From: Porodaedalea pini
Taxonomy: Eukaryota; Basidiomycota; Agaricomycetes; Hymenochaetales; Hymenochaetaceae
Assembly (NCBI GenBank): GCA_002794775.1
Contig: NBAY01000070.1
Span: forward strand, 155,653-219,652
DNA length: 64,000 nt
Direction of reading: 5' to 3'
The position numbers were made by a program, and so were the translations under genes. The notes below the pieces were generated by a model. That model ran no database searches. It was given only the letters and a program-made list of their open reading frames with translations, and had not been told where the DNA came from. This document shows positions 1 to 64,000 of this stretch, in pieces. Position 1 is the stretch's first letter. Every line of letters begins with the position of its first letter.

Positions 1-860
1 TACACATATATGCCTTCCGTAAAAGCCTTGTTCAACCTGAGGGCTTTCACGTATTCATTTCCGACTGGAAGACTCGAAAAAGAAAGAACACCGGTGCTCA
101 GATAACGATTCAAGGACGAGACTCAGACCGATGTACAAAGGACCCACCTGGCACCGGTAATGAGTGCAGTGTCAACCGTGGCTAGTAGTGTACAACTTGC
201 GTCTATCGCTCAGCCCTCGGGCTTCGCCGTCACAGGTGGAGAGAACATCCTGAGCCTGCCATACAACCTCAGGCTTCGACAATAGACGTGGAAGGATATG
301 CGGAGGGTCTTGAAACCGGCGGTAACAGCTGCGAGCCCAGAGCTTCCTGAACGCGGTCATCGAGTCTCGAGACACCACGCCTGTGGAAGGAGATGCGGGA
401 GAAAGTGTGGATGAAGGGGAATTTCAGGCTACGACGACTGCACCTTTACCCTGCAGTCAAAGAACGACGTACCGCGTTCTTTGCGTTCCGCCTCTCAAGA
501 GAGTTATCTGCAATTCCGCCTCCTGTGCTTGCTTCTTGCAGAGAGCTGACGTTCTGTTGTATCGCATACGTCTCAAGACTCGTCGGGGCACTAGTAGTCT
601 ATTACCAAAGTTCATAGGCGCAGGCGCACCGCACGACGACGCTGAGCAGAGGGTCGCCTTGTCTGTGGCTTCCCAGACCGGTAACGGCTTCGCATGGCTC
701 CGATGAGAGCTAGTTGATGTCTTTCAAGGAGGAAGGAGCTCATGCAGGACGCCCGACAGAATGGGCCAGCTCTGCGACGGGAATTAGGAAGAGGACTGAG
801 ACTGAGGCTGAGACCTCCTCCTCGTCGGCCATCTCGATCTGCTGTTAAATCGTGTACGAT
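1..860 (+). pseudogene. Unit 1: remnant of the gene upstream of the aldolase
   Basis: No long frame survives. The stretch is a decayed copy of sequence that recurs at 4,457-5,230, 9,593-10,345 and 14,410-14,760, and in its longest form at 41,700-44,070. Recognisable shared pieces are the Ala/Ser/Asp-rich segment around 625-720 (compare ASHDADEG in the other copies) and the acidic EE(L/A)MQDA segment near 735-770. Stops and small indels interrupt every frame. At about 840-870 the remnant runs directly into the last intron of the aldolase, so the first aldolase exons are deleted in this unit. The identity of the parent gene is uncertain (see 41,700-44,070). Confidence 0.5.
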
Positions 861-870
861 TTTCACCTAG

Positions 871-1115
871 AACCACAGTCTGCTTGTCGCGACGTCATCG
901 ATCGAGGGCACTGTACACTATTTTACAGCACTGGGGAAGTCATGCCATGTACAGCTACTACGGATGCTACAGGGTCAACGGTGAAGACTGGGGACTTACA
1001 AGTGGCGGACACGTATAATACTTTCGGCACCGCGTATGGCGGCTGGTTTAGCGCGCGATCGGCGTTCCAGGTCCTTGAAACGAATGAAGGCGCATGCTGC
1101 AAGTATGCAGAGTAG
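871..1115 (+). pseudogene. Unit 1: last-exon remnant of class II aldolase/adducin-like gene
   Basis: Only the final exon of the aldolase remains, right after an intron end TTTCACCTAG. It starts with NHSLLVATSSIEGTVHYF, matching NHGLLVATSSIEGTVHYF of the intact unit 5 copy, so the zinc-site NHG has become NHS. A frameshift follows about 100 nt later: the 3' half (GSTVKTGDLQVADTY to the TAG) is readable only in another frame. The catalytic exon with the HSH pair is absent. It cannot encode an enzyme. Confidence 0.75.
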
Positions 1116-1536
1116 AGGCAAAAAAGATATATACATTTGGGGTAACGGTGGTGAATGGTGAATGAAATGTAATATTAAGAATTTTGCGGGAAACGAGCAT
1201 ACCGTCTTTATGCTAGATTAAAATATGTGGCGTCCTCAGCATAGTTGTTTCCGTTCTTTGTACTCTAGCATGAACGCAAACTCAGTATAATATGAGTCAT
1301 TTGGGCTAAGTTGTATTCTAATTGCTACTGGCGCGCAATCCAAAGCTCGCTCTCTCCTTTATCACTGGCTTATTTGCTTCTTGATCCACATACGCATAGT
1401 TTCTTTACCGTGCAATTCGTCGCACATAGATGCATCAAAATGCAATGAGCATTTAGTACATAAACGAGACTGTTTGCCTGTATCCAAATCCAAACCCGCC
1501 AACTGATCAAGCAGCACCACAGAGCACATTTCGACG
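1116..1536 (+). promoter_or_regulatory. Kinase 1 upstream region with block conserved in all five units
   Basis: This non-coding spacer lies between the aldolase remnant and the kinase ATG. It is strongly conserved in units 2-5. The best-kept block is at 1,280-1,331 (CTCAGTATAATATGAGTCAT and on to ATTGCTACTGG), about 250 nt before the start codon. A second kept stretch lies just before the ATG (AGAGCACATTTCGACGATG). A promoter role is inferred from conservation and position only. Confidence 0.4.
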
Positions 1537-3303
1537 ATGGCTAAATATCTGACGAATTTAACACCTATCGATCGGCTAGGCGAAGACGCTTCCGATGACT
1601 TATGGTCTCAACCTATACGCCGTTTGAATGTAATCAAAGGCATATGCGGTGACAAAGTCACATATACATATGTGTGTGTTCAGATGTCTATTCCCCATTT
1701 TCTATCACAGGTCAGAAGCATAAGGGATTGTAATCCGTCCTGCGTTGAACACAAAAACGTGTTATGCATTTGCACCTAGCAAAGCTTTCTGTGTCTAGAT
1801 GTTTCTGCGACACATGATAGTATACCATACTAACTCCAAGCCTTTCCCTTGGTAGATAGTGAAACGGGACGACATCGAAGGAGAGTTCATCGCAAAAGTA
1901 TTTCAGCTAAACGTCGCCGACAACGCAAAGGGAGCAGTGATAGATGAAGCTCGAATCACACGAAAACTACAGCATAAACATGTGGTATGTTATCATATCC
2001 GAACTCTATTCCACAGAATGTACGCTTAATTACAAACTACTTGGAAGCTGCGGTGTATTGGCGTCTATGAGTATCAGTGTTCTAAAGATCACGTTCGAGT
2101 TATTATCTTTGAGCTTGCTGAAGGAGGAACTCTCTTTCAGCGACTTCGCAGTGTCAAAACCTTTTCAGAAAAGGATGCCGCACATATAATAAGGTACAGT
2201 GTCCTTCCAGCCTAAGAATATTTGAGTTGTATCTAACATAGGACAATTAGGCAGATAGCTGAAGCTTTGGAACATATCCATGGCAAGAATGTTCTACATA
2301 GGAATGTAAGGTAAGTGTCATATACTAATTGGTAAACACTATTTTGATTACTGATCTTTTGTCTTTACAGACCAGAAAACATTTACTTCAAGGATTCTCC
2401 TTCTGGCCATTCAAGCGAGAATGCCATTCTTCTTGCCAACTTTAGATTGTGAGATAGTATCATTATTGCAAAGCCCTCCTGTCCCATTAACAAGCTACTC
2501 CCAGAGCATGTGAAAGTGAGGAAAAGATAGCACAAGGACAGGTGGGGTCACTAGCATATATAGCTCCTGAAGCAGTATGTGGTGCTGTTTATACAGAAAA
2601 AGTAGACATGTGGGCTCTAGGGTAAGGATTTTCTGCTTTGATTTAGATTGAACAAGCAATGTACTCTAACCTTTCTTAGAGTTATCACATATGAGCTTCT
2701 AACTGGAGTGAAGCCTTTTTCTGGAAAAAATAATGGTGAGACAGAGATGCAGATCATGAGAAAACCAATTGGCCACATGTTGGAAATGTTGCAAGGCATA
2801 TCTCATGAGGGTGAGTTCATTTTCCTTTATACAGAACATGCTTTTCTCAGTCTAGAAAATATGCAGCAAAAGATTTTATAACTAAGTGTCTGAACAGAGT
2901 CCCAACAGAAAGAATGTCTGCAAAAGATGCACTTAAACATGAGGTAGGATTAGAAATTTATTAAGATAATTACTCCTGTGAAACTAATACCTTTTTTACA
3001 TTGTATATTCAGTGGTTGAGGAAGCATACAAATACTAGTACAGCAAAGATAGAACATGGTTCTCAGTCTTCTAGCAAAGCAGAAGGCAGCAATACGATCT
3101 CGAGTCCAGTGACCAATAGAAGGGGAAAAGGGGAAACAAATCAGCCACTGGCATCTGCAACAAGATCAAGCCCCAGCCCAAAGCGAAATACTACACCAGA
3201 TCCTGTCCCTGCCACTACAACTTCAAAGGATACTAAGAAGAGATCAAGGGATGGGAAGAAGCCGAAACAAAAGAAAAGAAAAGGAAATGAAAGTGAGAAA
3301 TAG
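1537..3303 (+). pseudogene. Kinase array copy 1: degenerate Ser/Thr kinase (pseudokinase)
   Basis: This intron-rich copy has the same exon plan as kinases 2-5. The start ATG is aligned with the other copies (MAKYLTNLTPIDRLGED). The glycine loop is destroyed: VIKGICGDKVTYTY stands where kinase 4 has GKGNFGDV. The ATP lysine is kept (EFIAKVF) and the C-helix Glu is kept (VIDEARI). The catalytic loop is HRNVRPEN instead of HRDxKPEN, and DFG has become NFR (LLANFRL). APE is kept (YIAPEA), as is EKVDMWALG. The tail is basic, Lys/Ser-rich and resembles a nuclear localisation signal (KKRSRDGKKPKQKKRK). Splice sites remain plausible throughout, so it might still be transcribed as a pseudokinase, but catalysis is not expected. 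Confidence 0.75.
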
Positions 3304-4456
3304 AAATCCATACTTTAAAATAGCTTGCACGGGTTGCACTAGTACTAGTCTATTTATTATGTATGTTAGATATGTCGAAGTAGTCAAAGCGAATTTGCGC
3401 TTGAGACAAGTGACACGTAACCGTTAGTGGGTCACGCGTTCAGATTTTCCTGATCGACGTCGACGATGAACTCAATGTTATTGTTAATGAGGCGATGAGC
3501 GCAACCAATTGTGAGCAACTCGACGACGACAAGTAAGTAGAAATTCACTGACTCGGATGACTATCACGAGTCCCCCGATGTGAGTGTCTTGTCCGCGCCA
3601 TGGCAAGTGCCCCTGCATCGTGAGACCACACGCGGAGCGCCTCGCGTGGTGGTGGACTCCGGAGTGCCCGCAGGGGGAGAGGTGACGTTGATGGACAGGC
3701 GGCGCAGCATTAGCACAACAGAGTGATCGGGAAGATCATGGATCGCGTGACTGGGCGACACCATAGACGCCATGAGCTTTGTGAGCACGGCGAGGAATAT
3801 TATGAGTAGGAGGGACACGAGGTGCCGGAGGCGGGTGTGGAGAGTCCGCCTGCGGCGTTGAAGTGATTGCAAATCGGTGCGCCGCTGTTGTGCCCCGTCA
3901 GTTTTTCTGTCTGGATCCCGTTTCGCGCTGCTCATTTTTGTGCTCTTCGTTGACTTGGTTATATCTGCAGAATAATTTGTGTAACTCCTATGACTCTTCA
4001 TCCATCTATCAATATCTAAGTCATATAGGATGGTGGGCCGTGTTTAAATTTTGCACTTGGATTTTCTTGTTCTTCGCAAACACGATCAAAAACAGAGTAC
4101 AGTAATCTTAGCGGAAGGCGCCCTCGGGGCCGGGCCGGGGCCGGAGAACTTGAAGCTTCTCAGGTTCTCCGAGTCGCGATGATCACCATCACCTCTGCAT
4201 CCGCATCTCGGAGGGCAGGATTTTTAACGTCTTTTGCTGACCCTCGCTGTCGACTCTCGGGTCCGCTGGCGACCCATCTCTACTAAGCAAGCAGAAGTTC
4301 ATGCTCGACACTTGACATACGACACTCCGAGACCAAATTAAAGAATCTGTCTTCGGATAACACACGATAATGCAGCACTGTAATCTGGACACTGGCTAGG
4401 CTGCTATTACTCGGTCGTGCGCTCATCGACTTTATAGGAAACTATACCTTTCGGTA
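3304..4456. other. Inter-unit spacer 1 (repeated in unit 2)
   Basis: No gene is recognised. The stretch is a diverged copy of 8,228-9,592. It starts with the kinase 3' flank (GTCGAAGTAGTCAAAGC, found after kinases 1, 2 and 5). It then carries a broken short frame near 3,460-3,725 (segment ESPDVSVLSAPWQVPLHRET) that is open in unit 2 at 8,390-8,620. A GC-rich patch sits near 4,110-4,175. The 3' end (4,380-4,456) begins the next upstream-gene remnant. Confidence 0.5.
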
Positions 4457-5230
4457 ATGGCCTCGGTAAACTTGATGGTTTTCACGGATTCATTATCGAC
4501 AGGAAGACTCGAAGGACCACCGTTGCTCAGGCAAGGTTTCAAGGATGAGACTAAGACTGATATGCAGACCCATCTTGCGCAGGTCATGAACACGGGCCAA
4601 CGAGTGTGGTGTCAATCGTGGCTAGTAGTTCACAACTTGAGCCTGTGGCTTAGCCTCGGCCCTCGGGCTTCGACACCGGGGGTGGTACGTTATTCTGGAC
4701 CTGCCATACAACCTCAAGATTCGACACTGGGCGTGGAAGGAGATACAGAAAGTCGTGAAATCGGTAGTAACGGCTGCAAGCCCAGAGCTTCCTGACCCCG
4801 GTCATCGAGCCTCGAGACACGACGCCTGTGGAAGAATGAGATGCGGGAGAAGGTCCAGAGCCGATAGTGGATGAAGTGGAGATTGAAGCTATAATTACAC
4901 CTTCACCCTGCAGTCAAAGACGACGTACCGCGTTCTGTGCGTTCCGCCTTTCAAGAGTGCCAACTCCGACGTCCGTGCCTTTACCAGTGCCTGCAACCGA
5001 AGACGGTATCGCATCCTCTGCACCATCTCGAGCAGCCAGCTGAGCACAATAGCACCTCATCTCTGACTTCCAGACCGGTAATGGCTTCGCATGACGCGGA
5101 CGAGGGCGCGTTGATGCTCTTCAAGGAGGAGCTCATACAGGCTGCAGCATAATTGGCTATATATCCAGAAGGGAATTGGGAAGAGGGCTGAGACCGGGAC
5201 TGGGATGGAGATGATAGCGTCTCCTCCATA
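4457..5230 (+). pseudogene. Unit 2: remnant of the gene upstream of the aldolase
   Basis: This stretch is nearly identical over long runs to 9,593-10,345 in unit 3. Short frames include MRSAFQECQLRRPCLYQCLQ and the segment DADEGALMLFKEELIQAAA, which corresponds to DADEGPLMLFEEELMQDAA in the longest copy near 41,935-42,000. Stops and frame changes break it. At about 5,225-5,250 the sequence passes directly into TATCACCATCAGAGTACG, which is the donor end of aldolase exon 1. The aldolase start and most of exon 1 are therefore deleted. The same fusion is seen in units 3 and 4. Confidence 0.5.
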
Positions 5231-5300
5231 TCACCATCAGAGTACGTCGTTCGAATTCTAGTTTATATTCAGACAACTAACTACTTATTAATATTGAAAG

Positions 5301-6045
5301 GGTCTGGTTGACCGACTCCTTCTGGGCTAATCCGTTCGGTCTTCACTTCTCGCTGATCCAGCCAGATCTCCTCCTCCTCGTCGACCACGCTGGCGCCATT
5401 CTCGACGAGTCTGGACCCTCACGCCTCCTCAACTCGGCCACATTTGCGATCCACTCTGCTATTCACACTGCACGTCCCGATGTTCTTTGCGCCGCATACT
5501 CTCACTCCGTGTATGGACGTGCGTTCTCAAAGCTTGGGAAAGAGCTTGATATGGTCACACAGGACTCTTGCGCATTCTACAAGTACCACGCGGTTTGACA
5601 AGCAGTTTAATGGTGTTGTTCTCGCGGAGGAGGAAGGGCGGAACATAGCTGAGACACTTAGAAAACAAGAAGGTATGGATTATTTGAGTAAGGCAAACGT
5701 CTGTTGTGTTGATGGCAGTCGTGCGTAGGCTATCATTCTTCAGGTAGGCATCAGTCGTCTTTCTCGACCTGTTGTTAAATCGTGTCCGATTTCCATCTAG
5801 AACTACGTTATACTTGTCGCGACGTCATCGATCGAAGGCACTGTTCACCATTTTACGGCACTGGAGAAGGCATGCCATGTACAGCTACTACGGATGCTAC
5901 AGGGTCGACGGTGAAGAATGGGGACTTAAAAGTGGCGAATAGGTATATTACTGTCGACGCCGCGTATGGCGGCTGGTTTATTGGCCGACCAGCGTTTCAG
6001 GTCCTCGAACGAATGAAGGTGTATGCTGCAAGTATGCAAAGGAAT
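5301..6045 (+). pseudogene. Unit 2: class II aldolase/adducin-like pseudogene
   Basis: The middle exon is recognisable (DSFWANPFGLHFSLIQPD, then VYGRAFSKLGKELDM). The zinc-ligand pair HSHS has become YSHS. An extra G in GCGGTTTGACAAGCAG creates a stop and frameshift where the other units read HAVYKQF. The 15-nt micro-exon (GCTATCATTCTTCAG) is present near 5,730-5,744. The last exon starts NYVILVATSS, so NHG is lost. The terminal stop is also mutated. The copy is clearly inactive. Confidence 0.8.
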
Positions 6046-6455
6046 ATATATACATTTGGGGCAACGGTAGTGAATGGTGAATGAAATGTACTATTAAGAA
6101 CTTTGCGGGAAACGAACATACCGTCTTTATGCTAGATTAAAATATGTGGCGTCCTTAGCATTGTTGTTTCCGTTCTTTGTACTCTGGCATGAACGCAAAC
6201 TCGGTATAATATAAGTCATTCGGGTTAAGTTGCATTCCAATTGCTACTGGCGCGCAATCCAAAGCTCGTACTCTCCTTTATCACTGGCTTATTTGCTCCT
6301 TGATCCACATATGCATAACTTCTTTATTGTGCAATTCGTCGTACACAGGTGCATCAAAATGCAATGAACATTTAGTACATAAACGAGACTGTTTGCCTGT
6401 ATCCAAATCCAAACCCGCCAACTGATCAAGCAGCACCTCAGAGCACATTTCGACG
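6046..6455 (+). promoter_or_regulatory. Kinase 2 upstream region
   Basis: This is the unit 2 copy of the conserved pre-kinase spacer. It includes the CTCGGTATAATATAAGTCAT block near 6,200-6,250 and AGAGCACATTTCGACG immediately before the ATG. No coding frame is seen. Confidence 0.4.
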
Positions 6456-8227
6456 ATGCAAAAATATCTGACGAATTTAAGACCTATCGATCGGCTAGAC
6501 GAATACGCTTCCGATAATTTATGGTTAAAACCTATATCCTGTTTGAGGTTAATGCAACGCATACGTGGCGAATGCACGGGTGCCGAAGGATACAAAGGTA
6601 TATGGGTGTGTGTTCAGATGTGTCTATTCCCCATTTTCTATCACAAGTCAGAGGGATAAGGGTTTTATCCCTCTTGCGTTGAACGCAAAAATGTGTTATG
6701 CATTTGCACCTAGCAAAGCTCTCTGTGTCTAGATTGTACTGCGACATATGATGCTACGTACTGACTCCAAGCTTTGCCTTTGGTAGGTAGCGAAACGGGA
6801 CGGCATCGAAGAAGAGTTCGTCGCAAGAGTATTTGACTCACACGTCCCCGAAAACATAGAGGAAGTGGTGAGAGATGGAGGTCCCATACGAAAACTACGG
6901 CACAAACATGTGGTACGTTATCATATGCGAACTTTATTCCACAGAATGTTCGCTTAATACCCAACTACTTGTAAGCTGAGGTGTTATGGCATCTATAAGC
7001 ATGAGAATTATGGACTTCACGTCATTATCTTCGAGTTTGCTAAAGGAAGATCTCTCTTTAACCGACTTGAAAATCTCAAACCCTTTTCAGAAAAGGATGC
7101 TGCACACATAATAAGGTACAGTGATCTTCCAGTCTACGAATATTTGAGTTGTATCTAACATAGGACAATTAGGCAGATAGCTGAAGCCTTGAAATATATC
7201 CATGGCAAGAATGTTATACATAGGAATGTAATGTAAGTGTCATATACTGATTGGTAAACACTATTTTGATTACTGATCTTTTGTCTTTACAGACCAGGAA
7301 ACATTTTCTTCAAGGAATTTCCTTCTAGTCATCTGAGAAATAATGCCATTCTTCTTGGTGACTTTAGATTGTGAGATAGTATCATTATTGCAAAGCCCTC
7401 CTGCCCCATTAACAAGCTACTCCCAGAGCCCATGTAAGTAAGGACAAGACAGCAAGTGGAATACTGGGACGAATAGCATATGCAGCTCCTGAAATGCTAC
7501 ATGGTGATGCATACACAGAAAAAGTAGACATGTGGTCTCTAGGGTAAGGATATTCTACTTTGATTTAGATTGAACAAACAATGTATTCTAACCTTTCCTA
7601 GAGTTATCACATATGAGCTTCTATCCGGAGTGAGGCTCTTTCCTGGAAAAAATAATGATAAGACAGCAATGCTGGTCAAGGAAAAGGATATTGTTCCTAT
7701 ATTGGAAATGTGGCAAGGCATATCTCAAGAGGGTGAGCTCATTTCCCTTTATACAGAATATATTTTGCTCACTCTAGGAAATATGTAGCAAAAGATTTTA
7801 TAACTAATTGTCTGAACAGAGTCCCAACAGAAAGAATGTCTGCAAAAGAAGCACTTAAACATGAGGTAGGATTTAAATTTATTAAGATAATTACTCCTGT
7901 GAAACTAATCCTATTTTTACATTGTATATTCAGTGGTTGAGGAAGAAAGAACCTGGTTCTCAGCCTCCTAGCAAAGCCTCTGAGACAGCAGAAGGCAGCA
8001 ATAGTCCAGTGACAAAGAGAAGGAAGGCAAACCAGCCACTAGCATCTGCAACAAGCATGGCAGCAAGCTCCAGCAAAAAACAAAACACTACACCAGATCC
8101 TGTTGCTGCCGCTGGAGCTTCAAAGGGCACTGATGTTGAGAAGAGATCAAACGATGGGAATAAGGCGAGGCCGAAAGGACAAGAAAAGAAAAGAAAAGAA
8201 AAAGTGGGAAGCAACCCTGAGAAATAG
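6456..8227 (+). pseudogene. Kinase array copy 2: strongly degenerate pseudokinase
   Basis: The exon plan is that of the other array kinases, but almost every catalytic residue is lost. There is no glycine loop (IRGECTGAEGYKG). The ATP lysine has become Arg (EFVARVF). The C-helix Glu segment is EVVRDGGPIRKL instead of EAVINEARLTRKL. The catalytic loop is HRNV(I)PGN, with the spliced codon after HRNV reading Ile. DFG has become DFR (LLGDFRL). APE (YAAPEM) and EKVDMWSLG remain. The tail is Ser/Lys-rich with a terminal Lys/Arg cluster. HRN is shared with copy 1 and absent from copies 3-5, suggesting that copies 1 and 2 descend from an already inactive parent. Confidence 0.8.
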
Positions 8228-9592
8228 AAATCCGTACTTTAAAATAGCTTGCACGGGTCGCACTAGTACTAGTCTATTTATTATGTATGTTAGATTTGTC
8301 GAAGTAGTCAAAGCAAATCTGCCCTTGAGACAAGTGACACGTAACCGTTAGTGGGTCACGCGTTCAGATTTTCCTGATCGACGTCGACGATGAACTCAAT
8401 GTTAACGACGGCGATGAGTGCAACCAATTGTGAGCAACTCGACGAGTGCACTGATGACTATTCCGAGTCTCCCGATGTGAGTGTCTTGTCCGCGCCATGG
8501 CAAGTGCCCCTGCATCGTGAGACCACACGTGGAGCGCATCACGTGGTGGACTCCGTAGTGGCAGCAAGGGGAGAGGTGACGTCGATGGACACGCAGTGCA
8601 GCATTAGCACAACAGAGTGATTGGGAAGATCATGGATCGCGTGAATGGGCGACACCATGAACGCCATGAGCTTTCGGAGCACGGCGAGGGATGGTGAGAA
8701 GGAGGGTCACGAGGTGCCGGAGGCGGGTGTGGAGAGGCGTTGAAGTGATTGTCATTCGGTGCGCCGCTATGTACGTCAGCCTTTCTTGCTGCACCCCATT
8801 TCGCGCTGCTCGTTTCTGTGCTTTCATTGACTTAGTTGTCTGTCTGCAGATTAGCTGATCTTCCTCCTGTTTTCCCTTCCCATACGCATCAAACTTATGA
8901 CTCACATCGACCTTTCGCTCCTCTTTTTTGGCCCATTTCCATTTCCGTTGCGCCCTCCAAACTTCAAAAGCAAATGAATTCCTCCCGAAACGCGAAGTAT
9001 GGTGTATGGTGTATGCTGTGGAACGTGTTTGTGTAAGTAAGTGTGTAACTTTGTAACTCCTATCTATCTAGCTAAATTATCTAATTCGTGTAGGAGGGTG
9101 GTCGTGTTTGCCACTTGGATTTCTTGTCAATTTTCTTCACTCGTGAACACGATCAAAGTGGGGTACAGTAGCGGAAGGAGCCCCCAGGGTCGGGCGGAGA
9201 ATTTGAAGCTTCTTGAATTTTAGGCTCTCGTTCTGACCACCACCACCTCCTCTCCATCCGCATCCGAGTCTGACTCATGCGCGTCTCGAACGAGGCATTA
9301 TGTATCACCCTCTGCCGATGCACTAGTACTCTCCGAGTGTCCCTTTTTCGCTCTCCTCGTCCCGAGCCAGAGCACGCCCAGCCCATCAGTCTCTCGTGGG
9401 ACCTAGTCTGGAGTCGGCAGTCAACAGTACTAGTCAGCCTTCCGAGTCGAATCAACGGTATCTGTATTCGGATAATACTAATACAGCACTAGTACTATAT
9501 AGAATCTGGACACTGGCTAGGCTGCTATTACTCGGTCGTGCGCTCATCGACTTTATAGGAAACTACACCTTTCGGTACTGGCCTCGGTAAAC
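8228..9592. other. Inter-unit spacer 2 with a short conserved frame
   Basis: This is the paralogue of 3,304-4,456. It contains one open 76-codon frame at 8,390-8,620 (+) starting MNSMLTTAMSATNCEQLDE. The equivalent frame is broken in unit 1, and only a short piece is left near 48,838 in unit 5 (MTATSATDC). Coding status is doubtful. No family is recognised, and no other gene is seen. Confidence 0.4.
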
Positions 9593-10345
9593 TTGATGGC
9601 TTTCACGGATTCATTATCGACTAAAAGACTCGAAAGACCACCGGTGCTCAGGCAAGGTTTCAAGGACGAGACTCGGGCCGATCTACAGAAGGCCGATCTT
9701 GCGCAGGTCATGAACACGGGGCCAACGAGTGTGGTGTCAATCGTGGCTAGTAGCTCGCAACTTGAGCCTGTGGCTCAGCCTCGGCCCTCGGGCTTCGACA
9801 CCAGGGGTGGAATGTCATCCTGGACCTGCCATACAACCTCAAGATTCGACACTGGGCGTGGAAGGAGATACAGAAAGTCGTGAAATCGGTAGTAACGGCT
9901 GCAAGCCCAGAGCTTCCTGACCCCGGTCATCGAGTCTCGAGACACGATGCCTGTGGAAGAAGGAAATACGGGAGAGGATCCAGAGCCGATAGTGGATGAA
10001 GTGGAGATTGAAGCTATAATTACACCTTCACCCTGCAGTCAAAGACGACGTACCGCGTTCTGTGCGTTCCGCCTTTCAAGAGTGCCAACTCCGACGTCCG
10101 TGCCTTTACCAGTGCCTGCAACCGAAGACGGTATCGCATCCTCTGCACCATCTCGAGCAGCCAGCTGAGCACAATAGCACCTCATCTCTGACTTCCAGAC
10201 CGGTAATGGCTTCGCATGACGCGGACGAGGGCGCGTTGATGCTCTTCAAGGAGGAGCTCATACAGGCTGCAGCATATCTGGCTAGGTCCAGGAGGGGAAT
10301 TGGGAAGAGGGCTGGGACTGAGACTGGCATGGAGATGATAACATG
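9593..10345 (+). pseudogene. Unit 3: remnant of the gene upstream of the aldolase
   Basis: This is the sister copy of 4,457-5,230. It carries the same short frames (MRSAFQECQLRRPCLYQCLQ; DADEGALMLFKEELIQAAA; and IVDEVEIEAIITPSPCSQRR at about 9,985-10,045) and the same direct fusion to the end of aldolase exon 1 (TATCACTGTCAGAGTGCG). No continuous frame exists. Confidence 0.5.
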
Positions 10346-10424
10346 TCCTCCATATCACTGTCAGAGTGCGTCGTTCGCATCCTAACTTATACTCAGACAA
10401 TTAACTGCTTATTAACATTGAAAG

Positions 10425-11168
10425 GGTCCGGTTAAGACCGACTTGTTCTGGGTTAGTCCGTTCGGTCTTCACTTCTCGCTGATCCAGCCAGATCTCCTCC
10501 TCCTCGTCGACCACACCGGCGCCATTCTCGACGAGTCTGGGCCCTCACGCCTTCTCAACTCGGCCGCGTTTGCGATCCACTCTGCTATTCACACTGCACG
10601 CCCTGACGTGATTTATGCGGAGCATTCTCATTCTGTGTATGGACGTGCGTTCTCGACCGTCGTGAAAAAGCTTGATATGATCACACAGGACTCTTGCGCA
10701 TTCTACAAGGACCACGCGGTTTACAAGCAGTTTAATGGTGTTGTTCTCGCGGAGGAGGAAGGGCGGGACATAGCTGAGACGCTTGGAAACAAGAAGGTAT
10801 GGATTATTTGAGTAAGGCAAGGCACTGTTGTGCTGATGGCCGTCATGCATAGGCCAACATTCTTCAGGTAACCCTCAGCCGTCTTTCTCGATCTGTTGTC
10901 AAACCGTGTCCGATTTCCTTCTAGAACTACGTTATACTTGTCGCGACGTCATCGATCGAAGGCACTGTTCACTATTTTATGGCACTGGAGAAGTCGTGTT
11001 ATTCACAGCTGCTAGCGGACGCCGCAGGATCAACGGTGAAGATTGGGTACTTAAATGCGGCGGACACCTACAGATGTTGGTACCGCGTATGGCGGCTGAT
11101 TTAGCGGCTTGCCAGCATTCCAGTTCCTCGAAGCGAATAAAGGCGTATGCTTCAAGTATGCAAAGTAG
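10425..11168 (+). pseudogene. Unit 3: class II aldolase/adducin-like pseudogene
   Basis: The middle exon is open and well kept (NPFGLHFSLIQPD, HSHSVYGRAFS, DHAVYKQFNGVVLAEEEGR), including both zinc histidines of HSH. The micro-exon near 10,855 reads GCCAACATTCTTCAG. The last exon begins NYVILVATSS, so the third zinc-site motif NHG is lost, and the frame breaks after DTYRCWYRVW. Exon 1 is missing because of the fusion shared with units 2 and 4. Confidence 0.8.
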
Positions 11169-11587
11169 ATGCTAGAAAAATATGTGCATTGGGAGTCACG
11201 GCCGTGAATGGTGAATGAAATGTACTATTAGTAGCTTTGCGGGAAAGATGAACATACCGTCTTGATGCTCGATTGTAGTACGTGGCGTCCTTAGTATAGT
11301 TATTTTGTACTCTGGCATGAATGCAAACTCGGTATAATATAAGTCATTCGGGCTAAGTTGCATTCCAATTGCTACTGGAGCGCAATCCGAAACTCGTTCT
11401 CCTTTCTTTTATCACCGGCTTATTTGCTCCTTGGTCCACACATGCATAGTTTCTTTACTGTGCGATTCGTCGCACATGGATGCATCAAAAATGCAATGAA
11501 CATTTAGCACATAAACGAGGTTGTCTGCCTGCATCCAAATCCAAACCCGCCAACTAATCAAGCAGCACGTCAGAGCACATTTCGACG
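11169..11587 (+). promoter_or_regulatory. Kinase 3 upstream region
   Basis: This spacer contains the conserved block at 11,327-11,380 (CTCGGTATAATATAAGTCAT) about 250 nt before the ATG, and GAGCACATTTCGACG adjoining it. No coding frame is seen. Confidence 0.4.
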
Positions 11588-13538
11588 ATGCCTCGATATT
11601 CATACAGTTTGAAACCTGTAAAACTGCTAGGCGAAGGCGCTTCCGAGAATAAATGGTCTCAACCTATACCCCATTTGGAATTTATCAGTTTGATAGGCAC
11701 GGGTAGTTTCGCACAAGTATGGGTGTGTGTTCAGATGTCTATTCCTCACTTCCTATCACAAGTCACTGGCATAAGGGAGTATCTCCCTCTTGCATTGAAC
11801 GCAAAGACGTGTTATGCATTTGCACACAACGAAGCTTTCTGTGTCTAGCTGGTTCTGCGACACATGATACTATATACTAACTCCAAGCTTTTCCTTTGGT
11901 AGACAGTGAAACGAATCGACATGGAAGGAGAGTTTGCCGCAAAAGTATTTAGCGCACGCACCTTTGCCAGCACAGAGGAAGCAGTGATAAATGAAGCTCG
12001 ACTCACACGAAAACTACGGCATAAACATGTGGTACGTTATCAACGGGAACTCTATACCGCAGAATATATGCTTAATACCCGACTACTTGAAGCTGAGGTG
12101 TTATGGCATCTATAAGCATGAGAATTCTGGAGTTCGTGTTATTATCTTTGAGCTTGCTAAAGGAGGAACTCTCTTTCAGCAATTTCAAAATCTCAAAGCC
12201 TTTTCAGAAAAGGATGCTGCACATATAATAAGGTACAGTGATCTTCCAGTCTAAGTGTATTTGAGTTGTATCTAATATAGGACAATTAGGCAAGTAGCTG
12301 AAGCTTTGGAGTATATCCATGGCAAGAATATTATGCATAGGGATATAAAGTAAGTGCCATATGGTGATTGTTATGTGCTATTTTGATCACTGATCTTTTG
12401 TCTCTACAGACCAGAAAATATTTTAGTTAAGAATGCCCCTGATCCTTCTAGCTCTTTGAGCAAAGATTCAATTCTTCTTTGTGACTTTGGATTGTGAGAT
12501 AGTATCATCATTGCAAATCTTTCCTGTTCCACTAACATGTCATTCTCAGTGCACATGAAAGTGATGACAATAAAGCAAGTGGTGATCCAGGAACACTATC
12601 ATATATGGCTCCTGAGGTGCTACATGGTTATGAGTACACAGAAAAAGTAGATATGTGGTCTTTAGGGTGAGGATATTCTACTTCAGTTAGATTGTACAAA
12701 CAATGCACTCTCTAACCTTTCTTAGAGTTGTCACATATGAGATTCTATCAGGAAGGAAACTGTTTTTTGGAAGAACTCTTAAGGAAATAAAGATGCAGGT
12801 CATGATAAAACCTATTGTTTTTAGAGATGAAATATGGCAAGGTATATCTCATGATGGTGAGCTCATTTTCCCTTTATACAGAACATGTTTTACTCACTTT
12901 AGGAAATATGTAGCAAGAGATTTTGTATCTGATTGTCTGGACAGAGATGCAACAAAAAGAATGTCTGCAGAAGAAGCACTTAGACACAAGGTAGGATTCA
13001 AACTTATTTACATAGTTGCTTCTGTGAAACTAATTCTGTTTTTATGTTGTTTGTGCAGTGGTTGAGGCACCATACAGGCATTAGTACAGCAAGGAATTTC
13101 AATGCATTGGATGCATGGAAGAAAGGGATAAAGACAATTATGGATATGAATAGAGAGAAAGCAAAGATTGAGCCAGAGGTGGTAGTGCATGCCTTCTCTC
13201 CTGAAGCATCCAAGAGAGAATGTGACTCCCAGCCTCCTAAGGAAAACAAAGTGGCAGGAAAGCAGACAGAAGTAGGACCAGCTGTTTTAGTATCTAGCAA
13301 AGACTCTGGTACAGTGGAAATCAGCAAAAAAGGTTCAAGCCAGGCTGGGAAAAGAAGGAAGCCTTCAAGATCTACAGCAGGGCCGAGCACAGAAGCAAGT
13401 CATGCCAGAAGACAAAAAACAGATCATGTCCACACTGGAACTCCAAAGGTTGCTGGAGGTACAGAGGAAGTGAAGGAAGGACAAGGCCCAGAAGACAGGG
13501 TAGGAGGAAAGGGAAAGCAAAGGGAGAAGCTAACCTAA
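11588..13538 (+). CDS. Kinase array copy 3: probably active Ser/Thr protein kinase (CAMK-like)
   Basis: This is a spliced kinase gene of about ten exons. Visible motifs in order are the glycine loop GTGSFAQV, ATP lysine FAAKVF, C-helix VINEARLTRKL, catalytic loop MHRDIKPEN (Lys codon split by an intron), DFG (LLCDFGL), APE (YMAPEV) and EKVDMWSLGVVTYEILSG. Subdomain XI follows a 58-nt intron (joined ARDFVSDCLDRDATKRMSAE). The HRDIKPEN/DFGL/APEVL pattern fits the CAMK group; that placement is inference. A Lys/Ser-rich tail of about 160 residues starting WLRHHTGISTARNF has no recognised domain. The spliced frame shows no stop. Of the five copies only this one and copy 5 have all catalytic residues and no insertion. 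Substrate and pathway are unknown. Confidence 0.75.
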
Positions 13539-13614
13539 ACATTGTTGGAATGATGAGCAGCATGAGCTCGATTGTTGCTGCGAGGCAGCTGATCACCGAG
13601 CTTTTAATTGATAT

Positions 13615-13627
13615 AAGCTGGTTCTTC
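13615..13627 (+). repeat. Target-site duplication of retroposon A (left)
   Basis: The 13-mer AAGCTGGTTCTTC is repeated exactly at 14,054-14,066 on the other side of retroposon A. The equivalent site after kinase 4 (near 19,470, GGAGCTGGTACTTT) has one copy and no insertion. Confidence 0.85.
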
Positions 13628-14053
13628 TTCTTTTTTTTTTTTTTTTTTTGGATGCATTTATTACGTGCATCAGCCATTTTGTAACTACAAATGCGCGCAA
13701 AAAGATTACTCCTTTTTCCTATGGATACAATCACTTCCAATTTGGTAAGGAGATCCCTCCCCTGTACTTCAGTTGACCTATGATGAGGCACTGATGGTTG
13801 GTCACGGCTTACGCCTTGCATATTTGGGGATTACCCGCCTACTACCACTTCCTTCAGCTGCATTACCACTAGGGAGTCACCTGACAGGTACCGATATTTA
13901 TTAAGGCTCAGGTGGCCCATAGCCTACTTGATGAGTGGCTTCTCACTTTTCCCAGGGGGGCTGAGTGGACCCCAGGGCTCCTGAATGGGTTCACCACCAG
14001 CCCTAAGGGGATGTGCGGGTCTGGGCCTGACCCCTAGTTACCAGCCAGTGTAG
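13628..14053 (-). mobile_element. Retroposon A (SINE-like, poly-A, 426 bp)
   Basis: On the minus strand it ends in a poly-A tract (T-run at about 13,631-13,649 on the plus strand) and is bounded by a perfect 13-bp duplication. The 3' terminal segment before the poly-A (13,650-13,697, reading GTAATAAATGCATCC on the minus strand) matches the 3' end of retroposon B at 48,707-48,753. No reverse transcriptase frame is present, so it must have been moved in trans. No convincing pol III A/B boxes were found at its 5' end. It could be a true SINE or a 5'-truncated LINE tail. Confidence 0.75.
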
Positions 14054-14066
14054 AAGCTGGTTCTTC
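14054..14066 (+). repeat. Target-site duplication of retroposon A (right)
   Basis: This is the second exact copy of AAGCTGGTTCTTC. The sequence after it continues the kinase 3' flank, as in unit 4. Confidence 0.85.
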
Positions 14067-14409
14067 ATTTGACCCTTTTCCCATATCATTATGCATTTTA
14101 TTTTTACAGTATAAATACCTAGCAAACTTGTACATGTCTGCTATCCCTTTGTCTTAGAGCTCAGGGGGTCAAACCTGAATTCTTTTGTTGTTTTCATTTC
14201 TTTCTCTTGAACATCACGTGCATGGCATCGCAATCGCCGGCGACTCTGTGTCGCCGAAGTCCAACTACAACTTCGAACAACAGGATGGATATCTTACTTC
14301 AGAGTCGCTTAGCACAGCTGTTATATTGTATCACGTACGTCTAGACTCGTCGAAGCACTAGTCGTAGATTGAGGTTGAGTCAAGATTTGGACTCGACCCT
14401 TAACCGTCG
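14067..14409. other. Kinase 3 to unit 4 spacer; paralogous empty site of the giant element
   Basis: No gene is seen. The sequence is collinear with 19,470-19,794 after kinase 4 (CTTAGAGCTCAGG, then GAACATCA, then AAGCACTAGTCGTAGAT). At about 14,386-14,406 it reads GATTTGGACTCGACCCTTAA without interruption. The same place in unit 4 is split by the 21.9 kb element after GATTTGAACTCGAC. Confidence 0.6.
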
Positions 14410-14760
14410 GTGACAGTGTGTGTCACGCGCTCGACGCCACCAGCTCTGACCAACTCAAGTCTCAACTATCCTCCTTCCAGAGAGCCGGCCCCAACGCATG
14501 TGCCTTCGTCAGCGCCTGCAGTCGAAGACAATGTTGCCTCCTCTGCACCTTCTCGAGCAGCCAGCGCACCGCACGATGCCGCTGAGGACAGCGTCGCCTC
14601 ATCTGCGGCTTCCAGACCGATAACGGCTTCGCATGACGCGGAAGAGAGTCCGTTGATGCTCTTCAAGGAGGAGCCCATGAAGGCTACAGCATAATCGGCT
14701 AGGTATAGGAGGGGAACTGGGAAGAGGGTTGAGACTAGACTGGCATGGAGATGATCAGTG
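14410..14760 (+). pseudogene. Unit 4: remnant of the gene upstream of the aldolase
   Basis: A 94-codon frame (14,410-14,694) resembles 41,780-42,000, with APTHVPSSAPAVEDNVASSA and then ITASHDAEESPLMLFKEE. It ends at a TAA and is fused, as in units 2 and 3, to the last bases of aldolase exon 1 (ATATCACCGTCAGAGTACG at 14,766-14,784). It is Ala/Ser/Pro-rich with no domain visible. Confidence 0.5.
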
Positions 14761-14838
14761 TGTCCATATCACCGTCAGAGTACGTCGTTCGCATCCTAGC
14801 GTATACTCAGACAATTAAATACGTGTTAATATTGAAAG

Positions 14839-15531
14839 GATCCGATTAAGAACGATTCCTGCTGGGATAATCCGTCCAGTGTCCACTTCTCGCTCATCCA
14901 GCCAGATGACCTCCTCGTCGATCACACCGGCGCCATTCTCGACGAGTCTGGGCCCTCACGCCTTCTCAACACAACCGCGTTCGCAATCCACTCTGCTATC
15001 CACACTGCACGTCCCGACATGATTTGTGCCGCGCACTCTCACTCCGTGTATGGACGTGCGTTCTCAACGCTTGGGAAGGAGCTAGATATGATCACACAGG
15101 ACTCTCGCGCATTCTACAAGGACCACGCTGTTTACAAGCAGTTCATTGGTGTTATTCTCGCGGAGGAAATAGGACGGAACATAGCTGAGACACTTGGAAA
15201 ACAAGAAGGTATGGATTATTTGAGTAAGGCAAGCGTCTGTTGTGCTGATGGCCGTCATGCGTAGGCTATCATTCTTCAGGTAACCATCAGCTGTCCTTCT
15301 CGATCTACTGTTAAATCGTGTACTATTTTCACCTAGCACCACAGTCTGCTTGTCGCGATGTCATTGATCGAGGGCACTGTGCACTATTTTACGGCAGCGG
15401 AGAAGCCACGCCATGTACAGCTGCTAGCGGACGCGGCAGGGTCAACGGTGATGATCGTGCGATTGGTTTATCGGCCGACCGGCATTCCAGGTCCTAGCGA
15501 ATGAAGCGTATGCTGCAAGCGTGCAAAGTAG
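14839..15531 (+). pseudogene. Unit 4: class II aldolase/adducin-like pseudogene
   Basis: The catalytic exon is open: DPIKNDSCWDNPSSVHF is diverged from the WVNPFGLHF consensus, while HSHSVYGRAFSTLGKELDM and DHAVYKQFIGV are kept. The micro-exon GCTATCATTCTTCAG lies near 15,265-15,279. The last exon starts HHSLLVAMSLIEG rather than NHGLLVATSSIEG, and an internal deletion after DAAGSTV causes a frameshift. Exon 1 is missing. Confidence 0.8.
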
Positions 15532-15947
15532 AGGCAACGAAGATATATTCATATGGGGTCACGACAGTGACTAGTGAAGAGAAAGTACTATGAATAACTT
15601 TGCGGGAAAAATAAGCATACCGCCATATTAGAATTTGCGGCGTCCTTAATATAGCTGTTCCCGTTCTTTGTACTCTGGCATGAACACAAACTCGGTATAA
15701 TATAAGTCATTCGGGCTAAGTTGCATTCCAATTGCTACTGGAGCGCAATCCAAAGCTCCGTCCCTCCTTTATCACTGGATTATTTGCTCCTTGATCCACA
15801 TATGCATAGTTTATTTACTGTGCGATTCGTCGCACATGGATGCATCAAAAATGCAATGAACATTTAATACATAAATGAGACTGTTTGCCTGTATCCAAAT
15901 CCAGACCCGTCAACTGATCAAGGAGCACCTGAGAGCGCGTTTGGACG
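15532..15947 (+). promoter_or_regulatory. Kinase 4 upstream region
   Basis: This is the unit 4 copy of the conserved pre-kinase spacer, with the CTCGGTATAATATAAGTCAT block at about 15,690-15,741 and an ATG-proximal GAGAGCGCGTTTGGACG. No coding frame is seen. Confidence 0.4.
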
Positions 15948-16984
15948 ATGCCTGAATATCTGAAGAATTTAATACCTTTCGAACCGCTAGAAGATGGCGA
16001 CTTCCCGGCTGTATGGTCTCAGCCTATAGGCAGTTTAGAAATTTTGGGCAAGCTAGGCAAGGGCAATTTCGGAGATGTATGGGTGTGTGTTCAGACGTCT
16101 ATTCCTCATTTTCTGTTACAAATCAGTGGCATGATGGATGGTTATTCCTCTTGCGTTGGACGCAAAGAAATATTGACCATTTGCACCTAGCAAAGCTTTC
16201 TGTTTCTAGATGGTACTGCAACATATGATGCTACATACTGATTCCAAGCCTTTCCTTTGGTAGGCAGTGAAACGGGACGACATGGAAGGAGAGTTCGCCG
16301 CAAAAGAATTTAAAGCACACATCCCCGACAACACAAAGGAAGCAGTGATAAATGAAGCTCGACTCACACGAAAACTAAGGCATAAGCATGTGGTATGTTA
16401 TCAATGGCAACTCTATACCGCAGAATATATGCTTAATACCCAGCCATTTGGAAGCTGAAGTGTTATGGCATCTATAAGAGAGAGGATTCCTTTGTTATTA
16501 TCTATGAGGTTGCTAGAGGAGGGACTCTCCTCGTCCGTGAGCAAACCAACTCAAAGGAACACAAAAGCTTCTCAGAAGAGGATGCTGCACATATAGTAAG
16601 GTACAGTGACCTTCCCATCTAAGTATATTTGAGTTTAATCTAACAAAAGACAATTAGGCAGATGGCTGAGGCTTTGGAGTATATCCATGGCAAGAAAGTT
16701 ATGCATAGGGATGTAAAGTAAGTGGCATATGGTGATTGTTGTGAGTTATTTGGACCTCTGATCTTTTGTCTCTACAGACCAGAAAACATTTTCTTCAAGA
16801 ATTTTCCTTCTAGCTCTTTGAGCAAGGATGCCATTCTTCTTCGTGACTTTGGATTGTGAGATAGTATCATTATTGCAAAGCTCTCCTGTCACATTGACAG
16901 GTTACCCCCAGTGCATATGAAAGCAAGGATAACAAAGCAAGTAAAAAAAAGGGATCACCATCATATATTGCTCCTGAAGTGATA

Positions 16985-17016
16985 CAGTAGCGTGTGAAAA
17001 TTCTGTCACCCCCCCT
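16985..17016 (+). repeat. Left terminal inverted repeat of Tc1/mariner element
   Basis: It starts CAGTAGCGTGTGAAAAT and ends in a run of seven C. It pairs with 18,559-18,590 with two mismatches. Confidence 0.9.
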
Positions 17017-17247
17017 TTATGTGAGTTGTTTTATTTCTAGGACACAACACGCTTGACAGAAAGCTACAAAATTTTACAGTATCGCTGGTGTACATGTACT
17101 CCATTTCCATGTGAAATTTAATAGCGATTGGTGGTGTGTATACTGAGAAAATGTGTATTTACTGAAAATTGGCTTCTTGCCAGATTTAGACTAAAGACAT
17201 CCTTCAACTCTGGGAAGCCCGGAAAGCAGATATTAAATTATCAAAAA

Positions 17248-18264
17248 TTAGTATGGAGTATGCTTCCCATGTACACTGTACAGTAGACTAGTTCTCCTGG
17301 GTAGAGATGTATACAGCTTTTTAATAAATGCCACATCCAGATGGTCCCACTCATCCTGCAAAGCCTCCCACAACTCTTCCTTGTTTGATGGCTGGTGAGC
17401 CCGGTTGCGTACCCGATCATCAAGTTCCTTCCAGACATGCTCTATGATGCTCATGTCAGGGCTCTGGGGAGGCCAAGGCAATAAATGGATCCCATTTCTG
17501 GTGAACCACTGGCGGGCATACAGTGATGTGTGCTTTGAATCATTGTCTTGCTGGAAAATGATGCGGTGTTTTTGGAGGTGCTTGTCACGGAGTGTGCCCA
17601 GTAGACCGTCCTTCAGGATGTCGATGTACTTGAAGCGATCCATAATGCCCTCGATGCGAATGAGCCTTCTGACACCACACTGAGTGATGCATCCCCACAC
17701 CATGACACTTCCACCACCATGCTTCACTGTATCCTGCAGATATCTTTCATCCATCTCCTCCCCAGGCCTTCTCCAGCACCAAGTCCTTCCATCTGACCCA
17801 TAAAGGTTGAATTTTGATTCATCTGAAAAAATAATGGTGGACCATTTTCGCAAGGTCCACGCACGGTGTGCTTGGGCCCAGCGAAAACGATTCATTCGTT
17901 GTCGAGGAGTGAGTTTTGGCTTTTTTCGGCAGACGTACGCTTTCAGCCCCAGCTTGTGAAGATGCTGTGTGATGGTGGTGCGGTGTACATGCGGTGCGAG
18001 TTTTCGCTGAGCTTCACTTGCGTTGTGCACAGTGCCCTTGCGGAGCTCGCGTGCGATGTAACGTGTCTCTCGCTCGGTTAACTTGGGTGGTTGGCCAGGT
18101 CTTGTGCACGGTCGATAAGGGTCATCTGTCTCAGAAAAATCTGCATTAATTCGCTGCACAGAACGAACTGAAATCCCGAGGTCATGTGCAATTGACGCGT
18201 TTGGGACGTGGCGTTTCTTCAGCTGCTTCACAGCACGAATTTTCGTTGGTGTACAGACAACCAT
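17248..18264 (-). CDS. Tc1-family transposase (DD34E), intact
   Basis: The protein has 338 residues, the usual length for Tc1 transposases. The N-terminal paired-like helix-turn-helix region is at about 8-45 (VPNASIAHDLGISVRSVQRI). A second DNA-binding part follows to about 115 (LTERETRYIARE; VHRTTITQHLHKLGL). Catalytic residues are visible as D148 (IIFSDESKF), D240 (IFQQDNDSKHTS) and E275 (SPDMSIIEHVWKEL), spacing DD34E. The usual GGGS(V/M)MVWG signature is present at 183-191. No stop or frameshift is seen, so the element may still be competent. It cuts and pastes at TA dinucleotides. The start codon lies about 325 nt inside the right end of the element. Confidence 0.95.
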   Translation of the reverse strand: MVVCTPTKIRAVKQLKKRHVPNASIAHDLGISVRSVQRINADFSETDDPYRPCTRPGQPPKLTERETRYIARELRKGTVHNASEAQRKLAPHVHRTTITQHLHKLGLKAYVCRKKPKLTPRQRMNRFRWAQAHRAWTLRKWSTIIFSDESKFNLYGSDGRTWCWRRPGEEMDERYLQDTVKHGGGSVMVWGCITQCGVRRLIRIEGIMDRFKYIDILKDGLLGTLRDKHLQKHRIIFQQDNDSKHTSLYARQWFTRNGIHLLPWPPQSPDMSIIEHVWKELDDRVRNRAHQPSNKEELWEALQDEWDHLDVAFIKKLYTSLPRRTSLLYSVHGKHTPY

Positions 18265-18558
18265 CTTTTCAAACTGGTCAGCATGAATTGAGACGAAATA
18301 CTCATGCCTTACTTACAGGTACTGTGAGTTTGCGAGTTGTCGTTGAGTGAAGAAACGGTGCGAGGTGCACGTTTGTTGTCTCAGCCTAATCGGGAAAGCA
18401 AGCTGTTACATAAAACTAGGGCACTTTCTCGTGACATACTGAACGGAATGCTCTCAAATTTCACTCATACATGTCAAACATAGTGATGAACTATTCCAAA
18501 TTTCTGGATGGATTTTCAATGCATTTTCAGGGTTCTATAAGCAAAATACTGCTCAAAG

Positions 18559-18590
18559 AGGGGGGGTGACAGTATTTTCACTCGCTACTG
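18559..18590 (-). repeat. Right terminal inverted repeat of Tc1/mariner element
   Basis: Complement of the left end: reading inward it starts CAGTAGCGAGTGAAAAT. It is followed by TA and the resumption of the kinase exon. Confidence 0.9.
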
Positions 18591-19409
18591 TATGTGGTGC
18601 TGAGTACACAGAAAAAGTAGACATATGGGCTCTAGGGTAAGGATTTTCTGCTTTGATTTAAATTGAACAAACAATGCACTCTAACCTTTCTTAGAGCTAT
18701 CACATATGAGCTTCTATCTGGAGTGATGCTTTTTTCTGGAGATGATGACAATAAGACACTGGAGCAGGTTATGAGAAAACGTATTGTTTTTCCAGGGAAA
18801 ATATGGCAAGGTATATCTCATGATGGTGAACTCATTTTCTCTTTATACAGAACATGTTTTACTCACTTTAGGAAATATGTAGCAAGAGATTTTGTATCTG
18901 ATTGTCTGGACAGAGATGCAACAAAAAGAATGTCTGCAGAAGAAGCACTTAGACACAAGGTAGGATTCAAACTTATTTACATAGTTGCTTCTGTGAAACT
19001 AATTCTGTTTTTATGTTGTTTATGCAGTGGTTGAGGCACCATACAGACATTAGTACAGCAAGGAATTTCAATGCATTGGATGCATGGAAGAAAGGGATAT
19101 CAGAGGTTAAGAAGGAAAACAGAGATAAAAAAGAGATTAAGCCAGAGGTGGGTAACACATGCCTTATCTCCTGGAGAATCTAAGAAAGAACTAAGCTCCC
19201 TGCTCATTAAGAAAAAGGTACAAGTGTCAGGAGAGCAGGAAGGAGGAGGACCAGTTACTAGAGCTTCTAGGAAGAGGAAGTCTTTAGAATCTACAGCAAA
19301 GCCTGCCAAAAGAGAAACCCATGAATTGAATGTTGTCCACACTGAAAGTCCAAAGATTGTGAAGGGCAAAGGGAAAGGGAAGGAAAGAGACAGTAAAAAG
19401 AGAAGCTAA

Positions 19410-19794
19410 CCTAAAAAAGTATTGGAATGATGAGCTTAATTGATGGCCAATCATTGAACTTTGAATTGATAGGAGCTGGTACTTTATTTCACCCTTTTTT
19501 CATTTTACAATATGAGTACATAGCTTACTTGTCCATGTCAGCTATCCATTTGCCTTAGAGCTCAGGAAACATGAATTCTTTTGTTGTTCTCATTTCTTTC
19601 TCTTGAACATCATGTGCACATCATCATACAACTGCTGTGTTGCTGCGAAGTCCAACTATGTATAATTTTGAACAACAAGCTGGATGGCCCTACTTACTTC
19701 AGAGCTGCTTAGAATGGCTGTTATATTGTATCTCATACATCTCAGACTTGTCAAAGCACTAGTAGTAGATGTTAGGTCAAGATTTGAACTCGAC
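19410..19794. other. Kinase 4 3' flank up to the giant-element insertion
   Basis: No gene is seen. The flank is collinear with that of kinase 3 without retroposon A, and so supplies the empty site for that insertion. It ends at ACTCGAC (to 19,794), where the giant element begins. Confidence 0.55.
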
Positions 19795-19811
19795 CATCAC
19801 AAAATTTTGCA
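19795..19811 (+). repeat. Left terminal inverted repeat of the giant element
   Basis: CATCACAAAATTTTGCA. It matches the complement of 41,670-41,686 at 15 of 17 positions, the first ten being identical. Confidence 0.7.
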
Positions 19812-20316
19812 TCAAATGATATACACTTTTGGGAATGATAATGACACAGTAATGATTGGACCAGACTAAATTAGGTTATATGTAGCTTTAATGGGATGAC
19901 AAGGCTTCCTAAAGGCTTATAAGTGTGCATAATAATTGTGCAAGGTTGTAAGGGTAATTTAAGACTTTCCACAACGATATAAGGGCATGAAATAGTTGTA
20001 CATATGTTTCATGCAAATGTAATGTGCTGGAAAGTCTGTCACTTTTATAATAAGCAAGGCGTAAGTTTTGCAAGCGTCTCATATACTTGTGTAAGACTTT
20101 GGTGGTTATATACAATGCTTATAAGCATCTCTGCAAGTATTACATGGAAAGTATAATTGCATTAAATACCTGAAGAACTATGTCATATAACTACAATTGC
20201 ATTAAATACATGAAGAACTATGCCATATAATTACAATGTATCCTATCCAATAATGAGTGATGCTACAGCAGTGAGACGGGAACATTACAGTGCATAGAGG
20301 GAATGCGATTGAAATA
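19812..20316. other. Left subterminal region of the giant element
   Basis: No gene is seen. The stretch is AT-rich with several copies of a TTATAAG-like motif (for example CTTATAAGTGTGC near 19,916 and GCTTATAAGCATC near 20,118) and a near-repeat ATTGCATTAAATACCTGAAGAA / ATTGCATTAAATACATGAAGAA around 20,156-20,220. Subterminal motif clusters are common transposase-binding regions in CMC-type elements. That role is inferred here. Confidence 0.4.
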
Positions 20317-21971
20317 TCAAACAAAGGTCTCAATGTAGAATGAGATCAAGGGACAGAAGTCCTTCATACTGGCACCTATGCTCGTGGGGAAGCCAGGCCA
20401 CACCTTCAGAATGAGGAAAAGGGCCTCGACAGAGCCATTGTCCAATTGTTCTCCCCAGTACTCCCTTATTGGCTTCCGTATGTCAGGAATAACAGTGGTC
20501 GAGCTGTCAGTGGTGCCGAGATAGATGTGGCTCAATAGAGCATTCCATTGCTGATGCTCGTCCATTGTCATGCATTTGCGCAGCAGGATCAGTTGATCAA
20601 GCGCATACAACTCATACCAGAATACAAGCTCAGAAAGTTCCCACTGGACTTCCATTTGAAGGACCTTGTTGCGGCCTATGCAGTCCATTGAGATGGATTT
20701 ACCATGCCATACCTGTTGCTTAGTTCGATTGAATGGCTCCAAGTGGCACTTGATGCCAAACACGACCTTGATGGTCACCTTGTCAGAAATTTGTTGCTGT
20801 TTCGTGGGAGGCAAGTCGCTCGCATCTGGCATGTCACAATCATACGAAGAGAGAGAGATGTGACTGGCAGCCTGTCTGGACAGACTGGCATCTAGTACTG
20901 AAGGCATCCTGTTGTAGATGCGCTCTATGAATGGATCAGCAGTGTTCAGTGGGAGCGGCGTGGACTTCATGTAGTCACTGTGCATGATGGTCTTCCAGTC
21001 TCGCAGCCTGCGCCATATTGACTTGTCGAAGATGCCACCTTTGAGGAGCATATCAATCAATGTAGACCGTATACAGATGTAGTTGAGATAAAGATCTGCC
21101 ATCTTTTCTGTGCTGGGGTGGATGAGCAGGAAAGGTGGAGGGAGTGGGTAGAGTGCAGCGTGGGTCTTGTTCTGGCCTATGGTGCCGAGTCTCATCAGAC
21201 TGCCCAACATGACCTTGTGGTACAAAGGCAGGTCTGGTCGACCATCAACTCCATTTGGTATGCGGAGGATACGAGTGTAGTTAATGTAAGGCTCACTTTG
21301 CGCCTTCTGCTTCCCCTTGTTCTCTGCCTTTTCTTTCTTGGCCCTCTTCTTAAAGCTCTTCTTCTTTGAAGGTACGTTCACCCGGGACGTTGCATCAGTG
21401 GAAGGGACTGAAGACAAAGGTATTGAAGGAGGAGCCTGAGTGTGTTTCATAGCAGATGACGATGACGAAGGATGACTGAAAGCAGGAGCTCCAGGTTGAT
21501 GATTCTGAAAGCCATACATTTGCTCAAGGAGCTCGCTGATATCATCTTCTACCATGAACTGACTCCTTGACAGATCTTGCAAATGCACATCCAGTTGAAA
21601 GCTAAAGCCATCATGAAGAGGCCTTCCTTTAAATTGGAATAAGCTGCTTTCAACATACTTCAACCATAGAACACAATCCTGGATGGCAAAAATTTTTCCA
21701 TCTAACTGTTCATGCCGACAAATGAACCACACAGGTATACCGATCCAATAGAGGTGGTTGACAACAGAGGGCTCAGTAGTGAATGCGCCGTGAACAGGCA
21801 GGATCTCTGTTTCATAGGATTGCTTCAACTTGATGCGCGGCAGCATGACATTGAGGTACGTATGCAGCCCATGCAGTTCGAGAATGGAGTGCTGGATGTC
21901 GCATACAGTGAACAATGTCTGCCACCAGCTGCTTTTCAGGAGGCAAAGGCGCTCGACTCCAAACTGGCCTG

Positions 21972-22141
21972 TCTTATGATAATACTGTTTATGCAACCTA
22001 TTTACTTATGACTTCACTTGTTTACTCACATGACTATGACTTCCTACTTGTTATAGTATGCTATTCAATTGTACTGTATATAAGGACAGGCACTCTCACC
22101 CCTAATCTATAGCTTTGTCCCACTTTTCTGCTCGTCTAAGA
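21972..22141 (+). repeat. 5' LTR of Copia element
   Basis: 170 bp, starting TCTTATGATAATAC and ending CGTCTAAGA. The ends form a TCTTA/TAAGA inverted pair rather than the usual TG...CA. A TATA box (TATATAAGG at 22,077-22,085) marks the likely promoter. It differs from the 3' LTR only in CTCAC versus CTTGC near position 120. Confidence 0.95.
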
Positions 22142-22157
22142 GGTTATGAGCCTTGGC
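22142..22157 (+). other. Primer binding site, half-tRNA type
   Basis: GGTTATGAGCCTTGGC follows the 5' LTR directly. Its first part is complementary to GGCUCAUAACC, the anticodon-arm sequence of eukaryotic initiator tRNA-Met. It is not complementary to a tRNA 3' CCA end. This is the arrangement known for Drosophila copia, primed by the 5' half of tRNA-iMet. Confidence 0.6.
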
Positions 22158-22189
22158 TCCCTCCTACTCATTGCACTCCTCACTATTGC

Positions 22190-25100
22190 ATGTCAGACCG
22201 TCCTCCTCATTCACCAACACCACCACTACCAACTACTCCTAAACCAACTACTAGCACTTATCCTCGCACTCATGCACAAACACAGGCTGAACAACTAGTC
22301 GCAACTACTAGCGGCACTACTCAAACTCCTACTCCACCCATATCTACTGCCACACCAGCGCAACTTGAGCGCGACTTTGAAACACTACCGCCAATACTAG
22401 AGCACGTTACTCCACCTACTGAATCATCAGAAGGCGAACTAACTGATCCTACTACAGTGCCTCCTACTCGCACTCAGCGCATTCCCCGCTGCGAATCACC
22501 AATAATGTCAGCACTTAAAGCGGGTGAAATAATCAAACTATTTGATGGCATTGAACCACTCGACGGTGTCAAGAACTGGAAACTCTGGATATTCCGTATC
22601 TTCCAGGCTATCAATGCCACTGGCCACCCAACTCTTATGGAGGCAGGGCCATCCAATCCAGAAGAAAATGTCATTGCGAATGCCATCTATGCGGGTGTAA
22701 TCAAAAACATCCCTGACAAAATACTCAGAAACTACTTAGGCGTAACTCAAGTACACGTCCTACTTAAACAACTAAAGGTGTGTTACGACATACAAACTAC
22801 AGTAACTAACGCGTTAAATGAAGGAGCGTTATTCAACGTCCGAGGCCATGTGTCTCAACTTGACAAAACTTTGGATGAACTCGAACGACGCCACGCTGAA
22901 CTTTGCGCTCATGGAAAACAACCAGCCGACTCAACTTACTTGGCAGCAATAACCGCGGCGATACCACCGCAATATAAATATGTCATAACTCAACTCGAAC
23001 TTCAAATAAACACCGTGAACGAATACAATAAGAATAATGACGACCACGAGGATCTTGTTCTTACTCCGAACCGACTTATCCAAGAAACTCGTCAGGCCTT
23101 TGCAAACTGGAGCGCGGCAAATACTCGAAGAAATCCAATTGCCGCCGCGCACCCTTACCAAAGCGAGGCTACTCACCCCTACTTTAGAGGGCGAGGCAGA
23201 CACACTCGAGGTCGCGGCCGAGGCCGTGGCCGATTTGGAACTTATAGAGGCCGAGGACGCGGCCACAGAGGATACTCAAATAACTCCGATAACTCGAACT
23301 CAGGGAACTCTAATCCCTTTGTTAAATGTTATAACTGTAACAACTACGGGCATCAATCACCTGACTGCCCTCAGCCGTGGACTCAGAAGACTAAAGATGC
23401 CATGGCAAAGAAAGGGATTCAGGAGCATGCGAAACCTCCGACCACTGCCCACTCGCATCAGGCGAGCACGTCGAACGCGGCAAACGTACCTGCGACCGCT
23501 TCCACTTCCACTGCAGTCGCCCAAGCACACCAAGCGACAAATGTTGAAATGCCCAACTTCCCACAGACGCCACCATTCACTGCGACGATAACTGAAATAA
23601 CCGATGACGTCACTATGCAGTTCGACAATGAATCTGCACTTTTCGACTTCTTACACGACGATCACTACATGGATGCTATTGAAAACTTTGAGGCGAATCA
23701 TGTAAGCGCCACAGCCATTTACTTAAAAGAAAATTATGCTAATAAACTTTATCATACTATGGATATTATTGATTCTGGCGCCACTCTTCACTTAACTCCT
23801 TATTTTAACCGACTTACTAATGTCAAACAAACTGACCCAATCTCTGTTATAACCGCTAACTCACAAACTTTTATTACTTCAACTATAGGGATTTTAACTG
23901 TTGAGATCCCGAATGGTGATACTGTAAGCACCATCACTATTAAAGATGTTTATTATGCTAAAGAAATGCACATGACGCTACTAAGCCAGTCTAAACTTTG
24001 CGCAGAAGGATATGAATTTATTTATAAAGGAAATTTGTGTACAATAAAGGCACCTAGCGGTGAAATATGCGGTCAAATTCAATGTAAAAATAACCTGTAC
24101 TCTATATTAAAACATTATCAAATGAGCGCTGTGAAATCAATCACTTTGTTTGAACTTCATAAGAAACTCGGTCACTTAAGTTATACTTACCTCAAATGGC
24201 TACTTAAAAATCATCCTGAATCAATTCATTACAAAATTACTGACTCAACTGAAACTCAATGTCGTGTTTGTGTCGAAGCAAATATTAAAAGAAATGTTAT
24301 ACCTAAAACTCGAACTTCTGAATTAGCTAAAAACTTTGGCGATCATTTTCATATGGATATTTGGGGACCTGCGCCGACAACTGCTATTGGAAATTTTAAA
24401 TATTTGTTAACTTTAGTCGACGACTGTACTAGATGGGTCCAAATGAGTTTACTTAAAACTAAAGCGGATGGTTATACTGCTTACATCAAATGGGCTACTT
24501 TATTATCAACTCAATATGGAATTAAAATTAAAACACTACAATCCGATAATGATACTGTCTTTTTATCAAATGACTTTCAACTCTTTTTAGACAGTCAAGG
24601 AACTGTGTGAAAACTAACTGTACATGATACTCCACAACAAAATGGTGTAGCTGAACGAACTCATCAAACAATACTAAATCAAGTTAGATCAAACTTACTA
24701 GGACATAAATTACCGGACAAGCTCTGGGGAGAAGCCGTTAACTACTCAACCTTTATACATAATAGAACACCTAAAGCGGCAATTAACTTTGTCTCTCCAT
24801 ACTTTAAACGATTCAATAAAGCTTATATTTTTGATAACTTACATGAATTTGGCACTCATGTCATTTTCAGAGAAGAAAATACTAATAAACTAACTCCTAA
24901 AGGATCCTACGGCCAATGGCTATGTTGGGATGAAGAAAGTAAAGGACATAGAATTTATCATGATCAGAAAATAACTGTTGAAAGAAATGTCCAATTTCTC
25001 GAAGTTGCACCTTCTCGAATTGAAGGGGAGCAAACTGATACCCCACTAGAAAACAATCAAAACAACCCTACTGAAACTACTGAACCAAGAAGATCAGAGC

Positions 25101-26797
25101 GACAAAGAAAACCAACTAAATGTTCTAGAGGACTAGATTATACTGAAGAACTTAACCTTGCCATTTACTTAACTGAATTCAATGAATTTAATAATGAACA
25201 ACTTGGCGACCCCATCACTTTTCAACAAGCAATTAAGCGACCAGATGCACTTAGATGGGCTAAAGCCATGAAAGATGAAATTGAAACATTAAAAGAAAGA
25301 CAAACTTGGGAATACGTTTACCCACCTACTAATGCAAATATCATTGGCACTAAATTTGTTTACAAAACTAAACGGTTAGCCGATGGCCGAATTGACAAAT
25401 ACAAAGCAAGACTAGTTGTGCAAGGATATGCGCAACAGGAAGGAATTGATTTTTACTCAGATGACCTATTTGCACCAGTAGCACGACTTAGTACTGTGCG
25501 AACTATACTTTCCTGGGCAGCAACTAATGACTATGAAATACATCAAATAGATATCAAATCAGCCTACTTGTATGGTGAACTAGAAGACGGTGAAGAAATT
25601 TACATCAAACCACCACCAGGATATAATAAACTATTACCTGACTTAAAACCTGGTCAAATACTAAAATTAAAGAAAGCACTATATGGATTAAAACAAGCAG
25701 GAAGATGTTGGTACAAGAAACTAATGTCAATCTTAACCAAAATAGGACTAACTAGATCAGATAATGACAACGCAGTCTTTTTCAAAACAGAAAATAATAA
25801 AACTATACTAGTATTATTTGTACATGTCGATGACATTACAATAGCTGCGAAATCAACTAAACTATTAACTGAACTAAAAACTCAAGTTAGAAATGAAGTT
25901 ACTTACACTGATGGAAATGAAATTCATTGGTTACTTGGAATTGAAATCAAACGTAACCGTCAAACTAAAACTATAGCGTTAAAACAACAAAATTATATTG
26001 AAACTATTATCAAACGCTATAACTTAGAAAATGCTAAACTAAAGAATTCTCCTATGGAGCCAGGGAGACAATTATCAACTGATGACGCACCAGCCGATGA
26101 TGAAGAACTTACTTACATGGAAAAGGTACCTTATATGAACATGGTTGGAGCACTGCGATATGCAGCAGACTGTACCAGGCCAGATATTGCCTATACATGT
26201 GGAATACTCGCGAGATATTTAACTAACCCTGGTATTAAACATTTTGATGCCGCAAAACAATGTTTTCAATACTTACACTCAACTAAGGACTATTGGCTCA
26301 TACTCGGCGGAACTGAAAATACTCAACTTACTGGATACACTGACTCTGATGGAATGACAACTGAAGGGCATAAAGCCATATCCGGATACTTCTTTAAACT
26401 TGGCAATTCAATAACATCATGGTCAAGCAAGAGACAAACTTTAGTGTCATTAGCCGTAGCTGAAGCTGAACTTATTGCACTAGCTTATGCGACTCAGGAG
26501 GCTATTTGGCTAAAAAGACTTGTGAATGAGGTTCTGCAGGCTTCGTTTACGCCTACTACAATTTTTACTGATAATCAAGCCATTATTACTATGGCAACTG
26601 ATCCTGAGCGTAAATATTCTCAAAGAACTAAACATATTGACATACGAAAAGATTTCTTTAGAGATCATATTGATAAAGGAACTATTACTGTTAAATACAT
26701 CCCCACTGAACATAATATTGCTGATTTACTCACTAAAGCACTTTCAGTAACTTTACTCAAGCGCTTTGTAGAACAACTTAAACTAACATGCGCTTGA
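22190..26797 (+). pseudogene. Copia gag-pol polyprotein with one in-frame TGA
   Basis: One reading frame runs the whole length, broken only by TGA at 24,608-24,610. The chosen start is ATG 22,190 (MSDRPPHSPTPP), because the upstream in-frame ATG at 22,115 lies inside the LTR. Visible parts are a gag zinc knuckle (CYNCNNYGHQSPDC, near 23,325), protease (IIDSGATLHLTP, near 23,765), GAG-pre-integrase (ELHKKLGHLSY), integrase core (HMDIWGP near 24,350; LQSDNDTVF near 24,540; QQNGVAER near 24,640 after the stop), reverse transcriptase (KFVYKTKRLADGRIDKYKAR; FVHVDD near 25,820) and RNase H (TDSDGM near 26,340; FTDNQA near 26,570). The TGA replaces a codon between the second Asp and the Glu of the integrase. 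It ends overlapping the polypurine tract. Confidence 0.9.
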
Positions 26798-26804
26798 AGG
26801 GGAG
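26796..26804 (+). other. Polypurine tract of Copia element
   Basis: GAAGGGGAG directly precedes the 3' LTR and overlaps the pol stop codon. It is the expected plus-strand primer site. Confidence 0.8.
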
Positions 26805-26974
26805 TCTTATGATAATACTGTTTATGCAACCTATTTACTTATGACTTCACTTGTTTACTCACATGACTATGACTTCCTACTTGTTATAGTATGCTATTCA
26901 ATTGTACTGTATATAAGGACAGGCACTCTTGCCCCTAATCTATAGCTTTGTCCCACTTTTCTGCTCGTCTAAGA
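26805..26974 (+). repeat. 3' LTR of Copia element
   Basis: 170 bp, with the same TCTTA...TAAGA ends. It is followed by the GCCTG target-site duplication. Confidence 0.95.
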
Positions 26975-27640
26975 GCCTGCTTGCAAGCACCGCCTGTATG
27001 TCTTGTCCATTCTGTTGTCAGACCGTTCTTGCCTGCATATTGAGCCACTAGTTTGCATTTTCGCTGCTATCAAGAGCAGTGCAGTTTCCAAATTGTCGAT
27101 AAGTTCTTGACACAACTGGCCGACTTGCATCTGTGGTTCGTTGTCATGCCAGTGCTCCTTGTTACCATCCTTGTCAAGCAGGAGGACCTCCATAAAGTCC
27201 TCAGACTCTTTGGGATCGTACAAAGGAATGTCTATGATGAGAGAACAAAGGCGCACAAAGCTACCCATGGTGTTATTCACATTGAATGGGATGCAAGCGT
27301 GATGGATGGAAGTTTCTGAGAAAAATTGGGGCCATCAGCTGTATTCATGATCTCCCCAAAAGCCATCGACATGTTTGATAACACCAAGTTTCTCATTCAC
27401 TATTGGGTATTGTGGTACCCAGTTTGCATTCAGACTCGAGATGACGTTCTTGTTATACTGCATATCCACCAAAACTTGGGCATCTAGGGCTCGTACTGGG
27501 TATACACTCTCATCTGCATGTGAATACTTTAGAATGCATTTTAGAATCAGCAGCTCGCAAATGTATCGAGATCATGCATCTTTTTCAAAGGTAAGGAATT
27601 CTGTTGTTGTCCTTCACTCCTCGAACAATGCTCATTGCCC

Positions 27641-27832
27641 CATGAGCCAGGCTCATCGCCCCATGAGCCAAGCTCTTCGTCCCACTGGTACGAGCCTTGC
27701 TCCTTGTGCTCCGAGCCTTGCTCTTTGCCCCCCAAGCCTTGCTCTTTGCCCCCCGAGCCTTGCTCCTTGCCCCATGAGCCAAGCTCCCACTGGCACGAGC
27801 CTTGCTCTTCACCCCATGAGCTATTCTTGCCA
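27641..27832. repeat. Imperfect 15-24 nt tandem repeats encoding a Gly/Trp/Glu-rich segment
   Basis: There are many diverged copies of (C)GAGCCTTGCTCTTTGCCCC and CATGAGCCAAGCTC. On the minus strand they read as repeats such as GKEQGSGGKEQGLGGKEQ at the N-terminus of the minus-strand gene. Confidence 0.6.
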
Positions 27833-27870
27833 TTTGTACCATACCAAGAGTAATCACCTCCACTTGACAT

Positions 27871-30800
27871 CTTAAGATACGTCTGTCGCAAGTTACATGG
27901 TTGATGAAGGATTGAAATTTGGAGAACTTTGAGAAAGCCTTGATGTAGGATGAATCAGGATTGGACTGAAATGTCTTTGAAAATGTTTGAGCCTTCAGTG
28001 CATTCAAACAAGCAACTTTCTATGACACACCTCGCAATTTCAATCTGCCTCTCCACAGAGAAATCCTTATAGTGTTGGGCCCTGAAGATGACGACCTTCA
28101 GCTCAGCAAATATGAATTGTAGCTGCTGAGATACACAAGACAGTTTGCTACTGCAGACCATCAATGATATGTCCACGAGTATGCACTAGGCTGACTCTTA
28201 GGGACTTTGTGATGGTCAGGTGGGTTCTTCAGGTGGTGGTAATGGGTTGATTGATGGTGGGAGGCAACTTGAAGTCGTCGATGAGAGTGGCAGCGGCAAT
28301 GATCGACTTTGGACCGAGTCATCATGTGTGGGCCTGGTTGCATCCCTTCTAAATTCTATAATTTCTAATATTAATGGGGGCAATCAACAAATGCAAGCCA
28401 CGACTTCCCACGGGTCTCAGTAAGGTGCGCCGATCCTCTTGGTGGTGCAGTGGAAGCACAAAATCTTTGGTTTCTGCAAGCTTCATACTACTCCACATGT
28501 ACTTGAAAATCACAAAAAAACCATTATATATATTATAATTTGAGTGAGACTCAAATGATTCAAAGATAGATTGAGGGACTCTTCAGAAGTTCATTATCTA
28601 TCAAAATACAAAAGTTTCTGTCACTAAATTGGCCATATCTCAACATATTAAACATTTCAGGAAATTTCCTCAATTAAATTCCAGATTATCTACCAAAAAG
28701 CAAGTCTAGTTAATGATACTAGTCAAGATCTTGTTGTGCTGAATTGCAAGAGAGCTGGAAGGAGACAAAGGGTACTGTCACAAAACACATTTAGTAATTC
28801 TCTAGGTGCCTTCCATCTACCAGAGAATACACACCTTATACTATCACTCCACAGTACACATCTTTCATTTTCATAAGTCATCAGTTACAACCTGACTTTG
28901 CACCTTTTTGTACACTTGTGTACAGTCCAATGTAGTGCTCAATTTGTGCTTAGGTGTCAGCCATCCTATTATACCACTCTCTTTCTTTATTATAATAGAC
29001 AGATACAAGCCCTGTATACACATTCAAACACTTTGTTTCATCAATTTCTATCTTATACTTTATGTTTTATGCACTGATTCCCACTCTGTCTGATATGCTG
29101 AGCACTCCACACTCACCTACGCACCAGCCAGCCCCTACAGCCAAGGAAAGGGAATCCCGACTTGGACTAGAATCCCAAAGTAGGACGTGGACCAATCCCA
29201 CCGGTGGCCAACACCTCTCCCCCAACAAAAGTGAAAGTCCTGCAGGATTCAACGACTTGCACCCCAGAATCACTCAGTTTCCAATTAATCCCTCGGCACA
29301 GGTATGCCACACCAATGCACAAAACCCTCATCCCGACTCCAAAAGCTGACCAAGGCTGATTCCTGTCCCAACCAACAAGCACAAAACTCTCAGAATCACT
29401 GACTGCTGACATCCCGATGGCACAAGGTGACATGAGTAGAGGATACCACTAATCGGATGAGCCAAAAGGCCTCTGGGAAGCACCCCATTTCTCTTTTCAT
29501 GATTATTTGCCGATTTTGGACATGTCAGATGTTCCTGACCATGTACAGTCGGGTGTCCCACAGTTTCACATCCCGTGTGGGGATCCACCCTTGTTGCTCT
29601 CTCTAGTATAGTAAAATATATTTATAGGAAAGCATATAGCGCATCATTCAGCAGAATAGACTACCTCTGACTCCTCCTATCTAAGTCCCCACCTGTCTGT
29701 CTCACTGAGGTCCTGCAGAAGGAGTCCCAACTCGAACCGCCCCTCCACCACTGTTGCCATCACCATGTGGATGTTGGCCAAATCCTGCCCATATCTATCT
29801 TGACATCCTTCTCATATCCAAATCACCCTTGGCTGCTCCTCTCCTGACCTCCTCCTACACCACATTTGCATCTGTGTACTCCTCTCCTGACCTCCTCCTA
29901 CACCACATTTGCTTCTGCATACTCTGCTCCTGACCTCCTCCTACACCACATCTGCCTCCACGCAGTACACCACATTTGCCTCCACGCAGTACACCACATT
30001 CGCTTCTGTGTACTCCGCTCCTTCCTGTTAGGATCTCAAGTGCGCTTCCTCTATTTCCCCTTTTCTTTAATTGTCTTCATCACTGCTGATGTCCCCTCCC
30101 TCCCCCTCCCCATCAGACTTCATCTGCCATCACTCCTTCCACTGATGTCACCCACTTAGTGATCGTGTGACCCTTGCACACAGTCACAGGTGATGTCGTC
30201 TGCTCATTAGTAAGAACATTCTACAATGTTCTATCACATTCCATTTCCCAGGAACGTCGTCCTCGTTATAGTAGTAAGGTCTCACAAGTGCTGAGTATAT
30301 AGGTAGCTCGTTCACCTGTATTGTCCCTTACCCCAGCATTCTTGGAATCTACTACTGCTTGCTCTTGACAATGTCGTCTGCAACGCTCATGCGTTTGACT
30401 CCTCCCCTCTTCGCTCTTGTGTCTGTGGGCGTGGCGGTTGCCTGAATGGTGTCCGCTATCATTCTCCCACGTTGCTTAACCTCTGCTCACATTGTATGTG
30501 GGTATGATGATTAAGTGATCATTGAGTACGTGGTCGTACTCTAACACTTCCCCCATAGTTGTTGGGAAGCAGCATCATGTCCAGTGCGCACCACTCCTGC
30601 TCCTGCTGGCTGCAAACTCTTCTCTAGAGAGTGGCTGGACTTGCAGGCTCCCCTCCACTCCTATTCCAAATGAATGTTGTGTGGTATGGGTGATTGAGAG
30701 CATATATAGTGGGATATAGGATGAATATGAAGGAAATGAAGTGTTTGAGCATGATAGGGATTGGTATAAGTGTTTGAATGTGCTTCAGTATGATAGGAAG

Positions 30801-31254
30801 AGCCAACATTGAAGGATCAAAATTTTTAATTACATTTTAATTACATGGAGATTCTGAGCGCTTGGCATCTCATGCCGGAGTACATGGGAATGCACGTGCG
30901 ACTCACGGCAATTGCTGCCAACTAGGCTCAGGCCCCACTGCTGCAAGCCTGACTCTCACACCAATGTCTCCCTCCCCCCTATCTCATTCTCCGCAACTGT
31001 AGCCCTTCGACCGTCCTCAATCTTTTACTTGACCACAACCAAGCACACGCTCAATGGCCAGATTACGAGTAGTAGGTGCAATCATGCTACCTTGCTAGAC
31101 TGAGCTTGCAAAACAGCACAGACCACTGCTCAGGTTTGGTAAGTAATTGTTTCCTTTTCTTTCTGCATAGTCAATAACTCATGGGCTTTGTTACTTGCCT
31201 GAGCATCTGTGTACCGCTTGAATGACCAACACACCAAGGATCAGCGACACATCA
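27871..31254. other. Giant-element interior without a confident gene
   Basis: A minus-strand open stretch at 27,955-28,176 (FSVERQIEIARCVIESCLFE) may be an upstream exon of the minus-strand gene or of a separate one. Near 30,290-30,445 a TATA-like TATATAGG stands about 80 nt before a short hydrophobic frame (MSSATLMRLTPPLFALVSVG) that stops after 24 codons. The rest (28,450-29,830 and 30,450-31,250) is AT-rich or low-complexity with only short frames. I recognise nothing there. Confidence 0.4.
29836..29964. repeat. 43-bp tandem repeat, three copies
   Basis: Copies start at 29,836, 29,879 and 29,922, each with CTCCTGACCTCCTCCTACAC and then CACAT(T/C)TGC. A shorter unit with CAGTACACCACATT follows twice up to about 30,001. 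Confidence 0.75.
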
Positions 31255-31435
31255 GGGATCAGCAATGTTATTCTCCAGTGGATCATTTTCCCATCTGTTG
31301 ACAATGAGTCAACACAGCCAGATAATGATCACAAAGACTTACGTGGATTCAAGAACGAGACACTTGCAAAGCTCCTGGCCCCTGCAGAGGTTCAGCTGCT
31401 CACTCCAGAGTAAGTACTTTGAGATAATCCTCCAG
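31255..31435 (+). repeat. Duplicated DUF6698 exon fragment
   Basis: About 170 bp closely match 39,430-39,600, an exon of the downstream DUF6698 gene. Both encode DNDHKDLxGFxNETLAKLLA and end at the same splice donor CCAGAGTAAGTAC. A second short copy of the start (CTCCAGTGGATCGTTTTCCC) follows at 31,430-31,460. The fragment has no neighbouring exons and is not a gene. Confidence 0.75.
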
Positions 31436-32226
31436 TGGATCGTTTTCCCATCCGTTGATATGAGTCGACAACAGCAGCTGTTGTAGCAAGCCATGATATG
31501 GACTTCGTGCATTACCCAACAAGTTTGAGCACTAGAACTCAAGAAAGAGGTCTGTATACTAAAACATATCATATTGCTTTATCGGCTGACCATCGACAGC
31601 CAGATCAAGCAAATACTGGGATCTGAGCTTTCTGGGATCAGGACGGGATTTTTCGCTGTCTCGAGCCTTTTTTCCCCTCATCTTTTGACAAGTGCTCCCA
31701 GGCTCAATAGCAACTGCTGTCATAGTCTAGCCAACCCTGCCATCATTGCCAGCCTAGTGCATGCAATAGGTGGGGTGGAGTATGCAGTACCGCAAACTAT
31801 AGTTAGCGGTGCTGTTTTTTGATAGGGTGAAGGACGTGCATCAAACATACATTGTCATGTCAGGTGAGATATTATGATTGATTCAAAAAGAGGTGCATAC
31901 TATTCTTTCTTCTGTCTTTCTACATGCAGCTCACTGACATCTCCATACTTTGCGGTAGCTTTATTGGTTGACACCGGCTGACAGAGCCATGAGTGAAATC
32001 ATGGACATTATATCTCGGTAGCGTGGCTGGCCAGGGACTTGCCGGTTGCATATGTCAAGGAATCATCATTTGGAACACTTGGGCGGGCAAATTGCAGATC
32101 TATTGGCTGCATAATAGGAATGGAATGATTAGGTGGTCACGCACTGTAGAGATAAATGCACCCTTATCTGGTCCTAAAGCATTCTCCATGTCCCTTTCCC
32201 TCGCTTGTTCTGCACCATCCAAAAAA
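31436..32226. other. Giant-element interior upstream of the Plavaka gene
   Basis: No gene is recognised. It holds short frames only and the likely 5' region of the transposase gene. Confidence 0.4.
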
Positions 32227-35200
32227 ATGTCATACAGTTGTAGTGGTCCTGGGTGCCCGCATACGTCCATGGGAATGAATGGCCTCAGTCATCATGAAGC
32301 TGCCTGTCTTTACGTTCAGGCTGAAGTGAAGCGAGTATTGCTTGATGCGAAGGAGAGACGAAAGAAAGCCAAGAAGGTGAAGCTCTCGCATGGAGTACAT
32401 GTTGTCTTGCTTCTCTTCACTTAAGTCTAGATTACTCAATTTTTTTTAAAATGTAGTCGGCCTCCTTCGCTGAGACTTATGATGATATGGGTGTGGCGCC
32501 CGACTTTGGCCCTGACCTTGATCCTGCTGAAAGTGCACCCAGCCATCCTCTTGCTGTGCCTGACCCACCGGCTCTATCAGCGGCCGGCCACATTGTATGC
32601 CGACATGTACTTCCTGCCCGTTATTGGGATGCATTACCTGATGTTCCTACCAGTGCAGCCGTGATTCAAGCAAACTCTAGCATGGAAGAAACAGCAGCCA
32701 ATTTGGGAGACCCAGAGGCTGTGGATGATACTCCTTCCCGCCTATTCCAGTCTGAACGCAACAAGTTTGGATTGTGTAAGGTCTTCAGACGTATCTCTTG
32801 TCCGGAAGCCCCCGCTGTAGGAAACGTGTATGATAGGGAGCCCTCACCTGCAGATCGAGGCACACAAGAAAATCCATTTGCCCTGCATCTGAATTTATCC
32901 TCATTTCTTTTCAACCAATGGTTTTGGTCGGGGTCCCTTACTAAAACAATTGAGGATGCAGAATGGCTTCAAGCTCTAATAGGCTCGGATGACTTCATTG
33001 CGAAAGATGTTCTTGAAATGAATATATGGAAGGTCACTAAGCAGCTTCGAAACAGCTCTCTAGATGAGTTTTTTGACCCCCGTGATGGCTGGATGCAAAG
33101 TGGTCCGAAGATACGCATGCTGCTTGGACACTTGCATCCTGAAGCACTGAGTTGCCTTGATTTTGAAATTAATGAGTTCCTTCATTGACTGTTGGTCACT
33201 GTCATTCGGTTCATGTTCAAGAGCAAAGAGAAGAGTGCAGGTTTTTGTTACAAGCCTTACGAGCTTAGGATTCAGTCACCGCACAGAGGCAAGGAGCAGA
33301 CAGTCCATGGGGAATTATATTGGTCAAAGAAGTTTCGTGATGCACACGAGGAAGTGCAATGTCTCCCCTGGGACTCTGGCGACAATTTTCCAAGAGCTGT
33401 CATTGCAATGCAGCTATGGTCAGATGGAATGTTGGCTGCAAAGTTTGGCAGTGCAAAACTCTGGCCCATGTATCTCCAGTTTGGCAACCAGTCAAAGTAC
33501 GAGCAAAGAAAGTCTGAAGCATGTCATCATATTGCTCATATACCTTCCATAAGCAAGTTGTCTCTTGAAGATTGGACTTTTCATCTCATTATTTCATTTG
33601 TAGCTTCCAGGTGATTTCAATGACTTTGTTCAACATCATGCACAGGGAAATCTGGCATCGAACACACTTCAGACACATTGCCGGTGAGAAGTAATGCACA
33701 GTGTATGGAAAACTATGCTGGACGACAAATTTCTTCATGCATGGAAACACGGCATGGTTGTCCACTGCAGTGATGGGGTGACACGACATTTGTATCCTCA
33801 CATCTTCACTTACTCTGTGGATTACTCTGAAAAGTATGTATCGTTCAATTCATATGGATGACAAACTAAGTATTCTTGCAGAGTTCTGCTTGCAACAATG
33901 AAGCACTTAGGAAAGTGCCCATGCCCCCATTGTCCCATGGAGAGTGGTGCAATATTGTCTTTGGGTAAACACGCAGACTCTCGAACCCGAATCAAGCATG
34001 CTCGAGTTGATGATACATGGCGCCGTCGTAAAGTAGAAGTCGCTCAGGACATCATCTATAATAAACGTCGGCATGTTGCAAATGCAAGTGTCAGTTGGCT
34101 TTTAGACATGCAATTGCTCACGCCTGTTGAAGTGAGTTTGCTTGGTTCGATATGGAGGTCTTACAGACTCTGATGTGTTTCTAGAATGCTTTTTCTGCAA
34201 GGTTGGGTCCCCTCAGTTTTGATTACCATTCCATGCTTGTGGTTGATGTCATGCATGAGTGGGAGGTTGGCATATAGCAGCAGATCTTCACTCATCTCAT
34301 TTGCATTCTTGATACTTTCACATATGCTCAATTGAACAAGGTGCATGAGCTAGACAGAAGGTTAGTGCTTGTTGACGAAATGTTAAGTGGAAGGCTCTTC
34401 TCATGACTCAGTAGGGTCTGATGTATACCTCCTTTTTCGGATGCGATACGAACATACAAAGGAAACATATCAGAGATGAAACAAATGACCGCATACAGCT
34501 TCGAAGACCTTTTATAGGTGAGCAAGCAAAGGCAGAAACAAAAACAGTAGCTTAACATCTCCCCACATAGTGTGCATTACCAGTGTTCGAGGGACTTCTA
34601 CCAGAACCTCATGAGTCCATCATTTGCAAACTCCTATATTGCATGGCAACCATCCATGCACTCGCAAAGCTCCATATGCACACTGATGCTACAGTCACAG
34701 CGTTGGACAGTGAAACAAAGTGATTTGGTACTGCACTGCGAAGCTTCAATGACAAGACATGTTCTGCCTTCATGACTGATGAACTTCCATCGGAATCCCA
34801 GAAGCGACTGTGCAGATCACACCGCAAGACAACAGGAGGTGATACCAATACTGCAGACTTGATACGTCCCACAGTGGAGAAGTCCTTCAATATAAACATG
34901 TCCAAGATCCATGCCCTTGGGGACTACGCACATCATGTTCTCATGTTCAGGACGACCGACTCATATAGCACTTCCATTGTCAGACACTTCTCTTCATTTT
35001 TGAGACCCAACATTTACTCACTTCACAATGTCAGGGTGAAACTGAGCACAAACAGTCAAGACAAAATTACTTAAGAATGAACCGCGTGAACTTTGTTCAA
35101 CAAGTGACAGAAATTCAACGCATCCAGTCTAATCTTGCTCACATGGTGGAAAAGTTCAACAAGTCTGCGCCCAAAATTCCACTGGACGCCATCAATGACA

Positions 35201-36333
35201 GTTTAGATGACGATAACATGCGCTACTGCATAGCAGCGAGGGGAATGACGGATACCATTAGATCATGGTTGCATCGGAATGATTACGATCCTGCATTGAC
35301 TGTAAGATTGCTGTTTTTCAGAATAACATATGACTGACATTTGCTCAGGATTTTGAAGAATTATTATTAAATCACATTTTTGCTTGGTTGAAGAACTTTG
35401 ATTGTGATGATGATGAACTTCAGTTCTTGACTGTTGATCGAGAGGACGTCATCATTAAAGACGATAAGATGTACGAGCACAAATGTCTACGCATCAACTA
35501 CACAATATATGATATGCAGCGGGAACATGATTCTATTAATCCTACCTCCATTACTTCGGATGTCATGCTTCTATTGAGGGACTCGGATGCTGTCTCAAAG
35601 TCTATATCACCGTTCTGGTACACTTGAGTGATTGGGATATATCATGTCGATGCACGACTCAGGAGCAATGGAGACACGGCATCAAGTCATTTGGATTTCC
35701 TGTGGGTTCATTGGTTCAGCTGAGCTGTGGAAGATAGGTTTGGCGATGATGCCTGTCGATTGGAACACATAAGATTCGTTACAAGGGAAGACGAGTCCCT
35801 GCTGTTTGATTTTGTAGATCCAGCTGCTGTCGTTCATGCTGCCCATTTAATTCCCACATTCCATTATGGACGCACAGATGCGCTCCTGTCTCCATCTTAT
35901 CTAGCTCAAATCAAAGAACCGAATGATATTATAACAGACTGGGAATCATTCTATGTGAATAAGTAGGTCACAATTGCCTTATCTCCCATTGGACTGAAAC
36001 TGATAGATCTACAGATTTGCTGACCGTGATTTATTCATGCATCACTGAGATGGTGGAGTAGGCCACACCACAGCACACAATGCAGAGAATGCAAACCATG
36101 TACCAGCAGACTTGTATAGCAAGCTAGGCATACACCACTCTGATGAAGAAGATGACAAGATGGACATTGAACCTGCAGAAGAAGTTAAGACTTTGCTTGA
36201 GCGCATTCAAAGCAAAATGGGAGATGACGGACACGATAGTGAAGGCGGAGATGAGGAAATGGAAGACTCTGAGTCTGAAGGATTGGTACTGGACAATGAA
36301 TCTGCTGATGAGGAGATGCCAGTCCAAAATTAA
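32227..36333 (+). pseudogene. Plavaka-type transposase, multi-exon, decayed
   Basis: The start ATG at 32,227 opens a small Cys/His finger (CSGPGCPHTSMGMNGLSHH), joined across an intron to the exon at 32,457. Family landmarks in order are NPFALHLNLSSFLFNQWFW (near 32,873), FCYKPYEL and VHGELYWSKKF (33,245-33,335), AMQLWSDGMLAAKFGSAKLW and MYLQFGNQSKY (33,407-33,500), VMHSVWKTMLDDKFLHAW (near 33,690), CPCPHCPMESG (33,919), DVMHEWEVG (34,247), GETEHKQSRQNYLRMNR (35,037-35,087) and HLIPTFHYGRTDALL (near 35,850). In-frame stops lie at 33,685 (TGA), 34,275 (TAG), within about 35,717 (TGA) and at 36,046 (TGA). Plavaka elements belong to the CMC (CACTA-like) DNA transposons of basidiomycetes. The C-terminus is acidic. 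It is inactive as written, and may be the ancestral mover of the giant element. Confidence 0.85.
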
Positions 36334-36351
36334 TTGGGCACTCTGTCTCCT

Positions 36352-36411
36352 TGAGTAGTCTGAGGTGCCGTTATGATTGGCAGACAAAGGAAGGTGTGGA
36401 TTATACTCTTG
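36352..36411 (+). repeat. 58-60 bp direct repeat, copy 1
   Basis: It contains TAGTCTGAGGTGCCGTTATG and GTGTGGATTATACTCTT. It is repeated with few changes at 36,669-36,726. Confidence 0.7.
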
Positions 36412-36668
36412 ATGAGAGCCATTGTGATGAGTTGGCATCTGTGACACCAGAAGAAGGCGAGCAGAGCAGCTGTCATTTTGTGAGATTCAGGGAAGCAACA
36501 ACATGGCAAGGCCTGCGCCAACGTGACTGGGTGCATGAGCCTGAGGAGACTGAACCTGCATGGGCTAGCTGTGTGCAGAGATCACAGCTGGTGAGATGAT
36601 GGATGCATAAGCCAATGACGGATGGCTGGAGCCGATGGAGTAGTACTCAGAACAAGAATCGTAACTTG

Positions 36669-36726
36669 AATAGTCTGAGGTGCCATTATGATTGGCAGAT
36701 GAAGGAGGGTGTGGATTATACTCTTC
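36669..36726 (+). repeat. 58-60 bp direct repeat, copy 2
   Basis: It contains TAGTCTGAGGTGCCATTATG and GTGTGGATTATACTCTT, about 317 bp after copy 1. Confidence 0.7.
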
Positions 36727-37752
36727 GAGCGAGATGTTGCCTGAGCCACTTTGCAATAGTCTGAGGGAATGTCTGATGGCTGTCAGATGGCTGGTGCCTG
36801 TGCAAATTTACCAACGAGTTCGAATGAATACTTCGAGGAGGCTTGATTGTAGAAAGACTTCAAGCAGGCAGTCATCGTTTCATATGCTGAGGCAGACTCT
36901 GAGCTGATGGTGAAGAGTAGTTTCAGAATGTAGGAAGTTGAACACATCTGGCTGCTCGATGATGAGTGATTACAGCAGGTAAGGGTCGAAGCCTGCAAGA
37001 GATGAGTCGAGTTTGGACTTGAAGAGATCGGGGTGAGGTGCGAGGATGTCAGACAGGCTCATGAAAGATGAAAAGTCAATTTGCTAGGACTCCAACGATA
37101 AGCTAACAATCGGAGTTGAAGGTTCCTTTGTTGTACAAGATTGTAAACTACTTTCTTTTCAAGCTCACGCTGCACCCCCACCTTGCCAACTCATCAACGT
37201 ACTTCTCGAGTGACAATGACAAGAATCCTCTCATTATCTATAGTCATGCTTCAGTTGAACAGTGGACGATTTTGTGACAGTCAGATGCACCATTCGAAAC
37301 TTGATTCTCATTTTCTTTCCTCCAGGATTTCCCTTTTTTTTGATATGAGGCGGCAGTACCTGTGCAAGTATGTGGATGGTGAGAACTGTTGTACAGATGC
37401 AAGGGCAAGCTTGAATACTGACTATACAATTTTGATCAGCTGGCTGTGTGCAATCGGGCGGCGTGTCTGCCTTCTTCTGTACTTGTGTCGGTAAGGTGAT
37501 CTTGCCCATGTGTAAATTGAGTGTAGCTAAGAAATGACAGACATACGGGCCCTTGAATGACAGCGAGCTCGAGCTGAGGCGTGCCCGGAACCATATGCTT
37601 GATTTGGTGAGCATGCTATGCATGCTTCTTAACTTAAGAAGCTCAAAACTAACTTTTTAGCATTTCAATGAGTTCTTGGTATGCCAACAACTCTGTAATA
37701 TTCTCCAGATACCAGCTGAATCATTTCTGTGTCTTATGACATGTGCTGTCAG

Positions 37753-38661
37753 TTCTTGAAGGCAAACACAATGTTGTTCTCTTTGCAATTGACTGTTTGG
37801 AGTCAATGCAAGTGCTTCATGATGACCTGAACAAAGAAGGTGCACAGACCTCCCACCTGCTTGCTGCACTTGAGGCCAATATGAAAATTCAGAAGCAGAA
37901 GGTTGTCAGGCCAAATGACACTGCTGGGATTTTACTTTTCAATACCGTGAGAAGCTCTCAAACTCCCACATATACCACACCGTACTGAGCATCTCAAAGT
38001 CTTGCAAGAAAGAAAATATGGTGTGCGGAGCTACAGAGTACAAAGAATAGGACATTCATATACAAGCCTGTAGGACAGATTGATGCCCCAAAGATTCAAA
38101 ATCTTATCCAGCTCCTTTACGGTGTGCTATACTTTGACTCGCAGTTGTATGTTAAGCAATTGCTGATCCATTCCTCTCAAATGTATCTAGAGGCAAAGGA
38201 TAACCATAAGTGGCTTCATTATGAGTATCCACCATCAGAGAATCGTGTCCCTATGGGTGATGTCTTTACAAGCTGTAACTGGGCCTTACGAGATGGGTAA
38301 GTGTTGCCTATCTGTATAGGCTCATTTGTGTAAAACAACTTTTTTCTACCAGAGCTCCAAAATCTGGCATCAAGCATCTTTTCCTCATTACTGATGAAGA
38401 CGACCCTCATCCCAGTGTGAAGAATGCTCAACTTGTCATGTCTGCTCAAATGACACTTTTGGTAGCACTTGAGTTAGCATTGCATTTGTTTGACGCCATG
38501 AACACTTTGCTTAGGACTTGACTCAAGCAGGTGTCTCCGTTGAACCATTCTTCATCAGCATGGAGGAGAGTCCATTTGACCCTACCAAGTTCTATTCAGT
38601 GTGGCTTTCTTCCTTCTCTCTTCAAGTTCTGGCACTCTCACTGAAACACATGAGATCATAA
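37753..38661 (+). pseudogene. ku70: Truncated Ku70-like gene (N-terminal vWA domain only)
   Basis: Ku70 with Ku80 forms the DNA-end-binding ring of non-homologous end joining. Landmarks of the fungal Ku70 vWA domain are seen in order: NVVLFAIDCLESMQVL, LLAALEANMKIQKQKVV, NDTAGILLFNT, RTFIYKPVGQIDAPKIQ, PPSENRVPMGDVFTSCNWAL, HLFLITDEDDPHPS, DLTQAGVSVEPFFIS and FDPTKFYS. At least four introns are visible. The joins at 38,122/38,190, 38,297/38,352 and 38,461/38,515 keep the frame. The first join (after 37,946) could not be phased. The frame stops at 38,659-38,661. The DNA-ring beta-barrel, C-terminal arm and SAP domain are all missing, and no start codon is certain. It sits between the Plavaka transposase and the DUF6698 gene inside the giant element, so it is a captured fragment. 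Whether it is expressed is unknown. Confidence 0.75.
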
Positions 38662-38813
38662 CGCGATATAGCCAAGAGGGGATATCTCACCATGGTTGTG
38701 TTTTCCAGTGAAAGTTGCACAGCCGCTGATCTCCCCCGCCCAGCCTTATAAACTGGTTAGGTGTTACTATTCTCCTTTCTGTATTCGAACACTCACCGTG
38801 ATGTCTCCCCCTC

Positions 38814-41125
38814 ACAGAATGCTCACCCCTCAGCACCCGATGACACCGACTCCCCCTATGACGGATTTGCAGCCTAGCTCCTCAGACTCCTCTTCTGACT
38901 TGGACTCAACCAGTGCTTCATGACAGGTGCCAGAGGAAGAGTTTACACGAAGTGGAAAGAGGAAGGCATATGCTGGCTTCTTCCTCTTGTTCTCGTTTAT
39001 CTGTTTACTTTACTCATTTGCAGTACTGCAGCGGACATCTTCGTCAGCAAGGGATGCTACCTTGCTAGAGCATATGAACCATGGACTAGCCCACAACAAA
39101 TTCTTAACAAAGGTATTCCTAATGCAAAGCTTAGCCCTGCTGAATTACAACAAATCACTGATCTGTCGTAAGTGATTGGTTTTATTCTACTTTATTCTTT
39201 CAATAATCAGTTCTTGTACCAGTGTCCACCATGCTGTGGATGCTGTGAAGGCTTTATTCGATGTCAACACCTTGCTGTACAAGAAGGTTGTCAAGGCGGA
39301 TACTCAGACATTCAAATATATAGTTAATTGCATGAGTCATTGCTTTTTTTCCCTCTGCATAGATAAACTCTCACAATGTTTACAGTTGCGTGAGGGTCAG
39401 TGTGCCGCTCGGTCTGCTGATACATCAGGAATCAGGAAAATTATCCTCCAGTGGATCATTTTCCCATCTGTTGACAACAAGTTGACACGGCCAGATAATG
39501 ATCACAAAGACTTACATGGATTCGAGAATGAGACACTTGCAAAGCTCCTGGCCCCCGCAGAGGTTCAGCCACTCACTCCAGAGTAAGTACTTTGAGATAA
39601 TCTTAAACAAAAGAAGACGTGCTCATGCCTTTCCTATCACATCATTGCTGATTTATATTACATACTTTCTAGATATCTAGCTTTGTTGCATGCGGACAGG
39701 GCCATGGTAACAAACAAAAAAGGAGTTACCTGTGAACTTGATGGCAAACATAGCCAAGTCTTTGCCTTCAAAAATGGTATTTATCATCCAAGGAACCCTC
39801 TGAAGGGCTTCTTGAAAGGTAATTTGATCGTCAGGGCAAGTCTTCTTCCTTTTTCTTTCTTAATGTGTTTACATCTTTTTGTAGGCCTATAAACACATCT
39901 TTATGGTGCCTTCTTCTGCCAACTCAGGTCCTGCTGTCAAAGGCTCAAGGTGTACAAAAATAGGTAATGCAGAGATCCATGGTATGACCAAAGTTACTCC
40001 AGGATCACTTGCATACATTACTGTCCAGGTATTTTATTTGTTTCATGGTTTGCGCATATATAATACTGAAAAATGTATTACTACCAGGTCTACTTTGCTC
40101 TTAGCGCAAGGCTCCATTTCTCTACATCAAGTGCACCAGAAATACCCGAGATGTTTAATGGTATTATTCAATTGTTCAGGTCTGACATCCCACATGTCAA
40201 GAGGTACACTGCTGAGCTATTGATTTGGTGGAATCGGTATGTTCATCTGCATCTACAGTCGAACCTGTGTATAAGCATACTGGTGCATAAGCATTACCTG
40301 TACATAAGCATTGAATTTTTGATCCACCGAACTCGGTAGGCGGAGAATTCAGGGTCCTATAAGCATTATCCCCATAAGCATTTGACATTAAGATTTGAAC
40401 AAAAATTTAAACTGAAAATGCTTATCTAGAGGTCATCACGTGACCATATATACCCCCATATGGATGCTCTTGTGATGGTATGCGGCTTGGCAAGCAATGA
40501 TTTTTGTGGCCTGCAGAAAGTAGATAGATAAGGCAAAAAAAAAAAGCACCTGTCAGATACCCTTACTTGCCATGCACTCTTGCAGCTAATGTGCTTTTTC
40601 AAAAGCCGGACCAGTGCAGAGTTCAGTCAGACACACAAGCTGTTACCAAAGGTCCAAAGCTGTGGCAGGAGCTCCAGAAGGAAATCAACAAAGGTCTAAA
40701 TGCTAATATTCATAGTTATTTCTCTTAAAATGTCCCTTGCAACTATTTAACAGCTGAAAGTAATGTAAATGTCTTCACCTGCATGCGTGGGTCTTGACAT
40801 TGGATTGCGTGAGACAGCATTCCATAAATGGAAATAACTTTATTTGTTTATTACGCAATAACGCAGACAAGCATTCCTGTGTATAAGCATTGGCCAACAT
40901 GTCCACCGAGGCCAATGCTTATACACAGGTTCGACTGTATGTGATATTATGGTCCCTTACTAACCCTTACTCAGAATTATCTTTCCAAATACCCAAGCGG
41001 CAACCAATCCTCATGACCTAGGTGCCATAGCTGATATTGAAGACTTCTATCGAGACTGGACTGAGGATGAGGAGGGCAATGAAGAGGGTGAGGAGGACAA
41101 CAAAGAGGAAGAGGACAATGTATGA
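38814..41125 (+). CDS. DUF6698-family protein, multi-exon, with a MITE in one intron
   Basis: The putative start MSPPHRMLTPQHPMTPTPP is Pro/Ser-rich. A frame change near 38,920-39,010 may be an intron or a lesion. Later exons join well: VHHAVDAVKALFDVNTLLYK (39,220), HKDLHGFENETLAKLLAPAE (39,503), FKNGIYHPRNPLKGFLKG (39,768), IHGMTKVTPGSLAYITVQV (39,975), AEL(L)IWWNR (40,212) and IIFPNTQAATNPHDLGAIAD (from 40,976, after the MITE-bearing intron), then an acidic tail to TGA at 41,123. The pattern (GxxxHGMTxVTxxSIAYxxxQ, then LLxWWNRxIFP) is that of DUF6698, a protein family of unknown function abundant in Agaricomycetes. Its place inside a transposon suggests cargo. The 5' part is uncertain. 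Confidence 0.7.
40256..40937. mobile_element. 682-bp MITE with 23-bp TIRs and TA duplication
   Basis: The left end is CAGTCGAACCTGTGTATAAG + CAT and the right end is its exact complement (40,915-40,937). TA flanks both sides (40,254-40,255; 40,938-40,939). Internally, the motif CATAAGCAT(T) is repeated many times near the left end. The right end forms its own hairpin: CCTGTGTATAAGCATTGGCC at 40,877-40,896 is complementary to 40,911-40,930 with a 14-nt loop. No transposase frame is present. CAGT-like ends and TA duplication point to a pogo/Tc1-type parent. It lies wholly within an intron of the DUF6698 gene. Confidence 0.9.
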
Positions 41126-41669
41126 ATTTTGATTGAAATTTCCACTCACATTCAATCCAATACCATCCATCTTGAACAGCTATTTCTATTTTCCCTATTA
41201 TCGGTCACATATTGTTATGTGCTATTTCAATTTCATTCTATTCCAATACTTCTATCTAATTGTCATCCACGACAACTGCTGCTAAGTGAGCTATAACTAT
41301 TATACACATGAGAACCAACAGTGCGCATCATCATCAATTAGAAAGCATTATAAGTAATTTCTTACTTTTATGACTCCAACAACTCTTCCGCCACCTTGTA
41401 ATCCTGACTTTAGAATTTATTTAATTATATATAAGTCTGCAATACTTCTGCTAACTTATACTCTATTGAAAGTCTTATCATGTATTAAAATCTCTCATAA
41501 GTGTTTTGATATATTATAATTTGGTATGACTGTTATGCTTTTCGGTAAGTATTATGGTGGATTGTAAGATGGAGTTCAGATTATATTGCTCTATAATTAT
41601 GCCCAAAATGATTATATGTATTACATGTCTTTTAAGACTTATAATTGAATATAATTAGTTATAATACTC
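41126..41669. other. Right subterminal region of the giant element
   Basis: No gene is seen. It is very AT-rich, with repeated TTATAA/ATAAGT motifs (for example near 41,345-41,360 and 41,630-41,645), matching the character of the left subterminal region. Confidence 0.45.
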
Positions 41670-41686
41670 TGCAGATTTTTGTGATG
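41670..41686 (-). repeat. Right terminal inverted repeat of the giant element
   Basis: Reading inward it is CATCACAAAAATCTGCA, with two mismatches to the left end. It is followed by AC (41,687-41,688) and resumption of the tandem-array sequence. Confidence 0.7.
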
Positions 41687-41688
41687 AC

Positions 41689-44070
41689 CCAGGTGATACG
41701 TAACCGTTAGTGACAGTATGTGTCACGCGCTCGACGCCACCAACTAACTGAGTAACTCAACAATTCTAATGAGCTACTCCTTCCAGAGAGCCGACCCCAA
41801 CGCATGTACCTTCGTCAGCGCCTGCAGTTGAAGACGGTATTGCCTCCTCTGCACCTTCTCGAGCGGCCAGCGCACCGCACGATGCCGATGAGGCCGGTGT
41901 CGCCTCCTCTGTGGATTCCAGACCGATAACGGCTTCGCACGACGCGGACGAGGGTCCGCTGATGCTCTTCGAGGAGGAGCTCATGCAGGATGCGGCAGAA
42001 TTGGCCGAGTCCGAGATGGGAGCTGGGAAGAGGTTTCGGCTGCGGAGGCACCTGAATCTGAACCAGAGAGGGAGGACATCGAGGTGGACATCGAGGTTGT
42101 TGACGTGAATGATAATGACAATGCTGGCAACGACGATACCGCTGTCGATAAAGAAATGCACGACGCGCGCTCAGCATCTCCTCCAAAGGCTCGCGTTTCA
42201 CTCATACCGTGTTGAGGTCCACACGCCTTCGCCACCGCAACGTCCTGCACAGTCTCTATCTTCCTCTATGCACGAGCCGCTTCACCACTCTCCACTTCTG
42301 GAACCTGAACGGGACTCGTATGAGGAGAAAACAGGTGATCCTCGCGTCCGCCTCAGCCACCCCAGCAGCCACACCTGCGCCAGAAATTTCTCCCACCTCC
42401 AATCATGCCAGCCCATCTGACAATGATCACCTCAGTGCGAGTCCAAGGTTGCTATGCGCGCCCTCTCCCGCTGTATCCATCGGCTCCTCTACGGACGTCC
42501 GACCGACTCCACCGCCTTTCGCTGCTGCTTCCGACAACGAACATGAGCACGAGCAGACGCAGGGACAGGAGTCAGAGTCAGCAGAAGGTGGCGAGCCGAC
42601 TGCATCCGCTCCAGCCGAGCCATCGAAGATCAGACGGTCAATGGCAGACTATCGCCAGCGAAAACGGAAGCAGCGTGAAGAGGAGGCGGCGAAAGCTACG
42701 GTGGAGCCCCGTTACTCCTGTTACACCTCTGCTGCAGGACTTGCCTGGGATAGTCGAGGCGAATCGCGTGTGTTGGGTCGGATGAGATGCCGGGTGGGTT
42801 GGAAAAGGCCGAGAAAAGGAAGGAACTAGAAGAAGGGCAGACTGGGAGGGAGAATGGGGATTCGAAGACTCGAACCGAAAGTCATACCTCGATAGGAGAG
42901 CAGACGCTGAGCTCTCAAAAGCAAGGATCAGGACCGACCGTAGAAGCTGGCCTGAGACCATCTGCCGGTCAGAAAGCATCTAAAAGTGTTTCGGGCAGTC
43001 TGGACATCTGCGACTATCCTGGCACTTCTGCCTACGTCGACGCTCCGCAGTATTCTGTTGCAATGACGATGCCGTCAACTTCTGATATGCCGAAGTCTAC
43101 TGCGGTACCTGTGGAGCTTCCAGCTCAAGTAGTTTCGCGGCAGGAGTCATCACCTAAGCGTGAGATATCTGAAGAGCGTGTGGACTTTTCTCCTAACCCC
43201 GAGCTGGACAGCAGAGTGCCTGCTGGATTGAAAGTCGGTCGCGGTACTGGCACTCCACCGCCGGGCGAAACTCCGCAAGATTGCGGACAGGCAGTTCCAC
43301 CATCGTCTCCTCCTACACAAAGCAAGGGACATGCACTTACGCCGCAGGCGGAGGAATGTGGCTGCACAGCGTGCGACGCCACCATCGAAGCCTGACGCGG
43401 ACACTTGTCGTGGATAACCCTCTAGTTTGCCCGCTTCGACGCGCCCGCCAGCGCCAGCGCCTTCTTTGACTCCAACGTCCGCGTTTTCTATTACCGGCAC
43501 TGCTAGAACTAATCATGGTGGACCGACCCCACCAAAGTGACCTCGTTCCTTCTGCGACGTGTCATCAGCGTGTCTCCCCCACCCCATATCCGTGAGCTCC
43601 CACCATCGGCCGCTAGAAAGTCCAAGCTGGGTGGCACGCGAACGCGCTGTTGCAACTGGAGTTGGACTCGTTGGCAGAGTACCTGCAGCAACTACAGAAG
43701 TCATGGACAAGAAGGTAGACGCCGTATCTCCTGTCAGGCGCGCTCCGTCTTATGTTCCTGGACCCACAAAATCGACTTCCATTGCAGTTCCTGGTGCACC
43801 TTCAAGTTCAGGCACAACCTCTGGACTGCCGGTGGTGAGTCGGCCGGCACCGCCGAGCGGACCCCGAGCGGTTCGAATGCCTTCTGCGGGGCTAGGTAGG
43901 ACGCAGCCACCTCCGCCTCCCCGCGGGCCGCTTGCTGAGCGTGTTGAACGCGATCGGTCTCATGGCCGGGAACGGGAGCGAGAGGTTGACTGGGATTGAG
44001 AACGCGACATAGAACATGATCGTGATCGTGATCGTGACAGACACTCGCCTCCTCGGGGACGATATGCTGG
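41689..44070 (+). pseudogene. Unit 5: longest copy of the gene upstream of the aldolase (low-complexity, Set3-like tail?)
   Basis: A long but broken stretch of coding character. Readable segments are ITASHDADEGPLMLFEEELM (41,930), an acidic EREDIEVDIEVVDVNDNDN (42,070), SKIRRSMADYRQRKRKQREEE (42,625-42,690), a 202-codon frame at 42,787-43,395 and a Pro-rich to Arg/Glu-rich end (RTQPPPPPRGPLAERVERDR; then RDRDRDR) near 43,900-44,040. Frameshifts and stops separate them. The combination of a basic RxSxxDYxxRKxKQREEE motif with Pro-rich and RERDR-type tails recalls the C-terminal half of basidiomycete Set3-like (SET/PHD) proteins, but no SET or PHD domain is in the window. That identity is only a suggestion. 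Confidence 0.35.
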
Positions 44071-44559
44071 ACGGGTACGATTCTGTGGACGCGGTCGTAG
44101 ATGATCACATCATGTCCTTCACCACTCTCCTTTTTTTCGTTGTTCCTTCTTTCATACGTTTCTTGGGTCTGCGTGCGTATCGTTTCAATGCAATATACTT
44201 GTAATGCTTTCATCTTTGCCTTCACTTCCTTTGTGTCTGACTTTCCTTCGTCGCACCTATACCCGCTTCATCTATCCTATTCTCTTTTGCCTGTTGACTG
44301 ATGTGCTTCATCTGTATCGTGTATGTCTATGCTGTCCAACCCAATGTGCTCATTGTTTTGAATTTTTTTTTGTCACACTGTGCTTTGACGTAGCCACGAT
44401 CCTTACTGACCATCTATATGATCGGCTATTTTCAGAATGTACAGTATCTTCTAGCTTCGTCCGGCTGAAGAATTATACTCACAGTGTCCTTGTGACCCAT
44501 TGGAAGCAGCTTATCCTTATCACTCCCACCAGCGACTACTCTTTCTCTCAACGACGACC

Positions 44560-45621
44560 ATGGCTCCTGTCGCAACCGCCGCTGCTGATGTCGCTCTCGC
44601 TCCGACTGTCAAGTCCAAGGTTCCCAGCGTTGACGAAGAGATTCAACATGATAAGTCGACTATGAGCAAGCGCTCACGGTCCGCTTTCCCGAAACAACCC
44701 GTGTTTGAAGATAAGTTGGAGGAACGTGCATATCTCAAGTTCCGCCTCGCCCAAGCCTTTCGAATCTTTGGCAGGCTTGGGTACGATGAAGGCGTCGCCG
44801 GCCACATCACCGTCAGAGTACGTCGTTCGCATCCTAGCTTATACTCAAATAATTATTACTTATTAATAATGCAAGGATCCGATTAAGACCGACTCCTTCT
44901 GGGTCAATCCGTTCGGTCTGCATTTCTCGCTCATCCAGCCAGATGACCTCCTTCTTGTCGACCACACCGGCGCCATTCTCGACGAGTCTGGGCCCTCGCG
45001 TCTGCTCAACTCAGCCGCATTTGCGATCCATTCTGCTATTCACACTGCACGTCCCGACGTGCTTTGTGCCGCGCACTCTCACTCCGTCTATGGACGTGCG
45101 TTCTCAACGCTTGGGAAGGAGCTCGATATGATTACACAGGACTCTTGCGCATTCTACAAGGATCACGCGGTTTACAAGCAGTTTAATGGTGTTGTTCTCG
45201 CGGAGGAGGAAGGGCGGAACATAGCTGAGACACTTGGAAACAAGAAGGTATGCGCTACTTGAATAAGGCAAGCCACTGTTGTGCTGATGGCAGTCATGCG
45301 TAGGCTATCATTCTTCAGGTAACCATAAGTCGTCTTTCTCCGTTTGTTGTTAAATCGTGTACGATTTTCACCTAGAACCACGGTCTGCTTGTGGCGACGT
45401 CGTCGATCGAGGGCACTGTACACTATTTTACGGCACTGGAGAAGTCGTGCCATGTACAGCTTTTGGCGGACGCGGCAGGGTCAACGGTAAAGATCGGGGA
45501 CGAAGAAGCGGCGGAGACCTACAGAACTGTCGGCACCGCGTACACCGGCTGGTTTAGCGGCCGGCCGGCGTTCCACGTCCTTGAAGCGAATGAAGGTGTA
45601 TGCTTCAAGTATGCAAAGTAG
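44560..45621 (+). CDS. Class II aldolase/adducin-like protein, intact (unit 5)
   Basis: Exons are 44,560-44,817, 44,876-45,247, a 15-nt micro-exon at 45,304-45,318 (AIILQ) and 45,376-45,621. All joins keep the frame. The family binds Zn with a His-rich site: visible are AAHSHSVYGRAFS (the HxH pair), DHAVYKQF and NHGLLVATSS formed across the micro-exon junction (AIILQ-NHG). It also has WVNPFGLHFSLIQPDDLLLV with the usual G-x-ILDESGPSRLLNSAAFAIH region. The start MAPVATAAADVALAP follows CGACGACC. The ancestral activity is aldol cleavage of sugar phosphates, but fungal members are mostly of unknown substrate. It is the only complete aldolase of the five in the array. Confidence 0.85.
45304..45318 (+). 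other. 15-nt coding micro-exon of the aldolase gene
   Basis: GCTATCATTCTTCAG is bounded by GCGTAG before and GTAACC after. Splicing it in gives AIILQ-NHGLLVA and completes the third zinc-site motif. The same micro-exon is present in array copies 2, 3 (one change) and 4. Confidence 0.75.
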
Positions 45622-46028
45622 ATGCTAGAAAGATATGTGCATTGGGAGTCATGGCAGAGAATGGTGAATGAAATGTACTATCAAGAACTTTTTGGGAAAT
45701 ATGAACGTGCAGTCTTGATGCCAGATTAAAATATGTGGCGTCCTTAGCAGAGTTGCTTCCGACATTGTACTCTAGCATTGGGTGGCATGGACGCAAACTC
45801 AGTATAATATAAGTCTTTTGGGCTAAGTTACATTCTACTAGTTGCTAATGTTCCCCAATCAAAAGCCCATTCTCCTCCCCATCACTGATACGTGCTTACC
45901 GAACCATTCATCACATATGCATACATTAAAATGCAATGAACATTTAGTACATAAAATAGGAGTTTCTGTCCATGTCCAGATCCACACCCACCAACCGAAC
46001 AAGCAGCACCTGAGAGCACATTTCGACG
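45622..46028 (+). promoter_or_regulatory. Kinase 5 upstream region
   Basis: This is the unit 5 copy of the conserved pre-kinase spacer, with CTCAGTATAATATAAGTC at 45,799-45,816 and GAGCACATTTCGACG adjoining the ATG. Confidence 0.4.
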
Positions 46029-47746
46029 ATGTCCAGACACCTGTGCAATTTGAAACCTATAGAAACAGAGGACAATGTATTGTCTCGACCTGTAGGAGAT
46101 TTGATACTTTTGGACAAGATAGGCAAAGGCACTTCTGGGGAAGTCTGGGTGCGTTCAGATGTTCCTTCCTCACTTACTATTACAAGTCTGGTGGAGGTTC
46201 GTGGCACGGGGGATAAAGTATCCCTTGCGTTGAAAGCTAAGAGGTCTCATGTGTTTCGAACTAGCAACTTCCTTTATATCAAATGTCTCTGCGTCTTATA
46301 CTTACTCCAAGTACTTCCTTGATAGAGAGCAAAACGACTCGGAAACAACACCGAAGAGTTCGCCGCAAAAGTACTTAACTTCGACAACCCCCTTAACCTA
46401 GAGAAAGCAGTAATGAATGAAGTTCGACTCACACGAAGATTAGGGCATAAGCATGTGGTATGTTGTTATACCTGAATTATATCCTACATTATGTACGCTT
46501 AATAACCAACTATTTGGAAGGTGGGGTGTTATGGTCTCTATGAGAATGATGACAATTATGTCATTATCTATGAACTTGCTAAAGGAGGATCTCTTGCTAA
46601 GCGACTTCAAAAAGTCAGCAGCTTTTCAGAAAAGGATGCTGCACATATCATAAAGTACATATTTCTTGTCCATCCAAGTATATTTGAGTTTCTGACATAG
46701 GACAATTAGGCAGGTAGCTAAAGCTTTGGAGTACATCCATGGCAATGGTGTTATGCATAGGGATGTAAAGTAAGTATCACATAGTGATTTTTATGAGTAG
46801 CTCAGATCTCTGAGCTTTTGTCACTACAGACCAGAAAATATTTTTTCAAGGAAGATTCACCCTGATTTTTCTCATTCTTTGAGTAAGGATGAAGTTTGTC
46901 TTGGTGACTTTGGATTGTGAGATAGTATCATCATTGCAGAGCTTCCCTGTTCCATTAACAAGCTATTCCCAGTGCACATAAAAGTGAAGACAATAAAGCA
47001 AGTGATACATTGGGACCAACATCATATATTGCTCCTGAAGTGCTACTTAGCCATGAGTACACAAATAAAGTAGACATGTGGTCTCTGGGGTGAGATATTC
47101 TACTTTTATTTAGAATAATGTGCTCTATAATTTCATAGGGTCATCACATATGAGCTTCTAAGTGGAACAAAACTTTATCCTGGAGATGATATTGAAGTTA
47201 AATTTCAGGAGGTCAAGAATAAGCCTATTCTTTTAACAGGGGAAAACTGGACTTATATATCTAAGGATGGTGAGCCTATTTCCCCCTAATGCAGAAGTTG
47301 GATTTGCTCACTCTGGGAAATATGTAGCAAAGAACTTTGTACATTGTTGTCTGGAAAGGGACCCAGAAAAAAGGATTTCTGCAAAAGAAGCACTTGATCA
47401 CAATGTAGGATTCAAATAGTTTCTCATATGAGACTAAACTTATTTTTTTACATTGCTCACGCAGTGGTTGAAAAATGGTACAAATCTTAGTTCAAGGAAT
47501 TTAAAGGCACTGCACGCATGGAGGAATGGAGTATCGAAGATTATGAAGGGAACAGAAAGCAGCAAAAATATTTCGAGCAAAACTTCCAGTAAAGGGATGA
47601 AGCCTTCGGGCTCTACAACAAGCTTAAGGTCGAGCACGGCAGCAAGTCCCAACCAAAGGCGAGACCCTACAACGGATCCCGCCCATGCTGGAAGTGCAAA
47701 CGTCGCCAGTGATAAGAAAGGAGGGCATGAAAAGCAGAACAAATGA
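46029..47746 (+). CDS. Kinase array copy 5: probably active Ser/Thr protein kinase (CAMK-like)
   Basis: It shares the exon plan of copy 3. Motifs are glycine loop GKGTSGEV, ATP lysine EFAAKVL, C-helix VMNEVRLTRRL, VIIYELAKGGSL hinge region, catalytic loop MHRDVKPEN, LGDFGL, YIAPEV, NKVDMWSLG, VITYELLSG and subdomain XI after a 58-nt intron (AKNFVHCCLERDPEKRISAK). The C-terminal tail of about 95 residues (WLKNGTNLSSRNLKALHAW) is Ser/Lys-rich. It is the most diverged of the array at the amino-acid level yet keeps all catalytic residues, consistent with selection. It follows the one intact aldolase by 407 bp, the same arrangement as in all units. Substrate is unknown. Confidence 0.75.
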
Positions 47747-47844
47747 AAGCAGGAAGCAAACATGAGAAGAAGAATAATCCTAGCATACGTAGCTTATATA
47801 TAGCCAGGCATGTTAGATTCGTCGAAGTAGTCAAAGCAAGATTT

Positions 47845-47857
47845 GAAGTCGAGGCAT
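47845..47857 (+). repeat. Target-site duplication of retroposon B (left)
   Basis: GAAGTCGAGGCAT, repeated exactly at 48,778-48,790. Confidence 0.85.
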
Positions 47858-48777
47858 CATCGCCTCTTGACCTTCAACCACCACCATCTCACTCGTGGGA
47901 AAGTGGCGGACTCCACCAGTGCCCTCTGTGCCTCTCCCCTCCCTCTCCTCTGCGGGGTGTACGCAGACGACAGGACCTACCGGCCCCCTGACGAGGTACA
48001 ACATCGTCGCGATCCTGGGCAAGACACTAAACTGCCCACCGGTCGCCTTTCGTGCTTGCGGCCTCCCCCTACCCACCCCACCCAAGGGCCCCAACCCCTC
48101 TGGCCCCGTGGCCCTTCATGGGTCTGACCCCTAGCTTGTACCGGGGTCTCAACTCCCACGGACCCCAGACCCACCCTCCGGCAAATGCGGTTTGGTACCC
48201 GCAACCGGCCTTACCCCAGGTCACATGACTCCTGACACCCTAATGTCAGGTGACCCCCCCTACACACCCCTGGCACAACAGCCGGGCTTGCCCTCCCCCC
48301 GCATGCCACTGTTTGCGGGTCATCCCACCAGGCGATCACTTCCTGTCCCAAGCACGACGACAAAAACTGCTCTCCGGACCACCGTGCCCTGGGCACCGGA
48401 CTGACGACCCGACCCAGGACACCGGACCCCACTCAGCATTATTGCATGCACCCCCCCACGCCCCGCGCGCCTACACAGGTGCCCAAGCCCACCCACCTGG
48501 AGACAAGCCACTATCGTTCGCGATTGCAGTGGCCTTGGTGACCAGTAGGATGGCATTAGTTTAGCTATCTGAATGTCTTGCTCCCACCGTCTTCCCCTCT
48601 GTCGTATGAGTGGCCTGACAATACCCCCCTCTCTGGCCTATGGCCCCCCAAATCCATACCGTGGACGATTAGTCGAGTAGTTTACGGTGTCCACCCTATG
48701 TGGACCGCGCATTTGTAACTAAACAGTGGCTGACGCGCGTAATAAATGCATTCAAAAAAAAAAAAAAAAAAAAAAAA
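47858..48777 (+). mobile_element. Retroposon B (poly-A, 920 bp)
   Basis: It ends in a 24-nt poly-A (48,754-48,777) and is bounded by a perfect 13-bp duplication. The last 47 nt before the poly-A (48,707-48,753, with GTAATAAATGCATTC) match retroposon A. The body is C-rich and GC-rich, unlike the neighbouring kinase gene, and has no reverse transcriptase frame. Open frames inside it (for example 48,250-48,564) are composition effects. It is possibly a longer or chimeric member of the same trans-mobilised family as A. Confidence 0.75.
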
Positions 48778-48790
48778 GAAGTCGAGGCAT
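48778..48790 (+). repeat. Target-site duplication of retroposon B (right)
   Basis: GAAGTCGAGGCAT. After it the array flank continues with GTGATACGTGACCATTAGTG, as after the other kinases. Confidence 0.85.
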
Positions 48791-48982
48791 GTGATACGTG
48801 ACCATTAGTGACAGCACGTGTCACGCTCTCGACATCGATGACGGCGACGAGCGCGACCGACTGTGACAACGTGAACGTCTCGTTTGCGCCATGGAAATCG
48901 CGACGTCAATGACACCCCTAATGACGCACACTCCTACTCCGTTTCTCCAACCTTCAAAATCCAACTCCCCGAGACACAGAAG

Positions 48983-48989
48983 TATAAAA
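48983..48989 (+). promoter_or_regulatory. TATA box of the short-chain dehydrogenase gene
   Basis: TATAAAA lies 84 nt before the ATG at 49,073, with a pyrimidine-rich stretch in between. It marks the end of the tandem array and the start of the single-copy flank. Confidence 0.5.
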
Positions 48990-49072
48990 TGCTCGCCCTT
49001 CGTCATTTCTGCCTTCCAACTCGTGTCTCATCCTCAACCCTCGCATTTATTTGCACACGCAACGTGAACATT

Positions 49073-50494
49073 ATGGCAAACAACGCGACCTTCAAGATTT
49101 CCAACCTCTTCAATGTCGAAGGTAAGCACGATGGTTAGAACATGCTCGTCAAGGACGAAATGTGATGAATCCTACCTGCTTTCGCTAGGATGGGTTGCGG
49201 TTGTGACTGGGGGAGGAACTGGTATTGGTACGTGTCTGAGCATATTTGGTGCAGCAAAGTATTCATAGACTTTCAAAGGTCTGATGGTTAGCAAGCGTCC
49301 TGTTTTTAATTCAACTTCTCTGACAACCCGTTCAGGCTGCGCAAGCACTCGCGAACAATGGTGCACGTGTTTGTAAGTCCTCTCCCCCTTCCTTATCTTT
49401 TGTGACCTATCCCACCTTACTATAATTGTCTCTAAGACATCACCTCTCGCTGCCAATCTGCACTTGACCAAGCCGTCGCTACACACGGAAAGTCACTCGC
49501 CCACCCGAATGGTGCTCTCATCCCCATCACTGCCGACGTCACCTCCAAATCGTCAATTGAGCAGCTGGTCGCGGAGATCAGCAAGCGAGAGAAGCACGTT
49601 GACGCGAGTCTGAAATCTATCTGATACTACTGTGCTTGTCCAACGTCCCGACCAGGTCCTTGTCAATAATGCCGGTATTACGAAAGGCACAAGCGAAGTC
49701 GAGAAGGGTGACGAAGATGCGGTTGCTCTCGGAAAGGAGCTTTGGAGCGAAGAGGCGGAGAGCTGGGAGGACGTGTACCGCACGAATGTTATAGGGTGCG
49801 TAAGTTACGAGACGAATTACGTCGTCCTTTCCCATTTATGTCGGTTTCCGATCAAGATATTTCTTCACGACGGTCAAATTCCTTCCTTTGCTGGCAGCGT
49901 CTGCGCAGACGAAGGCGGCACATCGTGGTGCGGTGATTAACATTACGAGCATGTCTGGCATCACACGCACGACGCAGCACCACTTTAAGTACAACGTCTC
50001 CAAGGCCGCCGCAATTCATCTCAGCACTCTTCTCGCGCAAGAGTGTCGCCGAACGAAAGTCAACGTGCGCGTAAACAAGTGCGTTGCTTTATTTATTCCC
50101 TTTTCTTCTTTCTTATCTAAGTGTTGAACTGGCATTCTTGGTAGCATTGCCCCGGGTATTTTCCCCTCTGAGATGACGAGTACGCCCCTTCCTCTTACCC
50201 TTACCATGCGCCTTGTGTCTCATCTGTCCTTCATGATGTCGTAGCTGAAGGTTCCGACGAAATCAACAAGTCTGAGATCCCCGTCGACGAGTCATACGGT
50301 GAAAAGAAGGGCATTCCAGCTGGTCGTCCCGGTCGTGACGAGGATATGGCACAAGCCATTCTTGCACTCGCATGCAACCAGTATGCGTATGGTCAGGTAC
50401 TCTTTTTGTTTCTCTACTTCCCTGCGTTGCTTTGCTGATGTTGGTCTTGTAGACGCTGGCGATCGAGGGAGGTTACTTGCTTGAGCATCCATGA
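49073..50494 (+). CDS. Short-chain dehydrogenase/reductase (SDR), classical type
   Basis: An intact spliced NAD(P)-dependent oxidoreductase. The start MANNATFKISNLFNVEG is followed by an intron. The cofactor loop VAVVTGGGTGIG is split by a second intron. Then come QALANNGARVYITSR, DVTSKSSIEQL, VLVNNAGITKG (NNAG motif), VINITSMSGI with the catalytic Ser, YNVSKAAAIHLS (catalytic Tyr and Lys) and VNNIAPGIFPSEMT formed across an intron. The end ACNQYAYGQTLAIEGGYLLEHP is typical of the family. Substrate cannot be read from sequence; relatives are often annotated as 3-oxoacyl reductases or gluconate dehydrogenases. It lies between the kinase array and an orphan gene and shows no co-regulation signal. 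Confidence 0.9.
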
Positions 50495-50933
50495 AGAGAA
50501 CACAGACTGAGACGAAAGGAATGTGTATAAAGATGTTCTTCTTGCTGTGTGTTCGTATTCTGGGTTCTTCTGTAAAATTCTAACGTAGCAACTAATTTCC
50601 TGATCTGAGGCAGTCAACTGACACGTCATGCCATGGTTCCGATGTCTGCACTGGCATTAAATAATCCGCCATGACTCCAACCTCACTTATCACCTTTTCC
50701 TTGACTTCGCGTTCGCGAATGACGTCCCATCTGAGCATATTTCTTGCGAGAGTTCGAATGTGCGAAAAATGCGCATTTTTCAAAAGGACATACAAGTTTT
50801 ACATCTGTTTGAAGAGCAAGAGTCCACGAAATACATGAAGTCTGTTTAAAAATCGAAATTTCGTCGAGTAAATGAGAAATGTACGACTATTTGAAGAATT
50901 GTTGAATAGTCTGTGATCATCGCTGGAAAACGC
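50495..50933. other. SDR 3' flank and convergent intergenic region
   Basis: No gene is seen. It holds the 3' ends of two converging genes. No poly-A signal can be assigned with confidence. Confidence 0.4.
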
Positions 50934-52461
50934 TCATGTGGAGGACTCGGGTGCTAAGTGAATATAGTTGAAATGCTCTCTGATCCAAGAGGGCTCCGTA
51001 AGGTGCGACCACGCACGAGCGCTGCCAGATATACGTATGCATGTCAGCATTTGAATAGCTCTCCTGTACGATAACAATAATGAAACAAAAGGGTGTACGT
51101 ACACCATTTCCTTCAGGTAAGGCGGATTTAAATTTCTGCAAGGGTCTGAAAGCCACCAAAGGACAGAGGCGACTGTCTCCCATTCGATCGCTTCAGGGTG
51201 TGCCATGTCGAAAAGATAGAGCAGAGCGATAGAGAGGTCCTGAATCATTTTTTCTATGTTGTCAAGATGTGCTCGTGACTGTTCGACGAACTCGGACCAA
51301 GAGACAAACTTGAAGATGTTGGAAAATATCCAAAGTACGCCCTCGAGATGACGAAATGCGAGAAACGCGTGTTGTGGTGACCTAAAGCAAGGTAGTAGGG
51401 AAATGGAAAATTAGAAATGACGAGACTGAAAGAAAGGGAGGAACGTACTTGTAGACATGCATGATTAATCCATTAAACTCGCTGGTAAGTATTCCTGCAC
51501 ATACTCTCCATTCAACCTTTTTGACAAGCTCTTTGGTCTCAAACCCAATTGGAATGAGTTTATAGTGCAGCATTCGTACTTTATGTCCAACAGAATTTAC
51601 TTCATTGTCGACCAAGCACATGAGCGCTCGTTGAGAGGGGAGAAGAAGATGGTTGCGGAACCGATCCTGCTCAGCCATCCTCATGGCAAGGGCAACCTGG
51701 CGCGATGCGTCGAGTGTACTGAGTGTATCATGAGAATAGGAATCCCAGATCGAAAGATAGATGATTGCTTCAAATGCGAGCTTCTGGTTGGAAGTGATAT
51801 CCGATCTGTATCATATATAGAAAAACATTTGTGAGTTGACTCTGATGAGTTATGGAGGTACAGAGAGCGCACCGTGCATATCTGATTAGTTTTGCGAGGC
51901 TTTTGCGATATTTCTTTGCCTTCCTTGATTTAGGCATTGGAGTATTATCACGATCCCAGTCGGCCCAAGGCGATCTTTCAGCGCTCCAAAGCCGAAGTGT
52001 TCCGCATGTTTGCTCGTGACCGCCTCTAGCCGCTTCCCGAGGAAAGTATGAAGCAATCCAAGCGTGCGTCCTGCGCCTGGCAGATTGTCCGCTGTAGCCA
52101 TAGTGCTCAGTGTAGATATGGAGGACGCATCATCTTCGCAGCGAGACCGTAATGCCGTGATGCTGCAACCATCCCCAGTAGCTCTACTTGCTGTCCTGCT
52201 ATTGGCCGGTGCACTATTAGTGGAGGCATGTGTGCGCTTTGCGGCACGTCTGTCGGCCCATCCTTCGAGCTTTTGTCCAAGGTAGCTGAAAGCAAGTCCG
52301 ACAGTTCTGCCAGCACCAGGCAGGTCATCTGCAGTCGCCGTGGTGCTGGTAGAGGTCGCATCGGAATCCTAATCTTCAGCTTCGTCGAACGCATCTAAGA
52401 ATGATTCAAGACTTCCATTTGGGTGAGAAGTAAGACGGTAGGAGAGCTGAAGCGAAGACAT
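50934..52461 (-). pseudogene. Orphan gene with internal repeat and one in-frame TAG
   Basis: On the minus strand a frame starts MSSLQLSYRLTSHPNGSLES at 52,461 and meets TAG at 52,371-52,369. It then stays open and contains two copies of a motif ATADxLPGAGRTxGL (near 52,330 and 52,085), the second followed by GKRLEAV. Later exons read RSDITSNQKLAFEAIIYLSI, FRNHLLLPSQRALMCLVDNE, IGFETKELVKKVEWRVCAGI, SPQHAFLAFRHLEGVLWIFS and ISGSARAWSHLTEPSWIREH, ending at 50,934. No family is recognised. The second LPGAGRT copy has its own ATG (52,101), so a shorter intact product is possible. It could be a pseudogene by one nonsense change, a gene starting at 52,101, or a gene with an unrecognised intron over the TAG. 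Confidence 0.5.
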
Positions 52462-53446
52462 TGATTGAGAAGAAGTGCATTTAGGTCCTGGGAACGATGC
52501 CGCGAATAAATTGGTACTTTATATCACAGCCACGAGGCTGCGTCTCCGTCTTCAGGCCGCAAGATCAGACCTCGTGACTGATATCTGCAGTGAAGCCAGC
52601 AACTTGGTTAGCACAGTTAGATGCCTTGCAAATGCATTTATTTATTTACAATTTCCCGCTTACCACGAAAGTTTAGCAATCGCATTCAAGGTTCAAACTT
52701 GACAAAGAATCTGTTCGCCCAGTATATCGACTCGAGGTGTTCATGCACGTTCCCCACTGAGATATCGAACGAGGACAATTGTAGGACATTTGCCAAGCGT
52801 GAGCACCGAGTTTGCGGTCCATAAACGGAATAAGGAGCGTCGATTAGAAAGATACTGGTCCCAGAGAAGAACGCAAGGAGCAAAGCGCTTTTCCACACCT
52901 TGATCTCGTCGTATATCACTTTGCTCATTTCCGTTGTTGCAGTTAGTGCACACGTCGCAGACGACACTCTGTTTTGCAAGTGAAATGAGTACTAGTGGCC
53001 TAGCGCGGGTCAATTCTGGGAATATGCGAGGTCGGTAAAATCAGGACTCCTGATAGATGAGAGCAACTCGGAAACATTCAGAGCGCCGTGAATGAATAAC
53101 AAAATTGAGCAGCGGAATAGATGTCGCATGTGGAAGTGGGCACTGACCGAGATCTATCGCACTAGGCTGTAGTCAAATAAGCTCCAACGAGATCCGAGAC
53201 GGAGGAATGTGGAGTAGGTCATGCTCTGTCATGCTTTGGTAGTAGAACACATTGTTGAAATTGACGTGATAGAGTATGTGCTGTACATTAAGGATTACAA
53301 ATCGGTAAAAGTCCAGCGTAATACACGGCGAGTGAGGTAGAAATACAGTGTGCGATGAATTATATGGTTGTATCGGTATAATGGTAGGGTATGATCCAGG
53401 ATGGTCGCGTATTGATAAGCGACCCATCGTCTGCTAGCCGGGAAAA
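52462..53446. other. Intergenic region without recognised gene
   Basis: Only short unrelated frames. It holds the presumed promoter of the minus-strand orphan gene and the 3' flank of the Kre9-like gene. Confidence 0.4.
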
Positions 53447-54351
53447 TCAAAGAGCCAAAGCGAGTCCGAAGAGCGCAGGAAAAAGCACAAAGACAAAGTT
53501 GAACTGCATATTGGGCTTCCGTACGTGTCTTCCGCCACTCGAGGCATCGTTGGCTATTGCAGCGACGGTCCCGGCGGTTGTCTCTGCGGGGAAAGGGACG
53601 GTGGCCGAGTCCGACATCGCCATCGTCACTGTCACCAGGTCGTTGTTGCCGCCACCGGGTGTGGGCGTCGGTACGGTTGACGGAACAGTGGAGGTCGGCA
53701 TTGATGCAACAGGTAGAGCGCGAGAGTCCGAGGACGGTTGACGGAGTTTTTCGTCTGAATAGGAAGTCCGGTTGCCGTTCATGTCCATAATGGAGAAATC
53801 GGCTGTGTATATTATCGCAGGTGGGTCGCTTGACTTGAGCCGGATAACACTGAAAAAGGGGAAGGGGAATAATTTCCATGGTTACTCGTAGGCTGGAGCA
53901 AGACGAGCAGAACATGCGTGCCACTCACAAGTTAGACGCGTCGGTCCAGAGCTCTGCCGGAATGAAGACTTTCTGGGACATCTGCCGAGGGTCTACGTCC
54001 GTCGCCAGATTTGCCAAGAACATCTGCAGTACAGCACGACCAAAAGAAAGTCAGTAGAGCGTGATTCCAGCACTTCTTTCTTCCACTTTGCATTTCACAT
54101 TCGGGGGTGGCAACAAAGTAAAAAAAAAAAAACATAGCACAGCCACTCACTTTGTCGTCTACCCATAGATCAATACGCATATTGCCCAGGTCAAACAGTG
54201 AGGGCGATGCCTCACTGTTTATCCAAGTGATGTTATTCCATGTTCCACCGTGGAAGACAGAGTTGGCGACAGGTTGCGTCGGATACAAGCTTGCGCCGAC
54301 AGACCCTGTCCAGATGACAAAAGGGACAAGAGAAAGGACAGACGTGCGCAT
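53447..54351 (-). CDS. Kre9/Knh1-type Ser/Thr-rich GPI-anchored cell-surface protein
   Basis: The start MRTSVLSLVPFVIWTGSVGA is a clear signal peptide. The mature part begins SLYPTQPVANSVFHGGTWNN and continues ITWINSEASPSLFDLGNMRI, then (after an intron) FLANLATDVDPRQMSQKVFI, the pattern of the Kre9/Knh1 N-terminal domain. The next exon gives VIRLKSSDPPAIIYTADFSI. A Ser/Thr/Pro-rich stretch follows (VPSTVPTPTPGGG). The C-terminus is hydrophobic (FNFVFVLFPALFGLALAL) and ends directly at the stop, as expected for a GPI signal. The likely role is at the cell wall or membrane, by family membership. Three exons, no lesion seen. Confidence 0.85.
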
Positions 54352-55459
54352 AGTGAACCAATGAGAGCTTTGCAAAGAGGGTATGATACAAGTGAATGTG
54401 GTGGTGGCCGCCCAGGAAGAAGATTGGATGCCGACGGACACGCGAGTGACGATCATGGCCGCTGAATTGCTTGGTCATCGGCATGAGCTTCGGCAGGGTC
54501 CCTTGATTTCACATCACGGTGCTCGGAATTTCTGCCCTTTCTCTCTCTAACCACCATCTTCTCTTCCTTCTCCCTCGCTAAACCCTAAGACACAACCTTC
54601 TCTGGATCTCGATCGTCCTTCACTGTGGCCAAACTACTACCACTGAATGCTATCTGCGGCCGCGTCAAGATGATTTCCATACTAAAGTTTACTGGACTCA
54701 ATAGCGTATAAATATTGCTGCAATACCCTGGCTCAACGAACTCACATTCTCTGAGATACGGCCAGCTATCGCTATCATACAAGCGCTACACGGTCATTAT
54801 CGGTGATGCCGCCCCTCTCGTGAACCCGCTTAGCCTTCTCGTGTCCGGTGTACATGCGAGTTCTCGAAAGTTTCCGTCAAATCTTGATCACGCAGTCGAA
54901 AGTCCTTAGCGCGGTGCTCAAACATACACAGCCCTCTGCCTTGGATCATCCCTGCCTCTCTCTTCTACAAGGATCTCCATCTGTTCTCGGCTCATTTCCC
55001 TTCCTCAAGGACTAAAAGGATTGTCGAAACCGCTGTTCTGCGCATTGCCTGTCGTGTTTCCACTTACGTCCTTTGCCCGGCCCATCGCAACCACTCTCGG
55101 GACGCTGTGCTGCTCGTTGCCAATCGATGGGCACTAACGTGCCTGAAAATGAGCCTGGTGTTGGGTTCTGCCTTTAATACATCGCTCCAAAAAGCGGTCT
55201 CATGTTGGTTTCTTAAGACCGAGTAATCCAGGGCTATGCAAATACTTATAAGCTCTTCCCCAGCACTCCATCATCCTTTGACTCTGGCCACCTACTTTGG
55301 TAGCTCTTTCATTTCCCAACATTCTCGCCACTCTTCCCTACATATATATATAATCACGTCGCGCCGCGGAGGCCGATGCCGTGGTTTTCATATACGTCCG
55401 ACCCGAACGAAAGGCAACATGACGAGGATAATTCTTCGTCCTATGCCGCTGACTCGAGT
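54352..55459. promoter_or_regulatory. Divergent intergenic region
   Basis: It separates the minus-strand Kre9-like gene from the plus-strand gene that follows. A TATA-like run (TATATATATAA, about 55,343-55,352) lies roughly 110 nt before the chosen downstream start. No other gene is recognised. Confidence 0.4.
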
Positions 55460-56934
55460 ATGCGCATGATGCAGAGTTGCTGTCCTGCAATTGTTATGCC
55501 AAGCTACTCGTCGCAGTCTTTGGCACCTTGTGAAAGTACGTGCTGACGTCCTTGATTGACGCTCTGCTGCTTAACATTGTTTAAGTAATGGATTCAGGCT
55601 ACTACGAAGCTGAGAACGCTAATAAAGACTTCTCGAACTTTGGTGGGCAAGGCGTATCACTTGCAGTCGATGATCATTATTCAAACCAAAATGTGATCCA
55701 AGTACACGAGGCGGACTGTACCCCTTTTTTCGCTCTCCGAGATGGGCATGATTGGTCTCAACAGTTCCAACATTCTCCGCGTTCTGCCCCTTATTCTCCA
55801 GGCTCTACAGAACCATGTCCTCGAATCAGTCGACTCAATGCCTCTGGTCTATTTCCACGATCACAGACGCCCAACAGATTCCCGAGCAACGCTTCTGAGG
55901 GTAGCGCTCTGCTACATGCTTACAATCCGAACGAATTAGTTCCATTTCGCTACTCGCCGTCCCCTCTTTCCGGTTTCAATTATCCCGCCGGCGCTCACAA
56001 AGTCTCGTGGCAAGTCGAACATGACACAAACGCCGGTCGATTCGATCCTGAAGCATCTTCCAGCGCCCAGCTGCTATCACAAGCTGCTTCTCCGCGATCC
56101 TTTTACTCCGACTTGTCTGAGGAGCGACCGCATCAGCGCCGGCGGATCGGTTTTTCAAACTCGACACTGTCGAGCTCTTCTGAAGCAGGAAGTACGTCCG
56201 ACACATCCCTCACGACAGTGTCTAGTACGCAACGGAAGAGTCCAAATCTACCCAAAGCTCGCTCCTCCAAAAAGGGATGTATAAAGGTATGTCGCGAATG
56301 CAATCGTGTGATTTACATAGTTTTCTAAAACTTGCATCGGTTCATCTCAGCAAACCCAACCGATCATTTCGTCAAACGCGTGTTCAGCGTTCTCAACCTT
56401 CTCTGTAAATTTAATTCCCGCAGAACACGAACCTACCGCAACGTACATGTCCACTGTCGACTTCAAAACCGACACAGAGCACCAGGCCTTCGAGCACGGT
56501 CCAACGGACCTGCCTCCTCGACCATACATCGGTGGCCCCGACGTGAGCAGTCCTTGGAAGCCGCGCAAAAACCTGGGCACTATCCCGGGGAGTGCGCTGG
56601 ATTATGTGAGAACCTATTCACTTCTTCCTTATCACATTCTTGAAGTTCACGCTCGGTCGGCTACCTTTTTGATTCGATCTTGCCGTCATCGTCCGCACGC
56701 CGCCCTACTTGGCTTCTTCCGCTCATTTCGTGATCAACAAAATTCCTAACTAACTCGTCCATTATTGTTCTTCTCACACAGCTTCCCGCCGTCGAAGATC
56801 GGATGGCGCGTTTAGAGAGGGCTCTCGATTCATATTTGCAATACAGGGGCGAGCGGGCTGTGCAGAATTCGATCGTTCCGGGTATGGACTTGGACACCTG
56901 TGACGATACTGCTGGTTTTGCTATTTTAAACTGA
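55460..56934 (+). CDS. Hypothetical Ser-rich protein with short C-terminal coiled coil
   Basis: Exons are about 55,460-55,530, 55,587-56,286, 56,351-56,606 and 56,782-56,934. The joins at 56,286/56,351 and 56,606/56,782 keep the frame. The start MRMMQSCCPAIVMPSYSSQS is the first in-frame ATG of the 5' exon; an upstream start is possible, or MDSGYYEAENANKD at 55,588. The protein is Ser/Pro/Asn-rich and low in complexity (LSSSSEAGSTSDTSLTTVSS) with a basic patch (RPHQRRRIGF; SSKKGCIK). The end has a heptad-like LPAVEDRMARLERALDSYLQ. It may be a regulatory protein, but no DNA-binding domain is visible and no family is recognised. Confidence 0.6.
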
Positions 56935-57136
56935 CCATGATATGGTACTCCTATGTTTCGCATATTCTCATGACATCCTTTGTTCTTCTCGCACGCGGAC
57001 ACCTTTCACGAATTGATCAACCTTATGGAAAACTTCCATAGATTACGGAATCATACCCTAGACTTTCCTCGCTGTAGCATCCTTACCAAATGATCAGGCT
57101 CTCCCATTCGCATTGCCAACCTGTGCTCTCATCACA

Positions 57137-57836
57137 TCATTCCAGTTCATCAGTTCTAAAGCTAGCATCTGAAATTTCCAATGCCCCGGAGTGGATGAGG
57201 AGAAAATCAGGGCTGGACTCGTGCGAGATCGCAGCTCCGCAGTGCATGCTTGGGTCTGCAGGATTGGAAATTTCCGCATCTGCGGCGCCTTTCAGCATAA
57301 ATGGCAAGTCTACATCATTGGTTTCATTTCGCATTTTCTCTCCATGGGTGACTGTGACCTCCTCGCTCTCACCGAGGGGCGTTTCTCCCCGTCCAGTTGC
57401 AAATAGTGAGCACCGGAAGTGATAAATAGGTGATTAGTCCTGTGCCCCGCGCTCCGACTCGGAGAGTTTGCAAATGTGAATATTCGACCGAGATGACCGA
57501 GCAAGAGCAGAAACATATTGTCTGTTTATATCAGCGGATTCAGCTTGCGGTGAGATACAAGAACGATGAGCGTAAAGGTATCTAGGGAGGTCGCCGCAAA
57601 AGCCGCGTCTGTCAAATAACACGTTCGGTACGTCCCATACCTTCAACACAGCTCTGGAGTGGAAATAGGTTCGGCCAAGCAATAATGGAGTTTATCGAAT
57701 GAATGAAACGAAAGGTAGAAAACACGAAATTCATAAACACAGCACCAGTACTGTCAGCGAACGCGGACTCAATTTCTGATTTTTGACTGATCATGTGATC
57801 ACAGTACTTTGCGTTTGCAAACTTCACGCCAGCCAT
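57137..57836 (-). CDS. Possible small minus-strand gene, unknown function
   Basis: A frame starting MAGVKFANAKYCDHMISQKS (57,836) and a later open stretch ending at 57,137 (ATGRGETPLGESEEVTVTHG; then SMHCGAAISHESSPDFLLIH) look coding, with intermediate exons not resolved. No family is recognised. The stretches could belong to two different genes or be chance frames. Confidence 0.3.
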
Positions 57837-58248
57837 TTAGCAAATGGTCTCTCTCGTCTTGCTATGCTCATGCTCACCTCGTACTAGAATCCACTGCTAC
57901 GTGAACTCAGGAATACCCATGTAGGATTCTATCTCTACCTGAACTTGTCAATTAGAGCAAGAGCCAACTTGATCGCCCCACGCAAGGCGCTACTCCTTTG
58001 CTCTCTACTTCGTGTGAAAGTATGACTTCGGTTACGTGCATTGCATCGATGCAAAAAAAAAAAAAAAAAAAAGACCCGCCAAGAGAGAAGGATTGCTGGG
58101 AAATTGCGCAATTCAAGCATAATGCATACGCAATACATTGTGAGCCTTTTGAGTCGTTATCATCCCCTCCTACAGACGATTTCTGCCTTTTGAAAGGCCG
58201 GATTCTTCTCCCGTCCTTTCTTTCTCCTCAGTAATCGATCGTTTGCAC
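57837..58248. other. Intergenic region with a 20-nt poly-A run
   Basis: No gene is seen. A poly-A run lies at about 58,051-58,070. I find no flanking duplication and no match to the 3' ends of retroposons A and B. Confidence 0.4.
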
Positions 58249-59822
58249 ATGTCACTCATATGCAAGCTTTTGACATTACCAGATGAGCTGCTTTCTGAAG
58301 TCATTTCTCACTGCTCTGTGGAAGACATCGTGCGCCTTGAAGTGGTGAGTTATGTTGTCTGGCAAATGTTGAAACACCAATTCTGAACCGAACATAGACA
58401 TGCAAGCATCTTCATTCTGTCTGCAACAATCGGACGGTATGGCTTGATCTTCTGTACGGACTCGACGTCGAGTGCGCACCGGATCTTCCTCCCCATCATT
58501 CTTTAGAATCACTAACACTCAGCGACCTGAGGGTAAAGGTGACTGATGCAATAAGGCGCTTTCATGCCTGGAGGAATCCGGAAAAACTTCGCGTTTTGTA
58601 CGAGGTAGCGCTGCGCATCGAGCCACCGAAGAATGGCTCAGATCTACCTTTGGAGGCACGGCTTCTCCCGGGAGGAAGGGAACTTTTGATACTAAATTGT
58701 GGTCGGCTTGAGCTATGGTCTCTTGAACTGCCTGCATGCATATGGCATATTCCGCCGTTCTTTGGACACCTCCAATGCTCCTCATTTGATTTTGAACTTG
58801 TACAAAATGGCACAGTCATTATGATCGTTGGCGAGTTCATCAGTGCAGAACAAGCAACAACGTGAGTGTGCCACTTGCCTATTAAGACCTCTTCTGACAG
58901 TCTACAAAGATATTTACGAGTATTTCGTTATGAAATTGTGAAGCGTTCGGCCGAGCTCGTATACGACGTCGGTCTTCCGTATACACATCTTTTCCGATTG
59001 ATAATTCGCGACGAGTTCTGCATGGCGTTTCTGCCGCACCAATTTCAAACTGTGCTCATTAATTGGAAATCTGGAAGAGGTGTATTTCTGGATTTTGTGG
59101 ATTCGATGGTAAGATTATAACTTCCATCTGCTGGATCCATAAGTCACATACGACGTTTGCTTCAGGGGCAAAGTATCAATGACAACGTACGATCTCCGAA
59201 CCTATACGACGGTCATCTTCTGGTTACTGCAAAACTGCCCACTGGTTTCTGCGTAGCCTCTTTCCCGCTTTCCATTCTAGATGAACAATGGTCATCTGAT
59301 ACCAACTACAGAGCTTGGAGAAGCTTTCCCTACAATCCAGAAAGTGGATACATTCTTACGCTCTCTCCCCCAGATGATGAAGGACCATGGATGCTCACGA
59401 CGCATGTGTTCAAGCCAACTTGGAAGAAGAATGCACCAGCGGAGATGTATATCGTTGCATATAGTAACATCTGGGACTCGCCGAAGGTCTTCCTATCATT
59501 CAGGCTCCAGTTAAGCTCATCTGATGGGTGCCGCCGAGCGCAGGCTGGAAGTCTGACTGCCGTTCTAAAGAGCGTAGTGCATACTTCTGCAGTCCGTCTG
59601 CCGTGGGACTCGCATTGTATTTCGAATTCGGGCCACATTATCTGTCTTCGGGAAAGCCTCCGATGCTTTTCGCTGTTTTCTGAAGCACAGCAACCAATGG
59701 CTGAACTGGGACTAGATATACATAAGGATGGAAGCATTGGGCCCACACTCACGGTTGAACCGTGGAGTGGTGCTGTTGTGGCCAGCATGGAAGGAGCAGT
59801 GAGAGTGTTTCAGTTGAAGTAG
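58249..59822 (+). CDS. F-box-like protein
   Basis: The start MSLICKLLTLPDELLSEVIS opens an F-box-like helix pattern (LPDELLSEVISHCSVEDIVRLEV, intron after V, then TCKHLHSVCNNRTVWLDLLY). F-box proteins bind Skp1 and deliver substrates to SCF ubiquitin ligases. The remainder (about 430 residues over four exons) has no repeats I can name, but has a beta-rich look with segments such as GGRELLILNCGRLELWSLEL, GHLLVTAKLPTGFCVASFPL and EPWSGAVVASMEGAVRVFQL, as in many agaric F-box proteins with propeller-like C-terminal parts. The stop is at 59,820-59,822. No lesion was found. Target unknown. Confidence 0.8.
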
Positions 59823-60483
59823 CCAATTAGAATGACGTACAGAACCCACGGCTTTTCAGTCTGAAGGTCCAATACAACACTCTCATCGTATAGTATGTGC
59901 TGGATGGATTCATATCGGTTGTAGCATTGCTCTCTTATGCTGGACCGAGCCTTCGCTCTCGTCTACGCCAGCCATGCAACTCAATTAATAGTAAGGACAA
60001 AGACAGTTGGACTCCATTGTGAATTGAGACATTTCCGCTTTCGCGATGCTCCTTAGTCTCACAGACTCTCGTTGATGAAAATATCTTCCTCGGGCCCGTT
60101 ATATTATAGAAGGATCTGGGATGATATTAAATCAGTGTTGTCACCCCCTCTTCTGAGGTCATTTTTAGTACTAGTAGCCTTATTTAGTCTTCAGAGAATG
60201 AGTCGAAATGAAGTTTATTCTATGCAGGTTGTGGCTCACCCAATTCGAATGACGTGAGCCCAGTAAAATAAGAGATGCTGATGTCAGCGAAGCGAAGAGT
60301 GACCAAGCACTGCTTATGTACATCAGTCCCTATTTGAGCTTTAACCGTTCTGAGACATTTGAGTTGACCGGACGTTCTGATCCCGACCAGCCCGTTTCGT
60401 CAGAACTCCGCGGTCAGCCCAAGTATCCACTAACATATAACACCCCGGCCCATGATCTCTCTCCTTGCACCTGTCTTTCCGCC
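59823..60483 (+). promoter_or_regulatory. Intergenic region upstream of the MFS transporter
   Basis: No gene is recognised. It holds the 3' flank of the F-box gene and the presumed promoter of the transporter. No clear TATA box is seen. Confidence 0.35.
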
Positions 60484-62594
60484 ATGGCAGAACGGGATGC
60501 CATTACGAGCACTACACCAACCATCGTCGACGAGCGAAGCGAGACAAGCAGTGTCAATGAACAGTTCGGGCATCAGCTCTTTCCTGGTCCAGAAGAGCGA
60601 GCGAAGGATGAACATCTTGTAGAGTTCGACCAAGATGATCCCCTCAACCCCAAGGTCAGCCAAAAGCAACTGCACATCTATTGCACCTGACGCCACGCTT
60701 ATTCTTGTCTGTTCTTTTTTTCTTTTCTCCTAGAGCTGGTCACGATCATACCGCTGGTTCCTGACAATTCTCTCGGGCGTAATTGTCCTGAACGCGTACG
60801 TCTTTGACTTGTTGATTGTACGATCATCTGACTGGGCATAATTCTTCGTGTAGATCGTTTGCTTCGTCCGCACCGTCAGGAATTACCGGACAACTTATCG
60901 AGCGGTTCAATCTGTCAAGTGAAGTAGCCGTCCTAACCATCGCCCTCTTTGTCTTTGGATATTGTCTTGGTCCGATATTCTGGGGTCCGCTTTCAGAGCA
61001 GGTAATGTTAGCCCTCTTATTCGCTAGGAAGTAATGGCTGACCTCAAGACACCCAGTACGGTCGAAGACCGGTCTTTATTGTCTCCTTTGTATTTTACAC
61101 TGGCTTTCAAGTTGGAAGTGCACTCTCTCAGAACACAGCGTCTGTCCTGATCTTCCGTCTTTTGGGTGGGACATTCGCGGCAGCTCCATTGACAAATAGC
61201 GGGTAATTTACTGGCTTATGTCTTTCTGGTGCCTTTATTGATTTGTGTCCTCTAGCGCGTTGGTTTCTGACATGTATGCGTGGCATCTGCTCTATCCGAG
61301 TTTTCACGTTTCTGACTTCCGGCTTTAGCTGGGATGCAGGTACTCGTGGCAAGGCTCTTGCCCTGTTTACGGTCGCGCCCTTCTCAGGTCCATCACTAGG
61401 GCCTATAGTTGGCGGTTACATCAACACGGCCGGTGTATCCTGGCGCTGGCTGTTTTGGGTCTTAGCAATATTTGCTGGTGTATGCACTATTGCTATCATT
61501 CTCTTTGTTCCAGAGACTTTCGCGTAAGTTTCTCGTCAATTCCATCTGTTCGTTGCTGATTCAAATTTTAACAGACCAGTCATAATGGCTTCGAAAGCGA
61601 AGGCTTTACGCTTGAAGACGGGGGACGACAAATATTACGCACCCATAGAAAGGCAGGAGAAGAAGAGCTGGGCTAAGCGTTTAGAAGAAACCGTCGCGCG
61701 TCCTTTCAAAATCCTTTTCCAAGAGCCCATGCTTATTGCTATCACAGTCTATATGAGCGTAAGCATGCCTCCCTTATGCTTTGCTCCCCTATGCTTTGCT
61801 CCCTATGCTTTGCTCCCCTATGCTGAATCATAATCAAACAGTTCGTATATGGGTGCATCTATCTGCTCTTCGAGGCATACCCTATTGTCTTCGAACAGGG
61901 CCACGGGTTCTCTACTGGTGCGGGCGGCTTGATGTTTTTACCTGTCTTCCTGGGCGGAGTCATAGCGGTGACTGTATACATCGCTGTCTTCAACCCACGT
62001 TACGAGCGTTTGATTGAGGAACACAAGCCAAACATGGTGCCCCCCGAGGCACGACTCAATCTTGCGATAATCGGTGCCCCGATCTTCGCTATCGGGTTCT
62101 TTTGGTTCGGCTGGACTTCTTACCCATCGATTTCTTTTTGGGCGCCAATGTTGTCTGGCCTGGCCATGGGAGGATCGGTGGTATTCATCTTTGTAAGTTC
62201 TGTCCTTTGTCATCCTTGGTAGTGGAAATTGACAATGTTACACAGCTAGCATTGTTCAACTTTATTATCGATGCGTACCTGTTCGTAGCTGCGTCCGCAC
62301 TCGCATCAAATACTGTCGTTCGGAGTACGTTCGGCGCGGCGTTTCCACTCTTTGCGACGCAGATGTACGACGCGCTGAAGCCGAGATGGGCCTCTACGCT
62401 CATAGGTTGCGTCGCCGTGATTATGATACCCATTCCACTCGTGCTGAAGAGGTGCGCGACAGTTTATGCGTTATGCGAGTCTACAAATACATTGCTTACT
62501 TTTATTGATCAGATACGGTCCGAAGATACGCAAGCACTCGAAACATGCCCCTACTCTTCCTATGAAAGAGAAGGTGGAGGTGTCAAAGGCGTAA
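60484..62594 (+). CDS. MFS transporter, DHA1 drug/polyamine antiporter type
   Basis: The start MAERDAITSTTPTIVDERSE follows GCC. The cytosolic N-terminus ends in VEFDQDDPLNPK-SWSRSYRW, the hallmark entry into helix 1 of fungal DHA1 proteins. Seven or more introns are visible. Motif A in loop 2-3 is GPLSEQYGRRPV (across an intron). The antiporter motif C in helix 5 is GPSLGPIVGGYI. Helix 6 WRWLFWVLAIFAGVCTIAII precedes VPETFAP. The central loop is basic (PIERQEKKSWAKRL). Later helices include YGCIYLLFEAYPIVFEQGHG and FNFIIDAYLFVAASALASNT. The C-terminus is YGPKIRKHSKHAPTLPMKEK and the stop is at 62,592-62,594. It sits in the plasma membrane by family membership and probably exports small toxic molecules or polyamines. 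No lesion was found. Confidence 0.9.
61770..61825 (+). repeat. Short tandem repeat inside an MFS intron
   Basis: About three to four copies of TATGCTTTGCTCCCC in slightly varied lengths. It lies inside an intron (donor GTAAGC at about 61,759, acceptor before TTCGTATATGG at about 61,842), so the protein is not affected. Confidence 0.7.
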
Positions 62595-64000
62595 TCAATT
62601 TGTTTCGACGCAACGCTTTGCCACATATACGCAGCATGGATCATCTGTTTTTTCAATATCGCTTTGCCGTTTTAAATCGTAATCACACGCAATGCATACA
62701 TTCCTTTCCAACCCCAGCTTTCCCTTTTTTACTTACAGACTCGTATATTCATTCTTACATGTGAACTTCCGTAGGATAACAACGGCTTACAATTTCATCC
62801 CGGACATGCAAGTCAAAGGACGTCGTGTTGTTTCCTTTCTTCTCTTGACCCGCTTGGAGATGATGCTGTTTAAGTAATTCGGATAAGGGCGACTAGCTGA
62901 AGGTGCTTTCGATCTTCGACGTTTCATTTGTTCCCCTTGACGTTTCTAACGATAGGATTCGTGTCGTTGATCAATTGTCATTTTACCACAAGCATGCAAG
63001 CGTTCTAGTCGTGCTTGGACGATTCACTTGTTTCGCCAAGGCCTTGCCTTCGCAATTTCTGCGTTGCCGACGTCGGCCAAGGCCTAAGGGGTCTGCAGCG
63101 ATATTGAACATAGGTATATACGCAACCCATGGCAGCCGTTGGATCGGACGGGCAGACGCTTTAGAGACGGGCGGCGGGTTAACGCGCCGATGGATTCGAT
63201 CCCTGCTGCGACGCGTGAAATGCACGTTGCGAAAGAACTAACTGTTAGCTCTGGCTCCGGCTCTCCTCCGTTGATCCTCCACCGTCCGCATTTGATCTGT
63301 GCTTCAGTTCGTGGCCCATGATGTTACTGTCACCCAGACGATATAAGGCCTTCCTTTACGTACCTCCCTCGACCAACCCGTACAATATCCTACAGCACAT
63401 TCACGGCAAACCTACTCAGATCAGCACGCGATGTTTGGAAACCGCAACCATGAGCACATACGTGGGGATCCGGCGACCTGGTTACCTGACGACGACTCGG
63501 GCGAGGATTAGTCTCACTAGCGCCCCTCGTGAGTGCGAGGCAGACGAGAGATGTTGTTGCATATTTCTCATCTACTCTGTGCACACGTCTCTCGCTCCTC
63601 TTCCAGCCGTAAATCGTGTTTATCTTCGTCTTTCGCGTCACGAGAGCCAAACAACGCTGCGTACTTTAGCATTGATTGAACGCGAAGCGAATTGAAGGGA
63701 CTTGAACATGTATAAGAAGCAGATGAAAGCGTTCACACTAGCGCGCTACTGACTGATGAGTACGATATATACGTATCGAGCTTGTCATTACTCACTGCAA
63801 AGAGACACTGCCACACTGGCAGTCATTTGTATCCTGCATTTTCCGAAGTTCGACTCTTGAGTCATACCAGTAAAGCTCAAAATACTGGTCATGGAGGTGT
63901 ACTATAGTTTTGTTGCATCTGCGAATTTATTGAAAATGTCCTTATGCAAGTAATCAGTGCAGTTGAAGGAAAGAGTACTAGTACGTATTCGGAGCCGATC
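62595..64000. other. Terminal region without recognised gene
   Basis: The 3' flank of the MFS gene and about 1.3 kb of sequence with only short frames in all six readings. Nothing is recognised. It may contain the 5' region of a gene beyond the window. Confidence 0.4.

Follow-up and report, generated by a model that had tools for sequence, protein, structure and literature searches.

The element in the window and its genes

The 64-kb stretch of DNA analysed here (the window) contains a single transposon at positions 19,795-41,686, as the first-pass annotation had proposed: its 17-bp inverted ends are matched at 15 of 17 positions, the dinucleotide AC stands on either side of it, a Plavaka transposase gene lies inside, and its length is unusual. 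The features are as follows:

14386..14406, + strand: paralogous empty site, within the tandem array next to the element
19793..19794, no strand: left TSD copy, AC, read at the element end
19795..19811, + strand: left TIR, CATCACAAAATTTTGCA, with a matching 300-bp end in at least 40 genome places
20263..27870 (about), - strand: orfL, a conserved gene; span in the window inferred from homology to copy C1b
21971..26975, + strand: nested Copia LTR retrotransposon of about 5.0 kb (LTRs 21,971-22,142 and 26,804-26,975), not part of the element proper
28329..30872 (about), no strand: nested 2.5-kb insertion, class unassigned, with a 2-bp duplication; seen as an alignment gap at reference positions 3613/3612
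32227..36333, + strand: Plavaka (CMC/CMCT, DDE) transposase gene of about 10 exons, decayed in the window
37735..38620 (edges approximate), + strand: captured host Ku70 fragment, exons 2-5 with introns
38801..41125, + strand: DUF6698 gene of 8 exons, encoding an acidic C-terminus and split by a MITE
40256..40938, no strand: nested MITE of about 0.68 kb with TIRs, flanked by a TA duplication and foreign to the element itself
41670..41686, - strand: right TIR, CATCACAAAAATCTGCA, with a matching 300-bp end in at least 40 genome places
41687..41688, no strand: right TSD copy, AC, read at the element end

The empty site reported from the same tandem array is also recovered, with the joined flanks of the element aligning to window positions 14,096-14,727 at 80% identity across the junction and with about 9 extra bases immediately to the right of the element. 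A search of the window for the TIR pattern with three mismatches allowed gave four matches against 1.15 expected, which is near chance, and the 64-kb window holds no further exact end pair, so that the counter-case raised earlier, of closer ends inside the block, does not apply. Both later insertions described in the first-pass annotation, the Copia (LTR pair 99% alike) and the MITE, are present, but the count of two was wrong, as the 2.5-kb insertion had been overlooked. Because there are three nested insertions and not two, the net length by subtraction is about 13.65 kb instead of the 16.2 kb first estimated.

The Plavaka profile (Pfam PF18759, cut-off 26.3 bits) matches a transposase exon of the decayed window copy at 23.4 bits, below the cut-off; exons of copy C1b score 34.1 and 22.2 bits (the latter again below it), and a copy at C8:1123365 scores 33.6 bits, in line with the gene assignment made at the outset. 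An N-terminal C2H2-like finger can be made out in the transposase by eye. Four long copies were examined for this gene (C1b, C13, C42 and C30b); every one carries at least one lesion in it, and none has an intact transposase. The DUF6698 assignment stands as well, as the window exons score above the Pfam cut-off. A third large gene, orfL, was missed in the first reading; it lies on the minus strand, is split in the window by the Copia and has a premature TGA near 20,317. Open copies encode about 875 aa with one intron, 39 of the 59 genome matches are without a stop, and Pfam finds no domain in orfL.

A probable PlavakaB family

The first-pass annotation had called for a genome search with the two ends, and this search found the same ends, with like content between them, in dozens of places, so its counter-case of a singleton fails. 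The 16-base TIR core has 166 exact matches in the 53.3-Mb genome, compared with 0 for a reversed-pattern control. From 100 sites listed among the 166, 29 inward-facing pairs of more than 5 kb can be formed, spanning 6-34 kb, and all 29 combine a left-type with a right-type end; shorter pairs from the same 100 sites, judged by spacing alone, measure 1.7-1.9 kb in two cases and a MITE-like 160-176 bp in ten. Two full-length copies at unrelated sites are each exactly 15,129 bp long and 99.7% alike, and the young copies in general are near-identical, with a star-like relation. Some contigs end inside element copies, and an allelic empty site for C1b was not found at the one site tried.

Among the 13 main-family copies that could be read at both ends, identical TSDs of 2 bp flank nine and a 3-bp TSD flanks one, with none at the remaining three. 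The sister-family element C18 (13,124 bp) has the TSD GA, so that 11 of 14 elements have a TSD of 2 or 3 bp (10 of two, one of three, three without). All 14 have the termini CATCA..TGATG. Kojima (2025, PMC12730594) defines PlavakaB, of the CMCT clade, by a Plavaka transposase with 5'-CATCA..TGATG-3' termini and a 2- or 3-bp TSD, and the ends, TSD and transposase described here fit this group. PlavakaB transposases are further characterised by DDE residues with C(2)C and H(3-4)H motifs and by their own branch in a transposase tree; in the present transposase a segment reading DVMHEWEVGVW was seen by eye. Our elements differ in being about 15 kb long and in carrying orfL and DUF6698, genes unnamed in that paper's passages on PlavakaB. 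Ends and gene order were compared between the main family and its sister; there are also a third family and homologs in Polyporales.

The window copy differs from C13 at 708 positions, 559 of them CpG transitions, and in its first 2.2 kb the observed/expected CpG ratio is 0.46, as against 1.13 for the same stretch of C13; with CpG decay this strong, a methylation-linked pressure is likely. We consider it likely that what lies here is an aged copy, altered by CpG mutation, of a cut-and-paste transposon of the PlavakaB group, whose full-length form of about 15.1 kb encodes three conserved proteins, orfL, the transposase and DUF6698. That the assembly has misjoined several repeats into an apparent element has a negligible chance of being correct, given that copies of 15,129 bp stand at two unrelated sites, that TSDs match, and that gene order is shared with a sister family of independent origin in the assembly, even though the contig breaks inside the element and the near-duplication of the window locus on C121 (99.3% over 9.9 kb) could be read in its favour.

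Direct repeats of 649 bp inside the element, which are parts of DUF6698, are spaced 8,955 bp apart, and 15,129 minus this spacing is 6,174 bp, the length of a shorter derivative; collapse between the repeats would repeatedly reduce the element to this size. Amplification of a single 6,174-bp derivative was considered and set aside, as C10, C14 and C31 have almost no common derived changes (C10 and C14 differ from each other at 32 positions, compared with 16 and 20 from C13). The deletions in these three copies thus probably arose separately.

A captured piece of Ku70

What had been annotated as a Ku70-like gene does contain host Ku70 sequence, 94.6% identical in DNA over 892 aligned columns, but it is not an intact gene: only exons 2-5 are present, without the host start codon, and the host splice site leads to a +1 frameshift and a TAG. 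A functional Ku70 gene would have a complete frame with Ku core and SAP domains; the fragment has neither such a frame nor the core, and the Ku-core matches of the genome are on C5 and C9. A PDB sequence search with the fragment gave no match, and Pfam gave only weak matches in spacer frames; in a further 28 frames of C1b it recognised DUF6698 and Plavaka pieces and, beyond these, two weak matches below the cut-offs.

Could this fragment nevertheless be doing something for the element? A truncated protein, or a small-RNA source, might lower host Ku70 and steer repair of the excision break, and the high identity of the fragment in 39 places besides the host gene (among the matches listed), along with an alternative splice acceptor that by inspection would keep the frame open, would suit such a role. 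Apart from the lesions just described, the fragment is missing from the sister element C18, and its nonsynonymous fraction is close to neutral (0.55 vs 0.60, P 0.19; 0.53 vs 0.60, P 0.36; P 0.06 in the comparison with the host, which partly reflects host constraint). The neutral expectation came from a simulation with a CpG-biased spectrum. A within-family dN/dS of about 0.3 was discarded as a sign of selection on the Ku piece, since much the same value emerged from this simulation without any selection. We rejected a functional Ku70 cargo gene on the frameshift, the lack of a start codon and selection indistinguishable from neutral, and regard any function of the fragment as very improbable.

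The Ku70 piece is a captured host fragment that looks unable to code. Pack-MULE and Pack-CACTA elements capture host gene fragments and amplify them inside TIR ends, and here, too, an intron-bearing host fragment lies between TIRs and has been co-amplified; the difference is that the capturing element is large and has retained its own coding genes. The introns suggest copying of host chromosomal DNA, probably when a gap left by excision or replication was misrepaired; the piece would then have spread passively with the burst of the element. In C18 the corresponding slot of the spacer has a weak Pfam match to a WD40/THOC3 propeller. In a literature search mostly outside subscription journals, Plavaka and Ku70 were mentioned together only in an algal preprint, and no title dealt with capture of a Ku70 gene fragment by a transposon.

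orfL and DUF6698 as probable transposon genes

Compared with the sister family, dN/dS is 0.16 for orfL (564 codons), 0.17 for the transposase (1,088 codons) and 0.11 for DUF6698 (348 codons, with dS saturated); under the CpG-biased neutral spectrum the nonsynonymous fraction would be about 0.64, which by arithmetic corresponds to a dN/dS of about 0.5. Within the main family, and against the CpG-biased neutral simulation, selection on orfL is weak or absent (P 0.05 and 0.61), as it is in one of two comparisons for DUF6698 (P 0.01 and 0.22). Both genes occur in the same order in the sister family, and this shared order together with purifying selection gives them the look of genes belonging to the transposon rather than of passengers. 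The extra length of the element is largely this three-gene module of orfL, transposase and DUF6698. Of 18 DUF6698 loci outside the main family, 12 have Plavaka no more than 15 kb away (binomial tail 4e-18, for loci hand-picked from profile matches and in some cases mutually related); four of the 18 have neither Plavaka nor orfL nearby, and 16 of 28 Plavaka loci are without DUF6698 within 15 kb.

The first-pass annotation had described a giant cargo-carrying Plavaka element. The element is indeed large, but cargo in the sense of Starships is not supported, as orfL and DUF6698 recur in the sister family. The hallmark of Starships is a tyrosine recombinase captain, and Pfam found no captain gene in 40 frames of C1b. 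Both are large fungal elements with extra genes; Starships, which rely on a tyrosine recombinase, have been described from Pezizomycotina, whereas the present family is from a basidiomycete and has a DDE transposase and TIRs. An element several times the length of its transposase gene, with host-derived sequence inside, is what one would expect if orfL, DUF6698 and Ku70 were host-benefit passengers spread by the Plavaka transposase. We find this improbable, given that orfL and DUF6698 are constrained and similarly arranged in the sister family, that DUF6698 also occurs near other Plavaka families, and that the Ku piece is frameshifted and indistinguishable from neutral. Our literature search, again mostly outside subscription journals, found nothing on Plavaka transposon cargo or on DUF6698.

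Another parallel is CACTA/En-Spm, whose elements encode two proteins, TNPD and TNPA. The likeness consists of a DDE transposase that belongs, broadly, to the same clade and an additional element-encoded protein without an obvious enzyme domain, but neither orfL nor DUF6698 is recognisably related to TNPA, and for both of them DNA binding would be a prediction. We infer that the transposase binds the CATCACAAAA... ends, excises the element and integrates it at a cut staggered by 2 bp, and that orfL and DUF6698 may help from within the element, in end binding or synapsis or against silencing. Such a helper role is modelled on the CACTA arrangement of a transposase and a second DNA-binding protein.

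The two proteins could alternatively be long-term anti-silencing partners comparable to TET/JBP and not transposition proteins at all, which we consider unlikely, if less so than the readings set aside above. The strong CpG decay of the window copy relative to C13 is consistent with this, as is the proposal, in PMC12730594, that TET/JBP in other fungal transposons protect from silencing. Against it, Pfam recognises no enzymatic domain in orfL or in the DUF6698 exons. Nor does it find a TET/JBP domain in the 40 C1b frames or the window frames, a search that a short-exon gene could escape. A search with the DUF6698 protein gave no homolog at E 0.001, and the one fold model for orfL, of a Phellopilus homolog (P0004; pTM 0.48), had no Foldseek match under E 0.001, the best being at E 2.7.

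Returning to orfL and DUF6698 as genes of the transposon, we tentatively suggest, at slightly less than even chances, that some members of the Plavaka superfamily transpose by means of three proteins, with both of these as required, dedicated partners of the transposase, and that a fixed slot between the transposase and DUF6698 repeatedly captures host pieces (Ku70 here, a WD40-repeat gene in the sister family). DUF6698 and orfL, two anonymous protein families, would thereby gain a likely biological home, and some "hypothetical protein" annotations in Agaricomycetes would become candidate transposon genes. The family also shows that a Plavaka element is able to spread at about 15 kb. Being young and near-identical, its copies allow one to trace how genes are captured, how internal deletions recur and how CpG sites decay.

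Borders, family size and relation to PlavakaB

The terminal inverted repeats, AC duplication and empty site (window 14,386-14,406) that the first-pass annotation gave for the window element all hold, and a search of the genome (53.3 Mb in 201 contigs; the window is C70:155,653-219,652, C-numbers denoting contigs and the element copies on them) finds the left 300-bp end at at least 40 places (97-100% identical) and the right 300-bp end likewise at at least 40 (98-100%). Exact matches to CATCACAAAAWTYTGC number 85 forward and 81 reverse genome-wide, with 0 for the reversed control. The first 100 of these 166 sites yield at least 29 inward-facing pairs of 5,955-33,970 bp, each joining a left-type to a right-type end, as well as two short pairs of 1.7-1.9 kb and ten of 160-176 bp. 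The latter ten, which include C2:1790157-1790316, C4:1348898-1349057 and C9:441781-441940, share the TIR core and are probably MITEs of the main family, to which the window copy belongs.

Copies analysed at both ends (n = 13)
C1b (reference copy): 15,129 bp
C13: 15,129 bp
C42: 15,090 bp
C30b: 21,376 bp, including a 6.2-kb insertion
Window copy: 21,892 bp, including three insertions
Eight internally deleted, shorter copies: 5,955-11,697 bp

Two-bp target site duplications (TSDs) flank nine of the 13 (AC, GA, TA, GC, GG, AG, TT, CT, AG) and a three-bp ATA flanks one; the other three read at both ends, C31, C10 and C19, have none. The precise ends, together with duplications of 2-3 bp in most of the copies read, show that the element transposes as one unit. 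PlavakaB is described as having CATCA..TGATG termini and 2-3 bp TSDs (Kojima 2025, PMC12730594), and the element here has both. The main-text passages on PlavakaB in that paper name no orfL- or DUF6698-like gene, the accessible portions of the literature on Plavaka, alone or with Ku70 or cargo, do not describe this gene arrangement, and our search found no literature on DUF6698.

Two further features were also seen. The right flank of C1b, from the TA duplication on, is repeated at C70:4003-4104 and 577-780 (segment L044), where another sequence adjoins it on the opposite side; either the element junction was rearranged or the assembly is responsible. A Tc1-type transposase ORF (DDE_3, HTH_Tnp_Tc3_2; window 17248-18264) adjoins the window element.

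Gene content and constraint

Genes of C1b
~3,155 to 469, minus strand: orfL, one intron
6,320-10,422: transposase in ~10 exons, with an N-terminal finger judged C2H2-like by eye
11,824-12,710: Ku fragment
12,889-14,568: DUF6698 gene, eight exons, acidic tail

A Pfam scan of 40 C1b frames returned pieces of Plavaka, DUF6698 and Ku/VWA, and no TET/JBP or captain domain; the main frame of orfL had no Pfam match, and a frame overlapping its first exon had a single sub-threshold one. The best two orfL homologs stand at 46% and 43%, the closest named ones at 42% (Sanghuangporus) and 34% (Phellopilus), followed by Polyporales at 22-26%; these affinities suggest an agaricomycete host, probably one of the Hymenochaetales. 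A structure model of the Phellopilus homolog, P0004 (pTM 0.48), gave no match in a fold search. A 55% orfL relative at C2:519835-522018, a 735-aa open frame without stops, has no Plavaka, transposase or DUF6698 nearby among the matches listed, and is possibly a stand-alone or domesticated copy. Exon 2 of the transposase has a one-base loss in C1b and in C13, different in each, and the gene carries lesions in C42 and C30b as well; its C-terminal exon occurs at ≥89% identity at at least 26 places (84 of 175 candidates scored).

Shuffled segments of DUF6698 are repeated at C1b 3,975-6,014. A 649-bp pair (5,050-5,698 and 14,005-14,653; 98.6% identical) explains the 6,174-bp class of copies (15,129 - 8,955); three copies of this kind are C10, C14 and C31 (6,196 bp), and their collapses appear independent. 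The 649-bp duplicate is absent from the window copy, and blastn found no second copy of the corresponding part in C18.

C18 represents a sister family. It is 13,124 bp long, with TIRs CATCACAAAATTTTGCCT / CATCACAAAAATCTGCCA, a GA duplication and the gene order of the main family (orfL, transposase, DUF6698). Sequence matches place further members on C48, C124, C4 and C23, and a third group (C4:1.09-1.11 Mb and C36:4-13 kb) is 61-72% identical in the parts matched. Comparison of C1b with C18 shows that all three genes are conserved, with dN/dS of 0.16 for orfL (564 codons, the longest open frame of C18 being only part of the gene), 0.17 for the transposase (1,088 codons, one exon aligned at just 18/47) and 0.11 for DUF6698 (348 codons, with dS saturated and two of eight exon peptides placed in the C1b internal duplicate rather than in the gene). 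Between-family nonsynonymous fractions are 0.43, 0.50 and 0.51, respectively, against 0.60-0.65 in a neutral simulation using the window mutation spectrum and run at the lower change numbers observed within the main family. Within the family, the transposase falls under the neutral fraction (P 0.013 and 0.030), DUF6698 does so in one comparison (P 0.013; the other P 0.22), and orfL is not clearly under it (P 0.05 and 0.61).

The Ku70 piece and its slot

The host Ku70 gene lies on the minus strand of C9 (~444.5-447.7 kb), and its C-terminus looks SAP-like on inspection; a second Ku-core locus is on C5. The fragment in the element corresponds to late intron 1 through early intron 5 of the host gene (94.6% over 892 columns) and matches at least 39 places besides it (40 of 46 candidates scored). 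Read with the host splice site, it has a one-base insertion followed by TAG, in the same letters in the window copy. Its nonsynonymous fractions, 0.55 (P 0.19) and 0.53 (P 0.36), fall within the neutral range; the fraction of 0.43 against the host (P 0.06) includes a contribution from host constraint. The host piece may have been captured by template switching in gap repair. The MITE-like pair on C9 lies ~2.6 kb past the 3' end of host Ku70 and could be relevant to the capture. Contigs C11, C39, C123 and C163 start, and C23 ends, at query position 192 within the Ku segment, as expected of assembly breaks in a repeat.

C18 lacks the Ku fragment. Frames in the same slot match a WD40/THOC3 propeller weakly, under the cut-offs (E 0.001-0.03). 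The DNA there is common to five sister copies and, in stretches of ~40-56 bases, to repeats on C31; a second capture is plausible but less certain.

Age of the copies and the DUF6698-Plavaka pairing

Ten copies were compared across their first 4.65 kb. Eight are young, with 9-24 differences from C13 and pairwise differences close to the sum of these; they form a star-like burst. C42, with 64 differences from C13, is an older branch. The window copy is ~94% identical to C1b; CpG-to-TpG/CpA changes make up 559 of its 708 differences from C13, and its CpG observed/expected ratio over the first 2.2 kb is 0.46 versus 1.13 in C13. Among the orfL matches (58 of 158 candidates scored, sister families included), 39 of 59 are free of stops, and the remaining 20 carry TGA stops only. 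C121 shares the insertion and left flank of the window locus (99.3% over 9.9 kb) and is either a second haplotype or a duplicate.

The transposase would have the catalytic role, and orfL and DUF6698 may act as helpers or against silencing. In a hand-picked sample with the main family set aside (18 DUF6698 loci from the matches listed, 28 Plavaka loci), a Plavaka match lies within 15 kb of 12 of the 18 DUF6698 loci (0.3 expected; tail 4e-18, which overstates independence because the families are related). Two further loci (C18, C124) have transposase exons nearby that the Plavaka profile matches missed, and no Plavaka is near the last four, three of them on C55 and the fourth on C102. Conversely, DUF6698 lies within 15 kb of 12 of the 28 Plavaka loci and not of the other 16. 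Segment L043:1-7001 (C107) holds a further Plavaka family, whose DUF6698 gene is divergently transcribed and which shows a C2H2-like finger close to the start of its transposase; the TIR pattern of the main family was not found in its 7 kb. The two genes are arranged divergently at 2.5-3.2 kb, once at 8.9 kb, or in parallel at 5-14 kb, and these several arrangements argue against a single event.
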